This document shows, one piece after another, positions 1 to 64,000 of a DNA stretch of 64,000 bases. The DNA is from Pseudomonas sp. SORT22 (GTDB taxonomy: Bacteria; Pseudomonadota; Gammaproteobacteria; Pseudomonadales; Pseudomonadaceae), in the NCBI RefSeq assembly GCF_018417635.1, contig NZ_CP071007.1, positions 4,464,501 through 4,528,500 of the forward strand, given 5' to 3'. The stretch's first letter is position 1; every line of letters begins with the position of its first letter. The notes beneath the pieces were generated by a model. It had not been told where the DNA came from and did no database searches. It worked only from the letters and a program-made list of their open reading frames with translations. The position numbers were made by a program, and so were the translations under genes.

Positions 1-626
1 GCACGCACGCATTCTATACCGAGGCACAAACCTGCCTCGCCGCACTCAACCCACAGTGGGCTGCGCACATCGAGGCGATTGGCCCGTGCCTGCACCAGCC
101 CAAACCCACCCGTGACCCGTATCAGGCACTGGTGCGGGCTATCGCCTACCAGCAACTGCATGCCAAGGCCGGCGATGCGATCCTCGCGCGCTTTCTGGCG
201 CTCTACCCGGGCAGCGCCTTTCCAAGCCCCGAGCAGGTGCTGGCGACCACCCCGGAGCAGTTGCGCGCCTGCGGCTTCTCAGCGAGCAAACTGGCAACCA
301 TCCAGGGCATCGCCCGGGCGCGCTTCGACGGCCTGGTGCCGGACTATCAGCAGGCTCTGATGCTTGAAGACGAGGCACTGATCGAACGCCTGGTGAGCCT
401 GCGTGGCGTGGGCCGCTGGACCGTCGAGATGTTGCTGATCTACACCCTGGAGCGCATGGACATCCTGCCGGCCGACGACTTCGGCGTGCGCGAGGGCTAC
501 CGCCGCTTGCAGGGCCTGCAAGGGCAACCGACACGCCGGCAGATGATCGACCTGGGCAAGCACTGGAGCCCCTACCGGACCGTGGCCGCCTGGTACCTGT
601 GGCGAGTGCCGGCCACTCGAGTTTGA
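1..626 (+). CDS. DNA-3-methyladenine glycosylase II family protein, 5' partial
   Basis: Base-excision repair glycosylase of the HhH-GPD superfamily (AlkA type), expected to remove alkylated purines such as 3-methyladenine. The frame is open from the first bases and has no ATG, GTG or TTG before position 132, so the true start lies upstream of the window. The helix-hairpin-helix is visible as SLRGVGRWTVEML, followed by ILPADDFGVREG, which carries the catalytic Asp region of the family. The gene ends 76 bp before ada in the same orientation, a pairing that fits the adaptive response to alkylation. The family is clear; the exact substrate range cannot be read from sequence. Confidence 0.88.
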   Translation, partial: THAFYTEAQTCLAALNPQWAAHIEAIGPCLHQPKPTRDPYQALVRAIAYQQLHAKAGDAILARFLALYPGSAFPSPEQVLATTPEQLRACGFSASKLATIQGIARARFDGLVPDYQQALMLEDEALIERLVSLRGVGRWTVEMLLIYTLERMDILPADDFGVREGYRRLQGLQGQPTRRQMIDLGKHWSPYRTVAAWYLWRVPATRV

Positions 627-702
627 ACGCAAGACCCGGAGTTTTTCCGCAGCGCCAAAGCCGTAGCCTGAACCCATCGATCAACGCCAGGAGCACCCCG
701 TC

Positions 703-1764
703 ATGAGTACAGGCAAACCACGGATCAGCGAATCCGACCCACGCTGGCAGGCCATTCTGGCCCGCGACCCGGCCGCTGACCAGGCCTTCGTCTATGCCGT
801 GCGCACCACCGGCGTGTACTGCCGGGCGAGCAGTAGCTCGCGCCTGCCGCGCATCGACAACGTCGAATTTTTCGACAGCGCCGAACAGGCTGAAGCCGCC
901 GGGTACCGGCCAAGCAAGCGCCGCGGCGCCGACCAGACCCACGTTGCCGAACAGCACCGGGCCCAGGTCACCCGCGCCTGCGCTTTGATCGAAAACGCCG
1001 ACCCGGCGCCGAGCCTGAACCAGCTGGCCGAGCAATTGAACCTGAGCCCTTTCCACTTTCACCGGGTGTTCAAGGCCGTGACCGGGCTGACGCCCAAGGC
1101 CTATGCCTCGGCCCACCGCGCGCACAAGGTACGCACGCAGTTGCAGCGGGCGGCAACGGTGACCGATGCCCTGTACGAGGCCGGGTTCAATTCCAACAGC
1201 CGCTTCTACGAATCGAGCAACGCGCGCCTGGGCATGACCCCGGGGGCCTATCGCGACGGCGGTGCCAACACTGAAATCCGCTTTGCCATCGGCCAGTGCT
1301 CCTTGGGGGCAATTCTGGTGGCGCAGAGTGAACGGGGGATTTGCGCAATACTGCTCGGTGACGATCCGCAGGCGCTGCTCAATGACCTGCAGGACAAATT
1401 CCCCAAGGCCAACCTGATCGGCGGCGACGCCGGGTTCGAAACCCTGGTGGCCAGGGTCGTGGGCTTTATCGAAGCGCCGGGCATCGGCCTGGACCTGCCG
1501 CTGGACCTGCGCGGCACGGCGTTCCAGGAGCGAGTCTGGCAGGCGCTGCGGGCGATCCCGGCTGGCAGTACAGCCAGTTATGCCGAGATCGCTCAGCGCA
1601 TCGGCTCTCCCAGGGCGGTGCGCGCGGTGGCCCAGGCTTGCGCGGCCAATGCCCTGGCTGTGGCCATCCCGTGTCACCGGGTGGTGCGCAGCGACGGCAA
1701 CCTCTCGGGTTACCGCTGGGGCGTGGAGCGCAAGCGTGAGCTGCTGGCGCGCGAGAGCCAGTGA
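703..1764 (+). CDS. ada: Ada: O6-methylguanine-DNA methyltransferase and AraC-type activator, degenerate N-terminal zinc site
   Basis: Bifunctional suicide methyltransferase and transcription activator, 353 aa, normal full length. The N-terminal Ada domain spans roughly residues 10-80, an AraC helix-turn-helix lies near 100-180 (LNLSPFHFHRVFKAVTGLTP), and a C-terminal AGT domain holds the acceptor Cys324 in IPCHRVV. The methylphosphotriester acceptor Cys is present as Cys40 (GVYCRAS). However, the other three zinc ligands of the E. coli protein (Cys42, Cys69, Cys72) align with Ser44 and with the Ser and Arg of RPSKRRG. The classic Zn(Cys)4 methyl switch therefore looks lost, while O6-meG repair should remain. 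The upstream glycosylase gene probably shares its regulation. Confidence 0.93.
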   Translation: MSTGKPRISESDPRWQAILARDPAADQAFVYAVRTTGVYCRASSSSRLPRIDNVEFFDSAEQAEAAGYRPSKRRGADQTHVAEQHRAQVTRACALIENADPAPSLNQLAEQLNLSPFHFHRVFKAVTGLTPKAYASAHRAHKVRTQLQRAATVTDALYEAGFNSNSRFYESSNARLGMTPGAYRDGGANTEIRFAIGQCSLGAILVAQSERGICAILLGDDPQALLNDLQDKFPKANLIGGDAGFETLVARVVGFIEAPGIGLDLPLDLRGTAFQERVWQALRAIPAGSTASYAEIAQRIGSPRAVRAVAQACAANALAVAIPCHRVVRSDGNLSGYRWGVERKRELLARESQ

Positions 1765-1770
1765 GGCGGG

Positions 1771-2400
1771 TTACTGGAAGTTGACGTCGAAAGCCTGGTA
1801 AAAGGCGTTGCCGGTGTCAGCGACCAGCCACAGCAGCACGATTACGTGATGGCCTTTTTTGTTGGCCGGTAGCTTGACCTCGTGCTCGACCTTGGCCACG
1901 AGTTTGTCCGTATGGGCCCAGCGCGGCACATAGGGATAAATGTCATCGGCAAAGGGCGTGGTTTCAAGTTGCGCGCGGGTGATGCGTTTACTCTCGTCCC
2001 AGCTATCCTTGGTAATAAACCAGCGATAACCGCGGGTGAGGTGTGGCGCCGTGTAAGTCCACTCGACCTTGAAGTTTTGCCCTGGTGTCACGTTCAGCAA
2101 TGGCCATTTAAATTCATGGCCGAGCTTGGCGCTCATTTCGGCATTGGTAAAGTTGACACAATCGCGCTTATCCTGCCGACCGCCACTGAGGATATAGCCG
2201 TCTGCCGGGGGTACTGTACTTTGTACATCGTCTTGATAAGGCGCAGGTACGGGGCCGGCGACCGTGTCTGGAAAATTCTTGCCGCCTTCCATTTCATTGA
2301 CTTCGGACACCCCCAACAACTTCAGCTCAATCGCCGTGGAACCGCGACTGGCAGGGGTAATCACTCGACCGTGACGCAGAATCTTTTCAGGGCTGTTCAT
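1771..2400 (-). CDS. AA10-type lytic polysaccharide monooxygenase without signal peptide
   Basis: Copper-dependent LPMO or chitin-binding domain of 209 aa, homologous to Serratia CBP21. The copper histidine brace can be aligned: His10 in RHGRVITPASRG and the second His in TAPHLTRGYRWFITK, with the axial Phe in NAFYQAFDVNF. The start chosen is the ATG at 2400, preceded by GGAG with 8 nt spacing; an in-frame GTG at 2409 is the alternative. Neither start gives a signal peptide, so His10 is not an N-terminal residue after ordinary Sec cleavage. Normal AA10 enzymes need His at position 1 to bind copper. It is convergent with ada, with 6 bp between stops. Function could be LPMO after unusual processing, or only polysaccharide binding. 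Confidence 0.85.
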   Translation of the reverse strand: MNSPEKILRHGRVITPASRGSTAIELKLLGVSEVNEMEGGKNFPDTVAGPVPAPYQDDVQSTVPPADGYILSGGRQDKRDCVNFTNAEMSAKLGHEFKWPLLNVTPGQNFKVEWTYTAPHLTRGYRWFITKDSWDESKRITRAQLETTPFADDIYPYVPRWAHTDKLVAKVEHEVKLPANKKGHHVIVLLWLVADTGNAFYQAFDVNFQ

Positions 2401-2499
2401 TGCAATCACTCCATGTGAGATAAGAAAACCTGTCCACCCTGGACCCGTTTGACCCTAGCTCAAGCCCTGCAATGCGCAACCCAGAGGCGCCGAACGGTA

Positions 2500-2757
2500 T
2501 CAGCCGTTGCTGCAGCCGTCGCCCATGGCGCGGTATTCGATGATGTGGCGCTGACCTTGGTGGTCTTCGTAGGTCATGGTTGCCGGTACCACTTCACAGA
2601 CATTGGGAATGGTCGACAGGCTGATGACCTTGGCGATATCCAGGTTGGTGCTGTAGTCGTACTGCTCGACAACCGGTTGCGCCGCGGCGGTATTGATTTC
2701 ATCCGCCAGGGCGAACGAAGAAACAGCAACCAGGGCAACTGCAATTAAACGTTTCAT
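2500..2757 (-). CDS. DUF2790 domain secreted protein
   Basis: Small exported protein of 85 aa with an N-terminal signal peptide (MKRLIAVALVAVSSFALA, probable cleavage before DEIN). The mature part carries the DUF2790 pattern with two cysteines (NVCEVVP and GDGCSNG) and a YEDHQGQRHIIEYRAMG segment. DUF2790 proteins are a Pseudomonas-specific family; some are known to be metal- or stress-induced, but no biochemical role is established. The ATG at 2757 is preferred over an upstream in-frame start at 2778 because it opens directly into the signal peptide. Confidence 0.8.
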   Translation of the reverse strand: MKRLIAVALVAVSSFALADEINTAAAQPVVEQYDYSTNLDIAKVISLSTIPNVCEVVPATMTYEDHQGQRHIIEYRAMGDGCSNG

Positions 2758-3042
2758 GATAATAGGCCTGCAAAGCAATCAAACTAATCGATTGACTTCA
2801 TTTGCCAATAAGGGCGCGGAGAAGTTGTTATATCAAGCGATGGGACATAACACGAAGACCCGACCCCACTACAACTTATTCTGTGGGATGTGGTTAGTTT
2901 ACAAGGTACTTCAGGCCGTTAAATCACGAAGCCGGACAATCACTGTTACCACTTGTGCAACAATAACCCCGAGGCACGCCCCTCGACATTGATTGACTTG
3001 CGGTGTAAAAGCCCGGGGTAGAGCCATTGCCAGATCAAACCT
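2758..3042. other. 285-bp intergenic region between divergent genes
   Basis: This AT-richer gap must hold the promoter of the DUF2790 gene (leftward) and of the GNAT gene (rightward). No convincing RNA gene, repeat or clear operator was recognised in it, and no open frame in it has both a ribosome binding site and protein-like composition. Confidence 0.4.
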
Positions 3043-3495
3043 GTGACCCGTTTACGCTACTGCCCATTGCTTGCGCCCGAGCGGCCCTTGCTGAATAAAT
3101 TCTATCGAAACCACGGCTCGCCCATGCGCGCAGCGGCCCAGGGTCGACTTTGGGTGGCCCGAGCCGAGGAAATCGTCGCCGCCTTGTGCCTGAGTGAAGT
3201 GCCCGGCGGCCATTGGCTGACCGGCTTGTTCGTTGCCCCCGCCTGGCGCGGCCAACAGCTCGCCGGGCGCTTGATCGACGCGGCGCTGGCTGAGTTGCAA
3301 GGCAATATCTGGCTGTTCTGTCACCCGGACCTGGCAAGCTTCTACGCCCACCAGGCCTTCACCAGCACCGACGCCCTGCCTGCGCCACTGGCCGAGCGCC
3401 TGCAGCGCTACCAGCAAAGCAAGCCGCTGCTGGCGATGGTGCGGGTTCAGTCGTCGCTGGCCGGGTCCAGCCCGGGGAACAGCACCTCGGTATAG
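3043..3495 (+). CDS. GNAT-family N-acetyltransferase
   Basis: Predicted acetyl-CoA-dependent N-acetyltransferase, 150 aa, GTG start. The acetyl-CoA pyrophosphate-binding motif A is seen as [21 protein letters not shown] (V-x-x-x-x-R-G-x-x-x-G-x-L pattern), followed by a C-terminal strand and helix, [16 protein letters not shown]. Substrate unknown. The last 49 bp overlap the convergent peptide deformylase gene, an arrangement common for this pair in pseudomonads. The GTG at 3043 has only a weak Shine-Dalgarno sequence, so a slightly different start is possible. Confidence 0.8.
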
Positions 3496-3986
3496 CCGAA
3501 GCGGCTGAAGTCGTGAATGCGCGAGGGGTACAGGCGGCCGATCAGGTGATCGCACTCATGCTGCACCACCCGCGCATGAAAGCCTTCGGCGTTGCGCACG
3601 ATGGGCTGGCCCTGGGGGTCGACGCCTTCGTAGCGAATCCGCTGGTAGCGTGGCACCACGCCACGCAGGCCCGGCACCGACAGGCAGCCTTCCCAGCCAT
3701 CTTCGACCTCGGTGCCCAAGGGCGTGATCAGCGGGTTGAGCAAAATGGTTCGCGGCACCGCCTCGGCATCCGGGTAGCGCTCGCTGCGCTCGAAGCCGAA
3801 GATCACCAGTTGCAGGTCGATGCCGATCTGCGGCGCGGCCAGGCCAACGCCGCCGACATGCTCCATGGTTTCGAACATGTCGGCGATCAGCCGCTCAAGC
3901 TCGGCGCTGCCGATCATGTGCGCCGGCACCGGCGGGGCGATGCGCAACAAGCGCTCATCGCCCATTTTCAGGATGTCATGAATCAT
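3447..3986 (-). CDS. def: Peptide deformylase
   Basis: Removes the N-formyl group from nascent proteins; 179 aa, with all three family motifs: [10 protein letters not shown] (motif 1), EGCLSVPG (motif 2, Cys metal ligand) and HECDHL (motif 3, two His ligands and catalytic Glu). The length and the extended C-terminus match the second deformylase found in Pseudomonas besides the fmt-linked copy, so this is likely a paralogue and not the only enzyme. Its start overlaps the end of the upstream membrane protein gene by 11 bp, indicating co-transcription with it. Confidence 0.95.
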
Positions 3987-4962
3987 GCTGGCTTCGACTC
4001 AAGGGTTCGCTGGCAGGCGTGGTTTCATGATCGAGGGAATGATCGCGACCCAGCCCGGATACATGCTTTTTATCATGCTCAGGGGCCACGCCATCAAAGT
4101 CTTTTTCGCCAGGGTCCTTGCCTTCCTCGGACATATGCTCGATCACCGCGTTCATCTCAGCGCCCAGCAGCAGTACGGCAGCAGAAATATAGAAGTACAA
4201 CAGCAGGACAATGATCGCACCGATACTGCCGTACATGGCGTTGTAGTCGGCGAAGGTCTTGACGTAATAACCAAAGCCCAACGAGGCGATGATCCACACC
4301 ACCACCGCCAGCACCGAACCCGGGGTAATGAAGCGAAACTTCTGCTTCACATCGGGCATCACGTAATAGATCAGCGCCACCGCGACCATCATCAGAATGA
4401 TGATCGCCGGCCAGCGCAGCACCGTCCACAAGGTGACGATGAACTCCTGCATGCCGATCTGCGCGGCAATCCATTCCATCACCTGCGGCCCCAGCACCAT
4501 CAGCGCGGCGGCCGCCAGAAGCATGCCGGCGATACCGACGGTGTAGATCACCGACAGCGGAATGCGCTTCCACACCGGGCGCCCTTCGACCACATCATAT
4601 GCGGCGTTCATGGCGCTCATCATCAGCCGCACGCCGGCTGAAGCGGTCCACAGGGCAATGACGATACCCACCGAGAGCAAGCCGCCCTTGGACTGCTGCA
4701 ATTGGTCGATCACCGGGTTGACCTGCTCCAGCGCCTGGGGCGGCAACACCAGTTCCGACTGCAGGCGCAGCCAGGAGAAGAAGTCGGGCAAATGCAGGAA
4801 ACCGATCAGGGCGATCAAAAACAGCAGGAAGGGGAACAGCGAGAACAGCATCTGGTAGGCCAGCGCCGAGGCATAGGTGGACATCTCGTCATCAAGAAAT
4901 TCCTTGACCGTGCGCACCAGCACACGGTGCAACGGCAAGCCGCGCAGGTCGGGAAAAATCAT
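3976..4962 (-). CDS. YihY/virulence factor BrkB family inner membrane protein
   Basis: Integral membrane protein of 328 aa with about six hydrophobic segments and the family signature near residue 35 ([21 protein letters not shown]). The C-terminal 45 residues are polar and charged, likely cytoplasmic. YihY proteins have been proposed to act in envelope lipid transport, and older annotation as ribonuclease BN is wrong. The start at 4962 has a strong AAAGGAGA site; a longer reading from 5010 would add 16 residues that are not family-like. Probably forms an operon with def downstream. Confidence 0.88.
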
Positions 4963-5128
4963 AGCGTCTCCTTTCGCCGCTCGAGGTTCATGGGCGGGCT
5001 CCTCACACACTCATCTGACAGGTACGTCCTGAAGTCTAATCGACGATCGCCTCAAAGTTGCGATTGATTGCTGCAGATAGCACAACGGCCACCCGAGGAT
5101 GGCCGTCGTCCCGCCCTGCTCACAGGGT

Positions 5129-5308
5129 TCAAGGCTTCTTCACGGCATCCTTGACCTTGCCGACCACTTGCTGGGCTTCGCCTTTGCGCTCCTGCAGTTC
5201 GCCTTCGGCGCGCAGACGATCATTGTCGGTCACTTTGCCGACACCTTGCTTGATGTTACCAACAGCCTCATTGGCCATGCCTTTGACTTTATCTTTAGTG
5301 CCACTCAT
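5129..5308 (-). CDS. CsbD family stress protein
   Basis: Small hydrophilic protein of 59 aa that starts [20 protein letters not shown] and ends in KVKDAVKKP, with the repeating K-G-x-A/N-x-x-x-x-G pattern of the CsbD family. These proteins are abundant, partly disordered general-stress proteins in many bacteria, with no known catalytic activity. The start has a good Shine-Dalgarno sequence (CAGGAGAACTCCC upstream of ATG). It stands alone between the YihY gene and an unrelated hypothetical gene on the other strand. Confidence 0.9.
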
Positions 5309-5514
5309 GGGAGTTCTCCTGAAGGGGAAATAACACGCTGTCAGAGTCGACAGTCTGTGGACCCGTGGCCGCTTGCGAGAGTTTCAATTATTTTCGGCGG
5401 CCGCCTGTCGAGCGCACAGGGGCAATAGAGAGGCCAGCGAGCAACGTCGCTTTATGTTTCATCGCGTTGCCAGCACAATAAGCGACCTTTCAAGCGTCAC
5501 CCGTAGGAACCTGC

Positions 5515-5895
5515 ATGAAACTCGACAAACCCACCGCCATCGCCCGCCGCAACCAGGAACTGGAACGCCCCGTGCTCAACAGCGACAACACCCTGTTTGC
5601 CGTGCTCGACACCAAGCGCAGCCTGTGGTGGTTCGATGTGCCGGTGAAACTGCTGCGCAAGGGCCAGCCCGACTGGGTCAACCTGCTGCTGCACACCCCC
5701 GAAACCGACGAGCTGCAGCATTTGAAGGTGCCGGTGAACTACCTGCAGGCCCATCAGGAAAAAATGGAAGTGCGCCACCCAGGCAAGCGTCGCTCGACCA
5801 TCAGCCTGGCGCTGAGCGCCGATCGCGACTCGCTGCTCAAAGACCTGCGCCCAGGCGGTGAGAACCTGAGCTTTGCAGGCTTCAAGCAGGTCTGA
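5515..5895 (+). CDS. Conserved hypothetical protein, 126 aa
   Basis: Soluble protein of 126 aa starting MKLDKPTAIARRNQELERP, with a Trp-rich stretch (SLWWFDVPVKLL) and a charged middle. No signal peptide, membrane segment or known catalytic motif was seen. It ends exactly where the convergent S1-domain gene ends (stops at 5895 and 5896). Composition and codon use match its neighbours, so it is likely a real lineage-specific gene; the function is unknown. Confidence 0.7.
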   Translation: MKLDKPTAIARRNQELERPVLNSDNTLFAVLDTKRSLWWFDVPVKLLRKGQPDWVNLLLHTPETDELQHLKVPVNYLQAHQEKMEVRHPGKRRSTISLALSADRDSLLKDLRPGGENLSFAGFKQV

Positions 5896-6732
5896 TCAAG
5901 CCAGTTCGATGCGGTCGGCGTGGATGACGATGCGGCCATCCTTGTACAAGGCACCGATGGCCTTCTTGAAGTTGCCCTTGCTGACCCCGAACAGATCGCT
6001 GATCAACTGCGGGTCGCTCTTGTCGCTGACCGGCAGCACGCCATTGGCGTCCTTGAGCTTGGCGAGGATCTTGTCGTGCAGGCTGTTGGCCAGGTCCTGG
6101 CCGATGGGCTGCAGGCTCAGGGCAATCTTGCCGTCGCTGCGCAGCTCTTTGATATAGCCCTTCTCCTGCTTGCCCGAACGCAGGAACTTGAACACCTCGT
6201 TCTTGTGAATCAGGCCCCAGTGCTTGTTGTTGATGATCGCCTTGAAGCCCATCGGGGTTTCTTCGACCACCAGCAAATCAACCTCCTGGCCGACCTTATA
6301 GTTGGCCGGCACCTTGTCCAGGTAGCGGTCCAGGCGCGCGGTTGCAGTGATGCGGCGGGTGCGCTTGTCGAGGTAGGCATGCACCACGCAGTACTCGCCG
6401 GCCTTCATCTGGCGCTTTTCTTCGGAGTACGGCATCAGCAGGTCTTTGGGCAGGCCCCAATCGAGGAAGATGCCGATGCTGTTGATTTCCTTGACCTTGA
6501 GGCTGGCGAAGTCGCCGACCTGCAACTTGGTCTTTTCCGTGGTGGCGATCAGTTTGTCTTCGCTGTCGAGGTAGATGAAGACGTTCAGCCAGTCCTCGAC
6601 CTCGGTGGGCGTGTCCTTGGGGATGTAACGGTTAGGCAGCAGGATTTCGCCGTCCGCCCCGCCGTCCAGGTACAGACCGAAGTCTGTGTGCTTGACCACT
6701 TGCAAAGTGTTGTAACGCCCAACTAAAGCCAT
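5896..6732 (-). CDS. CvfB-like S1 RNA-binding protein
   Basis: Protein of 278 aa built of tandem S1-like OB folds (residues about 1-60, 65-130 and 140-210) and a C-terminal winged-helix segment (DLFGVSKGNFKKAIGALYK), matching the CvfB/YitL family. CvfB binds RNA and influences virulence factor expression in Staphylococcus; in pseudomonads the role is not defined. The start chosen is the ATG at 6732, where the conserved N-terminus MALVGRYNTLQVVK begins and a GAGG sequence lies upstream; the longer reading frame adds non-conserved residues. Confidence 0.88.
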   Translation of the reverse strand: MALVGRYNTLQVVKHTDFGLYLDGGADGEILLPNRYIPKDTPTEVEDWLNVFIYLDSEDKLIATTEKTKLQVGDFASLKVKEINSIGIFLDWGLPKDLLMPYSEEKRQMKAGEYCVVHAYLDKRTRRITATARLDRYLDKVPANYKVGQEVDLLVVEETPMGFKAIINNKHWGLIHKNEVFKFLRSGKQEKGYIKELRSDGKIALSLQPIGQDLANSLHDKILAKLKDANGVLPVSDKSDPQLISDLFGVSKGNFKKAIGALYKDGRIVIHADRIELA

Positions 6733-6877
6733 TTCCGGAAATCCTCGTTGCGAGCGGGGCATTCTACACCTCACGCGGCGATTGCGCCCGGTCGCCGATG
6801 ACGGCCTGTCAGCAAAATGAACCGCACAGGCCAGCCCTGTTCTATAAAGACAAGCAAGCCTTCGCAAGGATTCGCTC

Positions 6878-7747
6878 ATGTACGCCTGCCTGTCCAAGTA
6901 CCTGCGCACCGTTCTGTTGCTGGTGATATCGGCCTTGCTGGTGGTCGCCTGCAACCGTATCGACCTGGCCTACCGCAACCTCGACATGCTGGTGCCCTGG
7001 TCGCTCAACGACTACCTGAGCATGAATCGCCAGCAAAAAACCTGGCTCAATGAACGGCTCAAACAGCAACTGGCCTGGCATTGCCGCACGCAACTGCCCG
7101 GCTACCTGACCTGGATCGACGAAATTCAGGCGATGGTCGCCCGCAATGCGATAACCGACCAGCAGTTGCAGGTACGCACTGAAGAAGCCCGGCAGGCGAT
7201 TGCCAAGGTCGCCGACCAGATCACTCCGTCGGCCGCCGAACTGTTGCGCAGCATGGATGACGAGCAAGTGCGGGAAATGCGCGAAGCCTTTGCCGACGAC
7301 ATTCGCGAACGCCAGGCCAAATACGTCAATACCCCACTGGCGCGGCAGATCGAACGCCGTGCCGAGCGTATGGAAAAACGCTTGAGCACCTGGCTGGGCG
7401 AGCTCAGCCCGCAGCAAAAACTTCGAGTCATGACCTGGTCCCAGGGCCTGGGCGAGCAGAACCGCCAGTGGATCGCCAACCGCGCCCATTGGCAGGCACA
7501 GTTCAGCGCAGCCATGGACCAGCGCCACAGCGACAGCTTCGAGCCACGCCTGGAGATCCTCCTGAAAAAGCGCGAAAGCCTGTGGACCCCGGAGTACCGG
7601 ATCGCCTTCCAGCGCACCGAGCAGGAGGCGCGGCGCTTGTTGGTGGATGTGATGGCGCAGAGCAGCGAACAACAGCGCCAGCACCTGGAGCAGAAGCTTG
7701 CGCAGGTGCGCCAGAGTTTCAGTGAGTTGAAGTGCTTGAAGGGGTAG
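6878..7747 (+). CDS. DUF6279 family lipoprotein
   Basis: Exported lipoprotein of 289 aa. An N-terminal hydrophobic stretch ends in a lipobox (LVVAC, Cys25) for lipid attachment, and the rest is mostly alpha-helical and rich in Arg, Gln and Glu, for example RQIERRAERMEKRLSTWLGEL. This is the pattern of DUF6279 proteins of gammaproteobacteria, which have no assigned function. It lies alone between the S1 gene (divergent) and a REP cluster with no clear intrinsic terminator; the REP hairpins may end the transcript. Confidence 0.8.
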   Translation: MYACLSKYLRTVLLLVISALLVVACNRIDLAYRNLDMLVPWSLNDYLSMNRQQKTWLNERLKQQLAWHCRTQLPGYLTWIDEIQAMVARNAITDQQLQVRTEEARQAIAKVADQITPSAAELLRSMDDEQVREMREAFADDIRERQAKYVNTPLARQIERRAERMEKRLSTWLGELSPQQKLRVMTWSQGLGEQNRQWIANRAHWQAQFSAAMDQRHSDSFEPRLEILLKKRESLWTPEYRIAFQRTEQEARRLLVDVMAQSSEQQRQHLEQKLAQVRQSFSELKCLKG

Positions 7748-7762
7748 CGGCCGCATTCAACG

Positions 7763-7909
7763 GTAGGAGCGGGCTTGACCCGCGATGAGGCCAGTACAGC
7801 CAGCAAACCAGGAGTTGCCTGGCATACGACCGCTACGCGCTCGATCGCGGGGCAAGCCCGCTCCCACAGATTCACCCTCATTCCTGTGGGAGCGGGCTTG
7901 ACCCGCGAT
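7763..7909. repeat. Cluster of three REP elements
   Basis: Three copies of the pseudomonad REP sequence: 7763-7786 (forward), 7844-7867 (inverted) and 7886-7909 (forward). Each has the core GGAGCGGGCTTG(A/C)CCCGCGAT or its complement and can fold into a hairpin. They fill the gap between two convergent genes, so they may serve as transcription terminators or 3' stabilisers. This is a typical site for REP or BIME accumulation. Confidence 0.9.
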
Positions 7910-7914
7910 GTTGT

Positions 7915-9636
7915 TCAGCCCTCCCGGCACTTGCGCCGGTACGGGAACACATCGATCACTTTGCCGCCGCGGATCGCCGCCTGCAGGCTCTTCCAGTAGT
8001 CGGCGTCGTACAACTCGCCGTGCAGCTGGTTGAACAACCGGCGCTGGCCGCTATCGGCGAACAGAAACGGTGGAAACTCCTCGGGGAACACGTCCAGCGG
8101 GCCGATCGAGTACCAGGGCTCTGAGGCCATTTCATCCTCCGGCGTGCGCGGCGGCGGGATATAGCGGAAGTTGACCTCGGTCAGAAAGCAGATTTCGTCG
8201 TAGTCGTAGAACACCACCCGCCCGTGCCGGGTAACGCCAAAGTTCTTCAGCAGCATGTCACCGGGGAAGATGTTCGCCGCCGCCAGTTGCTTGATGGCCA
8301 GGCCGTAGTCTTCCAGGGCCTCGCGTACCTGGGCGTCGTTGGCGTTTTCCAGGTAGAGGTTGAGCGGGGTCATGCGCCGCTCGGTCCAGCAGTGGCGGAT
8401 CAGCACGGTGTCGCCGTGCACTTCGACGGTGGACGGCGCCACTTCCAGCAGTTCGGCCAGGCACTCGGGCTCGAACTTGCTCAAGGGGAAACGAAAATCG
8501 GAGAACTCCTGGGTATCGGCCATGCGCCCGACGCGGTCGACGCTTTTTACCAGCCGGTACTTTTCGATCACCGTGGCGCGGTCGACGTTCTTCGACGGCG
8601 AGAAGCGGTCCTTGATGATCTTGAATACGGTGTTGAAGCCCGGCAGGGTAAACACGCTCATGACCATGCCACGCACGCCCGGGGCCATGATGAAGCGGTC
8701 ATCGGTGCCGGCCAGGTGGTTGATCAGCGCCCGGTAGAACTCCGACTTGCCGTGCTTGTAAAAGCCGATCGAGGTGTACAGCTCGGCGATGTGCTTGCCC
8801 GGCAGGATGCGCTTGAGAAAGCCGACGAACTCGGCCGGCACCGGTACATCGACCATGAAGTAGGAGCGGGTGAAGGAGAAGATGATCGACACCTCGGCTT
8901 CGTCGGTGATCAGCGCGTCGACCTCGATGCCGTGGCCCTCGCGGTGCAGCAGCGGGATCACCAGCGGCCATTGCTCGTCCTGGGTGTACAGGCGCCCGAC
9001 CAGGTAGGCGCCCTTGTTGCGGTACAACACCGAGGAAAACAGCTCGACGGCCAGGGCCGGGTCTTTGCAGACCCAGTCCGGCAGGTTCTCGCGCAGTTGC
9101 CCCTCGAGGCGTGCCAAGTCGCCGGCAAGGTCCGCATACGGCACATCGAAGCGGTAGTCGGCAAACACCTGCGCCAGCAATGCGCTCAAGCCGCTTTGTG
9201 GCCGATAGGTGCGGGTTTGCGCTGCCCGCTCGTGGCTGCGCAGCGAGGGCCGGGTGGTGTGGATGAACATGCAGCCATCGCTGATCAGGTCATGGCTGAA
9301 CAGGCTGCAGAAGATCGAGTTGTACCAGGTCTCGGACAGTTCATCGTCCAGGCGCGGGTCGATCAGGCCTATATAAGCACTTTTGACCAGCGGCCACAGC
9401 GCGACGTCGAGCAGCACCTCGCCCTCGAAGCCCTGGCGCAGCCAGCCGCTGACCTCGCTGACTTTTTCCTCATACAGATTGATGCGCGCCGCCGAGGCGC
9501 TCTGGGTCTGTTGCCACTGGGCCTGCTCGAATCGCTCGCGGGCGCCGTCGGTGATCTGGCGGAAATGCTCGCGGTAATCGTCGAAGCCATCGAGGATCAT
9601 CCGGGCGATATCGGCGGCCGGCCATTGCTGGGGCAT
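7915..9636 (-). CDS. aceK: Isocitrate dehydrogenase kinase/phosphatase
   Basis: Bifunctional enzyme that phosphorylates and dephosphorylates isocitrate dehydrogenase, switching carbon between the TCA cycle and the glyoxylate shunt. At 573 aa it has the normal length. The C-terminal kinase lobe carries the expected elements ([33 protein letters not shown] and the metal-binding [11 protein letters not shown]). It starts at the ATG at 9636, with the N-terminus [18 protein letters not shown] typical of the pseudomonad protein. As in other pseudomonads it is not linked to aceA or aceB. Confidence 0.97.
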
Positions 9637-9822
9637 ACGTCAGACCTCTGCGGGAATGTCAAAGCCTGAGCTTAGCCAGTCGCCACGGGCAGGGAAAGCC
9701 TGTTGGCGCGGCTGTATCGGCCAAACTCGCCGGGTGCTGAATTCAAGCGCAAGAAAGGGAGAGAGCGCAGGCTGCGATGTAACGTAAACTCGCGCCCTGC
9801 CCCAAAGGACCCGGAGAGCCCC

Positions 9823-10707
9823 ATGAGCCCCATCGCCATATCCCGCCTGTTGATTCTTGCTGCTGTCTGGGGGGCGAGCTTTCTGTTCATGCGCATCATC
9901 GCGCCGGTGCTCGGCACCCTGCCAACGGCGTTTTTCCGCGTCTCCATCGCCTGCCTCGGCCTGCTGGTGATTCTCGCCCTGCTGCGGGTGCGCTGGGACT
10001 TCAATGGCAAGCTCAAGGCCTGCCTGGTGCTGGGCATGATCAACTCGGGGATACCCGCCACCCTTTATTCAGTGGCCGCCCAGGTGCTGCCGGCCGGCTA
10101 CTCGGCGATCTTCAATGCCACCACGCCGCTGATGGGCGTGCTGATTGGCGCGTTGTTGTTCCGTGAACCGCTGACCCTGGCCAAGCTCAGCGGCATCTTC
10201 CTCGGCCTGTTCGGGGTTGGCATTCTCAGTGGCGCGGGGCCGGTGGCGTTCGACGCCAAGCTGTTGCAAGGCGCCCTCTCGTGCCTGGCGGCGACCGCCT
10301 GCTACGGCCTGGCCGGCTTTCTCGCCCGGCGCTGGCTCGACCAGCAAGGCGGCCTCGACAGCCGCCTGTCGGCGCTGGGCAGCATGATGGGCGCAACCTT
10401 GCTGCTGTTACCGTTGTTCGGCTACAGCGTGCTCACCCAGCCGCCGGCAAGCTGGGGTGGCTGGCAGGTGTGGGCGTCGTTGCTGGGCCTGGGGCTGGTG
10501 TGCACCGCCTTTGCCTACATCCTGTATTTCCGCCTGATCAGCGAGATCGGCCCGGTCAAATCCAGCACCGTGACCTTCATGATCCCGGCCTTCGGTGTGC
10601 TCTGGGGCGCCTGGCTGCTGGACGAGCCACTGTCGATGGCGCACCTGTATGGCGGGCTGTTGATTGCCGTGGCGTTGTGGCTGGTGCTCAAGCCAGCTCG
10701 CGCCTGA
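9823..10707 (+). CDS. EamA family (DMT superfamily) transporter
   Basis: Drug/metabolite exporter of 294 aa with ten predicted membrane segments in two EamA repeats (residues about 5-135 and 150-290). The start is the ATG at 9823 with a GGAG site 5 nt upstream, opening into MSPIAISRLLILAAVWGAS, the usual first helix. Substrates of this family are small metabolites or amino acids; the specific one is unknown. A stem-loop follows the stop codon. It is a separate unit from the catabolic operon downstream, judged by the terminator and the 320-bp gap. Confidence 0.85.
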   Translation: MSPIAISRLLILAAVWGASFLFMRIIAPVLGTLPTAFFRVSIACLGLLVILALLRVRWDFNGKLKACLVLGMINSGIPATLYSVAAQVLPAGYSAIFNATTPLMGVLIGALLFREPLTLAKLSGIFLGLFGVGILSGAGPVAFDAKLLQGALSCLAATACYGLAGFLARRWLDQQGGLDSRLSALGSMMGATLLLLPLFGYSVLTQPPASWGGWQVWASLLGLGLVCTAFAYILYFRLISEIGPVKSSTVTFMIPAFGVLWGAWLLDEPLSMAHLYGGLLIAVALWLVLKPARA

Positions 10708-10724
10708 CAGGTTAATGCTTGTTC

Positions 10725-10757
10725 CTGTGGGAGCTGCCAAGCCAGCTTCCACAGTTT
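10725..10757 (+). terminator. Stem-loop after EamA gene
   Basis: CTGTGGGAGCTG and CAGCTTCCACAG pair with one mismatch around a 6-nt loop (10737-10742), followed by TTTC. The left arm resembles a decayed REP sequence. It probably ends the EamA transcript before the catabolic operon promoter region. Confidence 0.6.
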
Positions 10758-10872
10758 CTGGTTTCACCCCTGAAACCAGCCCTTCACTCGCGTTACCGAA
10801 AAAAGCCTCTTTTCATTGCACCCGCCATTGCCACGCGCAGTTGTTGTGCAATTTCGTGCCATATAGAAAACC

Positions 10873-10892
10873 TTGTTTCATATATAAAACAA
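10873..10892. promoter_or_regulatory. Candidate operator (20-bp near-palindrome) of the catabolic operon
   Basis: TTGTTTCATATATAAAACAA reads almost the same on both strands, with 6-bp perfect arms (TTGTTT/AAACAA), and is flanked by further complementary bases (AAAAC-CTTG left, CAAG-TTTT right). The half TGTTTCANATATAAA recurs before the porin at 26870. A palindrome of this size fits an IclR-family dimer, and the only regulator gene in the cluster is of that family; binding is inferred. Confidence 0.5.
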
Positions 10893-10965
10893 ACAAGTTT
10901 TCCTGTTAATCCAATAACTCACTAATAAATAAGCACTTTTCAAATAAAACAGGGCCAATACACAT

Positions 10966-10982
10966 TTGGCATTGTTCATGCA
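10966..10982 (+). promoter_or_regulatory. Candidate sigma-54 promoter of the catabolic operon
   Basis: TTGGCATTGTTCATGCA has the GG and GC doublets exactly 10 nt apart that define the -24/-12 promoter. It matches 6 of 6 bases in the -24 half (TTGGCA) and TGCA in the -12 half. The start of transcription would be near 10993, about 34 bp before the first ATG. A similar element precedes the porin. No sigma-54 activator gene is in the window. Confidence 0.4.
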
Positions 10983-10995
10983 CTAAACCGCGTAT

Positions 10996-11008
10996 CACCT
11001 ATAAAACA
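10996..11008 (+). repeat. CACCTATAAAACA repeat, copy 1
   Basis: This 13-mer is identical to one at 26983-26995 ahead of the porin. In both places it sits between the candidate sigma-54 promoter and the first gene, so it would lie in or at the start of the 5' untranslated region. It may be a shared operator or leader element. Confidence 0.45.
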
Positions 11009-11026
11009 GACCAGAGAGCTTCCCCA

Positions 11027-11878
11027 ATGGCTGTGAAAGAGATGTACGCAATCCCCTCTCAATGGAATACGCCGCACTCCAAGGAAGACCTGGAGCCGAC
11101 CGAAATCGAATTTCGCAATGTCGGTAAATGCTTCCCGGCCAAGGGCAAGGCCGAGGCGCCCTTTGCCATTCGCGAGGTGAACTTCAAGATCCGCCGCGGC
11201 GAGGTGGTGTCGATCATCGGCCCGTCCGGTTGCGGCAAAAGCACCATCCTCAACATGGGCTCGGGCCTCTACCGCCCCAGCGAAGGCGAAGTTTTCGTCG
11301 GTGGCGAAGCGGTGGTCGGGCCGGTGCGCAAGGTCGCCTTCATGCTGCAGAAGGATCTTTTGATGCCCTGGCGCAGCATCCGCCGCAACGTCGAGCTGGG
11401 CCTGGAAATCCAGGGCATGCCCGCCGCCAAGCGCCAGCCGATTGCCGAAGATCTGCTCAATCGCTGCCACCTGCAAGGCTTTGCCGACCACTACCCGTTC
11501 CAGCTGTCGGGCGGCATGCGCCAGCGCGCCGCCCTGGCCCGGACCCTGGCCATCGACCCGCAGGTGCTGTTCCTCGACGAGCCGTTCTCGGCCCTCGATG
11601 CGCAGACCAAGATGATCCTGCAACAGGACCTGGCGCGGATGCTGTTCGAAGAAAAGAAAACCGCGCTGTTCATCACCCATGACCTGGTCGAGGCGATTGC
11701 CATGTCCGACCGCCTGCTGGTGATGAGCGCCCGCCCCGGCACCATCATCGAAGAAATCACTGTCGACCTGCCGTTTCGCGACAACCCGCTGGAGCGCCGC
11801 AAGCTGCCGGAAATCGGCCCGCTGGCCGGGCGCCTGATGGAACTGCTGAAAGTCGGCGAAGACACCGAACTGCATTGA
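11027..11878 (+). CDS. ABC transporter ATP-binding protein (nitrate/sulfonate/taurine type)
   Basis: ATPase of an importer, 283 aa, with Walker A (GPSGCGKST, residues 65-73), Q-loop in FMLQKDLLMPWRS, signature LSGGMRQRAALAR and Walker B VLFLDEPFSALD. It belongs to the SsuB/TauB/NrtD group that powers uptake of sulfonates, taurine, nitrate, thiamine precursors or aromatic acids. It is the first gene of the catabolic operon and pairs with the binding protein and permease that follow. An N-terminal extension of about 25 residues before the nucleotide-binding fold is slightly longer than usual. Confidence 0.92.
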   Translation: MAVKEMYAIPSQWNTPHSKEDLEPTEIEFRNVGKCFPAKGKAEAPFAIREVNFKIRRGEVVSIIGPSGCGKSTILNMGSGLYRPSEGEVFVGGEAVVGPVRKVAFMLQKDLLMPWRSIRRNVELGLEIQGMPAAKRQPIAEDLLNRCHLQGFADHYPFQLSGGMRQRAALARTLAIDPQVLFLDEPFSALDAQTKMILQQDLARMLFEEKKTALFITHDLVEAIAMSDRLLVMSARPGTIIEEITVDLPFRDNPLERRKLPEIGPLAGRLMELLKVGEDTELH

Positions 11879-11917
11879 TCAACGGCCACCGGCCCATCAA
11901 CCGATTCAGGAGTACGC

Positions 11918-12916
11918 ATGTTCAAGTCCCTGCAACGCCTGGCACAGGCTTCAGTCATCGCCCTGGGCCTTGGCCTGGCGCTCAGCGCCCAGGCAGAGCC
12001 GACCAAGGTCACCTACCTGCTGCCCGCGCCGCCCAACTCGCCGGCTTTTGCGCCGTGGATCATCGCCAAGGAAAAGGGCTACTACCGTGCCAGGGACCTG
12101 GACCTGACCTTCATCGCCGCCAAGGGCGGAGTCGATGTCGCCAAGCAGATCGGTGCCGGCAACGCCATGCTTGGCGGCGCCATCGGTGACACCCCGATCG
12201 TGGTCCGCGCCAACGGTATTCCGGTGCGTGCGGTGGCGGTGCTCGGTGCCGGCGGGGTGACCATGATCGCCACCAACGCCGGCGAGAACATCCAGTCGAT
12301 CAAGGACCTCAAGGGCAAGACCCTGACCGTGATGTCCTACTCCGACACCACCTACTACGCCCTGCTCGCCTCGCTGCGCAAGGCCGGCCTGAACAAGACC
12401 GACGTCGATATCCAGGCCGCCGGCCCCTCGGGGGTGTGGCAGCTGTTTTCAGCCAACAAGGCCCAGGCCATGGCCGGGGTGCCGGACTGGGTGGTGAATG
12501 CCGAAGAGGCCGGGCTGAAGATCAGCCTGATTCCGCAGAGCGAAATCTTCGAGAGCATGGCCCAGGCGATCCTCGCCTCGGACGACGCCATCAACAACCA
12601 GCCGCAGGTGGTCGGCGGCGTGGTCCAGGCCACCCTGCAGGGCATGCGCGACATCATCCAGGACCCGAAAGCCGCCGCCGCCACCTTCGCCAAGGCCGTG
12701 CCGGCCTACGCCGGCAAGGAAGCGGCGCTGGAGAAAACCTTGCGCCTGTATGTCGAGCACGTCTACGCCAACCAGACCGTGCTCGGGCGCATCGACCCGG
12801 CGCGCCTGGACGCAGTGCGCAAGTTCTACGTCAGCGAAGGCATCGTCGCCAAGGAACCCAAGCTCGACGAGCTCTACAGCAACCAGTTCATCGAAACCAC
12901 CACGGCCGCGCAATAA
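11918..12916 (+). CDS. ABC transporter periplasmic substrate-binding protein (NMT1/SsuA-like)
   Basis: Periplasmic binding protein of 332 aa with a Sec signal peptide (about 26 residues, ending ALSAQA) and a type 2 binding fold of the NMT1/THI5-like and SsuA group. The segment KGKTLTVMSYSDTTYYALLAS is the usual start of the second lobe. It selects the compound imported by this operon. The ligand cannot be named from sequence; related proteins bind aliphatic or aromatic sulfonates, pyrimidine precursors and aromatic acids. It lies 39 bp after the ATPase gene. Confidence 0.9.
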   Translation: MFKSLQRLAQASVIALGLGLALSAQAEPTKVTYLLPAPPNSPAFAPWIIAKEKGYYRARDLDLTFIAAKGGVDVAKQIGAGNAMLGGAIGDTPIVVRANGIPVRAVAVLGAGGVTMIATNAGENIQSIKDLKGKTLTVMSYSDTTYYALLASLRKAGLNKTDVDIQAAGPSGVWQLFSANKAQAMAGVPDWVVNAEEAGLKISLIPQSEIFESMAQAILASDDAINNQPQVVGGVVQATLQGMRDIIQDPKAAAATFAKAVPAYAGKEAALEKTLRLYVEHVYANQTVLGRIDPARLDAVRKFYVSEGIVAKEPKLDELYSNQFIETTTAAQ

Positions 12917-12945
12917 GCCTGGATGCATAACAAGGTATTAGCCCG

Positions 12946-13722
12946 ATGAGAAACCTCAACACCTCCGTGCTCGGCAGCGTCGCCCTGCTGATCCTGTTCC
13001 TGCTGCTCTGGCAGTGGGGCCCCGGCCTGCTCGGCATGCCCGAGTTCGTCATGCCGCAACTGAGCCGCGTGGCCCAGGAAAGCCTGGTGATGTGGCAGTC
13101 CAGCGGCCTGCTGCAGCACACCCTGATCACCGCCTTCGAGATCATCGTCGGCTTTGGCCTCGGCGCCCTGCTGGGCGTGGCCATCGGCGTGTCGCTGGGC
13201 CTGTCGCCGTCGGCCGAGGCCATGCTCTCGCCGTACATCCTGGCCCTGCAGATCGCCCCGAAAGTCGCCTTCGCGCCGCTGTTCGTGATGTGGCTGGGCT
13301 ACACCATCTACCCGAAGATCCTCATCGCCATCCTCATCGTGTTCTTCCCGGTGATGATCAACGTGCTCTCGGCAATCCGTACCGTTGACCCGGACATGAT
13401 CAACCTGGTGCGCACCATGAACGCCAGCCGCTGGCAGATCTTCCGCCTGGTGGAGTTCCCCTCGGCCATGGCCGCGCTGTTCTCGGGCCTGCGCATCGCC
13501 TCGACCCTGGCGGTGATCGGCGTCACCGTCGGCGAACTGGTCGGCGGCAACCAGGGCCTGGGCTTCCTGTTGGTCGACGCTGAAGGCCAGGGCAACACCG
13601 CCGGGGTCTTCGTCGCCATCGTCATGCTCACCCTGATCGGCGTGCTGGCCTACGGCGCGGTGGTCTGGGCCGAGAAACGCGTCCTGCACTACCTGCCCAA
13701 AGCCATGCTGAGTACCCAATGA
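12946..13722 (+). CDS. ABC transporter permease (SsuC/TauC type)
   Basis: Inner membrane permease of 258 aa with about six membrane helices. The cytoplasmic loop that contacts the ATPase is visible near residues 145-165 (INLVRTMNASRWQIFRLVEF, EAA-like). The gene follows the binding protein by 29 bp and overlaps the next gene by 4 bp (ATGA), which indicates translational coupling. Together the first three genes form a complete importer. Confidence 0.92.
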   Translation: MRNLNTSVLGSVALLILFLLLWQWGPGLLGMPEFVMPQLSRVAQESLVMWQSSGLLQHTLITAFEIIVGFGLGALLGVAIGVSLGLSPSAEAMLSPYILALQIAPKVAFAPLFVMWLGYTIYPKILIAILIVFFPVMINVLSAIRTVDPDMINLVRTMNASRWQIFRLVEFPSAMAALFSGLRIASTLAVIGVTVGELVGGNQGLGFLLVDAEGQGNTAGVFVAIVMLTLIGVLAYGAVVWAEKRVLHYLPKAMLSTQ

Positions 13723-14486
13723 TGAACCCATTCAAAACCATGCTTGAAGGCCGCCGCGTGCTGGTCACCGGTGGCGCCCGTGGCCTGGGCTATGCCTTCG
13801 CCCAGGCCATCGGCCAGGCCGGTGCCCGCGTGGTGATCGCCGATATTCTCCAGGAGCGCGTGCTGCAGGCCGCCTGCGAGCTGCGCGAGCAAGGCTTGCA
13901 GGTGACCGGCGTGACCCTCGACCTGGGCAACCCGGAGTCGATCACTGCCTGCGTCGCCGAGACAGTTGCCGAGCTCGGCGGCCTCGACGGCCTGGTCAAC
14001 AACGCCTCGATCACCAACTCCGGCGGCAAGACCTGCGAGCAACTGGACATCGACACCTGGGACCAGGTCATGCAGGTAAACGTGCGCGGCACCTGGCTGA
14101 TGACCCGCGCCTGCCTGCCGGCCCTGCGCGCCAGCGCCAAGGGCGCGGTGATCAACCTGGCCTCCGACACCCCGCTGTGGGGCGCACCGAACCTGCTGGC
14201 GTATGTCGCCAGCAAGGGCGCGATCATCGCCATGACCCGCAGCCTGGCCCGTGAACTTGGCACTGACAACATCACCGTCAATGCCATCGCCCCCGGCCTG
14301 GTGCTGGTCGAGGCCACCGCCTATGTGCCCGAGGCGCGCCACCGCCTGTACACCGAACAACGGGCGCTTCAGCGCCCGCAACTGCCAGAAGACGTCAGTG
14401 GCGCCGTGCTGTTTGCCCTGTCCGACCTGTCGCGTTTCATCACTGGACAAACCCTGCCGGTCAACGGCGGGTTCGTCATGCCTTGA
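13719..14486 (+). CDS. SDR family oxidoreductase, canonical catalytic site
   Basis: Short-chain dehydrogenase/reductase of 255 aa. Cofactor motif TGGARGLG, NNAS structural motif, and catalytic Ser (INLASDTP) plus Tyr and Lys of YVASKGA are all present. It probably oxidises or reduces an alcohol or dihydrodiol intermediate with NAD(P). Start overlaps the permease stop (ATGA). Because the operon encodes a Rieske oxygenase, a cis-dihydrodiol dehydrogenase role is possible, but a plain alcohol dehydrogenase role is equally consistent. Confidence 0.9.
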   Translation: MMNPFKTMLEGRRVLVTGGARGLGYAFAQAIGQAGARVVIADILQERVLQAACELREQGLQVTGVTLDLGNPESITACVAETVAELGGLDGLVNNASITNSGGKTCEQLDIDTWDQVMQVNVRGTWLMTRACLPALRASAKGAVINLASDTPLWGAPNLLAYVASKGAIIAMTRSLARELGTDNITVNAIAPGLVLVEATAYVPEARHRLYTEQRALQRPQLPEDVSGAVLFALSDLSRFITGQTLPVNGGFVMP

Positions 14487-14500
14487 GCAAGGAGAAACCC

Positions 14501-15040
14501 ATGACCGACCTATCCGTACAAAACGCCACCGCGAAAACCTGGGAACAACCCGCAGGCTCGGACCTCGCTGGCTGGATGCAGACCCGCATCGCCCGCTACC
14601 AAACCCGCAAGTACGACTGGGACGCGCTGAAGTTCCAGGCCGACTTTGACCCCAAGTTCCGCCGCGCGCAAATGCGCTACGTCGGCACCGGCGGCACCGG
14701 GGTCAACAGCGACATGAACACCATCCCCTCGGAGCACTTCACCTTCTCGACCATGGTCATCCCGGCCGGTCATGAAGGCCCGCCGCATATCCATACCGAC
14801 GTCGAGGAAGTGTTCTTCGTGTTGCGCGGCAAGCTCAAGGTGATCATCGAGAAAGACGGCGAGCGCTTCGAAACCGTGCTCACCGACCGCGACCTGATTT
14901 CGGTACCGCCGGGCGTGTACCGCGAAGAGATCAACATCGGCGATGAAGACGCGCTGATGTGCGTGATGCTCGGCGCGAAAAAGCCGGTGACCCCGACCTA
15001 CCCGCCAGCGCACCCGCTGGCCTCGATCAAGCGCGGTTAA
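14501..15040 (+). CDS. Cupin domain protein
   Basis: Single-cupin protein of 179 aa. The first cupin motif is visible as GPPHIHTDVEEVFFVLRG, which supplies two His and a Glu metal ligand; the second motif runs through SVPPGVYREEINIGD. No classic second-motif His is obvious, so metal binding may be incomplete. Cupins in catabolic operons may be dioxygenases, isomerases or sugar-type epimerases; none can be assigned. The ATG at 14501 has a perfect AAGGAG site, which settles the start over an in-frame ATG at 14483. Confidence 0.85.
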   Translation: MTDLSVQNATAKTWEQPAGSDLAGWMQTRIARYQTRKYDWDALKFQADFDPKFRRAQMRYVGTGGTGVNSDMNTIPSEHFTFSTMVIPAGHEGPPHIHTDVEEVFFVLRGKLKVIIEKDGERFETVLTDRDLISVPPGVYREEINIGDEDALMCVMLGAKKPVTPTYPPAHPLASIKRG

Positions 15041-15044
15041 GCCG

Positions 15045-15914
15045 ATGTTGCACGCCACCGACCACTCGCTCGCCGGCCTTGCGGCCCAGTTGCAGCAGCG
15101 CTTCCCCCAGCGCCTGGTGCAACTGGCAAGCGGCGCCCAGGCGATCCGCGAAGCCGGGCACGGGCCGGCCATCGTGCTGTTGCATGGCATTGGCTCGGGC
15201 GCCGCGTCCTGGCTGCAGGTGGCGCTGCAACTGAGCCAGCACGCCCGGGTGATTGCCTGGGATGCACCGGGCTACGGCGACTCCAGCCCACTGGCCAACC
15301 CTGCGCCGCAGGCGGCGGACTATGCCCGGCGCCTGCGGCATTTGCTCGATGCGCTGCAGATTGACGACTGCCTGCTGGTCGGCCATTCCCTCGGTGCCCT
15401 CAGCGCCGCGGCCCTGGCCCAGCAGCAGCCGCAACGGGTGCGGCGCCTGGTGCTGATCAGCCCGGCTCGCGGCTATGGCGACCCGGCCCGTGCCGAGCAG
15501 GCGCAACAGGTGCGCAACCAGCGCCTGCACAACCTTGAGCAACTGGGCATCGCCCAGATGGCCAACCAGCGCAGCGCACACATGCTCTCGCCAGCGGCCA
15601 GCAGCGAAGCCCGCGCCTGGGTGCAATGGAACATGGCGCGGCTGCTGCCCCAGGGCTATCGCCAGGCCATCGAGTTGCTGTGTGGCGATGACCTGCTGCG
15701 CTACGCCGCCCTGGCCGTGCCGTGCGAAGTGCATTGCGGCGCCGCTGACAGCATCACCCTCCCCGAGGACTGCCAGGCCCTGGCCAAGGCCCTGGGGGCA
15801 GCGTTCGCGTTGATTGCCGAGGCCGGCCACGCCAGCCCGATCGAACAACCCGAGGCCGTGGCAAGCCTGCTTGCCCGGGCCCTCGAAGAATCCCTGACAG
15901 GTACTGCGCTATGA
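15045..15914 (+). CDS. Alpha/beta hydrolase (possible meta-cleavage product hydrolase)
   Basis: Alpha/beta-fold hydrolase of 289 aa. The oxyanion region is VLLHGIGSG, the nucleophile elbow GHSLGA and the C-terminal catalytic His sits in EAGHASPIEQPE. It resembles C-C bond hydrolases of aromatic meta-cleavage pathways as well as general esterases. With an extradiol-type dioxygenase in the same operon, hydrolysis of a ring-fission product is an attractive role, but this is inference. Its stop overlaps the IclR gene start by 4 bp. Confidence 0.85.
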   Translation: MLHATDHSLAGLAAQLQQRFPQRLVQLASGAQAIREAGHGPAIVLLHGIGSGAASWLQVALQLSQHARVIAWDAPGYGDSSPLANPAPQAADYARRLRHLLDALQIDDCLLVGHSLGALSAAALAQQQPQRVRRLVLISPARGYGDPARAEQAQQVRNQRLHNLEQLGIAQMANQRSAHMLSPAASSEARAWVQWNMARLLPQGYRQAIELLCGDDLLRYAALAVPCEVHCGAADSITLPEDCQALAKALGAAFALIAEAGHASPIEQPEAVASLLARALEESLTGTAL

Positions 15915-16738
15915 ATGATTCGGATCTGTTGAAAGACAACCAGGACAAGTACATCGTCCCCGGCCTTGAGCGCGGCCTGTTGCTGCTCTGTGAATTCAGC
16001 CGGCAAAACCGCACCCTCACCGCGCCGGAACTGGCGCGGCGCCTGGAGCTGCCGCGCTCGACCATCTTCCGCCTGTTGACCACCCTGGAAACCATGGGCT
16101 TCGTCACCCGCAGCGGCAACGAGTACCGCCTGGGCATGTCAGTACTGCGCCTGGGCTTCGAGTACCTGGCATCGCTGGAGCTGACCGAGCTCGGTCAGCC
16201 GCTGCTGGCGCGGCTGTGCGATCACCTTAATTACCCGAGCAACCTGGTGGTGCGTGACGGTCGCTCGATCGTCTACGTGGCCAAGGTTTCGCCGCCGTCG
16301 GTGTTCTCCAGCGCGGTCAACGTCGGCACCCGCCTGCCGGCCCACGCCACGGTGCTGGGGCGCATCCTCCTTGAAGACCTGAGCCTGGCCGAGCTGCGTG
16401 AGCTGTACCCGGAGGAGCACCTGGAACAGCACTCGCCGTGCACACCGAAAACCGTACTGGAGCTGTTCGACCTGGTGCAGAGCGACCGTCAGCGCGGCTA
16501 TGTCAGCGGCGAAGGTTTTTTCGAATCATCGATCTCGACCATCGCTGCGCCGGTGCGTGATCACAGTGGCCGGGTGGTTGCCGCCATGGGCGTGACCATC
16601 CCTACCGTGCAGGTTGCGCACATCAATTTCGACGGCCTGCTTGGCCATGTGCGGGGCAGCGCCGATGAGCTGTCGCGCCTGCTCAACTACACGCCAAACG
16701 CTGGCTCCGGCCGCGTCACCGCGCTGATGAGGGACTGA
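15911..16738 (+). CDS. IclR family transcriptional regulator
   Basis: DNA-binding regulator of 275 aa. The N-terminal winged helix-turn-helix (residues about 17-80, LTAPELARRLELPRSTIFRL) and C-terminal ligand-binding GAF-like domain (RDGRSIVYVAKV, ending with SISTIAAPVRDHSGRV) are typical. IclR proteins often control aromatic catabolism operons and bind palindromes of 14-20 bp. It lies inside the operon that it probably controls, so autoregulation is likely; the 20-bp palindrome at 10873 is the best candidate site. Confidence 0.93.
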   Translation: MNDSDLLKDNQDKYIVPGLERGLLLLCEFSRQNRTLTAPELARRLELPRSTIFRLLTTLETMGFVTRSGNEYRLGMSVLRLGFEYLASLELTELGQPLLARLCDHLNYPSNLVVRDGRSIVYVAKVSPPSVFSSAVNVGTRLPAHATVLGRILLEDLSLAELRELYPEEHLEQHSPCTPKTVLELFDLVQSDRQRGYVSGEGFFESSISTIAAPVRDHSGRVVAAMGVTIPTVQVAHINFDGLLGHVRGSADELSRLLNYTPNAGSGRVTALMRD

Positions 16739-16739
16739 C

Positions 16740-17540
16740 ATGAGCAACCTCTATCAACTGCACGGGCGCACCGCCATCGTCACTGGCGGCTCTTCCGGGA
16801 TTGGCCTGGCCTGTGTCGAGCAACTGCTTGAAGCCGGTGCGGCAGTGGCCTTCTGTGGTCGCGATCAGGACCGCTTGAACAGCGCCGAAGCCCGCCTGCG
16901 CGAACGTTTCCCCGAAGCGCGTCTGTTGGCTCAAGCCTGCGATGTGCTGGATGCCGCGTCAGTCAACGCATTCGCTGCCGCCAGCCTGGCCGCCCTCGGC
17001 CCGGCCCAGGTGCTGATCAACAATGCCGGCCAAGGCCGGGTCTCGACCTTTGCCGACACCACTGATGAGGCCTGGAGCGAAGAGCTGCAGCTGAAGTTCT
17101 TCTCGGTGATCTACCCGGTGCGCGCCTTCCTCCCCCAACTGCAAGGCCAGGCCGGCGCTTCGATCGTCTGCGTCAACTCGCTGCTGGCCAGCCAGCCGGA
17201 GCCGCACATGGTCGCCACCTCGGCAGCACGTGCGGGCCTTAAGAACCTGGTGCGCTCGATGGCCACCGAGTTCGCCGAACAGGGCATCCGGGTCAACGGC
17301 ATCCTTATCGGCCTGGTCGAATCCGGCCAGTGGCGCCGGCGCTTCGAGGCCCGCGAAGAGCGCGATCTGGACTGGTCGCAATGGACCGCGCAACTGGCGC
17401 AACGCAAACACATTCCCCTGGGGCGCCTGGGCCTGCCCAAAGAAGCAGCCCAAGCGATCCTGTTCCTGGCTTCGCCCCTGTCGGCCTACACCACTGGCAG
17501 CCATATCGATGTTTCTGGAGGCCTGTCCCGCCATGCGTAA
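16740..17540 (+). CDS. SDR-fold protein with altered catalytic Tyr and Lys
   Basis: Short-chain dehydrogenase fold of 266 aa with an intact cofactor motif (TGGSSGIG) and NNAG. The catalytic region reads VNSLLASQPEPHMVATSAAR: the Ser is present, but the positions 13 and 17 residues after it, normally Tyr and Lys, are Thr and Arg. Canonical hydride-transfer chemistry is therefore unlikely or altered. It starts 2 nt after the IclR stop and overlaps the ThDP enzyme gene by 8 bp. It could be a non-redox SDR such as a lyase or isomerase, or a regulatory subunit. Confidence 0.88.
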   Translation: MSNLYQLHGRTAIVTGGSSGIGLACVEQLLEAGAAVAFCGRDQDRLNSAEARLRERFPEARLLAQACDVLDAASVNAFAAASLAALGPAQVLINNAGQGRVSTFADTTDEAWSEELQLKFFSVIYPVRAFLPQLQGQAGASIVCVNSLLASQPEPHMVATSAARAGLKNLVRSMATEFAEQGIRVNGILIGLVESGQWRRRFEAREERDLDWSQWTAQLAQRKHIPLGRLGLPKEAAQAILFLASPLSAYTTGSHIDVSGGLSRHA

Positions 17541-19215
17541 TGAAAACACTGTCACCGTTGGCGCTGCCATCACCGCGTTCCTCGAACAATGCGAGGTCAA
17601 GGCCGCCTTCGGCGTGATCTCGATCCACAACATGCCGATCCTCGATGCCTTCGCCGTACGCGGCAACATCCGCTTCGTCATGGCCCGTGGCGAAGCCGGC
17701 GCGACCAACATGGCCGATGCCTATGCCCGCACCACCGGTGGCCTGGGCGTGTGCCTGACGTCCACCGGCACCGCTGCCGGCAACGCCGCCGGGGCGCTGG
17801 TCGAAGCACTGACCGCCGGCACGCCGCTGCTGCACATCACCGGGCAGATCGAAACGCCGTACCTGGACCAGGACTTCGCCTACATCCACGAAGCCCGCGA
17901 CCAGTTGACCATGCTCAAGGCGGTGTCCAAGGCGGCCTTTCGCGTGCGCAGTGTCGAGACCGCGCTGAGCACCCTCAAGCTCGCCGTGCAGACCGCCCTG
18001 ACCGCGCCCACCGGCCCGGTCAGCGTCGAGATCCCGATCGATATCCAGTCGACCTTCATCCCCATGCCGAGCGACCTGTCGCCGCTGCCGATCCCGGTTG
18101 CGGTGCCAGCGCCGGAAGCCCTCGACCTGGTCGCCGAACGCCTGGCCAGCGCCACCCGCCCGCTACTGTGGCTCGGCGGCGGTGCCCGCCACGCCGGCGC
18201 GCAGGTCAAGCGTCTGCTGGACATGGGCGTTGGCGTGATCACCTCGACCCAGGGTCGCGGCGTAGTCAACGAAGACGACGAGCGTTGCCTCGGCGCCTTC
18301 TCGCAGAACAAGCTGGTCGAAGGTTTCCTGCAAAGCTGCGATGCGCTGGTGGTGGCCGGTTCGCGCCTGCGCAGCAACGAGACCTTCAAGTACGCCCTGA
18401 AGCTGCCGCGCACCACCCTGCGCATCGATGCCAACCCGGCCATCGAAGGGCGCAGCTACTCCAGCGAGCTGTTCATCTGCGGCGACTCGGCCCTGGCCCT
18501 CGATGGCCTGGCCGACCGCCTTGAAGGCCGCCTGAACATCGACCCGAACTTCATCGACGAGCTCAAGGCCGTCCGCACGCAATCGCGCGCGCAGCTGGTG
18601 GCCGACCTCGGCCCGTACTCGGCGATGGTCGAGCAACTGCAGGGGCTGACCGGGCGCAATTTCTCCTGGGTGCGCGACGTGACCCTGTCCAACAGCATCT
18701 GGGGCAACCGCCTGCTCAACCTCTACCACCCGCTGGCCGGCGTGCATGCCCTCGGTGGCGGCATCGGCCAAGGGTTGGCCATGGGCATTGGCGCGGCGGT
18801 GGCAGCGGCGGAAACCGACCCGCAGCGCAAGGTCTTCGCCCTGGCTGGGGACGGCGGCTTCATCCTCAACCTCGGTGAGCTGGCGACCCTGGTGCAGGAG
18901 AAAGCCAATGTGGTGATCCTGCTGATGAACGACCAGCGCTACGGGGTGATCCGCAACATCCAGGACGCCATCTACGGCGCCCGCCACGCCTATGTCGAAC
19001 TGCACACCCCGGACTACACCAAGCTGGCCGAATCGATCGGCCTGCGCCATGGCCTGGTCAGCGACCTGAAGGACTTCGGCGCGGTGCTGAACAACGCCCT
19101 GAGCCAGGGCGGGCCGTTTTTGCTGGAAGTCGACATGCTCAGCGTTGGCGGCTTTGCCACCCAGTTCGCCGGTCCCCCCAACAGCGAAACCAAAGCCCAG
19201 AAAGCCACGGCCTGA
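17533..19215 (+). CDS. Thiamine diphosphate-dependent enzyme (acetolactate synthase/2-oxoacid decarboxylase family)
   Basis: ThDP enzyme of 560 aa with the three usual domains: N-terminal PYR domain holding the catalytic Glu in ARGEAGATNMADAYA, a central Rossmann-like domain, and a C-terminal PP domain with the GDGGFILNL...MND metal-binding motif. The family includes acetolactate synthases, benzoylformate and other 2-oxoacid decarboxylases, and C-C lyases. In this operon it may decarboxylate or cleave an alpha-keto acid. The start is the ATG at 17533, overlapping the preceding gene by 8 bp; a longer frame to 17230 lies inside that gene. Confidence 0.9.
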   Translation: MRNENTVTVGAAITAFLEQCEVKAAFGVISIHNMPILDAFAVRGNIRFVMARGEAGATNMADAYARTTGGLGVCLTSTGTAAGNAAGALVEALTAGTPLLHITGQIETPYLDQDFAYIHEARDQLTMLKAVSKAAFRVRSVETALSTLKLAVQTALTAPTGPVSVEIPIDIQSTFIPMPSDLSPLPIPVAVPAPEALDLVAERLASATRPLLWLGGGARHAGAQVKRLLDMGVGVITSTQGRGVVNEDDERCLGAFSQNKLVEGFLQSCDALVVAGSRLRSNETFKYALKLPRTTLRIDANPAIEGRSYSSELFICGDSALALDGLADRLEGRLNIDPNFIDELKAVRTQSRAQLVADLGPYSAMVEQLQGLTGRNFSWVRDVTLSNSIWGNRLLNLYHPLAGVHALGGGIGQGLAMGIGAAVAAAETDPQRKVFALAGDGGFILNLGELATLVQEKANVVILLMNDQRYGVIRNIQDAIYGARHAYVELHTPDYTKLAESIGLRHGLVSDLKDFGAVLNNALSQGGPFLLEVDMLSVGGFATQFAGPPNSETKAQKATA

Positions 19216-19225
19216 GGACTTGCGC

Positions 19226-20029
19226 ATGCTCAATATCACCATGATCGGCTGCGGCGCCATTGGCGTCGCGGTGCTGGAACTGCTGGAGAACGATGCGCAG
19301 CTGCGCGTCGAGCATGTGATCGCCTCGGCCGGCTCCGAAGCCCTGGTGCAACAGCGCCTGGCCAGCTTCAAGCGCCCGCCGCAGGTGCTCACCGCCCTGC
19401 CCGCCGACGCCCGCCCGGATTTGCTGGTGGAATGCGCCGGGCACAAGGCAATCGAGGAGCACGTGCTGCCGGCACTGGAGCGCGGCATCGCCTGCCTGAT
19501 CGTCTCGGTCGGTGCGCTGTCGGAGCTGGGCCTGGTCGAGCGCCTGGAGGCCGCCGCCGCCCGTGGCAACACCCGCATCGAGCTGCTGCCCGGCGCCATC
19601 GGCGGCATCGATGCGCTGTCGGCGGCCAAGGTCGGCGGCCTGGATTCGGTCGACTACACCGGGCGCAAACCGGCCAGGGCCTGGAAGAACACCCCGGCCG
19701 AAGAGGTTTGCAACCTGGACGCCATCGACCAGGCCACGGTGATCTTCGAAGGCAGCGCCCGCGAAGCTGCGCGCCTGTACCCGAAGAACGCCAACGTCGC
19801 CGCCACCTTGTCGCTGGCAGGGCTGGGCCTGGACCGCACGCGAGTGACACTGATTGCCGACCCGCTCAGCGAAGAGAACGTCCACCACTTCGAAGCCCGT
19901 GGTGCCTTCGGCGGTTTCGAGATGAGCCTGCGCGGCAAGCCGCTGCAGGCCAACCCGAAAACCTCGGCGCTGACCGTCTACAGCGTGGTCCGTGCCCTGG
20001 GCAACCACGCCCATGCCATTTCCATCTAG
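19226..20029 (+). CDS. L-aspartate dehydrogenase family protein
   Basis: NAD(P)-dependent dehydrogenase of the AspDH (NadX) family, 267 aa. The Rossmann motif is ITMIGCGAIGVAVLELL; LLPGAIGGIDALSAAKVGG and ANPKTSALTVYSVVRAL are family signatures. Known members interconvert L-aspartate and oxaloacetate or iminosuccinate. From memory, a homologue in P. aeruginosa has been assayed as aspartate dehydrogenase and sits in a similar gene neighbourhood. Here it may handle nitrogen released from the substrate, or act on a different amino or imino dicarboxylate. Confidence 0.87.
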   Translation: MLNITMIGCGAIGVAVLELLENDAQLRVEHVIASAGSEALVQQRLASFKRPPQVLTALPADARPDLLVECAGHKAIEEHVLPALERGIACLIVSVGALSELGLVERLEAAAARGNTRIELLPGAIGGIDALSAAKVGGLDSVDYTGRKPARAWKNTPAEEVCNLDAIDQATVIFEGSAREAARLYPKNANVAATLSLAGLGLDRTRVTLIADPLSEENVHHFEARGAFGGFEMSLRGKPLQANPKTSALTVYSVVRALGNHAHAISI

Positions 20030-20039
20030 GGGAACGTCG

Positions 20040-21530
20040 ATGACGCTGGAACAGACTCTACCTATCTGCATTGCCGGCACCTGGCACCTGGGCGGCGGTG
20101 AGCGCTACGCCACGCGCTACCCGGCCACCGGCGAGCCGGTGGCCTGGCTCAACGCCGCCAGCCTCGAGGATGTCGAAGACGCCGTGCAAGGCGCCCACCA
20201 GGCCTTCCTCAACAGCGGCTGGGCCCAGCGCAAGCCGCACGAACGCGCCGCCGTGCTGTACCGCATCGGCGAACTGATCCGCCAGCGCAGCGAAGAACTG
20301 GCGCAATTGCAGCGCCAGGACAACGGCAAGCCGATCAACGAAACCCGCGCCCTGGTGGCCAGCGCCGCCGGTACTTTCCAGTTTTTCGCCGCCGCCTGCG
20401 AAACCCTGGAAGAGACCATCACCCCGTCGCGCGGCGACTTCGTCAGCATGAGCGTCTACGAACCCATGGGCGTGGTCGCGGCTATCACCCCGTGGAACTC
20501 GCCGATTGCCAGCGAAGCGCAAAAGGTCGCCCCGGCCCTGGCCGCCGGCAATGCGGTGGTAATCAAGCCGGCAGAAATCACCCCGCTGCTGGCCCTGCAA
20601 CTGGCGCAGATCTGCGAGGACGCAGGCTTGCCCAAGGGCCTGGTCAGCGTGTTGCCGGGCAAGGGCTCATTGCTCGGTGATGCGCTGACGCAGCACCCGC
20701 TGATCAAGCGTGTGTCGTTCACCGGCGGGACCAAGACCGGCAAGCACATCGCCCACATCGCCGCCGACAAGATGATGCCGGTGTCGCTGGAACTGGGCGG
20801 CAAGTCGCCGACCATCGTCCTCGATGACGCCGACCTCGATCACGCCGTGGCCGGGGTGCTGTATGGCATTTTCAGCTCCTCGGGGGAGGCCTGCATTGCC
20901 GGTTCGCGGCTGTTCGTTGCCCGCGCCCTGTACGAGCCGTTCATGCAGCGCCTGGTCGCAGGCGCTGCGCGTTTGCGCCTGGGCGACCCGGCGGACGAAA
21001 CCACGCAAATGGGCCCGCTGATCAGCGCCGCGCACCGCGAGTCGGTGGAGCGCTACGTGGCCCTGGGCCTGGCCGAAGGTGGCCGCCTGCTGCTCGGCGG
21101 CCAACGCCCGACTGGCGGCCTGTTTGATCAGGGCTACTTCTACCCGCCAACCATCCTCGAAGGCCTGCGCAACAGCCAGCAGACCTGCCAGGAAGAAATC
21201 TTCGGCCCGGTGCTGGTGGCGCTGCCGTTCGACAGCGAGGCAGAGCTGATCGAGCAGGCCAACGACAGCCTCTACGCCCTCGCCGCCGGCATCTGGAGCC
21301 GCGACTACAAGCGCGCCTGGGCCCTGGGCCGCAAGATCCAGGCCGGCACGGTGTGGATCAACACCTACAAGCAGTTCTCCATCGCCACCCCGTTCGGCGG
21401 CTGGCGTGACAGCGGCCTGGGTCGTGAAAAAGGCCGCCTGGGGATCCTGCAGTACATGGAACAGAAAAGCCTCTACTGGGGCATGAACGAACAACCACTG
21501 GCCTGGGCCGGTGTGGAGGCAAGGCCATGA
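20040..21530 (+). CDS. Aldehyde dehydrogenase family protein
   Basis: NAD(P)+-dependent aldehyde dehydrogenase of 496 aa. Cofactor and catalytic motifs are visible: ITPWNSPI, SFTGGTKTGKHIA, the Glu motif LELGGKSP, and the catalytic Cys in SSGEACIAGSRLFV. It resembles 2-hydroxymuconic or 2-aminomuconic semialdehyde, betaine and succinate-semialdehyde enzymes. In an operon with an extradiol-type dioxygenase, oxidation of a ring-fission semialdehyde is likely, though not proven. The ATG at 20040 follows the AspDH stop by 10 bp, with AGGGGAACG upstream. Confidence 0.92.
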   Translation: MTLEQTLPICIAGTWHLGGGERYATRYPATGEPVAWLNAASLEDVEDAVQGAHQAFLNSGWAQRKPHERAAVLYRIGELIRQRSEELAQLQRQDNGKPINETRALVASAAGTFQFFAAACETLEETITPSRGDFVSMSVYEPMGVVAAITPWNSPIASEAQKVAPALAAGNAVVIKPAEITPLLALQLAQICEDAGLPKGLVSVLPGKGSLLGDALTQHPLIKRVSFTGGTKTGKHIAHIAADKMMPVSLELGGKSPTIVLDDADLDHAVAGVLYGIFSSSGEACIAGSRLFVARALYEPFMQRLVAGAARLRLGDPADETTQMGPLISAAHRESVERYVALGLAEGGRLLLGGQRPTGGLFDQGYFYPPTILEGLRNSQQTCQEEIFGPVLVALPFDSEAELIEQANDSLYALAAGIWSRDYKRAWALGRKIQAGTVWINTYKQFSIATPFGGWRDSGLGREKGRLGILQYMEQKSLYWGMNEQPLAWAGVEARP

Positions 21531-22492
21531 GCGTATTGGGCATCGATGAAGTCACCTACGGCGTCGAAGACCTCGACACCTGCGTGCGCTTCTTCAGCGA
21601 CTGGGGCCTGGACAAGGTCAGCGAACAGGCCGACGAGGTGGTCTTCGAAACCCTCAACGGCTGCCGGGTGGTACTGGCCGACATCAACAAGCCCGGCCTG
21701 CCAGCGGCGATCGAGCCGGGCTCGACCGTGCGTGAAGTGGTCTGGGGCGTGGAAAGCGAAGCGGACCTCGCCCTGTACAGCCAGCGCATCGCCAACGACC
21801 CGGGCTTTGTCGAAGGCAACGGGCGCATCGGCTGCACCGACCCCAACGGCCTGGCGATCCGCCTGCAGGTGACCCGCAAGCGCGCACTGGACATCGAGTG
21901 CAGCGGCCACAACACCTGGCAGACCAAGGGCCGGATCAACAAGCCGGCGCCGGTGTATGAGCGCGCCACGCCGATCGAAGTCGGCCACGTGGTGTTCTTC
22001 GTCAAGGATGTGAATGCCTGCGAAGCCTTCTACCACGAGCGCTTCGGCTTCCAGGCCTCGGACCGCTATCCCAACCGCGGCGCGTTCCTGCGCACCGCCG
22101 AAGAAGGTGGCCACCACGATTTGTTCATGCTCCAGCTGCCGGCCCCCCGCGCCGGTCTGAACCACGTCGCCTTCACCGTGCGCGACCTGCACGAAGTGTT
22201 CGGCGGCGGCATGCACATCTCGCGCAGTGGCTGGGCCACCGAGATCGGCCCGGGCCGCCACCCGGTGTCGTCGGCGTTCTTCTGGTACTTCAAGAACCCG
22301 GCCGGCGCCCTGGTCGAGTATTACGCCGACGAAGACCAGCTGACCGGCGAATGGCAACCGCGCGAGTTCGAGCCGGGCCCGACGGTGTTTGCCGAATGGG
22401 CGATTGCCGGCGGCATCGATGGCAATACCCGGCGCCAGCAGCATGTCGAGGCGCCGCAAGGCAAGTTCCTTACCGACAAACCCAAACCCTGA
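21527..22492 (+). CDS. VOC family extradiol-type dioxygenase
   Basis: Two-domain vicinal oxygen chelate protein of 321 aa. The 2-His-1-carboxylate iron triad of extradiol dioxygenases can be placed at His154 (EVGHVVFFVKD), His213 (GLNHVAFTVRD) and Glu264 (ALVEYYADED). These positions are close to those of the biphenyl-diol dioxygenase BphC (146, 210, 260 by memory). This supports meta-cleavage of a dihydroxylated ring. The start overlaps the ALDH stop by 4 bp. A glyoxalase-type role is less likely given the length and the spacing of the ligands. Confidence 0.88.
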   Translation: MSVLGIDEVTYGVEDLDTCVRFFSDWGLDKVSEQADEVVFETLNGCRVVLADINKPGLPAAIEPGSTVREVVWGVESEADLALYSQRIANDPGFVEGNGRIGCTDPNGLAIRLQVTRKRALDIECSGHNTWQTKGRINKPAPVYERATPIEVGHVVFFVKDVNACEAFYHERFGFQASDRYPNRGAFLRTAEEGGHHDLFMLQLPAPRAGLNHVAFTVRDLHEVFGGGMHISRSGWATEIGPGRHPVSSAFFWYFKNPAGALVEYYADEDQLTGEWQPREFEPGPTVFAEWAIAGGIDGNTRRQQHVEAPQGKFLTDKPKP

Positions 22493-22505
22493 GCAGGAGT
22501 TGTCC

Positions 22506-23648
22506 ATGTCTTCGTTGAACATCGCCATCAACGGTGCCGGCATCGGCGGCCTCACCGCCGCCATCGCCCTGCGCCAGGCCGGTCACCAGGTCACGGTTTT
22601 CGAACAGTCCAAGGCGTTTTTGCGGGTCGGTGCCGACATCAACCTCACCCCCAACGCCGTGCGCGCCCTCGATGGCCTCGGCGTCGGCCCGGCGGTGCGC
22701 ATTCCGGCCGCGCGCCCGACCCACCGCATCAGCCGTATGTGGGACACAGGCGAAGAAACCTCGCGCTTGGAAATGGCCGACGCCGCGCAAAGCCAGTACG
22801 GCGCACCGCAATTGACCATTCACCGCGCCGACCTGCTGGCGGCCCTGGCCGATGTGTTCCCGCTGCACAACGTGCAGTTCGCCAAGCGCGCCGAGCAGGT
22901 GCTGCAGGATGCCGATGGCGTCGAGCTGCGCTTCAAGGATGGCAGCCGCCATCGCGCCGACCTGCTTGTCGGCGCCGACGGCATTCACTCGGTGGTGCGC
23001 AATGCCCTGTTTGGTGAAGAGCAGCCGCGCTTTACCGGCGTGGTCGCCTACCGCGCCGTGGTCCCGGCCGAGCGTGTAGCGCATGTACCGAACATCCAGG
23101 CCTTCACCAAATGGTGGGGCCCCAACCCGCAGAGCCAGATCGTCACCTTCCCGCTGAACCAGGGCCGCGACATCTTCATCTTCGCCACCACCGCCCAGGA
23201 CAGCTGGCACCTGGAGTCCTGGACCACTGCTGGCGACGCCGCCGAGCTGCGCAGTCACTACCAGGACTTCCACGCCGACGCCCGGGCGCTGCTCGACGCC
23301 TGCGACGAAGTCCTCAAGACCGCACTGTACGAGCGTGACCCGCTGCCGTACTGGTCCGAAGGCGCGATCACCCTGCTCGGTGACGCCTGCCACCCGATGA
23401 TGCCGTTCATGGCCCAGGGCGCCGGCCAGGCCATCGAAGACGCGGTGGTGCTGGCCCGTCATCTGCACGGTGTCACCAGCCCGGCGCAGATCGCCAGCGC
23501 CCTGCAGGGTTACCAACGGTCGCGCCTGGAGCGCACCAGCCAGATCCAGATCGGTTCACGCGGCAACCAGTGGCTCAAGGCCGGCGGCAATGCCGACTGG
23601 GTCTATGGCTACGACGCCTGGACCGTGCCTACCGCCAGCGCTGCCTGA
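22506..23648 (+). CDS. Class A FAD-dependent aromatic monooxygenase
   Basis: Flavoprotein hydroxylase of 380 aa like salicylate hydroxylase or 6-hydroxynicotinate 3-monooxygenase. It shows the N-terminal FAD motif AINGAGIGGLTAA, the DG motif in LLVGADGIHSVVRN and the second FAD motif GDACHPMMPFMAQGAGQA. It should hydroxylate, and possibly decarboxylate, a phenolic or hydroxypyridine ring using NAD(P)H. The ATG at 22506 is preceded by CAGGAG. Combined with the VOC protein it could generate and then open a diol or hydroxylated heteroaromatic ring. Confidence 0.9.
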   Translation: MSSLNIAINGAGIGGLTAAIALRQAGHQVTVFEQSKAFLRVGADINLTPNAVRALDGLGVGPAVRIPAARPTHRISRMWDTGEETSRLEMADAAQSQYGAPQLTIHRADLLAALADVFPLHNVQFAKRAEQVLQDADGVELRFKDGSRHRADLLVGADGIHSVVRNALFGEEQPRFTGVVAYRAVVPAERVAHVPNIQAFTKWWGPNPQSQIVTFPLNQGRDIFIFATTAQDSWHLESWTTAGDAAELRSHYQDFHADARALLDACDEVLKTALYERDPLPYWSEGAITLLGDACHPMMPFMAQGAGQAIEDAVVLARHLHGVTSPAQIASALQGYQRSRLERTSQIQIGSRGNQWLKAGGNADWVYGYDAWTVPTASAA

Positions 23649-23657
23649 GGCCCAAGC

Positions 23658-23975
23658 ATGAGCGAGACGATGCAACTGACGGTGGTGCTCAGGCACGACC
23701 AGTCGAAGAACCTGGAACAGATCCAGGCGCACATGAAGCAGATGGGCTGGTGGGACAGCTTCCCGCCGGCCGGCGTCGAGCTGGTGTCCTGGACCGTGGC
23801 CATGGGCCTGGGCCAGATCGTCACCCTGCGCCTGCCGCCGAGCCTGCTCGGCAAGGTCAATGTGGAACTGGAGCGCGCCGCCTGGGGCGTGTTCCGCACC
23901 GAATGCTACCCGACGTACGACTTTGTCCCGGTCCGCGAAATGATCCGCGAACGGGTTCGCAATGGAGGTCAATGA
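23658..23975 (+). CDS. Small conserved hypothetical protein of Rieske operons, 105 aa
   Basis: Soluble 105-aa protein starting MSETMQLTVVLRHDQSKN. The alternating beta and alpha pattern and length suggest a ferredoxin-like (dimeric alpha-beta barrel) fold, as in muconolactone isomerase-like or NIPSNAP proteins, but no signature was recognised. The C-terminal AWGVFRTECYPTYDF looks like a conserved family motif. It sits between the FAD monooxygenase and the 75-aa HTH-like protein with gaps of 9 and 1 bp, so it belongs to the oxygenase module. Function is unknown. Confidence 0.7.
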   Translation: MSETMQLTVVLRHDQSKNLEQIQAHMKQMGWWDSFPPAGVELVSWTVAMGLGQIVTLRLPPSLLGKVNVELERAAWGVFRTECYPTYDFVPVREMIRERVRNGGQ

Positions 23976-23976
23976 C

Positions 23977-24204
23977 ATGAGCAACACCCCACGCTACCTG
24001 GAGCCCCATCAGGCGCGCAAACGGCCCAACACCCCGTTCGAGGAACTGCTCGGCGATTCCATCGAGCGCGCCTACGGCAACGGCATCACCCAGCTGCCCG
24101 AGCTGCTGGCGCACCTGAACCTGGCCGGGCCGCCTTGCCCCTTGACCCGCGGCGAGTGGACCGAAGACTCCTATAAAACCCTGATGGCGCGGCTGGGCGC
24201 ATGA
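23977..24204 (+). CDS. Recombinase-like helix-turn-helix domain small protein, 75 aa
   Basis: Protein of 75 aa (MSNTPRYLEPHQARKRPNTP start, WTEDSYKTLMARLG end). This resembles the small recombinase-like helix-turn-helix family that I recall lying next to Rieske oxygenase genes; the family name is from memory. A role as an oxygenase accessory subunit fits as well as DNA binding. The ATG at 23977 is chosen because GGAGGT lies 7 nt upstream; the in-frame ATG at 23962 would place that site inside the gene. Confidence 0.7.
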   Translation: MSNTPRYLEPHQARKRPNTPFEELLGDSIERAYGNGITQLPELLAHLNLAGPPCPLTRGEWTEDSYKTLMARLGA

Positions 24205-24224
24205 CCCGCCGGAGGTAAAACAAG

Positions 24225-25256
24225 ATGAATATGCAATTCACCGTCGATCCTGTTGAGAACCACCTGGCCAACGGCCTCAAAGACCTCTGGTTTCCCGTAT
24301 TGCCCTCCGGGCTGCTTGGCGACAAGCCGCTGTCGGTGCGCCGCCTGGGCTACAAGATCGCCCTGTGGCGCGACAACGATGGCAGCGTGCATGCCCTCGA
24401 AGACCACTGCCCGCATCGCGGCGCGCCGCTGTCCCAGGGCCCGGTGCTGGGCGACCGCCTGCAGTGCCCGTACCACGGCGTCGAAGTGCGCTGCGACGGC
24501 ACCGTGACCAAGGTCCCCGGCAGCCCTGGCTGCAAGCTCGAAGGCAGCCGCCCGACGCGCATGTTCCACACCCGCGAGGCGGCCGGGGCGATCTTTTTGT
24601 TCAACGCCACCGACCCGCACCTGGACACCCCGCCAGAGCTGGTGCTGCCCGAGCAACTGACCTCGCCCGAGTGGAGCAGCTTCCTCTGCTACACCGAGTG
24701 GCAAGGTGACTACCGCTACGTGCTCGACAACGTCATGGACCCGATGCACGGCACCTACCTGCACAAGATGTCGCACTCGATGAGCGAAGGCGAAGCCACC
24801 GCCAAGTTCGTCACCCGCGATACCGAACAGGGCTTCTTTTTCGAGAAGGAAGGCCAGCGCGGGGTCAACTTCGACTGGACCGAATTCCTCGACAACGGCT
24901 GCCACTGGCTGCGCCTGGAAATCCCTTACCCGAAGACCGGCGGCCCGGGCGGCAACTTCACCATCATCGGCAGCTACACCCCGAGCAGCCGCAGCCTCTC
25001 GGCAGTGTTCCACTGGCGCGCCCGGCCCCTGACCGGCTGGCAGCGCGACACCTGGCGCTTCCTCTACAAGAACCGCCTGGAAGCCCGCCACTGGGCAGTG
25101 CTGGAGCAGGACCGGGTGCTGCTGGAGTTCATGGAGTACGACGCCAACCAGCGCGAGAACCTCTATCAGCATGACCTCGGTGTGGTGCGCCTGCGCCGCT
25201 ACCTCAAGGGCAAGGCCAAGGAGCAACTGGCGCTGATCGAAGCGAAGCAACTGTGA
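24225..25256 (+). CDS. Rieske non-heme iron oxygenase, alpha subunit
   Basis: Terminal oxygenase of 343 aa. The Rieske [2Fe-2S] ligands are Cys62, His64 (HCPHRGAPLS) and Cys81, His84 (CPYHGVEV). The mononuclear iron site is DNVMDPMHGTYLH with Asp172, His175 and His180. The short length and lack of a beta subunit place it with the vanillate demethylase/phthalate dioxygenase (class IA) group, which use a PDR-type reductase such as the one encoded two genes downstream. Reactions include ring hydroxylation, O- or N-demethylation and deamination. Confidence 0.94.
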   Translation: MNMQFTVDPVENHLANGLKDLWFPVLPSGLLGDKPLSVRRLGYKIALWRDNDGSVHALEDHCPHRGAPLSQGPVLGDRLQCPYHGVEVRCDGTVTKVPGSPGCKLEGSRPTRMFHTREAAGAIFLFNATDPHLDTPPELVLPEQLTSPEWSSFLCYTEWQGDYRYVLDNVMDPMHGTYLHKMSHSMSEGEATAKFVTRDTEQGFFFEKEGQRGVNFDWTEFLDNGCHWLRLEIPYPKTGGPGGNFTIIGSYTPSSRSLSAVFHWRARPLTGWQRDTWRFLYKNRLEARHWAVLEQDRVLLEFMEYDANQRENLYQHDLGVVRLRRYLKGKAKEQLALIEAKQL

Positions 25257-25693
25257 TGAACCTGCCCGTGCACCGTATCCAGGCACAGGCGGTGACCGAG
25301 CTGGCCACTGCCAGCTGGTCCAACGCCCTGCTGCTGGGCAACGAGCTGGTGATGTCCGGCATGACCGGCCATCCCGCCACCCGCCAGGCCACCGAGGGCG
25401 GCGCGCCGCTGGATGCCTACGCGCAGACCCTGGTGGTACTGAACAAGATCCGCGCCCTGGTGGAAGCGGCAGGCGGGCACATCGGCAATCTCTACCGCTT
25501 GACGCTGTACCTCACCGACATTGCCGACAAGGATGAAGTCGCTCGCGCCCGCCGCGACTTCTTCCAAGGCTTTGCCTGCTACCCCACCTCCACCCTGGTT
25601 CAGGTGAGCGCCCTGGTGTTCCCCGAACTGGTGGTGGAAATCGAAGCCAGCGCCCGGCTCGACATTGACTTGCGCACTGCGCCCTTGAGGTGA
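25256..25693 (+). CDS. RidA/YjgF family protein (possible 2-aminomuconate-type deaminase)
   Basis: RidA-fold protein of 145 aa. Usual RidA proteins hydrolyse enamines or imines using a conserved Arg near the end of the fold; here that region reads YPTSTLVQVSALVFPELVVE and the Arg appears to be missing. This fits the wider YjgF group that includes 2-aminomuconate deaminase. In an operon for a nitrogen-containing aromatic it may hydrolyse an enamine ring-fission product. The ATG at 25256 overlaps the Rieske stop by one base. Confidence 0.85.
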   Translation: MNLPVHRIQAQAVTELATASWSNALLLGNELVMSGMTGHPATRQATEGGAPLDAYAQTLVVLNKIRALVEAAGGHIGNLYRLTLYLTDIADKDEVARARRDFFQGFACYPTSTLVQVSALVFPELVVEIEASARLDIDLRTAPLR

Positions 25694-25696
25694 CCG

Positions 25697-26656
25697 ATGT
25701 CCAACTCCTCTACCATTACCGCGCTGGTGCACACCCTGCGCCACGAAGCCGAAGGCATCATCAGCGTCGAACTGCGCCCCTGGGGCGACACCGTGTTCGC
25801 GCCGTTCGAAGCCGGCTCGCACATCGATCTGCACCTGCCCAATGGCCTGGTGCGCAGCTACTCACTGCTCAACTCGCCGAGCGACCAGGGCCGTTATGTA
25901 GTCGGCATTCTGCGCGATCGTAACAGCCGCGGCGGCTCGGCGTTCGTCCATGAGCAACTGCGGGTTGGCACGCAACTGCACATCTCGCAACCACGCAACA
26001 ACTTCGCCCTCGACCCGCACGCCAGCCACAACGTGCTGGTGGCCGGCGGCATCGGCATCACGCCGATCTACTGCATGTTTCGCCAGCTGCTGGCGCTGGG
26101 CAAATCCGCCGAGCTGATCTACTGCGCCCGCTCGCGCAAGGAAGCGGCGCTGCTGGAAGAGCTCAGCGGGGTCGATGCCAAGGTGCTCTACCATTTCAAC
26201 GACGAGAAGAACGCGGCACCTGACCTGACCCATTACCTGGCCGGGCAGCCCGGCGATACGCACTTCTACTGCTGCGGCCCGACGCCGATGCTCGATGCCT
26301 TCGAGAGCACCTGCGAAAGCCTCGGTTACCCTCATGCGCATATCGAACGCTTCACCGCCGCCGAACTGCCACCCTCGGAAGATGCCCAGGACAGCTACAG
26401 CGTCGAGCTGAAAAAGTCCGGCAAGACCCTGAATGTCGAGCCTGGGCTGAACCTGCTCGACGTGCTGCTCGAAGCCGGCTGCGATATCGAGTACAGCTGC
26501 CGCGAAGGGGTGTGCGGCTCGTGCGAAACCCGGGTGCTGGAAGGTGACATCGACCACCGCGATGGCGTGCTGACCAAGGCCGAACGGGCGGCGAACACAT
26601 CGATGATGGTCTGTGTCTCGGGCTGCAAGAGCCGGCGCATGGTGCTTGATCTGTAA
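25697..26656 (+). CDS. PDR/VanB family oxidoreductase, reductase for the Rieske oxygenase
   Basis: Electron transfer protein of 319 aa with a flavin-binding domain (RSYSLLNSP), an NAD-binding domain (VLVAGGIGITPIYCM, CCGPTPML) and a C-terminal plant-type [2Fe-2S] ferredoxin domain with the cluster ligands in SCREGVCGSCET and MVCVS. It passes electrons from NAD(P)H to the Rieske oxygenase two genes upstream. It is the last gene before an intrinsic terminator. Confidence 0.94.
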   Translation: MSNSSTITALVHTLRHEAEGIISVELRPWGDTVFAPFEAGSHIDLHLPNGLVRSYSLLNSPSDQGRYVVGILRDRNSRGGSAFVHEQLRVGTQLHISQPRNNFALDPHASHNVLVAGGIGITPIYCMFRQLLALGKSAELIYCARSRKEAALLEELSGVDAKVLYHFNDEKNAAPDLTHYLAGQPGDTHFYCCGPTPMLDAFESTCESLGYPHAHIERFTAAELPPSEDAQDSYSVELKKSGKTLNVEPGLNLLDVLLEAGCDIEYSCREGVCGSCETRVLEGDIDHRDGVLTKAERAANTSMMVCVSGCKSRRMVLDL

Positions 26657-26677
26657 CTGTTGCAACACGCGCAATTG

Positions 26678-26706
26678 GCCGGCACCGGGTGTGCCGGCTT
26701 TTTTTT
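26678..26706 (+). terminator. Intrinsic terminator of the catabolic operon
   Basis: Perfect 8-bp stem GCCGGCAC/GTGCCGGC with a 5-nt loop (CGGGT), followed by a run of eight T (26699-26706). It lies 22 bp after the reductase stop codon and ends the 15.6-kb operon, leaving the porin as a separate transcript. Confidence 0.92.
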
Positions 26707-26869
26707 GCGCGGCTTTCGCAGGTCCGGCGGCCCCAGAACAGTCAATTACTTATTCATTGATAAAACAACCCACGCACTGTCAACGCGCGCTGTGCAGTTA
26801 AACCGCACTGCCATTGCCCACCCCTGTTACTTAAACACCACGCTGTTTCACCCACGGCACGAATTAAGG

Positions 26870-26884
26870 TGTTTCAGATATAAA
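26870..26884 (+). promoter_or_regulatory. Operator-like half-site ahead of the porin gene
   Basis: TGTTTCAGATATAAA matches 14 of 15 positions of TGTTTCATATATAAA in the palindrome at 10873, which precedes the catabolic operon. Another TGTTTCA occurs at 26843-26851. Sharing this sequence suggests that one regulator, likely the IclR protein of the operon, controls both units. Confidence 0.45.
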
Positions 26885-26931
26885 TAATTGTTTTACATCA
26901 TATTTATTAAAACACCAGTCACTCATCAGCA

Positions 26932-26948
26932 CTGGCACAGTTCCTGCT
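26932..26948 (+). promoter_or_regulatory. Candidate sigma-54 promoter of the porin gene
   Basis: CTGGCACAGTTCCTGCT has a perfect TGGCAC -24 half and TGC in the -12 half, with the GG and GC doublets 10 nt apart. Transcription would start near 26959, leaving a leader of about 140 nt that holds the second CACCTATAAAACA copy. Confidence 0.5.
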
Positions 26949-26982
26949 CTTTACCTCTCGAGTTCAAATAAAAACAACGTGC

Positions 26983-26995
26983 CACCTATAAAACA
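26983..26995 (+). repeat. CACCTATAAAACA repeat, copy 2
   Basis: Exact match to 10996-11008 ahead of the catabolic operon. It lies 107 bp before the porin start codon. Both copies have a nearby TTCAAATAAAA upstream (10939 and 26963), so the two control regions share several short elements. Confidence 0.45.
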
Positions 26996-27101
26996 ATAAC
27001 AAACCTACCGATGCGCCACCGCTGACTTTCGCTTAACGCCTGATTCCAGGCGGCGGACAGCTGTTGCCCAGAGAAACTGCTCAACCTTGCGGGGCATTGA
27101 T

Positions 27102-28331
27102 ATGAACAAGTACGTGATAAGCCTGGGCCTGATCCTTGGCAGCGCCACCAGTTTCGCTTCCGAGCCCGGCCCGGCGGCGCCGGACCAGCCGCCAGCGCTG
27201 AAAAAACCCTTCCCGCACATTGCCTGGCGCAGTGACGACGGCCAGAGTTCGCTGGATATCGGCGGCGCGCTGCGGGTCAACTACCGCGATGAGCACTGGG
27301 ACACCACCGAAAACAACGGGCGCTTTCTCTTCGACACCTTTCGCCTGGATGTCCAGGCCACCCACAAGCAACTGTTCAGCGACATCGGCTACTGGTTCCA
27401 GGACGACGGCAAGCGCTCGATCGACCGCGGCTACGTCGGTTATCGCTTCAATGCCAATTCCAACGTGCAACTGGGCGCACCGTTCAAACCCTTTGGCCTT
27501 GAGCCCTACCCGCAGTTCGGCTGGAGTTACCACATCCCGTTTTTCATGGGCTATGGCGTCAGCGCCGGCAGCGGCCTGAAGTACAGCTACAAGGACAAGG
27601 ACTGGGACCTGCAACTGGGGTACTTCCCGCGCATGCTGCCCAGCGGCATCCGCTACTCGCCAGAAGTCGGCCGTTACAGCGATCTTGACGACAACGCCGT
27701 GGCCTTCACCCAGTCACGCCAGGACAACGAGAAGCGCAACCAGGTCAACGCCCGGGTGGCCCGGACCTTCAGCGGTGACGGCTGGAAAACCGAAATCGGC
27801 GCCTCGCTGGCCGCAGCCGAGCTGTACAACGCCACCACCCGTGACGATGGCGACTACTGGGCCGGCGGCGTGCATGCGATCGTCAACGCCGGCAACTGGA
27901 CGGTTACCAGCCAGGCGATTCGCTACGAATACGATCCGAAGAACCCCGACGGCGTCAGCAACGACTCGGTGCTGATGGGCGGCAACGGCCTGACCCCGGC
28001 CTACCTGATCGCCTCCAAGGCCACCATCGGCTCGATCAACGTCGGCTACGACATCTTCACCCCGGGCCTTGGCCAGTTGAAGAAGATCAAGGTCTACAAC
28101 GACTACAGCCGCATGATGAAAGACAAAAGCGGCTGGGATGACTCGCAGATGTTTACCGTCGGCGCGCAGTTTTTGGCCATGCCGATCATGGCCTGGGTCG
28201 ACTTCACCTGGGCGAAGAACGCCAACCCCTTTGGCGGCGCCGAGAACGGCACGGGCTGGACCAGCACCAACTCGGTCGGCAGCAACGACTGGTACTACCG
28301 CACCAACATCAACATCGGCTACTACTTCTGA
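27102..28331 (+). CDS. Outer membrane porin linked to the catabolic operon
   Basis: Beta-barrel porin of 409 aa with a signal peptide (MNKYVISLGLILGSATSFAS). The mature chain has alternating amphipathic strands rich in Tyr, Trp and Asp and ends in an aromatic residue (NINIGYYF), as outer membrane proteins do. It resembles the OprO/OprP or carbohydrate-porin group more than OprD. Position after the operon and the shared control elements suggest that it admits the operon's substrate through the outer membrane. The ATG at 27102 is preferred over an in-frame codon at 27087. Confidence 0.87.
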   Translation: MNKYVISLGLILGSATSFASEPGPAAPDQPPALKKPFPHIAWRSDDGQSSLDIGGALRVNYRDEHWDTTENNGRFLFDTFRLDVQATHKQLFSDIGYWFQDDGKRSIDRGYVGYRFNANSNVQLGAPFKPFGLEPYPQFGWSYHIPFFMGYGVSAGSGLKYSYKDKDWDLQLGYFPRMLPSGIRYSPEVGRYSDLDDNAVAFTQSRQDNEKRNQVNARVARTFSGDGWKTEIGASLAAAELYNATTRDDGDYWAGGVHAIVNAGNWTVTSQAIRYEYDPKNPDGVSNDSVLMGGNGLTPAYLIASKATIGSINVGYDIFTPGLGQLKKIKVYNDYSRMMKDKSGWDDSQMFTVGAQFLAMPIMAWVDFTWAKNANPFGGAENGTGWTSTNSVGSNDWYYRTNINIGYYF

Positions 28332-28338
28332 CAGCAAA

Positions 28339-28361
28339 CCGCCCGGCGCGCTGCCGGGCGG
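28339..28361. terminator. Stem-loop between convergent porin and EamA genes
   Basis: CCGCCCGGC and GCCGGGCGG form a perfect 9-bp stem with a 5-nt loop in the gap between the two stops. On the minus strand it is followed by TTTG; on the plus strand no T run follows. It probably acts for both directions, with the stronger effect on the EamA transcript. Confidence 0.65.
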
Positions 28362-28370
28362 TCCGTACGG

Positions 28371-29261
28371 TCAGTCAGCCTGCAGTTGCGCCTGCGTGGC
28401 TGCGGGCTTGCGGAACACGAACAGCAGGCCGATGACGATCAGCCCCATGCCCAACAGGCTGAGCGCCGCCAGGCGGTTGCCGAAGATCAGGTAGTCCATG
28501 ACCGCCGTCACTGCGGGCACCAGGTAGAACAGGCTGGTGACATTGACCAGGTTGCCCTTGGCGATCAGCCGGTACAGCAGCAAGGTCGCCAGCAGCGACA
28601 CCACCAGGCCCATCCACAATAACGCGCCGATGAAACAGTCGGTCAGTTCCACGTGCAGCGGCTGGAACGGCGCAAACACCGCGCACATCATCAGCCCGGC
28701 AATGTATTGCAACGGCAGGGTGCCCATGGGGTTGCTGGTGATGCGCTTTTGCATGATCGAACCGCAGGTCATGCTCATCAGCGCCAGCAAGGCAAACAGC
28801 ATCCCGGCCAGCGACACGCCACCGAGGTTGATGCCCTGGTAAACCACCATGATCAAGCCGCTCAAGCCCAGGCCCAGGCCGAACAACCGGCTCCAGGAGC
28901 GCTGGCGCTCCATCAGCACCACGGTGAGGATCGGTTGCACGCCCATGACCGTGGCCATGACCCCGGGGGTAACGTGGGTGTTGAGCGCCAGCAGGTAGAA
29001 GATCTGGTAGGCGCCGAGCAGCACGCAACCGGTGGCCAGGGCTTGCAGCAGCGCCGGGCGGCTGCGCGGCCAGTGCAGTTTGAGCAACGGGCTGAGCAAC
29101 AGCAGGCCGGCCAGGGCCAGGGCCGAACGCAGCAGCAGGAAGGCAAACGGGCTGGCGTGGGCCAGGCCGAGCTTGGAGACGATCGCCCCGCTACTCCAGA
29201 GCAGGACGAACAGGCTGGTAGTGGCCGCCGAGGCCATAGATTGTTTCGATAGAACAGACAT
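28371..29261 (-). CDS. EamA family (DMT superfamily) transporter
   Basis: Exporter of 296 aa with ten predicted membrane helices in two EamA repeats. The N-terminal part is LFVLLWSSGAIVSKLGLAHA and the C-terminal repeat includes LFYLVPAVTAVMDYLIFGN. The ATG at 29261 follows an AGGTGG sequence with good spacing; a GTG at 29270 is the alternative. A short valine-rich open frame on the same strand lies 107 bp upstream and may be a leader peptide, which would suggest a link to branched-chain amino acids. Substrate unknown. Confidence 0.85.
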   Translation of the reverse strand: MSVLSKQSMASAATTSLFVLLWSSGAIVSKLGLAHASPFAFLLLRSALALAGLLLLSPLLKLHWPRSRPALLQALATGCVLLGAYQIFYLLALNTHVTPGVMATVMGVQPILTVVLMERQRSWSRLFGLGLGLSGLIMVVYQGINLGGVSLAGMLFALLALMSMTCGSIMQKRITSNPMGTLPLQYIAGLMMCAVFAPFQPLHVELTDCFIGALLWMGLVVSLLATLLLYRLIAKGNLVNVTSLFYLVPAVTAVMDYLIFGNRLAALSLLGMGLIVIGLLFVFRKPAATQAQLQAD

Positions 29262-29368
29262 GAATGCCACCTGTAATTCGGGCAGATAAGCCGAACGGCG
29301 CTACCCGCGAGGGGCAGCCAACCGTATTCAGTAGGGTGCAGGTGTGTGGGAACGCAGCGATTGGCCGC

Positions 29369-29530
29369 TTAGCCCAGCACTACCACCGCTGGCGGTGCAA
29401 CGATGCACACGACCACGCTACTGACAGGTGGTGGGTAGTGACTGATCATGGCCGGCTGCTGGCTCGCGCGCACAACGACAACCGCGTCAGGCGCGGTAGC
29501 GAATACGGTGGCTGGGCAGGAAGCTGGCAT
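29369..29530 (-). CDS. Candidate valine-rich leader peptide, 53 aa
   Basis: Open frame of 53 codons upstream of the EamA gene, starting MPASCPATVFATAPDAVVVV, then a proline-rich part, then SVVVCIVAPPAVVVLG. Runs of Val codons next to TAPDA recall the E. coli IvbL leader (TAPSAAVVVVR by memory). A hairpin (29384-29397) lies in its 3' part. No strong Shine-Dalgarno sequence and no T-tailed attenuator were found between it and the EamA start, so the regulatory role is only a hypothesis. Confidence 0.3.
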   Translation of the reverse strand: MPASCPATVFATAPDAVVVVRASQQPAMISHYPPPVSSVVVCIVAPPAVVVLG

Positions 29531-29580
29531 GAGCAGGTCTTCGGTGAGGGTGAAGTGGGTCTGACTATAGCGGTGAGTTT

Positions 29581-29660
29581 ATCGCGGGGCAAGTCGGGTC
29601 GTCGCACCGCCGCTCCCACCGGTGGGAGCGGCGGTGCGACGACCCGACTTGCCCCGCGAT
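29581..29660. repeat. 80-bp perfect palindrome of REP type
   Basis: Positions 29581-29620 are the exact reverse complement of 29621-29660, with no loop bases and no mismatch. Each arm begins ATCGCGGGGCAAGTCGGGTC and ends CGCTCCCACC at the centre, so it is two REP-like units in head-to-head contact. It ends 6 bp from the stop of the lpxO gene and can serve as a bidirectional 3' hairpin. The arms differ from the other REPs of the window by an extra central segment. Confidence 0.95.
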
Positions 29661-29666
29661 GCTGTT

Positions 29667-30602
29667 TCAGAACAACCAGCGATACAGCAAGTAGGCAACC
29701 ACCACCGCCAGCACCGGACGCAACACCCGGTAGGCCTTGGGATTGGCACGCTTGAACTGCTTCACGCGGCTGCTGATGACATTGCTGAAGCGCTTGCTCC
29801 AGGCATAGGCCTGGTTGATCCCGCCCACGCGCTCGTCGTCGGTGTTCTGCGGCGCGGTGGCGCGGCCGAGGAAGGCACTGACCTTGCGGTTGATGCGGGT
29901 CATCAGCGGGCTGTTGAGCGGGCGCTCGACGTCGCAGAAGAGGATCACCCGGGTGGTCTCGGTTTCGTTCTTGACCCAGTGCACGTAGGTCTCGTCGAAC
30001 ATCACGTCTTCACCGTCGCGCCAGGCGTACACCTGGCCATCGACGTAGATCCGGCAGTCGTCGGAGTTGGGCGTCGACAGGCCCAGGTGATAGCGCAGGG
30101 AACCGGCGAACGGGTCGCGGTGCGGGTTCAGGTGGCTGCCACCGGGCAGCAGGGCGAACATCGCGCCCTTGACGTTGGGAATGCTGTTGACCAGCGCGAC
30201 GGTCTTCGGGCACAGCGTCTCGGCCGAAGGCAGCGGCTTGTCGTACCACTTCAGGTAAAAACGCTTCCAGCCCTTCTTGAAGAACGAACCGAAGCCGGCG
30301 TCATTGTCTTTCTCGGCGGCGCGGATGTAACCCTCGTCGAACAGGTGCATGGCCTCTTCGCGGATCACTTCCCAATTGTCTTTGAGCACATCGAGCTCGG
30401 GGAAACGGCTGCGGTCCAGGTACGGCTTGGACGGCACACCGGAAAACAGGTACATCAGGGCGTTATAAGGGGCGAACAGCGCCGAATGGTTGACGAACTG
30501 GCGCAACATTGGCAAACGCGCCTTGCCGCGCAGGTGCACATACAGTGTGCTGCCGAAGAACAGCAGCAGTACACCTGCCTTGGCGACAAAGGAAAAGGTC
30601 AT
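29667..30602 (-). CDS. lpxO: Lipid A hydroxylase LpxO (aspartyl/asparaginyl beta-hydroxylase fold)
   Basis: Fe(II)/2-oxoglutarate-dependent oxygenase of 311 aa that hydroxylates secondary acyl chains of lipid A at the inner membrane. The N-terminal hydrophobic segment (AKAGVLLLFFGSTLYVHL) and a C-terminal hydrophobic helix (AVVVAYLLYRWLF) anchor it. The catalytic core shows the iron-binding HRD (LNPHRDPF) and distal His (DETYVHWVKN), followed by the 2-oxoglutarate-binding Arg in ETTRVILFCDVERP. It is a stand-alone gene. An EptA lipid A transferase is encoded 21 kb away. Confidence 0.92.
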   Translation of the reverse strand: MTFSFVAKAGVLLLFFGSTLYVHLRGKARLPMLRQFVNHSALFAPYNALMYLFSGVPSKPYLDRSRFPELDVLKDNWEVIREEAMHLFDEGYIRAAEKDNDAGFGSFFKKGWKRFYLKWYDKPLPSAETLCPKTVALVNSIPNVKGAMFALLPGGSHLNPHRDPFAGSLRYHLGLSTPNSDDCRIYVDGQVYAWRDGEDVMFDETYVHWVKNETETTRVILFCDVERPLNSPLMTRINRKVSAFLGRATAPQNTDDERVGGINQAYAWSKRFSNVISSRVKQFKRANPKAYRVLRPVLAVVVAYLLYRWLF

Positions 30603-30763
30603 GCAACACTCCTTGGAATTTCGATCAGGCCATCGCTGCCGGATTAATCGAACATATTAACCGATCCAGCCCTGCTGAAAACCTGCAGGGCCGGGATTCA
30701 GTGTTAAGGATTGTGCAACAAACAGCGGCGCCGGTTATTGCCCGGGATCAGCGCCGCGGCGAC

Positions 30764-31738
<975 letters not shown>

Positions 31739-31869
31739 GGCGGGGGTCCTTTTATGCACCGGGCGGAAAACTTCAAGGGTAAGCCTGCAGCGCCAGTGCG
31801 TCCACAACCGGCGAACCCCTGAGGCTGACAGGGGTCAACCGATCACTACCTTGCCGGGAACCGCCGCCG

Positions 31870-32943
31870 ATGAAACGCCGCTATCGCTGGCCCTTGTGGG
31901 GGCTGCTGGGTATCACATTGTTACTATTGGCCTTGCACTTGACCCTGCCGCTGCTGGTGCGCAACTACCTCAACGACAAGCTGGCCGACATGGGCGACTA
32001 CCGCGGCCAGGTCACCGATGTCGACCTGGCGTTGTGGCGCGGCGCCTACAAGATCAACGGCCTGAACATCGTCAAGACCAGTGGCAAGGTGCCGGTGCCC
32101 CTGCTTGAAGCGCCATTGATCGACCTCTCGGTCAGCTGGCATTCGCTGTGGCACGACCAGGCGGTGGTCGCCGAGGTAACCTTCCTCAAGCCACAGTTGA
32201 ACTTCGTCGACGGCGCCAGCAAGCAGAGTTCACAGACCGGCCAGGGCACCGACTGGCGCCAGCAGCTGGAAAAACTGCTGCCGATCACCCTCAACGAAGT
32301 GCGCATCGAAGACGGCACCTTGAGTTTTCGCAACTTCAACTCCAGGCCGCCGGTCAACCTCAAGGCCACCCAACTCGATGCCAGCATCCGCAACCTGACC
32401 AACGTCGAGGACCGCAAGGGCCGCCGCGATGCCACGTTCGACGCCAAGGCCCGGCTGCTGGGCGATGCCAGTGTCGAAAGCAGCGCCACCTTCGACCCGT
32501 TCAGCGACTTCGACGACTTCAAGTTCCGCCTGCGCGCCACCGGCATCGAGCTGCGCCGGCTCAATGACTTCGCCAGCGCCTATGGCAAGTTCGACTTCAA
32601 TGCCGGCCACGGCGACCTGGTGATCGAGGCGCAAGCGCAAAACGGCCGGCTCACCGGCTACATCAAACCGCTGCTGCGTGATGTCGATGTGTTCAACTGG
32701 CAGCAGGACGTTCAGAACCAGGACAAGGGCTTTTTCCGCTCGATCTGGGAAGCGCTGGTCGGCGGCAGCGAAACCGTGCTGAAGAACCAGGGCAAGAACC
32801 AGTTCGCCACCCGCGTGGAACTCAGCGGCAGCGTGCATAAAAGCGATATCAGTGCCTTCGAGGCGTTTTTGCAGATATTGCGCAACGGCTTTGTCCAGGC
32901 CTTCAACGCCCGTTATGAGCAAACGCCGCCCAAGGCTGACTGA
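31870..32943 (+). CDS. DUF748 domain inner membrane-anchored protein
   Basis: Protein of 357 aa with one N-terminal membrane helix (WGLLGITLLLLALHLTLPLLV) and a large periplasmic part with AsmA/DUF748-like repeats, such as LNEVRIEDGTLSFRNFNSRP. Proteins of this type belong to the AsmA-like group proposed to act in envelope lipid transport or assembly. Stand-alone gene with a stem-loop after the stop. No enzymatic motif was seen. Confidence 0.83.
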   Translation: MKRRYRWPLWGLLGITLLLLALHLTLPLLVRNYLNDKLADMGDYRGQVTDVDLALWRGAYKINGLNIVKTSGKVPVPLLEAPLIDLSVSWHSLWHDQAVVAEVTFLKPQLNFVDGASKQSSQTGQGTDWRQQLEKLLPITLNEVRIEDGTLSFRNFNSRPPVNLKATQLDASIRNLTNVEDRKGRRDATFDAKARLLGDASVESSATFDPFSDFDDFKFRLRATGIELRRLNDFASAYGKFDFNAGHGDLVIEAQAQNGRLTGYIKPLLRDVDVFNWQQDVQNQDKGFFRSIWEALVGGSETVLKNQGKNQFATRVELSGSVHKSDISAFEAFLQILRNGFVQAFNARYEQTPPKAD

Positions 32944-32953
32944 GTCACCGAGT

Positions 32954-32984
32954 GACGGTCCATTCAGAGACTGAATGGGCCGTC
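32954..32984 (+). terminator. Stem-loop after DUF748 gene
   Basis: GACGG-T-CCATTCA pairs with TGAATGG-G-CCGTC around a 5-nt loop (GAGAC): 12 base pairs with one internal mismatch. No T run follows. It lies 11 bp after the stop codon, so a role in termination or mRNA 3' protection is likely. Confidence 0.6.
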
Positions 32985-33081
32985 TGCGTTCCCACTCGCC
33001 CGGAGCCCGCGTTATAGTCGTGCATGACAATTTTTCCGCCAGGGGCCAAGTACCCCCGGCGCTACGTTAGAGGATCGGTTC

Positions 33082-33927
33082 ATGAAGTTCGAAGGCACCA
33101 GCGCTTATGTCGCTACAGACGACCTGAAACTGGCGGTCAACGCGGCGATCACCCTGGAGCGACCGCTGCTGGTCAAGGGCGAGCCGGGCACCGGCAAGAC
33201 CATGCTCGCCGAACAGCTGGCCGAATCCTTTGGCGCCAAGCTGATCACCTGGCACATCAAGTCGACCACCAAGGCCCACCAGGGCCTCTACGAGTACGAC
33301 GCGGTCAGCCGCCTGCGTGACTCGCAACTGGGCGTCGACAAGGTCCACGACGTGCGCAACTACCTGAAGAAGGGCAAGCTCTGGGAGGCCTTCGAGTCCG
33401 AAGAGCGGGTCATTCTGCTGATCGACGAAATCGACAAGGCCGACATCGAGTTCCCCAACGACCTGTTGCAGGAACTCGACAAAATGGAGTTCTACGTTTA
33501 CGAGACCGACGAGACGATCAAGGCCAAGCAGCGCCCGATCATCATCATTACCTCGAACAACGAAAAGGAACTGCCCGACGCCTTCTTGCGCCGCTGCTTC
33601 TTCCACTACATTGCCTTCCCTGACCGCAGCACCCTGCAGCAGATCGTCGATGTGCACTACCCGAACATCAAGAAGGACCTGGTCAGCGAAGCGCTGGACG
33701 TGTTCTTCGACGTGCGCAAAGTGCCGGGCCTGAAGAAAAAACCGTCGACCTCCGAGCTGGTCGACTGGCTCAAGCTGCTGATGGCCGACAACATCGGCGA
33801 AGCGGTGCTGCGCGAACGTGATCCGACCAAGGCCATCCCGCCGCTGGCCGGGGCCCTGGTCAAGAACGAACAGGACGTGCAGTTGCTCGAACGCCTGGCC
33901 TTCATGAGCCGTCGCGGTAACCGCTGA
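33082..33927 (+). CDS. MoxR-family AAA+ ATPase
   Basis: AAA+ ATPase of 281 aa. Walker A is GEPGTGKTML, Walker B LLIDEIDKAD, and the sensor/arginine region ITSNNEKELPDAFLRRC is clear. MoxR proteins act with a von Willebrand factor A protein as chaperones that mature metalloenzymes or complexes. The VWA partner is encoded 16 bp downstream, so the two form a MoxR-VWA (CoxD/CoxE-like) pair. The client is unknown and no obvious target lies next to it. Confidence 0.9.
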   Translation: MKFEGTSAYVATDDLKLAVNAAITLERPLLVKGEPGTGKTMLAEQLAESFGAKLITWHIKSTTKAHQGLYEYDAVSRLRDSQLGVDKVHDVRNYLKKGKLWEAFESEERVILLIDEIDKADIEFPNDLLQELDKMEFYVYETDETIKAKQRPIIIITSNNEKELPDAFLRRCFFHYIAFPDRSTLQQIVDVHYPNIKKDLVSEALDVFFDVRKVPGLKKKPSTSELVDWLKLLMADNIGEAVLRERDPTKAIPPLAGALVKNEQDVQLLERLAFMSRRGNR

Positions 33928-33943
33928 GCCGGGAGCAATAGCC

Positions 33944-35122
33944 ATGCTGCTCAATCTGTTCAATGAAATGCGCGCGGCCAAGGTGCCGGTGTCGGTGCGC
34001 GAGCTGCTTGATTTGCTCAATGCCCTCAAGCAGCGCGTGACCTTTGCCGACATGGACGAGTTCTACTACTTGTCGCGGGCCATCCTGGTCAAGGACGAGC
34101 GTCATTTCGACAAGTTCGACCGGGCGTTCTCGGCCTATTTCAAGGGCCTTGAGAACCTCAACCAGCACCTGGAAGCCTTGATTCCCGAAGACTGGCTGCG
34201 CAAGGAGTTCGAACGCTCGCTGAGCGACGAGGAACGCGCGCAGATCCAGTCCCTGGGCGGCCTCGACAAGCTCATCGAAGAGTTCAAGAAGCGCCTCGAA
34301 GAGCAAAAGGAACGCCATGCCGGCGGCAACAAGTGGATCGGCACCGGCGGCACCAGCCCGTTCGGCTCGGGCGGTTTCAACCCCGAGGGCATCCGCGTCG
34401 GCGATGCCGGCAAGCGCCAGGGCAAGGCGGTCAAGGTCTGGGACCAGCGCGAGTACAAGAACCTCGACGACCAGGTCGAACTGGGCACGCGCAACATCAA
34501 GCTGGCCCTGCGCCGGCTGCGCAAGTTCGCCCGCCAGGGCGCGGCCGAAGAGCTGGACATCGACGGCACCATCGACCACACCGCCCGCGATGCCGGCCTG
34601 CTCAACATCCAGATGCGCCCGGAGCGGCGCAACAGCGTCAAGTTGCTGCTGCTGTTCGACATCGGCGGCTCGATGGACGCCCACGTGAAGATCTGCGAAG
34701 AACTGTTCTCGGCCTGCAAGACCGAGTTCAAGCACCTGGAGTACTACTACTTCCACAACTTCGTCTACGAGTCGGTGTGGAAGAACAACCTGCGCCGTAC
34801 CTCCGAGCGCACCTCGACCCTGGATTTGCTGCACAAGTACGGCGCCGACTACAAGGTGGTGTTCGTCGGTGACGCGGCCATGGCGCCCTACGAGATCACC
34901 CAGCCCGGTGGCAGCGTCGAGCACTGGAACGAGGAAGCCGGCTACGTGTGGATGCAGCGCTTCATGGAGAAGTACAAGAAGCTCATCTGGATCAACCCCT
35001 ACCCGAAGGACACCTGGGGCTACACCGCCTCGACCAACATCGTGCGCGAGCTGGTCGAAGACCGGATGTTCCCGCTGACTTTGCGCGGGCTGGAAGAAGG
35101 CATGCGGTTTTTGTCCAAGTAG
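33944..35122 (+). CDS. VWA domain-containing protein, CoxE-like
   Basis: Protein of 392 aa. Its C-terminal half is a VWA domain with a metal ion-dependent adhesion site in LLLFDIGGSMDAH (D-x-G-x-S). The N-terminal half is helical and charged (RKEFERSLSDEERAQIQS), and a Gly-rich linker (GTGGTSPFGSGGFNPEG) joins them. It resembles CoxE proteins that work with MoxR ATPases. A REP pair follows the stop codon. Likely an operon of two with the ATPase gene. Confidence 0.88.
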   Translation: MLLNLFNEMRAAKVPVSVRELLDLLNALKQRVTFADMDEFYYLSRAILVKDERHFDKFDRAFSAYFKGLENLNQHLEALIPEDWLRKEFERSLSDEERAQIQSLGGLDKLIEEFKKRLEEQKERHAGGNKWIGTGGTSPFGSGGFNPEGIRVGDAGKRQGKAVKVWDQREYKNLDDQVELGTRNIKLALRRLRKFARQGAAEELDIDGTIDHTARDAGLLNIQMRPERRNSVKLLLLFDIGGSMDAHVKICEELFSACKTEFKHLEYYYFHNFVYESVWKNNLRRTSERTSTLDLLHKYGADYKVVFVGDAAMAPYEITQPGGSVEHWNEEAGYVWMQRFMEKYKKLIWINPYPKDTWGYTASTNIVRELVEDRMFPLTLRGLEEGMRFLSK

Positions 35123-35125
35123 AGC

Positions 35126-35178
35126 ATCGCGGGTCAAGCCCGCTCCTACCCCCTGTAGGAGCGGGCTTGACCCGCGAT
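35126..35178. repeat. REP pair (inverted), 24-bp arms
   Basis: Arms 35126-35149 and 35155-35178 are exact reverse complements (ATCGCGGGTCAAGCCCGCTC...) with a 5-nt loop. It fills the gap between the convergent VWA and PxpC genes and probably acts as a bidirectional terminator. Confidence 0.92.
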
Positions 35179-35187
35179 GAGGCCCGC

Positions 35188-36108
35188 TCAGCCAACAAAC
35201 CTTTCAAGAAACGCCCGCTGCTCAAGCCACGCCATCTCCTGCACCACCGGCCGAAAGCGCACCACCCTCCCCGGCAGCATCTGCGCCATCCTCGCCAGGG
35301 CCAACGGCGTCAACGCGCCCAAGCGTGGATAACCACCAATGGTCTGACGATCATTGAGCAGCACGATCGGCTGGCCATCCGGCGGCACCTGCACCGCGCC
35401 CAACGCAATCCCCTCGGAAATCATCGCCGGCCCCTGGTAGTGCAACACCGGCCCGAGCAAGCGCATGCCCATGCGATCAGCGCGGCTGTCGAGGGTCCAG
35501 TCGCGGTTGAACGCTTCAAACAGGCTTGTGCCGCTAAAATCGCCGATCTGCGCGCCGAGCAACAGATCAAGCGGCAACCTGTCGGTAAAGTCCGGCCATA
35601 ACGCCTCCGGCACTTCTTTGAGCGCCGCTGCCACACCGGCGTATTCCAGCGCTTGCCCCTTGGCCAGCGGCGAGCCCAAACCATCCAGCCCGCCGAGCGC
35701 TTCACGTACCACGCTGGCACAACTGCCCAGTACCTGCGGCGCCTTGAAGCCGCCCGGCGCGGCGATGTAGGCACGGGCGCCATGCAGCGGCGCATTCAGG
35801 CGCAAGCGCTGGCCCTTGCCCATGCTGAAGCTGCGCCAGGGCTTGAGCGGCTGGCCATCGAGGCGTGCGTCGAGGTCGGCGCCGGCCAGGGCCAGGCAAC
35901 AGTCCTGCTCGGCAATCAGGCTGAAACCACCGAGGGTGACCTCGACCACCGCGGCCTCGGGCGCGTTGCCCAGCAGCCAGTTGGCCCAGCGCATCGACAC
36001 CCAGTCCAGCGCCCCGCCCTGGGTCACGCCCAGGTGGCGCACACCAAAGCGCCCGGCATCCTGCAGCAGGCACAGCGGCGTGCTGGCCTCGATCGACAAG
36101 CGGCTCAT
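35188..36108 (-). CDS. pxpC: 5-oxoprolinase subunit PxpC (biotin-dependent carboxyltransferase fold)
   Basis: Subunit of ATP-dependent 5-oxoprolinase, 306 aa, of the KipA/AHS2 family. The N-terminus LLQDAGRFGVRHLGVTQGG is the family signature, and GPAMISEGIALGAVQVPPDG is also conserved. The enzyme opens 5-oxoproline (pyroglutamate) to glutamate. It overlaps pxpB by 4 bp and is the last gene of the pxp operon. Confidence 0.93.
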   Translation of the reverse strand: MSRLSIEASTPLCLLQDAGRFGVRHLGVTQGGALDWVSMRWANWLLGNAPEAAVVEVTLGGFSLIAEQDCCLALAGADLDARLDGQPLKPWRSFSMGKGQRLRLNAPLHGARAYIAAPGGFKAPQVLGSCASVVREALGGLDGLGSPLAKGQALEYAGVAAALKEVPEALWPDFTDRLPLDLLLGAQIGDFSGTSLFEAFNRDWTLDSRADRMGMRLLGPVLHYQGPAMISEGIALGAVQVPPDGQPIVLLNDRQTIGGYPRLGALTPLALARMAQMLPGRVVRFRPVVQEMAWLEQRAFLERFVG

Positions 36109-36809
36109 GCCTGTGCCTCCAGCGGGGTATCGTCGCCGCCCAGGTTGATGAAGGTGGCGCGCTCAACCGCCACGAAGCGCACCCGGTCACCCGGCTGCAA
36201 CAGGCTGTAGCCCTCGCGTTGACGGTCAAAAAGCTTGCTCGGGGTGCGCCCGATCAGGTTCCAGCCGCCGGGAGAAACCGCTGGATAAGCGGCGGTCTGG
36301 CGCTCGGCAATGCCCACGCTGCCGGCCGCCACGCGTTTGCGCGGGGTGGCCAGGCGCGGCGCGGCCAGGGCTTGTTCGACCAGGCCCATGAAGGCGAAGC
36401 CGGGGGCAAAGCCCAGGGCGAACACCTGGTACTCACGCTCGCTGTGGCGGCGAATGATGTCGGCCACCGATGTGTTGCAACGCTCGGCCAGCAGTTGCAG
36501 CTCCGGGCCGACACTTGGGTCATACCACACCGGAATCTCGTGCTGGCGGCCTGCGCTGCCAGGGTCCGGCTGCAAGTCGGTGAGCGCTTGCCGAATACAG
36601 GCCTGGGCCTCGGCCGGCGACAACTGGAGCAGGTCGAACTGCACCATCAGCGTGGTATAGGACGGCACCAGGTCGACCAGGCGCCCGGCAAAGGCGCTGC
36701 GCAGGCGCTGGCTGGCGGCAAGCAGCCAGGGCATGTTGCCTTCATCGATCTGGTCGAACAGGCGCACCATCAGGCTATCGATGGCCACTACTTCAATACG
36801 GTAGTTCAT
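36105..36809 (-). CDS. pxpB: 5-oxoprolinase subunit PxpB
   Basis: Allophanate hydrolase subunit 1-like (KipI/AHS1) protein of 234 aa, with the motifs [22 protein letters not shown] and [14 protein letters not shown]. It is the middle subunit gene of 5-oxoprolinase. The ATG at 36809 fits the family N-terminus ([19 protein letters not shown]); the longer frame runs into pxpA, which it overlaps by 4 bp. Order pxpA-pxpB-pxpC is the usual one. Confidence 0.93.
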
Positions 36810-37558
36810 GGCACCGCCTGGGCATCGAGGGCCTGGCGAATCTGCCGCACGGCGGCGATCGAGCTGTCGTTGTCGCCATGCACGCACAGGGTATCGGCCT
36901 GCAGCAGCAACGCGCTGCCATCGCTGGCGCTCAGCGCCTCGCCGCGAGCCAGGCGCAGGGCCTGCTCGACAATCATCGCCGGATCATGGTGCACCGCCCC
37001 CGGCAAGCGCCGCGACAGCAAGTGGCCGCCGGCGTCGTAGGCGCGGTCGGCAAAGGCTTCGAACCACAGGGTTACACCGTACTCATCGCCCAAGGCCTGG
37101 GCCGCGCTGTTGTCGGCGGTGGCCATCAGCATCAGCGGCAACTGCCGGTCATAGGCGGCCACGGCTTCGAGCACGGCACGCAGCTTGAGCGGTTCGGCCA
37201 TCATGTCGTTGTACAGCGCGCCGTGGGGTTTGACGTAGGCAACCCGGGTACCCTGGGTACGGCAAATGCCGTCCAGGGCGCCGATCTGGTAATGCAGCAG
37301 GTCGCGAATCTCTTCGGCGCTACAGGCCATGGAGCGGCGGCCGAAGCCGGCCAGGTCCGGGTAGGCCGGATGGGCGCCGATGCGCACCTGGCTGGCCACG
37401 GCCAGGGCCACGGTCTTGCGCATGATCCCGGGGTCGCCGGCATGAAAACCGCAGGCAATGTTGGCGCAATCAACATAAGGCATGACCTGGGCATCCAGGC
37501 CCATGGTCCAGCTGCCAAAACTTTCACCCATATCGCAATTCAATAACAGGCGGCTCAC
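36806..37558 (-). CDS. pxpA: 5-oxoprolinase subunit PxpA (LamB/YcsF family)
   Basis: LamB/YcsF protein of 250 aa, first subunit of 5-oxoprolinase. The N-terminal [13 protein letters not shown] and internal [25 protein letters not shown] motifs are family signatures. The start is set at the GTG at 37558, which has AAGGAG 8 nt upstream; another in-frame GTG at 37567 would sit on top of that site. It lies 25 bp after the MFS transporter gene, in one operon. Confidence 0.92.
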
Positions 37559-37583
37559 GTGTGACACTCCTTCAGGCTCGGCC

Positions 37584-38870
37584 TTAATGGGCTTCTAATT
37601 GTTTGCCGCGGGTTTCCGGCAGGCTCAAGGCTGCCAGAATTACCACTCCGTAGGACACTGCGGCAAATCCGCCGATGCCCAGGCCCAGGGGAATCTTCTG
37701 GCTCAGCAAGCCGATCAGCAGCGGGAAGAACGCCGCCAGCGCGCGGCCGATGTTGTAGCAAAAGCCCTGGCCCGAGCCGCGGATGCGGGTGGGGAAGAGT
37801 TCGGTGAGAAACGCGCCCATGCCGCTGAAGATCCCCGAGGCGAAGAAGCCCAGGGGGAAGCCCAGCCAGAGCATGACGCCGTCGCTGACCGGCATCTGGG
37901 TGTAGAGCAGGACAATGATGAACGAACCGACGGCGAAGAGGATGAAGTTCTTTTTCCGGCCCAGCAGGTCGGTGAGGTAGGCGCTGATCACATAGCCGAT
38001 GTAGGAGCCGAAGATCACCATCGCCAGGTAGCCGCCGGTACCCAGTACGCTCAAGCCGCGCTCGTTCTTGAGGAAGGTCGGCAGCCACGAGGTGATGGCG
38101 TAGTAGCCGCCCAGGGCGCCGGTGGTCAGCAGCGAGGCGCGGATCGTGGTGAAGAGCATGCCCGGGGCGAAGATTTCATAAAAATGCGACGGCGCTGCGG
38201 TCTTTTCCGCGGCCTTGGCCTGCTGGTAGATCTCCGGGTCCTTGACCAGGCGGCGAACGAAAATCACGAACACCGCTGGCACAATACCCAGCAAAAACAG
38301 TGCGCGCCAGGCATCTTCCGGCGGCAACAGCGAAAACAGCACGGCATACAGGATCGCCGTCAGGCCCCAGCCGATGGCCCAGCCGGACTGCACCATGCCC
38401 ACTGCCTTGCCACGGTCCTGGGCGCGGATCACTTCGCCGATCAGCACGGCGCCGGCGGTCCATTCGCCACCAAAGCCGAAGCCCATCAGGGTGCGGGCGA
38501 TCAACAACTGTTCGTAGTTCTGGGCAAAGCCGCAAAGAAAGGTGAAGAAGGCGAACCACAGCACCGTCAATTGCAGGGTGCGCACGCGGCCGATGCGGTC
38601 GGAAAGGATACCGGCGATCCAGCCGCCCAAGGCCGAGGCGATCAGGGTGCTGGTGTGAATCAACCCGGCTTCGGCGGTGCTGATGCCCCACAGGGCGATC
38701 AGGGTGGGGATGACGAAGCTGAGCATCTGCGTGTCCATGCCATCGAGGCCGTAGCCGATCTTGCAGCTCCAGAAGGTCCGGCGTTCCTGCTTGTTGATGT
38801 TGCGGTACCAGTCGAATGGCCCCGCCACTGACCTGGCTTTGACCTGTTGCTGCACGCCCGATGGGTTCAT
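37584..38870 (-). CDS. MFS transporter of the pxp operon
   Basis: Major facilitator superfamily carrier, 428 aa, 12 predicted membrane helices. The loop 2-3 motif is [15 protein letters not shown] and the second-half signature [19 protein letters not shown] is typical of the sialate/aromatic acid:H+ symporter type. First gene of an operon with pxpABC, so it probably imports 5-oxoproline or a related pyrrolidone; this is inference from context. The ATG at 38870 has a GAGG site. Transcribed divergently from the LysR gene. Confidence 0.88.
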
Positions 38871-38903
38871 GGTTGCCTCAGCTTGTTGGTATTGTTTTAA
38901 CGA

Positions 38904-38918
38904 CGACAACATGTGTCG
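38904..38918. promoter_or_regulatory. Candidate LysR-type binding site between divergent genes
   Basis: CGACAACATGTGTCG is an inverted repeat (CGACA-N5-TGTCG) in the 142-bp gap between the MFS/pxp operon and its divergent LysR gene. Interrupted palindromes of 15 bp are typical LysR sites. A related GTTGTCGTCC lies 30 bp away. Confidence 0.4.
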
Positions 38919-39012
38919 CGGCTTGAGGATCATTTTTCGACGCCCGCAGGTTGTCGTCCAACGAGAAAAACCAGCTGTCTGGCATAAGAAAAACTTGATC
39001 AGTGAGCGCGCC

Positions 39013-39924
39013 ATGAACCTCAAATTCCTCGAAACCTTCGTCTGGGTCGCCCGCCTCAAGAGTTTTCGCCTGACCGCCGAAAAACTCTTCACCACCCAGG
39101 CCTCGATCTCCAGCCGCATCGCCGCGCTTGAGGCCGATCTCGGGGTCAGGTTGCTGCTGCGCGACTCACGCGGCGTGAGCCTGACCCCGGAAGGCAGCAA
39201 GGTGCTCGAGTACGCCGAACAGATGCTCGACACCGCCAAGGCCCTCAAGCAATCGCTGGACAGCGACCGGGCCAAGGTCGGGCGCATTCGCATCGGCGTG
39301 ATGGACACGGTAATCCACACCTGGATGAGCCCGCTGGTGGCGGAGTTGATGGAGCGCTACCCGCAGGTGGAAATCGAGTTGATCGCCGATACGGCGCTTA
39401 ACTTGCGCGAACAACTGCAAAAAGGCTTTCTCGATGTAATCCTGCAAACCGACCTGTTGCGCCAGGAAAGCATCCGCAGCCTGGACCTGGCGCGCTACCC
39501 CATGGGCTGGATCGTCGCCAGCCAGTCAATCTACAACCGCGACTACGCCTCGCTGGCGGACCTGGCCCGCGAGCGCATCGTGACCTTTTCGAAAAATTCC
39601 CGCCCGCACCAGGAAGTGCTCAGCCTGCTGCAGGTCGAAGGGGTCGGCGCGCCACGGCTGAACTGCGTGAACTCGGTGGCGGCGATCACCCGGCTGTTGC
39701 GTGATGGTTTTGGTATTGGCGCCCTGCCACCGGCGCTGGTCAGCGAGGAACTGGCCCGTGGCGAGCTGATCCTGCTGCCGCTGGCCCGGCAGCCACCGAG
39801 CCTGGAGCTGGTGGTGGCCTGGCAGACCGGCGTCGAGCTGGTCGACGAGGTGGTGCAACTGTGCCGCAACGTGCTGGAGCGCTACGCCCGCGATGCCGGG
39901 CCGCAGCGCATCGTGCTGGTTTAG
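39013..39924 (+). CDS. LysR family regulator, likely of the pxp operon
   Basis: LysR-type regulator of 303 aa. The N-terminal helix-turn-helix (FLETFVWVARLKSFRLTAEK, then ASISSRIAALEADLG) is followed by a periplasmic-binding-like effector domain. Its divergent position next to the MFS/pxpABC operon suggests control of 5-oxoproline use. The ATG at 39013 starts the canonical MNLKFLETF; the frame extends upstream into non-coding DNA. The stop overlaps that of a convergent gene by 4 bp. Confidence 0.92.
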   Translation: MNLKFLETFVWVARLKSFRLTAEKLFTTQASISSRIAALEADLGVRLLLRDSRGVSLTPEGSKVLEYAEQMLDTAKALKQSLDSDRAKVGRIRIGVMDTVIHTWMSPLVAELMERYPQVEIELIADTALNLREQLQKGFLDVILQTDLLRQESIRSLDLARYPMGWIVASQSIYNRDYASLADLARERIVTFSKNSRPHQEVLSLLQVEGVGAPRLNCVNSVAAITRLLRDGFGIGALPPALVSEELARGELILLPLARQPPSLELVVAWQTGVELVDEVVQLCRNVLERYARDAGPQRIVLV

Positions 39925-40442
39925 CGCCAGCTCTCCTGCACCGCCTTGCGCCGCCCGCCGAGGGCCACCCAGCCGAGCAACAGCAGCAGGCTTTCGACCA
40001 CCAGCGCCAGCAGCAGCGCGCAGCTCAGGCCCCAGGCCAGGGCCTCGGGGTTGAGGAGGATCTGGTAGCGGTAAGCGTTGAGGGTTTCTTCGCGCAGTTG
40101 CGGGTTGGCGGTAACCAGCACATGCCAGGTTTTCGCCAGCCACGGGCCCTGCACGATCTGCCATTCCTGCTCGAACTGGCGATTGCGGATCAACAGGCTC
40201 TCGATGCTGTTGGCATCGCTGGTGAACACCGGGTCGTCGCTGCTGCGGTAATGGCGCACCAAGGCCTGCAGGTCGCCGTTGAAGAAGCGCTTGGCGGTGT
40301 CTTCAAAACCCTTGAGGCCTTCGCGCGATTCAAGCAGGTGCGCCTCGACCCGCTGGCTGTAATCGACGATATAGCCCGGCACCTGCAGCCCGACCAGCAA
40401 ACCGCAGGTAAACAACAGCAAGCGCAGGTAACTTCTGAACAT
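39921..40442 (-). CDS. DUF2937 family membrane protein
   Basis: Protein of 173 aa with an N-terminal membrane helix (YLRLLLFTCGLLVGLQVPGY), a periplasmic or soluble charged middle part and a C-terminal helix (CALLLALVVESLLLLLGWVA), the layout of DUF2937 proteins. Function is unknown. The start is the ATG at 40442, directly at the hydrophobic helix. It lies 11 bp after the amidotransferase gene, likely co-transcribed. Confidence 0.8.
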   Translation of the reverse strand: MFRSYLRLLLFTCGLLVGLQVPGYIVDYSQRVEAHLLESREGLKGFEDTAKRFFNGDLQALVRHYRSSDDPVFTSDANSIESLLIRNRQFEQEWQIVQGPWLAKTWHVLVTANPQLREETLNAYRYQILLNPEALAWGLSCALLLALVVESLLLLLGWVALGGRRKAVQESWR

Positions 40443-40453
40443 GGGGCTGATCC

Positions 40454-41230
40454 TTAGCTGGCCTGGCCTTCGGCGATGCATTCGCCACGGCGCCACAGGG
40501 CCCACTGGCCAGGTGCGTAGCGGTGCCAGGTTTCGTTCTCGGTGAGGGCCTCGGTGGCGATCACCGTGACCACATCGTTAGGGGTGGTTTCGGCCTGGAA
40601 GTCGACGATCATGTCGACGTCCTTCAGCCGTGCCGGGCCAAACGGCGCTCGGCGGGTGATGTGCACCAGCTTGGTCGAACAGAAGCAGAACAGCCAGTCG
40701 CCATCGCTGAACAGGCAGTTGAACACGCCCTTGCCACGGTATTCGGCGCAGGCCTCGACCAGCACCGGCAGCAATTGCTCGACCTCGACCGGTTCGGGGA
40801 AGGCTTCGCGCACGCGGTTGAGCAGGTCGCAAAACGCCGCTTCGCTGTCGGTGTCGCCAACCGGCCGATAGAAGGTCGCCTGGCCCTTGAACTCGCCGAG
40901 CTGGCCGTTGTGCGCAAAGCACCAGTTGCGCCCCCACAGCTCGCGCACGAACGGATGGGTGTTGGACAGGCAGACCTTGCCGACGTTGGCCTGGCGAATG
41001 TGGCCGATCACCACCTCGCTCTTGATCGGGTAGCGCTGCACCAGGTTGGCGACTTCCGACTCGCAGCTCGCCGCCGGGTCCTGGAACAGGCGCAGGCCAC
41101 GGCCTTCGTAGAAGGCGATGCCCCAGCCGTCACGGTGCGGGCCGGTGCGCCCGCCGCGCTGCATCAGCCCGGTGAAGCTGAAAACGATGTCGGTCGGCAC
41201 ATTGGCGCTCATGCCCAGTAATTCACACAT
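40454..41230 (-). CDS. Class II glutamine amidotransferase (YafJ-like)
   Basis: Ntn-hydrolase-fold amidotransferase of 258 aa. The catalytic Cys is residue 2 (MCELLGMSANVP), and GPHRDGWGIAFY, IGHIRQANVG and CFAHNGQLGEF complete the glutaminase site. YafJ-type proteins lack a synthetase domain, and their acceptor is not known. The ATG at 41230 is fixed by the need for Cys at position 2. Clustered with two membrane protein genes. Confidence 0.9.
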   Translation of the reverse strand: MCELLGMSANVPTDIVFSFTGLMQRGGRTGPHRDGWGIAFYEGRGLRLFQDPAASCESEVANLVQRYPIKSEVVIGHIRQANVGKVCLSNTHPFVRELWGRNWCFAHNGQLGEFKGQATFYRPVGDTDSEAAFCDLLNRVREAFPEPVEVEQLLPVLVEACAEYRGKGVFNCLFSDGDWLFCFCSTKLVHITRRAPFGPARLKDVDMIVDFQAETTPNDVVTVIATEALTENETWHRYAPGQWALWRRGECIAEGQAS

Positions 41231-41252
41231 GCTTGGCTGCTCCGGGCAAAGG

Positions 41253-41744
41253 CTACAGGCGCGGCTCGACCCGCGCGCCACTGCCGCCCAGCGGCGCTGC
41301 AGGTGGCGGGTTACGGTAGCGGTCGCTGCGCTCGGCGGCGAACGGCTCATCGCTCACAGGCTCGTCCGCTTCACGTTGCGCGGCGGCTTGCGCCTGCTCG
41401 CGGCGGGCCCTGGCACGGCGCTCGAGCGGCCAGCGGATGAGCACGAACAGCGCATACAGGGCAAAGGCAATCATGCCGTACATGGCCAGGTCGGCTGCGG
41501 CGCGCAGGGCGTTGTTGCCGACCTTGAACAGGGTGTCGAGAGCGGCAATGGCGATGGCCGGGGCGAACTTTTCTTTCACCGGGTCGACAATGGTCGGGGT
41601 CAGCAGCAGCACCGCCATCAGCACCCGCAGCGGTTCGCGCAACCAGCGCCACATCCATGAGGTCAGGCGAAAGCCCACCAGCAGGCATCCCAAGGCGGCA
41701 AGGGCGTAGAGGCCCCAGGCGAGCAGATAGTCGTTCTCGGTCAT
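41253..41744 (-). CDS. Conserved hypothetical membrane protein, 163 aa
   Basis: Protein of 163 aa with two N-terminal hydrophobic helices (LLAWGLYALAALGCLLVGF and LRVLMAVLLLTPTIVD), one further helix (LAMYGMIAFALYALFVLIRW) and a charged, Ala- and Pro-rich C-terminal tail. Not recognised as a known family. It precedes the amidotransferase gene by 22 bp on the same strand and is divergent from oligopeptidase B. Confidence 0.72.
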   Translation of the reverse strand: MTENDYLLAWGLYALAALGCLLVGFRLTSWMWRWLREPLRVLMAVLLLTPTIVDPVKEKFAPAIAIAALDTLFKVGNNALRAAADLAMYGMIAFALYALFVLIRWPLERRARARREQAQAAAQREADEPVSDEPFAAERSDRYRNPPPAAPLGGSGARVEPRL

Positions 41745-41828
41745 GGTGTCCGTGGCAAGCTAGGCAAATAGACGCTTATGATAAACACTTTTCCGCGCGC
41801 AGGCGCCCCCCAGCCAAGAGAACCCCGC

Positions 41829-43880
41829 ATGTCCGCAGACGCCACCGCTCCCCGTGCCCCGATTGCCCGCAAGGCCGAAGGTGCCGACCCCTATGCCTGG
41901 CTGCAGCAGCGCGACACCCCCGAGGTGCTGGCGTACCTGAACGCCGAGAACGCCTATCAAGAGGCGCAGCTGGCCGCTCAGGCGCCGCTGCGCGAGCAAC
42001 TGTTCGAAGAGATCAAGGCGCGCATCCTCGAGACCGACCTGTCGCTGCCCTCGCCCTGGGGCCCGTACCTGTACTACACGCGCACCACCGCCGGTGACGA
42101 ATACGCCCGCCACTACCGCTGCCCGCGCCCGGCCGACGACTCCAATACGGTCGATGAAAGCCGCGAAGAGCTGCTGCTCGACCCCAATGAACTGGCCCAG
42201 GGCGGCTTTCTGTCCCTCGGTGCCTTCAGCATCAGCCCCGACCACCAGCGCCTGGCCTACAGCCTGGACACCACGGGCGACGAAATCTACACCCTGTTCG
42301 TCAAGGAACTGGCCAGCGGCGCCATCGAGCAACTGCCGTTCGAGGACTGCGACGGCAGCATGACCTGGGCCAACGACAACCAGACGCTGTTCTTCGCCGA
42401 GCTGGACGACACCCATCGCCCGCACAAGCTGTTGCGCCATCGCCTGGGCAGCGGCAGCGTTGCACCCGTGTATGAAGAAACCGACGGTCGTTTCTTTCTG
42501 CACTGCTACCGCGCCAGCTCCGAGCGCCAGCTGATCCTGCTGCTCAACAGCAAGACCACCAGCGAAGCCTGGGTGCTCGACGCCGAACATCCCGAGCAGG
42601 CCTTCACCTGCCTGGCGCCGCGGGTCGAGGGCCACGAGTACTACCCTGACCACGGCCAGCTCGAAGGCCAGTGGCGCTGGTTCATCCGCAGCAACCAGGA
42701 CGGCATCAACTTCGCCCTGTACCAGGCCCAAGCCGATAGCGTGCCGAGCCGCGAGCAATGGCAACTGCTGGTGGCCCACCGCGACACGGTGATGCTCGAA
42801 GGCCTGACCCTCAACGCCAGCGCCCTGACCCTGAGCCTGCGCGAAGGCGGCCTGCCGATCATCGAGGTGCGCCCACAAGGCCTGCCGGCCTACCGCGTCG
42901 AGCTGCCAGACGCTGCCTACAGCTTGTACGTGCAGGACAGCCTGGAGTTCGTCAGCCCGCGCATCCGCCTGCGTTACCAGTCGCTCAACCGCCCGGCCCA
43001 GGTACGCCAACTGGAGCTGGCCAGCGGCGCCCAGCAAGTGCTCAAGCAAACCCCGGTGCTCGGCCCGTTCGACCCGGATGCCTACGTCAGCCAGCGCCTG
43101 TGGGCCACTGCCGCCGACGGCACCCAGGTACCGATCAGCCTGGTGCAGCGCCGCGCCGACGTCGGCAAGCCGGTGCCGCTGTACCTGTACGGTTATGGCG
43201 CCTATGGCGAAAGCCTCGACCCGTGGTTCTCCCACGCCCGCCTGAGCCTGCTCGAACGCGGCGTGGCCTTTGCCATCGCCCACGTGCGTGGTGGCGGCGA
43301 GCTGGGTGAAGCCTGGTACCGCGCCGGCAAGCAGGAGCACAAGCACAACACCTTCGGCGACTTCATTGCCTGCGCCGAACACCTGATCGCCCAGGGCGTT
43401 ACCTGCGCCGGGCAACTGGCGATCAGCGGCGGCAGCGCCGGTGGCCTGCTGATCGGCGCAGTACTCAACCAGCGCCCGGAGCTGTTCAAGGCGGCGATTG
43501 CCGAAGTGCCGTTCGTCGACGTGCTCAATACCATGCTCGACCCGGAACTGCCGCTGACCGTCACCGAATACGACGAGTGGGGCAACCCCGAAGAACCCGA
43601 GGTGTACGAGCGGATCAAGGCCTACGCACCCTATGAAAACGTCCGCGCCCAGGCCTACCCTGCCCTGCTGGTGATCGCCGGTTACAACGACAGCCGCGTG
43701 CAGTACTGGGAAGCGGCCAAGTGGGTGGCGCGGCTGCGGGTGACCAAGACCGACGACAACCTGCTGCTGCTCAAGACCGAAATGGGCGCCGGCCACGGCG
43801 GCATGAGCGGACGCTACCAGGGGCTGCGCGATGTGGCGCTGGAGTATGCGTTCGTATTTAACGTGCTGGGCGTGGTGTAA
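41829..43880 (+). CDS. ptrB: Oligopeptidase B (S9 family peptidase)
   Basis: Cytoplasmic serine oligopeptidase of 683 aa that cuts after basic residues in small peptides. The N-terminal beta-propeller is followed by the catalytic domain with the nucleophile in ISGGSAGGLLIGA, the acid in YNDSRVQYWEAAKW and the His in GAGHGGMSGRY; EYDEWGNP is typical for the subfamily. The start at 41829 (MSADATAPRAP) follows AAGAGA; a longer frame from 41778 is not family-like. Stand-alone gene ending at a REP. Confidence 0.93.
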   Translation: MSADATAPRAPIARKAEGADPYAWLQQRDTPEVLAYLNAENAYQEAQLAAQAPLREQLFEEIKARILETDLSLPSPWGPYLYYTRTTAGDEYARHYRCPRPADDSNTVDESREELLLDPNELAQGGFLSLGAFSISPDHQRLAYSLDTTGDEIYTLFVKELASGAIEQLPFEDCDGSMTWANDNQTLFFAELDDTHRPHKLLRHRLGSGSVAPVYEETDGRFFLHCYRASSERQLILLLNSKTTSEAWVLDAEHPEQAFTCLAPRVEGHEYYPDHGQLEGQWRWFIRSNQDGINFALYQAQADSVPSREQWQLLVAHRDTVMLEGLTLNASALTLSLREGGLPIIEVRPQGLPAYRVELPDAAYSLYVQDSLEFVSPRIRLRYQSLNRPAQVRQLELASGAQQVLKQTPVLGPFDPDAYVSQRLWATAADGTQVPISLVQRRADVGKPVPLYLYGYGAYGESLDPWFSHARLSLLERGVAFAIAHVRGGGELGEAWYRAGKQEHKHNTFGDFIACAEHLIAQGVTCAGQLAISGGSAGGLLIGAVLNQRPELFKAAIAEVPFVDVLNTMLDPELPLTVTEYDEWGNPEEPEVYERIKAYAPYENVRAQAYPALLVIAGYNDSRVQYWEAAKWVARLRVTKTDDNLLLLKTEMGAGHGGMSGRYQGLRDVALEYAFVFNVLGVV

Positions 43881-43917
43881 ATCGGAAAATTTGTTGTCTG
43901 AGTCACCGCCCGCCCCT

Positions 43918-43941
43918 GTAGGAGCGGGCTTGACCCGCGAT
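43918..43941 (+). repeat. REP element (single)
   Basis: GTAGGAGCGGGCTTGACCCGCGAT, one forward copy, between ptrB and the cyclic nucleotide-binding gene. It can form a short hairpin (GCGGG/CCCGC). Confidence 0.85.
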
Positions 43942-43975
43942 TATCAGACACCACAAAACTAAAAGAACGACGCAA

Positions 43976-44449
43976 ATGCCTGAACCCACCCACCTCAACA
44001 ACGAAATCCGCGACATGCTCATGGACTGCGGCCTGTTCGACCAGTTGCTGCCTGTCGACTTCCAGGCCGCCGCCGGCTATTTCAGCATCAGCAGCATGAG
44101 CGAAGGTGAAGAAATTTTCCGCGAAGGCGATGCCGGCACCTTCATGTGCATCATCCACCACGGCGTGGTGTCGGTACGCAAGACCGACGCCGAGCAGCGC
44201 CAGGTCGAAATCGCCACCCTGCGCAAGGGCCGTGCCTTCGGCGAAATGGCCGTGCTCGACGGTGAACGGCGCTCGGCCAGTTGCATTGCCGCCAGCGACT
44301 GCCAACTGCTCAACCTGGGCAAGGACTCGCTGGAAAAGATGCTCAACGACGCCCCGAAGATCGCCGCCAAGATCATCCGCGCCCTGGCCGTGGCCTTGTC
44401 GCGGCGCCTGCGCATGCAGGACGGCCAGCGTCTGGCGCAGCAGGTCTAG
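43976..44449 (+). CDS. Stand-alone cyclic nucleotide-binding domain protein
   Basis: Protein of 157 aa consisting of a single cNMP-binding domain. The phosphate-binding cassette GRAFGEMAVLDGERRSASCIA keeps the Gly-Glu and the Arg-Ser-Ala needed for cAMP or cGMP binding. No helix-turn-helix, kinase or membrane part is attached, so it must act through a partner or as a sensor only. The last 4 bp overlap a convergent gene. Confidence 0.88.
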   Translation: MPEPTHLNNEIRDMLMDCGLFDQLLPVDFQAAAGYFSISSMSEGEEIFREGDAGTFMCIIHHGVVSVRKTDAEQRQVEIATLRKGRAFGEMAVLDGERRSASCIAASDCQLLNLGKDSLEKMLNDAPKIAAKIIRALAVALSRRLRMQDGQRLAQQV

Positions 44450-44718
44450 TCGCCCTTGCCCTTGCTGTTGTCCGGATTCAGGCCGGGCAACGGCTGGTCC
44501 TTGGGTGGAGCGGGCAGCGGCATCGGCGGCAGCAATGGCGAGCCCGGTCGCGCATCACCGGCCCGCGGCGGCGTACTTGGCGTCACCTGCGGATAGGGTG
44601 TTGGCGTGGCGGTGCCCGGCGCCCCCGGCACCGGCGTGGCCAGCCGCGGTTGCAGCTCGGCGGCCACGGTGCTTTGCAGGCTGGCACAGATCAGTACGGC
44701 AATGATCGCGTAACGCAT
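44446..44718 (-). CDS. Secreted proline-rich small protein
   Basis: Exported protein of 90 aa with a signal peptide (MRYAIIAVLICASLQSTVAA) followed by a low-complexity chain rich in Pro, Gly, Thr and Leu (PPMPLPAPPKDQPLPGL). No known family was recognised. Proline-rich periplasmic proteins of this type may span the periplasm or be disordered. An AGGAG sequence precedes the ATG. Confidence 0.7.
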   Translation of the reverse strand: MRYAIIAVLICASLQSTVAAELQPRLATPVPGAPGTATPTPYPQVTPSTPPRAGDARPGSPLLPPMPLPAPPKDQPLPGLNPDNSKGKGD

Positions 44719-44844
44719 GCGCAGGCTCCTTGAGGGTCCTGGCTACAGGCTACTCCCACCGCGCACGGTTTGCCTGTCCGAATTGCCCGCCATCGGGCTA
44801 AACTTCAAGGCATAACCGTAACAAGCCCGAGAAAAGGTAATCCC

Positions 44845-45216
44845 ATGAGTTCGTCATCCTCTGCCGCCGCCACCGCACGGCTAGACCGCATCCTCGCCGA
44901 CGCCAAGCGCGACAAGGAAATGGGCTACCGTGACAAGGCCCTGCGCATGTACCCGCACGTGTGTGGCCGCTGCGCCCGCGAGTTCGCCGGCAAGCGCCTG
45001 AGCGAGCTGACCGTGCACCACCGTGACCACAACCACGACAACAACCCCCAGGACGGTTCCAACTGGGAGCTGCTGTGCCTGTACTGTCACGACAACGAGC
45101 ACTCGCGCTATACCGACCAGCAGTACTTCAGCGAAGGCTCGACCAGCAGCCCGAGCATCGCCAAGGCCACCCACAATCCGTTTGCGGCCCTGGCCGGGAT
45201 GCTGAAAAAGGACTGA
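44845..45216 (+). CDS. YajD family HNH nuclease
   Basis: Small HNH-fold protein of 123 aa. The zinc-binding CxxC pairs (HVCGRC and LCLYC) and the HNH core (LTVHHRDHNHDNN, then the His of CHDNEHS) are clear. YajD is a widely conserved HNH protein of unknown cellular role. The start at 44845 has AAAAGG upstream. Independent gene. Confidence 0.9.
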   Translation: MSSSSSAAATARLDRILADAKRDKEMGYRDKALRMYPHVCGRCAREFAGKRLSELTVHHRDHNHDNNPQDGSNWELLCLYCHDNEHSRYTDQQYFSEGSTSSPSIAKATHNPFAALAGMLKKD

Positions 45217-45277
45217 AGCGCCCACAGTCGCCGGCAAGCCCGTATAATCGCGTCTTTTTTGCGAAGGGCCCCGGCAC

Positions 45278-45748
45278 GTGGCGAACAAACGGTACAGCTG
45301 CATTGGTCTGTTCAACCCCAAGTCAGCAGAGAACGTCGGTTCGGTGATGCGCGCCGCGGGTTGCTACGGCGTCAACTCGGTGTTCTACACCGGCAAGCGC
45401 TATGAGCGCGCCCGCGACTTCGTCACCGACACCAAGCGGGTGCACTACGACATTCCGCTGATCGGTATCGACGACCTGCAGAAGATCATCCCCCTGGGCT
45501 GCACGCCGGTGGCGGTAGAGCTGGTCGACGGCGCCCGGGCGCTGCCCGAGTACACCCACCCGGACCGCGCGATCTATATCTTCGGCCCCGAAGACGGCTC
45601 CCTCGACCCGAGCGTGCGGGCCTGGTGTGAAGAGACCATCTACATCCCGACCAACGGTTGCATGAACCTTGCCGCCACCGTCAACGTGGTGCTCTACGAC
45701 CGCCTGGCCAAGGGCCTGAACACCCGCTCCGGGCCGAAATTCAAGTAA
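45278..45748 (+). CDS. SpoU/TrmH-family RNA methyltransferase
   Basis: SAM-dependent 2'-O-ribose methyltransferase of 156 aa (SPOUT fold, short form). Motif 1 is NPKSAENVGSVMRAAGCYG, and motifs 2 and 3 are FGPEDGSL and TNGCMNLAATVNVVLYDRL, which form the trefoil knot. It starts with GTG. Short members of this family modify tRNA or unknown RNAs; the target cannot be read here. Confidence 0.9.
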   Translation: MANKRYSCIGLFNPKSAENVGSVMRAAGCYGVNSVFYTGKRYERARDFVTDTKRVHYDIPLIGIDDLQKIIPLGCTPVAVELVDGARALPEYTHPDRAIYIFGPEDGSLDPSVRAWCEETIYIPTNGCMNLAATVNVVLYDRLAKGLNTRSGPKFK

Positions 45749-45814
45749 GCCGACTGAACAGCCCGCCCCGCCCGGCGGTCTGTTGTAGACCATCGTCCCT
45801 ACTGGAGAATGACC

Positions 45815-46180
45815 ATGACCGAGAAACAGACGCTTATCCCGGCCAATTCAGCGCATATGGCCAGCGATCAGAATGTCCACGGCTGGGAGCGCGCAGGTTC
45901 GGTTGCCACCGGGGTGATCATGGTCGGCAAGGGCCTGCGCCGTGGCGGCCTGTTCGGCTTGATTCAGGTGGCCATCGGCGGGGTTGCCCTGGCCCGTGGC
46001 ATCACCGGCCACAGCTCGGTGAAAAGCCTGATCGAGCGCGGCCGCAGCGACCTGGACAACATCCGCAGCAAGATCGAACGCAGCGGCGCCGAGCTGCAAG
46101 CGCTCAAGGCCAACGCCGAAGCCGCTACCCGTGGCACCACGGTGACCGGCAACGACGCGCTCAATGACCCCAAGCCTTAA
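45815..46180 (+). CDS. DUF2892-like small membrane protein
   Basis: Protein of 121 aa with a central hydrophobic region (LFGLIQVAIGGVALARGI) preceded by RAGSVATGVIMVGKGLRR, which resembles the DUF2892 or YgaP-type transmembrane module. The C-terminal third is charged and probably coiled (LDNIRSKIERSGAELQALK). The ATG at 45815 is preferred to the one at 45809 because the GGAG site would lie too close to the latter. It overlaps the next, convergent, gene by 4 bp. Confidence 0.65.
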   Translation: MTEKQTLIPANSAHMASDQNVHGWERAGSVATGVIMVGKGLRRGGLFGLIQVAIGGVALARGITGHSSVKSLIERGRSDLDNIRSKIERSGAELQALKANAEAATRGTTVTGNDALNDPKP

Positions 46181-47397
46181 CGCAGCAGCTTGCTCTGCAG
46201 CACCTCGGACGACTTGCCCAGCACGCTTTCGCTGAGCTGGATGAACTCGGCGGTGCTGACGCTGTTCAGGCGCATCATCGCCCGGGTGACATCGTCCAGT
46301 GAGCGCTGGTTGTGGGTGTGCAGGCGGATTTCCTGGTCAAGTGCGCGCAACAGCAGCACGCCACGGGCGATCACCGCGCTGTCGACCTGCTCGCCGCGCA
46401 AGCTGCTGACCTTCTTGCCACTGCGTTCAAGGCTCGCCTGCAGGGCCTGGTAACGCTCGTCGGTCATGCCGCCGGCGCGGCGCAGCAGTTCGCTGGCGTA
46501 GTACTCGGCCAGGCTTTCGCTGATCCAGTCGCTGGCCTCGCGATCATTGATTTGCGCAAACACATGCACCAGCTCGCGCAGCACCGGGCTTGAGCCGTTC
46601 TCAGCGACCAACGGACGGCTGCTGTGCAGGTAGATGGAGTTGTGCCCGGCGCGAGCGCCGCGCCACAGTTCATCGCGGGCCCCCACCAGCAACAGCTTGG
46701 GCGGGTTGCGCGGGAACACTGCCTGCAGCTGTGGCCAGACGAAGGTCAGCAGGGTCAGGTTGTCCAGCCGGCGCATGCCCTGGCCTTGGGGTGCGGCGAC
46801 ACTGACTTCGGTTTCGCCCAGGCGCGCGCGGCGGGTGCCGACGGTGCCGGCGAGCATCCAGCCGGTCGGGCGGTCGAACAGGCGCGAAACGTTGTCGATG
46901 CGAAAACGCTGCTTGCCGATGCGCGGCCACGGCGTCTCGACGCTTTTCCAGCCCTTGGGCAGCTCGAAGCTCAGGCGTGCCACCAGTTCGGTGCCGTCGT
47001 GCTGGTCCAGGCGTGCCGGCGGCACCAGGTCATCGCCGCGAAACAGCGCCCAGTCCGGGGTCATGCGGGTTTCATAAGCGCCGCCCTTGAGCCGCTGGCT
47101 CAGGCGTACCTTGTAGGTGAGCTGGCTTTTGCCCGGCGCCGGTTGCCAGTGGCCACGCTGATCGTCGCCCTGCAGTTGCCACTGACCGTCGGCCTTGAAC
47201 TCGCTGTAGGCGCCGTCCTTGCCCAGGTCGAAGTCCAGGCTGCGCACGCTGGCGCCATCGGCCAGGGTGAGGCGCACTTCGGCCTGCTCGCTTTCTGGCA
47301 GCAAGCGCACGTGGTAATCCAGATCGACTTTTTTCGCCCAGGCCGGCGAACTGGCCAGCAGGCCCAGCACCAGCCACCCATGGCAACGCACACGCAT
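46177..47397 (-). CDS. Gluzincin-like (M61/M1-type) protein with broken zinc motif
   Basis: Secreted protein of 406 aa with a signal peptide (CHGWLVLGLLASSPAWA). Residues about 275-320 match the active-site region of M1/M61 metallopeptidases: LRELVHVFAQ stands where HExxH is expected, followed by WISESLAEYY, which normally holds the third ligand Glu. The first His of HExxH is Arg (CGC instead of CAC), so zinc binding is compromised. The N-terminal part is beta-rich, as in M61. It may be a pseudo-peptidase. Confidence 0.72.
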   Translation of the reverse strand: MRVRCHGWLVLGLLASSPAWAKKVDLDYHVRLLPESEQAEVRLTLADGASVRSLDFDLGKDGAYSEFKADGQWQLQGDDQRGHWQPAPGKSQLTYKVRLSQRLKGGAYETRMTPDWALFRGDDLVPPARLDQHDGTELVARLSFELPKGWKSVETPWPRIGKQRFRIDNVSRLFDRPTGWMLAGTVGTRRARLGETEVSVAAPQGQGMRRLDNLTLLTFVWPQLQAVFPRNPPKLLLVGARDELWRGARAGHNSIYLHSSRPLVAENGSSPVLRELVHVFAQINDREASDWISESLAEYYASELLRRAGGMTDERYQALQASLERSGKKVSSLRGEQVDSAVIARGVLLLRALDQEIRLHTHNQRSLDDVTRAMMRLNSVSTAEFIQLSESVLGKSSEVLQSKLLR

Positions 47398-47449
47398 ACA
47401 GAAACTCCTTGTTCCGCCAAACGCGATCTCCGACAACCCTCTGCGAGGC

Positions 47450-47899
47450 TCAGCCGGCGCGGAAAATCAGATAGTCTTCCCAGTCGTCTTCATCGACGCT
47501 GTCTTCGCTGAGCATGCGCCCGGATTGTGAAATCCGTTGCTTGTGCACCTGCTCGCGGTCGCCACACACCAGGTGATGCCAGTCGGGCAGATCCTTGCCC
47601 TCGCTGACCAGGCGGTAACCGCAGGTGGTCGGCAGCCATTTGAACTGGTCGGCCTTGCCCGGCGTGAGCTGGATGCAGTCGGGTACGATCTGCATCCGCT
47701 GCGGGTAATCGCTGCACTGGCAGGTCTTGAGGTCCAGCAACTTGCAGGCGATACGCGTGTAATAGACGCTGTTGTCGTCTTCATCTTCAAGCTTTTGCAG
47801 GCAGCACAGGCCACAGCCGTCACACAGCGACTCCCACTCTTGCGGGTCGAGTTGCTCGAGGGTTTTACGCATCCAGAATGGATTGGCGTTGGCAGTCAT
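47450..47899 (-). CDS. YcgN family cysteine cluster protein (UPF0260)
   Basis: Cytoplasmic protein of 149 aa with the cysteine pattern of YkgJ/YcgN proteins ([28 protein letters not shown]), suggesting an Fe-S or zinc cluster. Members are widely conserved in gammaproteobacteria, with unknown function. The start at 47899 begins at MTANANPFW; an in-frame TTG further upstream is less likely. Located 52 bp upstream of the gluzincin-like gene. Confidence 0.88.
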
Positions 47900-48046
47900 G
47901 TCGCGGGTGTCCTGTTTCAATTCGTATGCGGCGGCGCGGCGGCGCCAGTCTAGGGCCTGTCACCGGCCATTGCCAGACCGCTTGTCAGCGCTCATATGAC
48001 ACAGTAGTTTGACCAGCGGTCACCTACCCAACTTCAGGAACTATTG

Positions 48047-48640
48047 ATGAGTGCAAATCCTCGCGTTGCCGATCATGCCATCAACGAACAGTTCATCCAG
48101 CGCTGGTCGCCGCGCGCCTTCACCGCCGAGCCGATCGACCAGACCACCCTGCTGAGCTTCCTTGAAGCCGCACGCTGGGCACCTTCGGCCTACAACTCGC
48201 AGCCCTGGCGCTTCCTCTATGCCCGCCGCGATACGCCGAACTGGGAACGCTTCCTTGTTCTGCTCAACGAGTTCAACCGCAGCTGGGCCCAGCACGCCTC
48301 GGCGCTGGTGATCATCATTTCCAAAACCAGCTTCACCGCGCCGGGCGCCAGCGAAGAAACCCCGGCCCTGTGGCACACCTTCGACACCGGCTCGGCCTAG
48401 GGACATCTGGCGTTGCAGGCGAGCCTGAGCGGCTGGCACACCCATGGCATGGCCGGTTTCGACCAGGAACTGACCCGCAAGGAGCTGAAGATCCCCGAAG
48501 GCTACGCCCTGCACGCGGCAGTGGCGATCGGCAAGCTGGGCGACAAGTCGACCCTGGCCGAAGGCTTGCAGGCGCGGGAAGTGCCGAGCTCGCGGCGGCC
48601 GTTGAGCGAGTTGGCGGCTGAGGGTGATTTCAGCCTTTGA
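48047..48640 (+). pseudogene. Nitroreductase family gene interrupted by an amber codon
   Basis: FMN-dependent nitroreductase-like gene of about 198 codons. The N-terminal part has the FMN-binding RWSPRAF and APSAYNSQPWRFLYA motifs. TAG at 48398-48400 interrupts the frame after GSA; the same frame then continues in protein-like sequence (GHLALQASLSGWHTHGMAGF) to TGA at 48638. Homologues have Trp at this place by memory, so a single G-to-A change of TGG explains it. Products of 117 and about 75 residues are predicted; a downstream ATG exists at 48446. Confidence 0.85.
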
Positions 48641-48667
48641 TGGGTTTCGCGGGTCAAGTCGAGACGT

Positions 48668-49606
48668 TTAATAGCCGCGCTGAAAGTCCACTTCCCCGCG
48701 CAGCCCTTGACCCGCCTGATACGCCCGCAAGTTCTCGACAAACAAGCGCACCATCGCCGAAGGCGATGTCGGTGCCGAGCTGTGCCCGGTCAGCAGCAAG
48801 CCCCAGGCGGTCCAGAACGGATGGCGCTGGGGCAGCGGCTCCTGCCGACAGACATCGATCACCGCACCGGCCAGATGGCCTTTCTTCAAAGCCTCGACGA
48901 GGTCGCCATCGACCACCGCCACACCGCGCCCGGCATTGATGAACAGCGCCTCGGGGTTGAAGCGCTGAAACAACGCGGCGTCGTACAGGTCATGGGTTGC
49001 CGGGGTATCGGGCAGCAGGTTGATGACATAATCGACCTCGCCGACCAGACGGCCCAGGTCGTCAAGGCCGGCCACTTCGATAAACGGCGCCTGCTCACGC
49101 GGCTGGCTGGCGATGCCGTACAACTGCACGCCAAACGGAACCAGAAACTGCGCCACCTGCTGGCCGATATCACCGGTGCCGACGATCAGCGCCCGGCGCC
49201 CTTGCAGGCTGCGTCCGGGGCGGTCATCCCACTTGCGCTCGACCTGGCTGACCAGGCGCGCCAGTACCTCGCGCTCGTGGCCAAGCATGTAGGTGAGCAC
49301 ATACTCGGCCATGACCTGGCCAAAGATGCCCACCGCCCGGGTCAGGCGGTAGTCGCGCTGCAGGCCGTCTGCCAGCAGCGGGGTGATGCCGGCCCAGGTC
49401 GACTGCAGCCACTGCGGCTGATGACCCTGGCGCAGCAAGGTCGCCAGCAGGTCCGGCTGGCCCAGCCACACCGGGCTGGCGGCGGCCATCCGCGCAAGCT
49501 CGGCCGAATCGCCACTGTTCAGGACCTCCAGGTCCGGTGCCATCTCGCGCAACAGCCGAGCGTAGAGGGCATGATCCTGTTCAGCGATCAAAACACGCAT
49601 GTTCAT
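48668..49606 (-). CDS. D-2-hydroxyacid dehydrogenase (hydroxypyruvate/glyoxylate reductase-like)
   Basis: NAD(P)-dependent dehydrogenase of 312 aa. The Rossmann motif is ALIVGTGDIGQQVAQFL; the catalytic Arg is in INAGRGVAVVDG, Glu in CRQEPLPQRHPF, and the C-terminal His position falls in LLTGHSSAPT. It resembles GhrA-like enzymes that reduce glyoxylate, hydroxypyruvate or 2-ketogluconate. Start MNMRVLIAEQD at 49606, or MRVLIAEQD at 49600. Transcribed on the minus strand after the YcgL/Rnd pair. Confidence 0.87.
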   Translation of the reverse strand: MNMRVLIAEQDHALYARLLREMAPDLEVLNSGDSAELARMAAASPVWLGQPDLLATLLRQGHQPQWLQSTWAGITPLLADGLQRDYRLTRAVGIFGQVMAEYVLTYMLGHEREVLARLVSQVERKWDDRPGRSLQGRRALIVGTGDIGQQVAQFLVPFGVQLYGIASQPREQAPFIEVAGLDDLGRLVGEVDYVINLLPDTPATHDLYDAALFQRFNPEALFINAGRGVAVVDGDLVEALKKGHLAGAVIDVCRQEPLPQRHPFWTAWGLLLTGHSSAPTSPSAMVRLFVENLRAYQAGQGLRGEVDFQRGY

Positions 49607-49664
49607 TGCAACCTTGGGTAACGGCGCAAGCCGCCAGGGGCTGGCGGCGCGACAAAGAGGGGGA

Positions 49665-49958
49665 TCAGACCGGGTCGTTGCGACGCAGCAGCTCTTCTGG
49701 CAGGTGCTCGATGTACTCGTCCTCGGCCGGTGGCATTTGCAGGTGGTAACCCTGCTGTTCGAGGTTTTCCAGGACCTTGGCAATATCTTCGCGGGCCAGC
49801 TGGCGCTCCGGGCTCAGGACCAGGTCGAAGGCATGCACGGGCTTGCCAAAGAACGGCAGCAGGCCTTCGGGCACGCGCTCCAGGCCGTCGGCCTTGAGCA
49901 CGTACAGGTACATTTCGTTCTTGCGCGGGCTCTTGTAGATCGAGCAGATACGTTTCAT
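49665..49958 (-). CDS. YcgL domain protein
   Basis: Small protein of 97 aa ([20 protein letters not shown]) with the YcgL fold, [17 protein letters not shown] and the tail [13 protein letters not shown]. Conserved in gammaproteobacteria next to rnd; unknown role. The ATG overlaps the end of rnd by 4 bp, so translation is coupled. Confidence 0.93.
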
Positions 49959-51088
49959 GGTTGGTCTCCGGCGCCCGCCAGGCAATCAAGCAGCGCCTGC
50001 CCCATGCGCTCACGGCGCCAGCCGCGCAGCGACTCGGGGAGTTGATAGGGTCCGTTGGGGTAGCCGCTCTTGAGCAGCAGTTCCAGGGTTTTCTTGCGCA
50101 GCATCAGCTCGGGGGCGATGTTCAGGCGCTCGGCCTCGGCCTGGCCGATGGCGCGCAGTTGCTTGAGCAGCGCCGAGGCTTCGATCGGCAGCGGCTCGGG
50201 CACCGCTGGCGGCCATTGCTCTGGCGGCAGACTGGCGGCCTGCTTGATCAGGCCGAGCAAAAACTCGCCATCCTGACGAATGGTGCGCGGGTGCATGTCT
50301 TCGATCTTGGCCAGCGCCGACAGCGAGTCGGGCTGGGTGCGGGCCATCGGCCACAAGGCGTTTTCACGCACGATGCGGTTGCGCGGCAGGTCGCGCGCAC
50401 GCGCCTCGCGCTCGCGCCAGGCGCACAGCTCGCGCAGTACCGCCAGTTGCGCACGCGACAGCTTCCAGGCCAGCTTGGCTTCGCGGTATAGCTCAAGGGG
50501 ATCGGTTTCGCGGCGCAGCTGGGCAACCAGTTCGGCGCCGTCTTCAAGCACCCAGGCGTTCTTGTCATCCGACAATTGCGGGCGCAGGCGCTCGTACAGT
50601 TCGGCCAGGTGCACGGCGTCTTCGGCGGCGTAGCTGACCTGGGTGTCCGACAGCGGGCGTTGCAGCCAGTCGGAGCGGGTTTCACCCTTGGGCAGGTCAA
50701 TGCCCAGCACTTCCTGGACCAGGCGCGAATAGCCCATGGAGAAGCCCAGGTTGAGGTAACCGGCGGCCAGCTGGGTGTCGAACAACGGCGCCGGCAGGCT
50801 GCCGGTCAGGCGCGACAGCACTTCGAGGTCTTCGCTGCAGGCATGCAGGACCTTGATCACCTGCGGATCTTCGAGCAGGCCGGCCAGCGGCTGCCAGTCG
50901 CCGATGCGCAGCGGATCGATCAGGTAGGCCCGTGCCCCGTCGCCGACCTGGATCAAACCGGCTTTCGGATAAAAGGTATCGACCCGCATGAACTCGGTGT
51001 CGAGTGCCACGAAGGGCAGCGTGCGCCACTGCTGGCAATGCTCTGTCAGGCTGCGGTCATCGCAAATCCAGTGAATATCAATGGCCAC
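49955..51088 (-). CDS. rnd: Ribonuclease D
   Basis: 3'-5' exoribonuclease for tRNA maturation and RNA turnover, 377 aa. DEDD-type exonuclease motifs: [10 protein letters not shown] (Exo I, Asp and Glu), [13 protein letters not shown] (Exo II) and [18 protein letters not shown] (Exo III, Y-x-x-x-D). C-terminal HRDC domains follow. The start is a GTG at 51088, with GGGAG upstream; the longer frame to 51136 would not begin with the family N-terminus. Operon with ycgL. Confidence 0.93.
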
Positions 51089-51187
51089 AAGGCTCTCCCA
51101 CAAACAATGGCGCGCAGTATATACGGCGCAGGCCATCGTCGGGAAACCACTCGACCGCTATCCCTGCCGCCGCTACCGCGCCTGTGA

Positions 51188-52822
51188 TCAGTGCCGGGCC
51201 AACATCGGCCGGCAACTGGCGAACAGGTCCAGCTGCGGCTTGTACAGGGCGGTGTGCACCTGCAGCAGGCCGAGCATGGAATGGAACAGATTGTCCTGGC
51301 TCAGCGGTTGATTACGGGCCTTCTGCAGGCAGTCGCTGTCGACGCCGAAGCTGGCCTTGTAACTGTCGGAGAACCACGCCAGCAGCGGCACGTGTTTTTG
51401 CTGCTCCGGCGCCAGCATGTACGGCGTGCCATGCAGGTACAGGTTGTACTCACCGAGCGATTCGCCGTGGTCGGAGAGGTACAGCATGGCGGTGTCGACC
51501 TTGTCCTGCTTGCTGCGCAAGAGGTCGATCAGCGAAGCGAGGACATGGTCGGTGTACACCAGAGTGTTGTCATAGGCGTTGACGATGCTCTCCTGGCTGC
51601 ACTGGTTGAGGGCGTTGCTGCGGCACACCGGAGTGAAGCGCTCGTACGCTTTGGGGTAACGCTTGTAGTAGTCCGGCCCGTGGCTGCCCATCTGGTGCAG
51701 GACCAGCACGGTGTCCTGTTGCAGGTTATCGATGAAGCCGTCCAGCCCCTTGAGCAGGATCTCGTCGCGGCACTCGTCATCGGCGCACAGCGCCGGGTCC
51801 TTGAGGTTGCTGACATCCTCGAACACCACCCGGTCGCAAGTGCCCTTGCAGCCAGACTGGTTATCACGCCAGCGCACCGCCAGCCCTGCCCGCTGCAGCA
51901 CATCGAGCAGGCCTTCCTGGTTTTTTGCGGTGCTGGCGTCGTAATCCTTGCGGGTGAAGCCGGAGAACATGCACGGCACCGACACGGCGGTTTCGGTGCC
52001 GCAGGAGTGCACGTCGGTGAAGGCGATCAGGCCCTTTTCCTGGCTCAGTTGCGGTGTGGTGTCACGGCCATAGCCGAGCACCCCGAAGTTCGGCGCCCGC
52101 GCGCTCTCGCCGACCACCAGCACAGTCAACGACTTGCGCGTACGTTGCTGCCAGGCGACGTCGAGCCTGGCGTCCTCGCCGATGGCGCGAAACGGCTTGG
52201 CGGCGCTGCCAACGCGCTCGCCGACATAGCCCAGGGAGGCGCCGACAACATTGCTCGGCACCAGCAGCAGGCGGATTTCATGGTGATTGCGAAACAGCGA
52301 AGCCAGGCCCTGGTAGTTGATCAGCGCGACGGCGCCCAGCACCACAACACAGGCGACACTGGCGAGTAACTTGCCGAACAATTCACGGACCCAGTTACGG
52401 TATAAAACCGGCGTCTTGTACAACAACAAAGAAGGCAAGACACCTAAAAACGTTATATATAAAAAAAGTTTAATCGAGAGCAGGTCACGCACTTCCGTGG
52501 CATTCGTCTCCATGGCATTGCGCAGCATGCCGACATCGATCATTACCCCGTACTGGCTCATGAAGTACGCCACTGCGGCACTGACCATGAACAAGGTAAT
52601 CAGCAGCGGTTTGAGCAGCGGCCTGAAGGCCAGCAGGGTCAATACCAGGTTGAACGCACAGAGGATCATCACCCCAAAGGCCGCGCGCAGCAGCAGGCCG
52701 TGGGCATCGGTGGCAAGCACCGAGGCCAGGTGTTGCCACAATAACGAGTTGAAGCCGATCAACAGGTACAGGCTGGCAATCAACGTGACCCATTCGGCCC
52801 GCAGGGGTTTGACCTTGAACAT
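51188..52822 (-). CDS. eptA: Lipid A phosphoethanolamine transferase
   Basis: Inner membrane enzyme of 544 aa that adds phosphoethanolamine to lipid A, lowering polymyxin sensitivity. Five N-terminal membrane helices precede a periplasmic sulfatase-fold domain. Catalytic signatures: VVGESARAPNFGVLGYGRDT (metal-binding Glu), SCGTETAVSVPCMFSG (Thr nucleophile, aligned by memory with MCR-1 Thr285), and the metal ligands in LYLSDHGESLGEYNLYLHG. The Cys pairs for disulfides are present. The start at 52822 opens the first helix. A homologue of mcr-type genes but of chromosomal type. Confidence 0.92.
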   Translation of the reverse strand: MFKVKPLRAEWVTLIASLYLLIGFNSLLWQHLASVLATDAHGLLLRAAFGVMILCAFNLVLTLLAFRPLLKPLLITLFMVSAAVAYFMSQYGVMIDVGMLRNAMETNATEVRDLLSIKLFLYITFLGVLPSLLLYKTPVLYRNWVRELFGKLLASVACVVVLGAVALINYQGLASLFRNHHEIRLLLVPSNVVGASLGYVGERVGSAAKPFRAIGEDARLDVAWQQRTRKSLTVLVVGESARAPNFGVLGYGRDTTPQLSQEKGLIAFTDVHSCGTETAVSVPCMFSGFTRKDYDASTAKNQEGLLDVLQRAGLAVRWRDNQSGCKGTCDRVVFEDVSNLKDPALCADDECRDEILLKGLDGFIDNLQQDTVLVLHQMGSHGPDYYKRYPKAYERFTPVCRSNALNQCSQESIVNAYDNTLVYTDHVLASLIDLLRSKQDKVDTAMLYLSDHGESLGEYNLYLHGTPYMLAPEQQKHVPLLAWFSDSYKASFGVDSDCLQKARNQPLSQDNLFHSMLGLLQVHTALYKPQLDLFASCRPMLARH

Positions 52823-52915
52823 GATGGTTCGCTTATTTAAACGTCGGGAACAGTGCCGTTGCGGCACTACCTGGAAACAGCCCGAACTTTAAGTAGCCAG
52901 TCATCAATTTTTTGT

Positions 52916-52948
52916 GAAAAAGACGCCAACAAATAGTCGCTTGGCGTC
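52916..52948 (-). terminator. Intrinsic terminator of the CHMI-like gene
   Basis: On the minus strand GACGCCAA and TTGGCGTC form a perfect 8-bp stem (52922-52948 on the plus strand) followed by a T run (A run on the plus strand at 52917-52921). It lies 44 bp after the stop of the isomerase-like gene and separates it from eptA. Confidence 0.85.
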
Positions 52949-52991
52949 TATTTAAGTATTACGTTCAGCGTGTGTTCAGGCACCAGCCTGT

Positions 52992-53357
52992 TTACCCCGG
53001 CAGGTGCACCTTTGAATAGGAATCGCGATCAATATCAATTACCTCGACGCACAGCTGGATGTCCAGCTCCGGCGTGCCTGGCACGGCCTCCTTGAGCACC
53101 TCCAGCAGGCTCGCCGACAGCTGGCGTTTGATCTCGGCCGAACGGCCGCTGAGGATCGCCAGCTTGATGTGGGCGAACGCACGCTCTACCGGCGCCACGC
53201 CCACGCGAAAACTGCCCAGGGCCACGGCGCGGCTCTTGATGTCTAGCTCTTCGGCAAACTGGCCACTACCGACCAGGGCGTGGTTAAGGCGCAGCAACAG
53301 GCGGTCGACCTCGAGGTTTTTCAGGTTGTCGCTGTATTCCACATGAAGATGAGGCAT
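52992..53357 (-). CDS. 5-carboxymethyl-2-hydroxymuconate isomerase-like protein
   Basis: Protein of 121 aa of the CHMI/HpaF tautomerase superfamily, with the catalytic N-terminal Pro (MPHLHVEYSDNL). CHMI acts in homoprotocatechuate degradation, but no hpa genes lie around it, so this is an orphan whose substrate may differ. The start at 53357 is fixed by the need for Pro2. A strong terminator follows. Confidence 0.88.
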   Translation of the reverse strand: MPHLHVEYSDNLKNLEVDRLLLRLNHALVGSGQFAEELDIKSRAVALGSFRVGVAPVERAFAHIKLAILSGRSAEIKRQLSASLLEVLKEAVPGTPELDIQLCVEVIDIDRDSYSKVHLPG

Positions 53358-53477
53358 TGCACGGAGTCCTGGGCAGGGCAAATGTTGCAACAGACTACCC
53401 CAGCCGCGAAACCCGGCAAAGCCGACTATCCTCTAAGTTCATGACTTCCACCCCACAAACCCCGGAGAGGTGAAAAG

Positions 53478-53702
53478 ATGTCGGTCAAGCACGATTTGTA
53501 CGCAGACGTGGGTCTGACCCCTGAGCAGTTCCTCGAGAAGCAACAGAGCAATCCACGGCTGAGTCAGTTGCATGAAGCGTACAACCGCAAAGACGCCGAA
53601 GTCGTCGCTGCCGAGAACAGTAGCGCCGCCGATGACACCGTCACCCGGCTACGCAAGGAACGCCTGAAGATCAAGGACGAGATCGTCGCCCATCTTAAGT
53701 AA
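53478..53702 (+). CDS. YdcH family (DUF465) protein
   Basis: Small helical protein of 74 aa with the DUF465 pattern (LRKERLKIKDEIVAHLK at the C-terminus, LHEAYNRKDAEVV in the middle). Such proteins form coiled-coil dimers; function is unknown. The start has GGAGAGG upstream, with good spacing. Confidence 0.88.
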   Translation: MSVKHDLYADVGLTPEQFLEKQQSNPRLSQLHEAYNRKDAEVVAAENSSAADDTVTRLRKERLKIKDEIVAHLK

Positions 53703-53714
53703 CCCGCAATACCT

Positions 53715-53785
53715 GTGGGAGCGGGCTTGACCCGCGATAGCGATCTACCTGCCACATCGCATCGCCAGGCAAGCTCGCTCCTGCC
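53715..53785. repeat. REP element with a decayed inverted partner
   Basis: Forward REP at 53715-53738 (GTGGGAGCGGGCTTGACCCG...) and an inverted degenerate copy at 53761-53785 (ATCGCCAGGCAAGCTCGCTC...). Together they occupy the gap between convergent YdcH and PhyH genes. Confidence 0.82.
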
Positions 53786-53794
53786 AGCCCCCCC

Positions 53795-54598
53795 TTAAGA
53801 CCGCGCCCACACCACCGGAAACCAGTCCTCGCGCATGCGATCGCCGCTCTTCAGATCAATCCCCGGAAACGGCGGTGAGGTCCGGCCGGGCCGCTGGATA
53901 TAGCGCACGTCATCACCCATGAAGCGCGTCGAGAAGGCTCGGCGGCGGTTGCTGCCGTTGTTGCCGGCGGCGCCATGCACGGTACGAAAATCGAACACCA
54001 CCGCATCACCTGGCTCAAGCTCCGGCGAAAGAATCTGATACTCGCCGTTCTCCACGTCCGGCATGTCCATGAACAGGCTTTCACCGGAGCCGGCATCGGT
54101 GGCGCCATAGAAATCCTTGTTGCTGGCCCAGCTCTTGGGCCGAACCGGCTTGGGCCAGCGATGGGAGCCGAGGACCACGCTCAGGGTGTTGTGGCGGGTG
54201 ACCGGGTCCAGCGGTATCCAGTAGCTGGCGGTTTGCAGGCCGTCGACGCAGTAGTACGGCAGGTCCTGGTGCCAGGGCGTGGGCTTGGAGGTACCCGGCT
54301 CCTTGACCAGGATGTGTTCATGGAACACCTGCACTTGCCGCGACTGCATCAGCGCCCCGGCAAGCGCCGCAGCGGGCGAGTTGAGCACGAAGTCCTTGAA
54401 TGCCGGGATGCGTTGCCAGTTGCAGTAATCCTCGAAGAAGCGCCCGCCTTCGCCACTGCCGACGTTCTCGATGGCAAAGGCGCTGGGCGCGGCCAGGTTC
54501 TGTTCAAAACCTTCGCGCAGCGGTTCGATCCAGTCGCGGAACACGCCACGCAAGACCACTGCACCGTCACGCTGGAACTGTTCGATATCGGCATTCAT
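53795..54598 (-). CDS. Phytanoyl-CoA dioxygenase family protein
   Basis: Fe(II)/2-oxoglutarate-dependent oxygenase of 267 aa. The iron ligands are the HxD of [12 protein letters not shown] and the distal His in [12 protein letters not shown]; the 2-oxoglutarate Arg follows in [10 protein letters not shown]. PhyH-family enzymes hydroxylate diverse small molecules (ectoine, mitomycin and others); no clue to the substrate is in the surroundings. The ATG at 54598 is preferred over 54628, giving [18 protein letters not shown]. Confidence 0.88.
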
Positions 54599-54801
54599 CG
54601 CAGACCACCTCTCTTGTTGTAATGACAAAAGTATTGGGCGCCCGCGCGCAGCCGGTAAACCACAGATTACCTATGCGCCACTATAGGCAATCTGTATGGC
54701 GCGACGGTTGTCAGCCCGCCGCCTTTGGCCGGTTAATGGCCCTGCCTGTGTCCTACGGCGCCTTGCTATCCAAGAATAAGAACAACGAGGAGTTACCTGG
54801 G

Positions 54802-56199
54802 ATGAACGAAAACAGCACCGCCTTGCGGCGCGGTCTGAGTACCCGCCACATTCGCTTCATGGCGCTCGGTTCTGCCATCGGCACCGGGCTTTTCTATGGC
54901 TCTGCAGCGGCCATCAAACTGGCCGGCCCTTCGGTGTTGCTCGCCTACCTGATCGGTGGCGCGGCGATCTACATGATGATGCGCGCCCTCGGCGAGATGG
55001 CCGTGCGCAACCCGGTGTCCGGCTCCTTCGGGCAATACGCCAGCCAGTACCTGGGGCGCTTTGCCGGTTTTCTCACCGGCTGGAGCTACGCCTTCTCGAT
55101 GCTGGTGGTGTGCCTGGCGGATGTCACCGCCTTCGGCGTTTACATGAGCTTCTGGTTCCCCGACACGCCGCGCTGGATCTGGGTGCTGGGCATCGTCTTC
55201 TTCATCGGCGCGCTGAACCTGTGCAGCGTGCGGGTGTTTGGCGAACTGGAGTTCTGGCTGTCGCTGCTGAAAGTCACCGCCATCGTCTCGATGATCCTTG
55301 CCGGCGCCGCCGTGCTGATGTTCGGCATCCAGCTGGGCGGCGCCGGCGAGCCCCTGGCGGCGGTGAGCAACCTGTGGAGCCATGGCGGCTTCTTCCCCAA
55401 CGGCGTAGGCGGCATGATCGCCTCGTTCACCGTGGTGATGTTCGCCTTCGGCGGCGTCGAGATGATCGGCATCACCGCCGGCGAAGCCAAGGACCCGCAG
55501 CGGGTGATTCCCCGGGCGATCAACTCGGTACCGCTGCGCATCCTGCTGTTCTACGTGTTCACCCTGTTGGTGCTGATGTCGATCTACCCCTGGTCGAAGA
55601 TCGGCAGCGAAGGTAGCCCCTTCGTGCAGATTTTCAGCGGCCTGGGCATTGGCTCGGCGGCGACGCTGCTGAACATCGTGGTGATTTCGGCGGCGGTGTC
55701 GGCGATCAACAGCGACATCTTCAGCGCCGGGCGGATGATGTACGGCATGGCCCACAACGGCCAGGCACCGGCCAGCTTCGCCCAGCTGTCGCGCTTCGGT
55801 GTGCCGTGGATGACCGTGGTGGTGATGGCCGTGGCCCTGCTGCTGGGGGTGGTGCTCAACTACCTGGCGCCGGACAACCTGTTCCTGATCCTCGCGGCGG
55901 TGGTGACCTTTTCGATCGTCTGGGTGTGGCTGATGATCCTGCTGTCGCAGATCGTCATGCGCCGCGGCATGAGCGCCGACGAGGTGGCAAGGCTGCACTT
56001 CCCGGTGCCGTTCTGGCCGGTCGGCCCGGCCTGCGCGGTGGTGTTCATGCTGTTCATCTTCGGCGTGCTGGCCTGGTTCCCCGACACGCGCATGGCCCTG
56101 TACGTGGGCATCGGCTGGCTGGCCCTGCTGTCACTGGGCTACTGGCTGTTCGTCGCCCGCCAACCGCAGGTCAGGTTGGCCGGTTCGCCGGGTAACTGA
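54802..56199 (+). CDS. Amino acid permease (APC superfamily)
   Basis: Secondary transporter of 465 aa with 12 predicted helices. The N-terminal signature [20 protein letters not shown] and the consensus [20 protein letters not shown] match the AAT family (proline, GABA, aromatic or histidine permeases). It resembles ProY/GabP types. The start at 54802 has GAGGAG upstream. The frame further upstream to 54400 is not coding. Stop immediately abuts the convergent LysR gene. Confidence 0.9.
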
Positions 56200-57096
56200 T
56201 CAGGTCGCCAGCTGCTCGCTGGCCCAGTCGAGGAAGGCCTGCGCCGCCGGTGACGGGCGCATGGCACTGGACTGGGCCAGCACCACCGGCTGCGGGCTGA
56301 CCGTTTCCAGCAGGGGCCGGCAGGCCAGCGGCTGGCCGTCGTAGCTGCAATCGGCCACCGGCCGGGTGCAAGACAGCGCCACGCCATAGCCATGGGCGAC
56401 CAGCCCGCGCTGCATCTCGAAAGTCTGGGTCAGTTGCAGGCTGGCCGGTTGCAGGTCATGGGCCCAGAACAGCGAAAGAAAGTATTCGCGGGTCCGGGCG
56501 ATGTCTTCGAGAATCAAACACTCCGTGGCCAGGTCCACCAGCGATACCCGCTCCTGCAACGCCAGCGGGTGGTCGGCCGGCAGCAGGGCATAAGGCGTCA
56601 GCTGCGCCAGCACGCGCTTTTCGATCGGCGCATCGAGCCCCACGTCATAGGTCAGCGCCAGCTCCGCCTTGCCATCGGCAAGGCGCCGGTTGACCTCGGC
56701 AAGATCGGCCTCGAACAAGGTGATGGTGACTTCCGGATGGCGCCGGCGAAAGCCGCTCAGCAAGCGCGGCGCGTAATAGGGCCCCAGGTCCTGGAAGCAG
56801 ATCAGGCTCAGGCTCCCGCGCACCACCTGTTGCTGCTCGCCCTTGCCGCTGATGGCCGAGGCCAGGTTGAGCATGTCGCGCGCCTGTTCGAGCAGCTTGC
56901 GCCCGGCCGGGGTCAGCTCCAGGCCACGGCTGACCTGGCGATGAAAGAGCTTCTCGCCCAGGCTCGCCTCCAGCTGCGACAGCGCCAGCGACACCGACGG
57001 CTGGGAAATATGCTTGGTGCGCGCCGCAGCACTGACACTGCCCTGCTCGGCGGCGGCGACGAAATACTCCAACTGGCGAAAGGTGAAGCCGATCAT
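56200..57096 (-). CDS. LysR family transcriptional regulator
   Basis: LysR-type regulator of 298 aa with an N-terminal helix-turn-helix (MIGFTFRQLEYFVAAAEQGS and QPSVSLALSQLEASLG). The C-terminal domain is of the substrate-binding type. Its target is unknown; the permease is convergent to it, not divergent, which makes direct control of that gene less obvious. The ATG at 57096 gives the canonical start. Confidence 0.92.
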   Translation of the reverse strand: MIGFTFRQLEYFVAAAEQGSVSAAARTKHISQPSVSLALSQLEASLGEKLFHRQVSRGLELTPAGRKLLEQARDMLNLASAISGKGEQQQVVRGSLSLICFQDLGPYYAPRLLSGFRRRHPEVTITLFEADLAEVNRRLADGKAELALTYDVGLDAPIEKRVLAQLTPYALLPADHPLALQERVSLVDLATECLILEDIARTREYFLSLFWAHDLQPASLQLTQTFEMQRGLVAHGYGVALSCTRPVADCSYDGQPLACRPLLETVSPQPVVLAQSSAMRPSPAAQAFLDWASEQLAT

Positions 57097-57137
57097 CGCA
57101 ATGCCCCTCTGGGATGCTGGAACCAACAGTCGCGCAG

Positions 57138-57794
57138 TTACCTCGCCGGCGCCGGGCTCAACGCCGCGGGCGTATGCCAGGGGATATCGGCCCAGGCACC
57201 GCTGCCAGGGGCCAGCAACTGGCGCAGATGCTGCTCGTGGAACGCTTCGCCCAGCGAGTCGACGCGAAACGCCGCGACCCACTGCTCGCGCCCCAGTTTA
57301 TAGGCTTTGCCGAAATCTTCCCAACTGTCGAAACAGTCCTGCGCCCGCTGCGCATTGAGCAGCAGCACACGCCAGGCAAGGTCAGGCTCGAGCCAGCGCA
57401 TCAGCAGCGCACAACGGGCCACAAACGCCACCCGCGCACAGGCAAAGGCCATGGCCGCACGCGGCTCATCGCTGGCCGTCAGCGCCTGCAGGTCGAGGCT
57501 GTACCATTGCTGTTCGAGGCTCGCGCGCAAGTGCGCACGCACGGCCTCGTCATCGCAGTTGCTGCGAACCCCGGCCTGGTGCAGCAACGCTGCCCGCACG
57601 ATCTTCTGCGCTTGCTCGTTGAAGTGATCGCAGGCCGGCGAGTAGAAGCCCTCGACGCCCATCGCATCGGCCATGGGCCTGGCCAGCAACAGCGACCAGT
57701 GTTTGCGCTGGCTGAACAACGGCGCGGTGCCGCGCGGTCGCAATGCCCGCCACAACAACCAGGCTGAAACAACAGCCGCGATCAGTAAAAACAT
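57138..57794 (-). CDS. DUF1266 domain protein
   Basis: Protein of 218 aa with one N-terminal hydrophobic helix (MFLLIAAVVSAWLLWRAL) and a DUF1266 region (DSWEDFGKAYKLGREQW in the C-terminal half). DUF1266 proteins are of unknown function and often occur near secretion or effector genes. Third gene of a minus-strand cluster with the 407-aa and helical-repeat protein genes; the gap to the 407-aa gene is 10 bp. Confidence 0.78.
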   Translation of the reverse strand: MFLLIAAVVSAWLLWRALRPRGTAPLFSQRKHWSLLLARPMADAMGVEGFYSPACDHFNEQAQKIVRAALLHQAGVRSNCDDEAVRAHLRASLEQQWYSLDLQALTASDEPRAAMAFACARVAFVARCALLMRWLEPDLAWRVLLLNAQRAQDCFDSWEDFGKAYKLGREQWVAAFRVDSLGEAFHEQHLRQLLAPGSGAWADIPWHTPAALSPAPAR

Positions 57795-57804
57795 GCGTTT
57801 CTCC

Positions 57805-59028
57805 TTACCTTGCCCGGGCCTGCCAGGCCTGGATTTCCTCACCCTCGGCCGGCGTCATGTCCGGCCATGGCACGCCTTCGGTCTGGTACAGCGGATCATT
57901 GAGCTGACGCTCAGCGCGCTTGCTGACGATATGCCGGGTGGCGTACTTGACCGACACCGCTTGCGGGCCAGCCTGCAAGAACTGCTGCGGCTGACGCCCG
58001 GCCACCAGCCACTCGACCATGGCCGAAGGCGCTTCGAGGCGCTCGTACAGCTGCGGATAGCGCGCCACCAGGCGGGTCTGCGCGGTCGGGTCGCTGACCT
58101 CTTCGATGCGCAGCCAACCGGCCTCGGTGCGTACGATGCCGATGGCGATGCAGTCGGCGGGCGTCTGCTGGTCGGTGCCCAGGGCATTCAGGCACTGCAG
58201 CAAGTCCTGGTAATAACGCTCGACCGGCGGCCGGTTCTGCTTGCCCTTGACCTGCTCGACGGTCAAGGTGCCGTCGGCCTGAACGATCAGGCTGATGGTG
58301 ATGTGTGGCTGGCCCTGGCCGTCGCGAAAACTCAACACGCGCATGCGCCGCTGCTCCACCGCTTCGGCATAGCGCTCGCCGTAGCCGCCGGTGAGGGCGC
58401 GGCGATCGGCGAACTGGCCCAGGCAGTGGCGCATCACGTAGCTTTCAAAGGCCATCTCGGCGCGCAGCAAAGGGCTCTCGGGGCGCAGCTCCTGCAGTAC
58501 GTGCTCAGCAGTGGTCACCCGCGTGAGCAAGGCCTCGGGCTGGCTCTGGCGCCAGCCCTGCTCGACCCGCGCGGCCATCTGCGCATGCTCCTTGTGCCAC
58601 AGCGCCAGCGCCTGCGGGCAGTTGATGCGATCGAGCTTGCCAGCCAGCGCGGTGCCCTGGCGCGAGGTCAGGAACTCCACCAGCAAGGCCTCCTCGGCCA
58701 GCAGTGGTGCCTGCTGCGGATCGATCCAGACCAGCGGCGCCTGCTGCGACTGTTTGCCGGCGTCGCCCAAGTGCCTGGCCACCCACGCCGGCGGTTCGGC
58801 CCCCAGCGCCTCGACCGCCTGCTCCAGGGTCAGGATCGGCCGCGCCGGCTCGAAGTTGCCGACCAGGTGCCGGTAGAAATGGTTGAGCAACCATTTGCCC
58901 ACCTCTGGCGCATCACCACGGGCCTTGCTGCGCTCGGCAATGGCGCGCTTGAGTTGATCGGCATTGAGTGCGTTGCGCGGGGCGTAACCGGACTGTCGCA
59001 GCTCCGGTGTCACTTCCATATCTGCCAC
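57805..59028 (-). CDS. Uncharacterised 407-residue protein
   Basis: Soluble protein of 407 aa without signal peptide or membrane segment. The region VEQVKGKQNRPPVERYYQD is reminiscent of the PcfJ-like group, but the similarity is weak and no active site was recognised. It overlaps the end of the upstream helical-repeat gene by 19 bp (GTG start at 59028; ATG at 59019 is the alternative). It lies in the middle of a three-gene operon. Confidence 0.75.
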   Translation of the reverse strand: MADMEVTPELRQSGYAPRNALNADQLKRAIAERSKARGDAPEVGKWLLNHFYRHLVGNFEPARPILTLEQAVEALGAEPPAWVARHLGDAGKQSQQAPLVWIDPQQAPLLAEEALLVEFLTSRQGTALAGKLDRINCPQALALWHKEHAQMAARVEQGWRQSQPEALLTRVTTAEHVLQELRPESPLLRAEMAFESYVMRHCLGQFADRRALTGGYGERYAEAVEQRRMRVLSFRDGQGQPHITISLIVQADGTLTVEQVKGKQNRPPVERYYQDLLQCLNALGTDQQTPADCIAIGIVRTEAGWLRIEEVSDPTAQTRLVARYPQLYERLEAPSAMVEWLVAGRQPQQFLQAGPQAVSVKYATRHIVSKRAERQLNDPLYQTEGVPWPDMTPAEGEEIQAWQARAR

Positions 59029-61337
59029 CAGGCCTTGCCAGCCGGTTTTTCAACGGCCTGCAGCTCGGCGATGCTCTGGCTGAAGATTTCATTGTTGCTC
59101 TGGTCGATAGCGTTGTCCGGATCACTGCGCAGGATCGAGCGCTGGTAGTAGGCGATGGCCTCTTCCTTGCGCCCCAGGCCCTTGAGCACATCGCCGGAGC
59201 AGCCCAGCAGGCTGGCGATGTCACCTTCGTTGACATAGGGCGCGTAGCGCAGCCACAGGCTGGTGGCGGCCTCCGGCAGGTTGTACGACAGGTACGTGGC
59301 CACTTTTATCCGCGCGAACAGTTGCGAGATTTCCAGGTCCTTGTCGGCGACTCCTTGCTCTTGCTGCCATTTGAGCACGCGCTCAAGCCAGATCAGGATT
59401 TCGCGTTCGCGGTCCAGGCGGTACAGGGCCCGGCTGACTTCGAACAGGTACTCTTCGGGGTCGTGGCGGCTGTAGCCATAGTCGGCGGCGAAGTGCCAGA
59501 GCTGTTCGGCGGCTTCGGCGATGCCCGCGTCATCCCCCAGCTCAATGCGGTTTTGCAGGGTGCCATGATAGTGTTCTGCGAACGGACTGGCGGCAATGCC
59601 ACGGGCATGCAGCTCCAGGGCCTGCTCATACATGCGCTGGTCGTTGTAGCAGCGGTAGTTGATCGCCAGGTTGTTGCAGAGCATCGAGTACATGTGCACA
59701 CAGGCATCGTAACGATGCCCGCGACCGGTGGCGAAGCATTGCTCCATGCGCGCCTGGCCGCGTTCGTAGGCCAGCTTTTGTACTTCGCGCAACAACGACC
59801 AGGCCTGATCTGCTTCCTCGCTCGAGAGCTTCTCGACTTCCACCTCGACCAGGTCGTCGATGTTGCAAGCGAAACTGTAATAGTTCATGCCACCGGCCAT
59901 TGTCGGCAGCGGTTGGCGCAAGGCATCGACAATGCCGAACACACTGGCATGGGCGCTGAACAGGCTGTAGGCGCTACGGTGGTCTTGCATATTGCCGGCC
60001 GAAACGGCCTCGCGCAGCATCGTAAGTTCAGTGTTGGCGTCAATGCGCCCGGCCTGGCGTTCACGCACTGCCAGCAGGCGGTTGATCCAGGGGTGGTTCG
60101 GCGCGCGGCGGCGGGCTTCTTCCAGGGCCTGGGCGAAAACGTTATCGAGCTGCTCAAGGTCATCGCGGGCAGCATGCAGCGCATCGAGCAGCGGGCCCAT
60201 GGACGGCGTCGACTCGTCGCGCCATGGCAGCCCGGAAACAAACCGCTCCAAGACCTTTTGATCATCACAGGCGCGCATCACGCACAGCGGCCACCATGGC
60301 GACTGGTCCTCGGCATCGAGCAGGCGATCGTGTACCCAGTAGGCAGTGCCCGGCCACATCTGGCTGCGAACGCCATAGATCTCCATGAATGCACGCTGCC
60401 CGGCGTCGTCGATCTGACCGTTTTCAAGCAACCAGGGCAAGTGGAATTCGACAAAGTTGTCACTGCCGCTGGAGTCCAGTTCCAGGGTCGCCACTTCACA
60501 GATTTTCAAGGCGCCGGGCAGGTCGCCCTGGGCCTTCAATGAGCGCGCCGCCAGGCGCGCCAGGCGCACTTCCCACTCGCGGCGCTGGGGCAGCGACAGC
60601 TCGGCGATCAACTGCACTACAGGTTGCTCGAACATCGCCAGGCGCAGCGGCACGATTTCGATCAGCGCATCGCCCAGCCACAGCCAGTCGTTGCCGTCGA
60701 CGTCCTGGTCAGCAGCGGCGGTGCGCAACGCGGTAATTGCCGCCAGCGCCGCTTCGCGAGCCTCTTCGTCACGTTCGTGGGCAGCCAGCACCCGCGCCCG
60801 GCGCCGGTGCTGGTCGGCATCGTCCCAGGCCCGCAAGGCATGGCGGCCGGGGTTGATCAACGCCAGGGTGTGACGCACCTCGATGGCCTTGAGGGCGACG
60901 TCGAGGGTGGTGTGCTGCAGATCGTCAAAAATGCGGTAGCGCCGGTACTGTTCGATATCGAACGCCAGCGACTCGTTGCTCAGTTGCTGCAGGGCGTCGA
61001 GGGCCTGCAGCAGGCCTTGCTCGTCTTTGAGGTAGTTGCACAGGCGCAGCTGGTAGATCAGCAGGTTGACCTTGAGTTCGTTGCGCGCCTCTTCTGGCGT
61101 CGCCTCGATCAGCGCCTGGCCGTCGTCGGCCAGCACCGCCCTGGAGGCGTCGGCGTCTCCGGCGTTGACCCACAGCACGTGCAGACGGTCGATCGATTCC
61201 AGCGAGGCTGCCTTGAGCGGCTGGGCGCGCAGCAGGCCCAGCACGTGGTCGTCACCGTGTTCCTGATGTTCGACCTCTAGACGGTCGATGAATTGATCCA
61301 GCTGGATTCCGGACAGCACGGTGCTGTTCTGCGTCAT
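59010..61337 (-). CDS. Large helical-repeat (TPR-like) protein, 775 aa
   Basis: Soluble protein of 775 aa, almost all alpha-helical, with TPR-like pairs in the C-terminal half (AIAYYQRSILRSDPDNAIDQ, MYEQALELHARGIAAS). No enzymatic domain or transmembrane part is apparent. Probably a scaffold. It heads the operon with the 407-aa and DUF1266 proteins. The ATG at 61337 (MTQNSTVLSGIQLDQF) is chosen over 61367. Confidence 0.78.
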   Translation of the reverse strand: MTQNSTVLSGIQLDQFIDRLEVEHQEHGDDHVLGLLRAQPLKAASLESIDRLHVLWVNAGDADASRAVLADDGQALIEATPEEARNELKVNLLIYQLRLCNYLKDEQGLLQALDALQQLSNESLAFDIEQYRRYRIFDDLQHTTLDVALKAIEVRHTLALINPGRHALRAWDDADQHRRRARVLAAHERDEEAREAALAAITALRTAAADQDVDGNDWLWLGDALIEIVPLRLAMFEQPVVQLIAELSLPQRREWEVRLARLAARSLKAQGDLPGALKICEVATLELDSSGSDNFVEFHLPWLLENGQIDDAGQRAFMEIYGVRSQMWPGTAYWVHDRLLDAEDQSPWWPLCVMRACDDQKVLERFVSGLPWRDESTPSMGPLLDALHAARDDLEQLDNVFAQALEEARRRAPNHPWINRLLAVRERQAGRIDANTELTMLREAVSAGNMQDHRSAYSLFSAHASVFGIVDALRQPLPTMAGGMNYYSFACNIDDLVEVEVEKLSSEEADQAWSLLREVQKLAYERGQARMEQCFATGRGHRYDACVHMYSMLCNNLAINYRCYNDQRMYEQALELHARGIAASPFAEHYHGTLQNRIELGDDAGIAEAAEQLWHFAADYGYSRHDPEEYLFEVSRALYRLDREREILIWLERVLKWQQEQGVADKDLEISQLFARIKVATYLSYNLPEAATSLWLRYAPYVNEGDIASLLGCSGDVLKGLGRKEEAIAYYQRSILRSDPDNAIDQSNNEIFSQSIAELQAVEKPAGKAWWQIWK

Positions 61338-61535
61338 TGTGAACTCCATTTGCGAATGACTGTGCATCGCCCGATGCGCCCTGCGCCGGCGCCCTTGAAC
61401 GGGCCAACGGGTACTCGTGTACGTCGGCCCTGGACAGGCAACGATGACGAAAGGGATCGGGCAATACAGCGAGGTGCTGCACGCTACCAGTTGGCGTTTG
61501 AAAATCCAAGCGGGTGCAGGGGGTGGGCGCGCTGA

Positions 61536-61928
61536 TTAATGCGCAAACAGCGGATCGACACTGTGCAGGCAGCGCTTGATCGAGTCGAGGTCCGGTGCCG
61601 GCGACAGGCACAGTTGAATCCTGGCATTGACCGGCACCGAGACCCGCAAGCAATCGGCACGTTGCCCTTCATAGATCAGCGCATGGCGGATGCGCGGGTT
61701 GTCGTGGCAGAACTTCAACAGGTTGAACTGCCGGGAAGGCACCAGCACCGTGTTGACGATCAACAGGTCGAAGGGTGTGCCCTGCGCCCGGGTCGCGGCT
61801 TGCAACGCTTGAAAGCTACTCAAGTGGGCAACGCGGCTGTACCCCAGGCGGTTGAGCATGTTTTCTATCTTGCTTCGCTGATCCTGCTGCCGATCAGCGA
61901 TCACTATGCGCAATGCTATGTTTGACAT
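61536..61928 (-). CDS. Degenerate response-regulator receiver domain protein
   Basis: Stand-alone receiver-like domain of 130 aa. The acidic pair at the N-terminus is IVIADRQQ (one Asp, then Arg), and the position of the phospho-acceptor Asp is Asn59 in DLLIVNTVL. The normal Lys near the C-terminal loop is not evident. It cannot be phosphorylated in the usual way, so it may be a pseudo-receiver that binds partners constitutively. A 20-bp box like those before the neighbouring genes lies 93 bp upstream. Confidence 0.75.
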   Translation of the reverse strand: MSNIALRIVIADRQQDQRSKIENMLNRLGYSRVAHLSSFQALQAATRAQGTPFDLLIVNTVLVPSRQFNLLKFCHDNPRIRHALIYEGQRADCLRVSVPVNARIQLCLSPAPDLDSIKRCLHSVDPLFAH

Positions 61929-62020
61929 TCGGTAAACCTGACAGATGGGCTCCGCGAGTCTTTATAAACGCTGCGACTCGCTGAAGTACTGGCAAGGTTA
62001 CCGTTGGTCGTGTGCAGAGA

Positions 62021-62040
62021 CTCTAAGACAATTCTCAAAC
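62021..62040 (-). promoter_or_regulatory. Third copy (diverged) of the 20-bp box
   Basis: Read on the minus strand, GTTTGAGAATTGTCTTAGAG matches 16 of 20 bases of GTTTAAGGATTGTCTGATAG found at 62491-62510. It lies 92 bp before the start of the pseudo-receiver gene, in the same direction as that gene. Confidence 0.45.
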
Positions 62041-62057
62041 GCCCTTACGCCCAAGCC

Positions 62058-62435
62058 TTAAGGCGTGGTCAGGGTAATCAGGTAGGCGCCGGAACTCAGG
62101 GCCTTGCCGGAAGCATCCAGCAGCGCGTACTGCTGGTTGTAGTAACGCCCGGCCGTGCCGCTGTCGGCCACCAGCCTGACGTTGACCGGCGCATGGTCGG
62201 GCGTAGTGACCGAAGCCTGCGGGACGACCTGCTGCAGCTCGATGCGGGTACCCCGGGCCTGGGCCGGGCAATCGCTGAGGTTCAAGGCACCGGCCCGGGC
62301 CGAAGGCGTGCACGGCGACTCGACGATGCTGCCGGTGAAATTGATCACGCCCTGGGCAACCGGCGTGGCGGCCATGCAGGCCCCGTTCAGACCCAACAGC
62401 AACCCTGCAGCGATAGCAACATATTTACTCTTCAT
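62058..62435 (-). CDS. Fimbrial-subunit-like secreted protein
   Basis: Exported protein of 125 aa with a signal peptide (MKSKYVAIAAGLLLGLNGACMA). The mature N-terminal GVINFTGSIVESPCTPSARAG and the Cys pair (ESPC and LSDCP) are typical of type 1 (chaperone-usher) pilins, but the chain is shorter than usual pilins and no chaperone or usher gene is in the window. It may be a minor or regulatory subunit. A 20-bp box lies 54 bp upstream. Confidence 0.72.
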   Translation of the reverse strand: MKSKYVAIAAGLLLGLNGACMAATPVAQGVINFTGSIVESPCTPSARAGALNLSDCPAQARGTRIELQQVVPQASVTTPDHAPVNVRLVADSGTAGRYYNQQYALLDASGKALSSGAYLITLTTP

Positions 62436-62488
62436 GCCGACACTCCTGCGAAAACGGTTGATACCTTGAGTGTCGGCCAGGCGGCGCA

Positions 62489-62508
62489 ATGTTTAAGGAT
62501 TGTCTGAT
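62489..62508 (+). repeat. 20-bp box, copy 1
   Basis: ATGTTTAAGGATTGTCTGAT, identical to 62592-62611. Both copies lie in the 210-bp divergent gap between the fimbrial-like gene and the sensor gene, 103 bp apart in direct orientation. The core TAAGGATTGTCTGA is a weak inverted repeat, as expected for a response-regulator site. Confidence 0.7.
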
Positions 62509-62591
62509 AGGCATTGTTGCGCTTTGCCAAGCAGGTCGCAGAACCGGACAAATAAGCGCCCGCTGGCTGGTCAACGCCTGTGCCAGGGCCT

Positions 62592-62611
62592 ATGTTTAAG
62601 GATTGTCTGAT
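62592..62611 (+). repeat. 20-bp box, copy 2
   Basis: Exact second copy of the box at 62489. It ends 34 bp before the start codon of the sensor gene, close to or within its promoter. Confidence 0.7.
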
Positions 62612-62645
62612 GTCTGCAGCATTCGCGACTCACTAGAGTCGGCGA

Positions 62646-64000
62646 ATGAGATTAAAAAGCTACCTGCTGCAAATCAGCCCGCTTCTTTCCAGCCCCGAAG
62701 CCGCCCGCCGCTTGCTGCGGTTGTTCGCCGTGGTTTTGCTGATCGGCATCTTCAGCGGCGTGTACAACTTCCTGTTGTTCACCTTCAACAACGACATCTC
62801 CCAGCGTCGCGGCTACATGAGCAGCGCGATCGCCGAGGCGCACACCTTCTTCACCAACCGCGAGGCCTTGCTCGAGAGCCTGAGCCTGTCGGCGGTGCGC
62901 AAGTCGAAACAGGCAAGGTCCCTGGTCTACCTGCCATCGAGCGAAGAAGTGCACCTGCAACTGGGCAGCACCAGCGACAACCGCTGGAGCATCTGGCTGA
63001 CCCAGCGCATGCGCGATTACATGAAGGACAAGCAGGTCAGCCTGCTGTATGTCGACACCGGGCCGAACGCGCAGGTCAGGCGCCTGTACAACTCCGCCCC
63101 CGGGGTGCCGGGGTTTTCGCCGCGCATGCTTGAGCAGCTACAGGCGCTCAAGGACAACAGCCCCTACCCCGCCGCCGAACTGTGGCTGACCGACCAGACC
63201 GAGCAGCGCTCGTACCTGTACATCTTCATTCGCCTGGATGAGCGCGACGCCGAGTCGGGCTGGCTGGGCCTGGAAATGGACAGCCGCGAGGTGTCGGCGG
63301 CGCTCAACGACCAGAGCGCCGGCGAGTTCATGATGCTCAACTCCGAAGGCATGCTGGTGTTCACCAACAGCCACGATGCGCACCTTGGGCAGATGCTGCT
63401 CAACTCCCAGGGGGAAAACTTCTTCGGTTTTGTCGGCGACGGCTGGATCCCCGACCACCTGGTGATCCGCAAGCACCTGAAGTCCTCGGACTGGCAACTG
63501 GTGTACTCGATCGACCTGCTGGCGGTGCTGGCCGGGTTGTGGAAGCAGTTGGTCGGCTCGCTGCTGTTCTGCCTGTTCACCGTGACCCTGATCCTGCTGC
63601 TGATGCGCCGCATCGAGCATCGCTTCATAGCACCGGCGATCAACCGCATCCAGGCCCTGATCGAAAGCGAGGCGTTCAGCCGCGATGTGATCCAGACCGC
63701 ACCGGTGGCCTTGTGCGTACTGCGCCGCACCGACGGCAAGGTGGTGCTGGAAAACACCCTGGCGCAACAATGGCTGGGCGACGGCCTGGAGCGCGATGTG
63801 CTGTGCGCCGGCTGGATCAACCAGGCCTTCGCCAGCCAGCAAGCCGAGCGCAGCGACTACTTCGCCACCGCCGATGGCCGCCACCTGTACCTGAGCAGTG
63901 CGCCGACCCGCTACAACGGCGAAGACGTGCTGTTCTGCGCCTTCAGCGACATCAGTGCGCGCAAGCAGGTTGAAGCGGCGCTGGAAGAAGCGCGGCAATC
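62646..64000 (+). CDS. Membrane sensor protein with periplasmic and PAS-like domains, 3' partial
   Basis: Start of a large signalling protein, 451 codons seen and open to the window end. It has one membrane helix at about 25-45 (LFAVVLLIGIFSGVYNFLLF), a periplasmic sensing domain (about 50-290), a second helix at about 300-320 (LVGSLLFCLFTVTLILLLM) and a PAS-like region ending ISARKQVEAALEEARQ, the linker common before a histidine kinase domain. Most likely an RcsC/PvrS-like hybrid sensor kinase, but the output domain is outside the window, so a GGDEF/EAL protein is not excluded. Confidence 0.8.
   Translation, partial: MRLKSYLLQISPLLSSPEAARRLLRLFAVVLLIGIFSGVYNFLLFTFNNDISQRRGYMSSAIAEAHTFFTNREALLESLSLSAVRKSKQARSLVYLPSSEEVHLQLGSTSDNRWSIWLTQRMRDYMKDKQVSLLYVDTGPNAQVRRLYNSAPGVPGFSPRMLEQLQALKDNSPYPAAELWLTDQTEQRSYLYIFIRLDERDAESGWLGLEMDSREVSAALNDQSAGEFMMLNSEGMLVFTNSHDAHLGQMLLNSQGENFFGFVGDGWIPDHLVIRKHLKSSDWQLVYSIDLLAVLAGLWKQLVGSLLFCLFTVTLILLLMRRIEHRFIAPAINRIQALIESEAFSRDVIQTAPVALCVLRRTDGKVVLENTLAQQWLGDGLERDVLCAGWINQAFASQQAERSDYFATADGRHLYLSSAPTRYNGEDVLFCAFSDISARKQVEAALEEARQ

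What the first reader, a model, noticed from the sequence alone, without database searches (positions are those of the whole stretch)
11027..28331. Large operon plus porin for an unidentified (N-hetero)aromatic compound
Seventeen co-oriented genes with overlaps or very short gaps end at a strong terminator and are followed by a porin with shared control elements. Contents form a full route: ABC import, Rieske oxygenase plus PDR reductase, class A FAD monooxygenase, VOC protein with the complete 2-His-1-Glu extradiol triad, alpha/beta hydrolase, RidA-type deaminase candidate, aldehyde dehydrogenase, AspDH-like protein and a ThDP enzyme. The RidA and AspDH-like members point to a nitrogen-containing substrate. 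From memory, P. aeruginosa PAO1 has a partly similar gene order around PA3504-PA3514 with no assigned substrate; the oxygenase half here seems to be an extension.
Basis: partly seen in the sequence, partly recalled or inferred. Interest (0 to 1): 0.78.

Follow-up and report, generated by a model that had tools for sequence, protein, structure and literature searches.

The report
Likely kynurenic acid degradation operon
This Pseudomonas carries a conserved block of genes that best fits the complete breakdown route for kynurenic acid, a tryptophan waste product whose bacterial degradation was worked out chemically in the 1960s but, as far as I could find, has not been tied to genes.

Summary
In detail: 18 (not 17) co-oriented, tightly packed genes at 11027-26656 end at a strong terminator and are followed by a porin. 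They form one pathway: the same core (10 genes plus a varying redox partner) recurs in shuffled order in Oceanobacter, Caballeronia, Acinetobacter, Klebsiella and Streptomyces, and where the two blocks lie apart the genome usually holds both (7 of 9). Catalytic residues are intact. FAD monooxygenase M is optional; N and the RidA protein Q form a second option, together or absent in 59 of 59 Pseudomonas-type loci. So RidA is a poor nitrogen clue; the conserved aspartate dehydrogenase is better. Best explanation: catabolism of kynurenate (4-hydroxyquinoline-2-carboxylate). The core enzymes match, step for step, the 1960s route as I recall it. A quercetinase-like cupin and a hydrolase would then split the pyridine ring into 2-oxoglutarate and iminosuccinate, which aspartate dehydrogenase uses. 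The substrate is inferred: no kynurenine-pathway gene was found beside the cluster, and this genome lacks tryptophan 2,3-dioxygenase and kynureninase. Ten paper searches found no gene assignment.

The parts
11027..11878 (+). gene A: ABC transporter ATPase
   Evidence: by eye, ABC motifs in the sequence; orthologue over 60% identity in 7 Pseudomonadaceae and 3 Oceanobacter loci
11918..12916 (+). gene B: periplasmic binding protein, NMT1/THI5-like
   Evidence: weak match to an ABC binding protein and THI5
12946..13722 (+). gene C: ABC permease (by eye)
13719..14486 (+). gene D: classical SDR (YxxxK); proposed dihydrodiol dehydrogenase; directly follows the Rieske gene in Acinetobacter, Klebsiella, Caballeronia NK8, Cupriavidus and (by annotation) Pseudosulfitobacter
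14501..15040 (+). gene E: cupin; nearest solved structure by sequence is quercetinase QueD; H96, H98, E102/E103, R141 in 70 of 70; proposed ring-opening dioxygenase
15045..15914 (+). gene F: alpha/beta hydrolase, S115-D235-H262 in 74 of 74; proposed amide hydrolase
15911..16738 (+). gene G: IclR regulator, PcaR/PcaU/PobR-like (177 bits, below that family's cut-off of 285)
16740..17540 (+). gene H: atypical SDR (NF005468), catalytic Tyr-xxx-Lys replaced by Thr/Ser-xxx-Arg; proposed side-chain C=C reductase
17533..19215 (+). gene I: ThDP-dependent enzyme (NF005470, 867 bits, cut-off 495); proposed 2-oxo-acid decarboxylase
19226..20029 (+). gene J: aspartate dehydrogenase (NF009827, 451 bits, cut-off 226), H220 in 79 of 79
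20040..21530 (+). gene K: aldehyde dehydrogenase, N153/E251/C285 in 82 of 82
21527..22492 (+). gene L: VOC extradiol dioxygenase, H154/H213/E264 in 88 of 88; proposed 8,8a-dioxygenase
22506..23648 (+). gene M: class A FAD monooxygenase, nearest solved NicC and tropone monooxygenase; optional module
23658..23975 (+). gene N: 105-aa protein without Pfam family, predicted beta-alpha-beta-beta-alpha-beta-alpha order; optional, always with Q in 59 of 59 Pseudomonas-type loci
23977..24204 (+). gene O: 75-aa HTH_62 protein (PF20552), found in 79 of 80 loci (the exception, L083, starts at the Rieske gene)
24225..25256 (+). gene P: Rieske oxygenase, C62/H64/C81/H84 and D172/H175/H180/D296 in 91 of 91; proposed kynurenate 7,8-dioxygenase
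25256..25693 (+). gene Q: RidA-family protein; optional, always with N in 59 of 59 Pseudomonas-type loci
25697..26656 (+). gene R: PDR/VanB-type reductase with C-terminal 2Fe-2S domain
26677..26699 (+). terminator-like hairpin followed by a T run
27102..28331 (+). gene S: outer-membrane porin (by eye; no NCBIfam match at E 1e-30)
10996..11008 (+). CACCTATAAAACA, first of two exact copies in the window, upstream of gene A
26983..26995 (+). CACCTATAAAACA, second copy, upstream of the porin

Best explanation
The block is a complete uptake and breakdown pathway for kynurenate (4-hydroxyquinoline-2-carboxylate). Shown: the gene set, kept active-site residues and a conserved core found across phyla. 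Inferred: substrate and step order. Proposed steps. Porin S and ABC system A-C import. Rieske P with reductase R makes the 7,8-cis-dihydrodiol. SDR D oxidises it to 7,8-dihydroxykynurenate. VOC dioxygenase L cuts the 8,8a bond, giving a pyridine with an unsaturated 2-oxo-acid side chain. Atypical SDR H saturates the chain. ThDP enzyme I decarboxylates it to the aldehyde. ALDH K oxidises that to 5-(2-carboxyethyl)-4,6-dihydroxypicolinate. Cupin E opens this enolised 1,3-dicarbonyl ring between C4 and C5. Hydrolase F splits the resulting amide into 2-oxoglutarate and aminofumarate/iminosuccinate. Aspartate dehydrogenase J reduces iminosuccinate to L-aspartate; RidA Q, where present, can instead hydrolyse it to oxaloacetate and ammonia. 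G is the regulator, O a small companion of the oxygenase without an assigned step. M and N/Q are optional side modules, perhaps for hydroxylated analogues such as xanthurenate (M) and for the imine (Q).
For: One pathway: core D, E, F, H, I, J, K, L, O, P plus a redox partner (R, or ferredoxin and FAD reductase) is contiguous but reshuffled in Oceanobacter (L080), Streptomyces chartreusis (K L J F E D H I R O P), A. baumannii, Klebsiella, Caballeronia NK8 and Pseudosulfitobacter (by annotation). Where a Rieske locus shows no J in the stretch (9 of the 21 loci L078-L098), 7 of those 9 genomes hold I and J elsewhere at 54-59%, side by side in 6. Active sites kept: P 91/91, L 88/88, F 74/74, K 82/82, J 79/79, I 78/79, E 70/70. 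Every core enzyme gets one step of the route as I recall it; only O has none. Route intermediates are named in print: 7,8-dihydroxykynurenate and 5-(3'-carboxy-3'-oxopropyl)-4,6-dihydroxypicolinate in a metabolite table (PMC11364965), 5-(2'-carboxyethyl)-4,6-dihydroxypicolinate as a tryptophan/kynurenine metabolite (PMC10543884, PMC12007202) (passages). Pseudomonas extracts turn kynurenate into L-glutamate, alanine and acetate (title of Hayaishi 1961 in the reference list of PMC5770815): 2-oxoglutarate plus aspartate would give glutamate by transamination. Cupin E is nearest to the ring-cleaving quercetinase QueD by sequence (ranks 4-5 by fold with a modest model, pLDDT 71.5). In Oceanobacter an aspartate ammonia-lyase (NF008909 726 bits, cut-off 510; TIGR00839 654, cut-off 681) follows the ThDP gene (L080), as expected if aspartate is a product. 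AspDH relatives of 42-43% also sit in Phaeobacter and Ensifer clusters with kynureninase and 3-hydroxyanthranilate dioxygenase.
Against: No experiment. No tryptophan 2,3-dioxygenase or kynureninase in this genome, and no relative of TDO, kynureninase or 3-hydroxyanthranilate dioxygenase in any core-cluster locus held (136 loci, 157; hits only in the TDO loci and in the Phaeobacter and Ensifer loci). Association with TDO is weak: 7 of 14 Rieske-positive against 33 of 185 Rieske-negative Pseudomonas genomes (Fisher one-sided p 0.009, uncorrected for kinship); kynureninase is in the same 7 of 14 against 37 of 185; salicylate monooxygenase shows none (1 of 14 against 19 of 185), but BenA-like oxygenases are also somewhat enriched (12 of 14 against 111 of 185, p 0.047). 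The core is not always contiguous: 9 of the 21 loci L078-L098 show no I or J (four of them full 21-kb stretches), and 2 of those 9 genomes (metagenome bins by their titles) show neither at all. O was not detected in the Cupriavidus locus L113. The step order from the 1960s is my recall of KEGG and titles; the original papers are not held. Cupin chemistry is a guess: the usual last histidine is R141. SDR H lacks the catalytic Tyr-Lys pair, so its redox role is uncertain. The historical kynurenate user Pseudomonas acidovorans (now Delftia; recalled) did not appear among the named hits, which list only the best 120 each.
Confidence: 0.57

Rival explanations
1. Same chemistry, different primary substrate: another quinoline-2-carboxylate such as xanthurenate, quinaldate or a plant or microbial 4-quinolone-2-carboxylate; kynurenate at most an intermediate or side substrate.
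For: The genome has no TDO or kynureninase; the optional FAD monooxygenase (29 of 59 loci) could add a hydroxyl to a related ring; the iminosuccinate logic needs only a pyridine ring with 2-carboxylate and oxygenated C4.
Against: The core without M, N, Q (17 of 59 loci, and the Acinetobacter and Klebsiella clusters) already matches the kynurenate route; no extra hydroxylase for quinaldate (a molybdenum enzyme, recalled) lies in the cluster.
Confidence: 0.2
2. A nitrogen-free or differently built aromatic acid is degraded by ordinary meta-cleavage (hydroxylation, extradiol cleavage, hydrolase), with ThDP enzyme and ALDH for a side chain; aspartate dehydrogenase only balances oxaloacetate and ammonia.
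For: Gene families are generic; the VOC profile is nearest to homoprotocatechuate and catechol 2,3-dioxygenases; hydrolase F scores nearest to PcaD models among NCBIfam.
Against: Aspartate dehydrogenase is in 58 of 59 Pseudomonas-type loci (the exception's stretch starts at K), in 12 of 21 others and elsewhere in 7 of the remaining 9 genomes, and in the distant clusters, which an anaplerotic role does not need; I saw none of the usual meta-pathway hydratase or aldolase families among the genes scanned.
Confidence: 0.15
3. Two separate pathways sharing one promoter: A-K for one substrate, L-R for another.
For: Recalled: PAO1 is said to hold only the A-K part (PA3504-PA3514; not examined here). 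In 9 of the 21 loci L078-L098 the L-O-P-R block and a K-J-I block lie on opposite strands, and in 9 others no K-J-I block is within the stretch.
Against: The 8 extended Pseudomonadaceae loci carry both halves; in Streptomyces, Acinetobacter, Klebsiella, Oceanobacter and Caballeronia the genes of the halves are interleaved in one run; 7 of the 9 genomes with a bare oxygenase block hold I and J elsewhere.
Confidence: 0.05

Closest known systems
Kynurenate (quinoline) pathway of Pseudomonas, Hayaishi, Taniuchi and co-workers 1961-63 (EC 1.14.99.2, 1.3.1.18, 1.13.11.10; EC numbers and step order recalled)
   Same: Each core enzyme class matches one step, ending in a pyridine propionate and amino-acid products.
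   Different: Known as enzyme activities only, as far as I recall and could find; ring opening after 5-(2-carboxyethyl)-4,6-dihydroxypicolinate is not assigned that I know of; no genes were given in the papers seen.
Nicotinate degradation (nic cluster, NicC)
   Same: M is nearest among solved structures to NicC (275 bits), and the logic 'oxygenase ring opening, then alpha/beta hydrolase on the amide' is the same (recalled).
   Different: Positions differ from NicC (His to Asn in AGIHIGPN/ADINLTPN, Cys to Phe in EPCVKWW/QAFTKWW, His to Phe in KPHMAQGA/MPFMAQGA); none of the 18 genes is a Mo-hydroxylase; M is optional.
A. baumannii kynurenine (kynU/kynB) cluster, PMC9162365 (passages and outline seen)
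   Same: Also breakdown of tryptophan-derived kynurenines.
   Different: Goes through anthranilate; a different gene set from the Rieske cluster seen in A. baumannii here (L110).
Recalled PAO1 PA3504-PA3514
   Same: The recalled gene order equals A-K of this cluster.
   Different: A search for three of its locus tags listed 8 papers (at least one unrelated) and no function in the listing; none was opened.

Membership tests
Kynurenate 7,8-/8,8a- pathway | NADH-dependent ring dihydroxylating oxygenase with reductase | tested here: met
   P and R present; Rieske and iron ligands in 91 of 91; activity untested
Kynurenate 7,8-/8,8a- pathway | dihydrodiol dehydrogenase gene | tested here: met
   classical SDR D in the core, next to the Rieske gene in several genera; activity untested
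Kynurenate 7,8-/8,8a- pathway | iron extradiol dioxygenase | tested here: met
   L with H154/H213/E264 in 88 of 88, also kept in the Streptomyces copy; activity untested
Kynurenate 7,8-/8,8a- pathway | 2-oxo-acid decarboxylase and aldehyde dehydrogenase for the side chain | tested here: met
   I and K in the core, catalytic residues kept; activity untested
Kynurenate 7,8-/8,8a- pathway | enone reductase for the side chain | tested here: inconclusive
   only candidate is SDR H, which lacks the Tyr-Lys pair
Kynurenate 7,8-/8,8a- pathway | acts on kynurenate | not testable with these tools
   needs growth tests or enzymes
Kynurenate 7,8-/8,8a- pathway | link to kynurenine-forming genes | tested here: inconclusive
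   own genome has neither TDO nor kynureninase; none beside core loci; weak genus-wide association with TDO, 7/14 against 33/185
6-hydroxynicotinate 3-monooxygenase (NicC), for gene M | NicC active-site residues (which ones matter is recalled) | tested here: not met
   three positions differ in the alignment
Aspartate dehydrogenase, for gene J | score over the curated cut-off and catalytic His | tested here: met
   NF009827 451.4 against 226 bits; H220 in 79 of 79 (that it is the catalytic His is recalled)
Quercetinase-type cupin dioxygenase, for gene E | 3-His-1-Glu metal site (recalled) | tested here: not met
   H96, H98 and E102/E103 present, last position R141 in 70 of 70; so 'works like' only

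The most novel reading that the evidence does not exclude
This cluster is the long-missing gene set of the whole bacterial kynurenate pathway, from Rieske 7,8-dioxygenase to a new ring-opening end in which a cupin dioxygenase and an alpha/beta hydrolase turn 5-(2-carboxyethyl)-4,6-dihydroxypicolinate into 2-oxoglutarate and iminosuccinate, the latter captured by aspartate dehydrogenase; it spans Actinomycetota to Proteobacteria, including Acinetobacter and Klebsiella, which could therefore remove host-derived kynurenate.
Probability: 0.4. Interest if true: 0.82.

Novelty: new variant of a known kind. Interest (0 to 1): 0.68.

Why it matters
If right, it gives genes to several enzymes known, as far as I recall, only as activities for 60 years and closes the quinoline branch of tryptophan breakdown in bacteria. 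Kynurenate is a neuroactive and immunoactive metabolite, and the same core cluster is present in Acinetobacter baumannii and Klebsiella records, so it would show which bacteria can consume it. It also offers a new use of aspartate dehydrogenase and a cupin in opening a pyridine ring.

Tried and rejected
RidA as the key to nitrogen: rejected as a main clue, because Q is absent from 22 of 59 Pseudomonas-type loci and no RidA gene is annotated in the Acinetobacter and Klebsiella stretches. M as a NicC: rejected on three active-site positions. Nicotinate, picolinate, indole-acetate (iac) and flavonoid routes: considered from memory and set aside because the hallmark genes I recall are not among the 18; not tested further. 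Two-pathway reading: weighed down by interleaved gene orders and by genomes that hold both blocks apart. Glutaryl-CoA genes next to the Pseudosulfitobacter cluster: the CoA-transferase and acyl-CoA dehydrogenase there score far below the glutarate-family cut-offs (275 against 750, 230 against 470 bits), so not used as evidence. Fold of N: ferredoxin-like order of elements, but no Foldseek hit at E 0.001 or better, so no function. RNA families: none at gathering score in 10000-29000. In one search the set for gene D is mixed: 31 of its 81 rows lack the Tyr-Lys pair and are probably the paralogue H from loci where D lies outside the stretch, so no count is quoted for D. In one search several rows were read in a wrong frame (L114 P, D, E, J; L109 P; L112 D; L135 D, H, J; probably also L114 H) and are not used. 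A first TDO query failed and was redone.

Full report
What is there. The window is part of a 5.80-Mb single-contig genome; the nearest named Rieske loci are from P. wadenswilerensis, P. rubra and P. alkylphenolica (98-99%), so it is taken as a Pseudomonas. Eighteen genes on the + strand, A to R, fill 11027-26656 with overlaps or gaps of at most 39 bases, then a strong hairpin with a T run at 26677-26699, then a porin at 27102-28331. The flanks look unrelated: aceK and an EamA transporter upstream, EamA, an Asp/Asn hydroxylase-like gene and cysK downstream.

One pathway. The genome-contig scan with the Rieske protein kept the best 80 of 273 relatives. In the 59 Pseudomonas-type loci (L019-L077) the order is the same as far as the stretch reaches, apart from missing optional genes and M lying after the porin in L077. 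ThDP gene I is in 9 of 148 sampled Pseudomonadaceae genomes, our own included; the 8 others were extended: 7 show A to S and the eighth, whose stretch ends in B, shows B to S, with M in 3 of 8 and N/Q in 7 of 8. In Oceanobacter L080 the order is G A B C D L M N O P Q R E F H J K I. In Acinetobacter baumannii, Klebsiella and Caballeronia NK8 the Rieske is only 52-54% identical and lies with a separate ferredoxin and FAD reductase, yet SDR, VOC, cupin, hydrolase, second SDR, aspartate dehydrogenase, ALDH and ThDP genes are all there. Streptomyces chartreusis has K L J F E D H I R O P in one run. Pseudosulfitobacter has the same set by annotation. Cupriavidus L113 has F P D E G H I J K L R; O was not detected. 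In 12 of the 21 other loci (L078-L098) K, J and I are within the stretch, on the opposite strand in 9; in the other 9 they are not, but 7 of those 9 genomes hold I and J elsewhere at 54-59%, side by side in 6; two metagenome bins show neither. A gene set that survives reshuffling, a change of redox partner and separation in the genome is one pathway. It is not common: 14 of 199 Pseudomonas genomes have the Rieske gene at E 1e-50, and 2 of 274 Gammaproteobacteria have the VOC gene at E 1e-60, our own and one at 38% identity.

Core and options. Over 59 Pseudomonas-type loci N and Q are together (37) or both missing (22) without exception; M is present in 29; all four combinations occur (24 M+N+Q, 13 N+Q, 5 M only, 17 none). 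So there are two optional modules on a fixed core. O is found in 79 of 80 loci; the exception begins at the Rieske gene.

Active sites. Exact counts from the alignments: Rieske C62, H64, C81, H84 and D172, H175, H180, D296 in 91 of 91; VOC H154, H213, E264 in 88 of 88 (and in the Streptomyces copy); hydrolase S115, D235, H262 in 74 of 74; ALDH N153, E251, C285 in 82 of 82; ThDP E54 in 78 of 79 (one gap); aspartate dehydrogenase H220 in 79 of 79; cupin H96, H98, E102, E103, R141 in 70 of 70. SDR H has Thr or Ser at position 160 (69 and 7 of 76) and Arg at 164 (75 of 76), where the classical Tyr and Lys stand, a conserved oddity.

What it does. The conserved aspartate dehydrogenase suggests that the pathway releases iminosuccinate or aspartate. 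A carbon skeleton that would give iminosuccinate (N, C-COOH, CH, C-O) is the pyridine half of 4-hydroxyquinoline-2-carboxylate, kynurenate. From memory (KEGG tryptophan map), kynurenate is dihydroxylated at 7,8, dehydrogenated, cleaved at 8,8a, its 2-oxo-propenyl side chain reduced, decarboxylated to a formylethyl group and oxidised to a carboxyethyl group. The core holds a candidate for each: P+R, D, L, H, I, K. What is left are cupin E, hydrolase F, aspartate dehydrogenase J and the small protein O, and what is left of the substrate is 5-(2-carboxyethyl)-4,6-dihydroxypicolinate, an enolised 1,3-dicarbonyl. The cupin is nearest to quercetinase QueD in sequence. Oxygenation between C4 and C5 would give an amide of 2-oxoglutarate with aminofumarate; hydrolysis gives 2-oxoglutarate and iminosuccinate; J makes aspartate. 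An aspartate ammonia-lyase gene follows the ThDP gene in Oceanobacter L080. The 1961 report title names L-glutamate as a product (seen in the reference list of PMC5770815), which transamination would give. This ring-opening end is my proposal.

Literature. Ten searches of the held library (one search was not run) listed no paper that I recognised as assigning genes to kynurenate breakdown. What I saw: passages of PMC11354673, PMC5770815 (one section in full) and PMC5610271, which between them cite Hayaishi 1961, Horibata 1961, Taniuchi and Hayaishi 1963 and Dagley and Johnson 1963; passages of PMC11364965, PMC10543884, PMC12007202 and PMC12795275 that name pathway intermediates; passages and outline of PMC9162365, whose A. 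baumannii kynurenine cluster is a different one. All other papers were seen as listings only. The original papers are not held. Subscription papers are mostly outside the library, so an assignment in print elsewhere cannot be ruled out.

Against. The genome lacks TDO and kynureninase at the thresholds used, so kynurenate would have to come from outside. TDO is somewhat more frequent in Rieske-positive Pseudomonas (7 of 14 against 33 of 185, p 0.009) and kynureninase is in the same 7 of 14 (37 of 185 of the rest), salicylate monooxygenase is not enriched (1 of 14 against 19 of 185), BenA-like oxygenases slightly (12 of 14 against 111 of 185, p 0.047); none is corrected for kinship, so I count this as inconclusive. 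No TDO, kynureninase or 3-hydroxyanthranilate dioxygenase relative adjoins a core-cluster locus held. Aspartate dehydrogenase relatives do occur near kynureninase in Phaeobacter and Ensifer plasmids, but in another pathway.

Verdict.

Noticed in passing
P0004: A 432-aa Pseudomonas aeruginosa protein record carries both the RidA and Rieske domains (77% to gene P); may be a true Q-P fusion or a read-through of neighbouring genes.
   Followed up: no
window 16740-17540 and orthologues: SDR with Thr/Ser-xxx-Arg in place of Tyr-xxx-Lys in nearly all of 76 aligned sequences.
   Followed up: partly
window 23977-24204: HTH_62 small protein is a near-constant neighbour of this Rieske family, also in Acinetobacter, Klebsiella and Caballeronia; it may be an oxygenase accessory rather than a DNA-binding protein.
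   Followed up: partly
L133:10581-22745, L134:4443-10789: Phaeobacter and Ensifer plasmids combine kynureninase, 3-hydroxyanthranilate 3,4-dioxygenase, a dihydrodipicolinate-synthase-like protein, a semialdehyde dehydrogenase and an aspartate dehydrogenase: another possible unassigned kynurenine-derived pathway ending in aspartate.
   Followed up: no
L136:10666-36760 (Caballeronia sp. NK8 pNK84): Two copies of the ferredoxin-HTH_62-Rieske unit about 21 kb apart on one plasmid, the second with its own ThDP and VOC genes.
   Followed up: no
window 35188-39320, - strand: 5-oxoprolinase/urea-amidolyase-related gene near an aromatic-acid/H+ symporter-family MFS gene.
   Followed up: no
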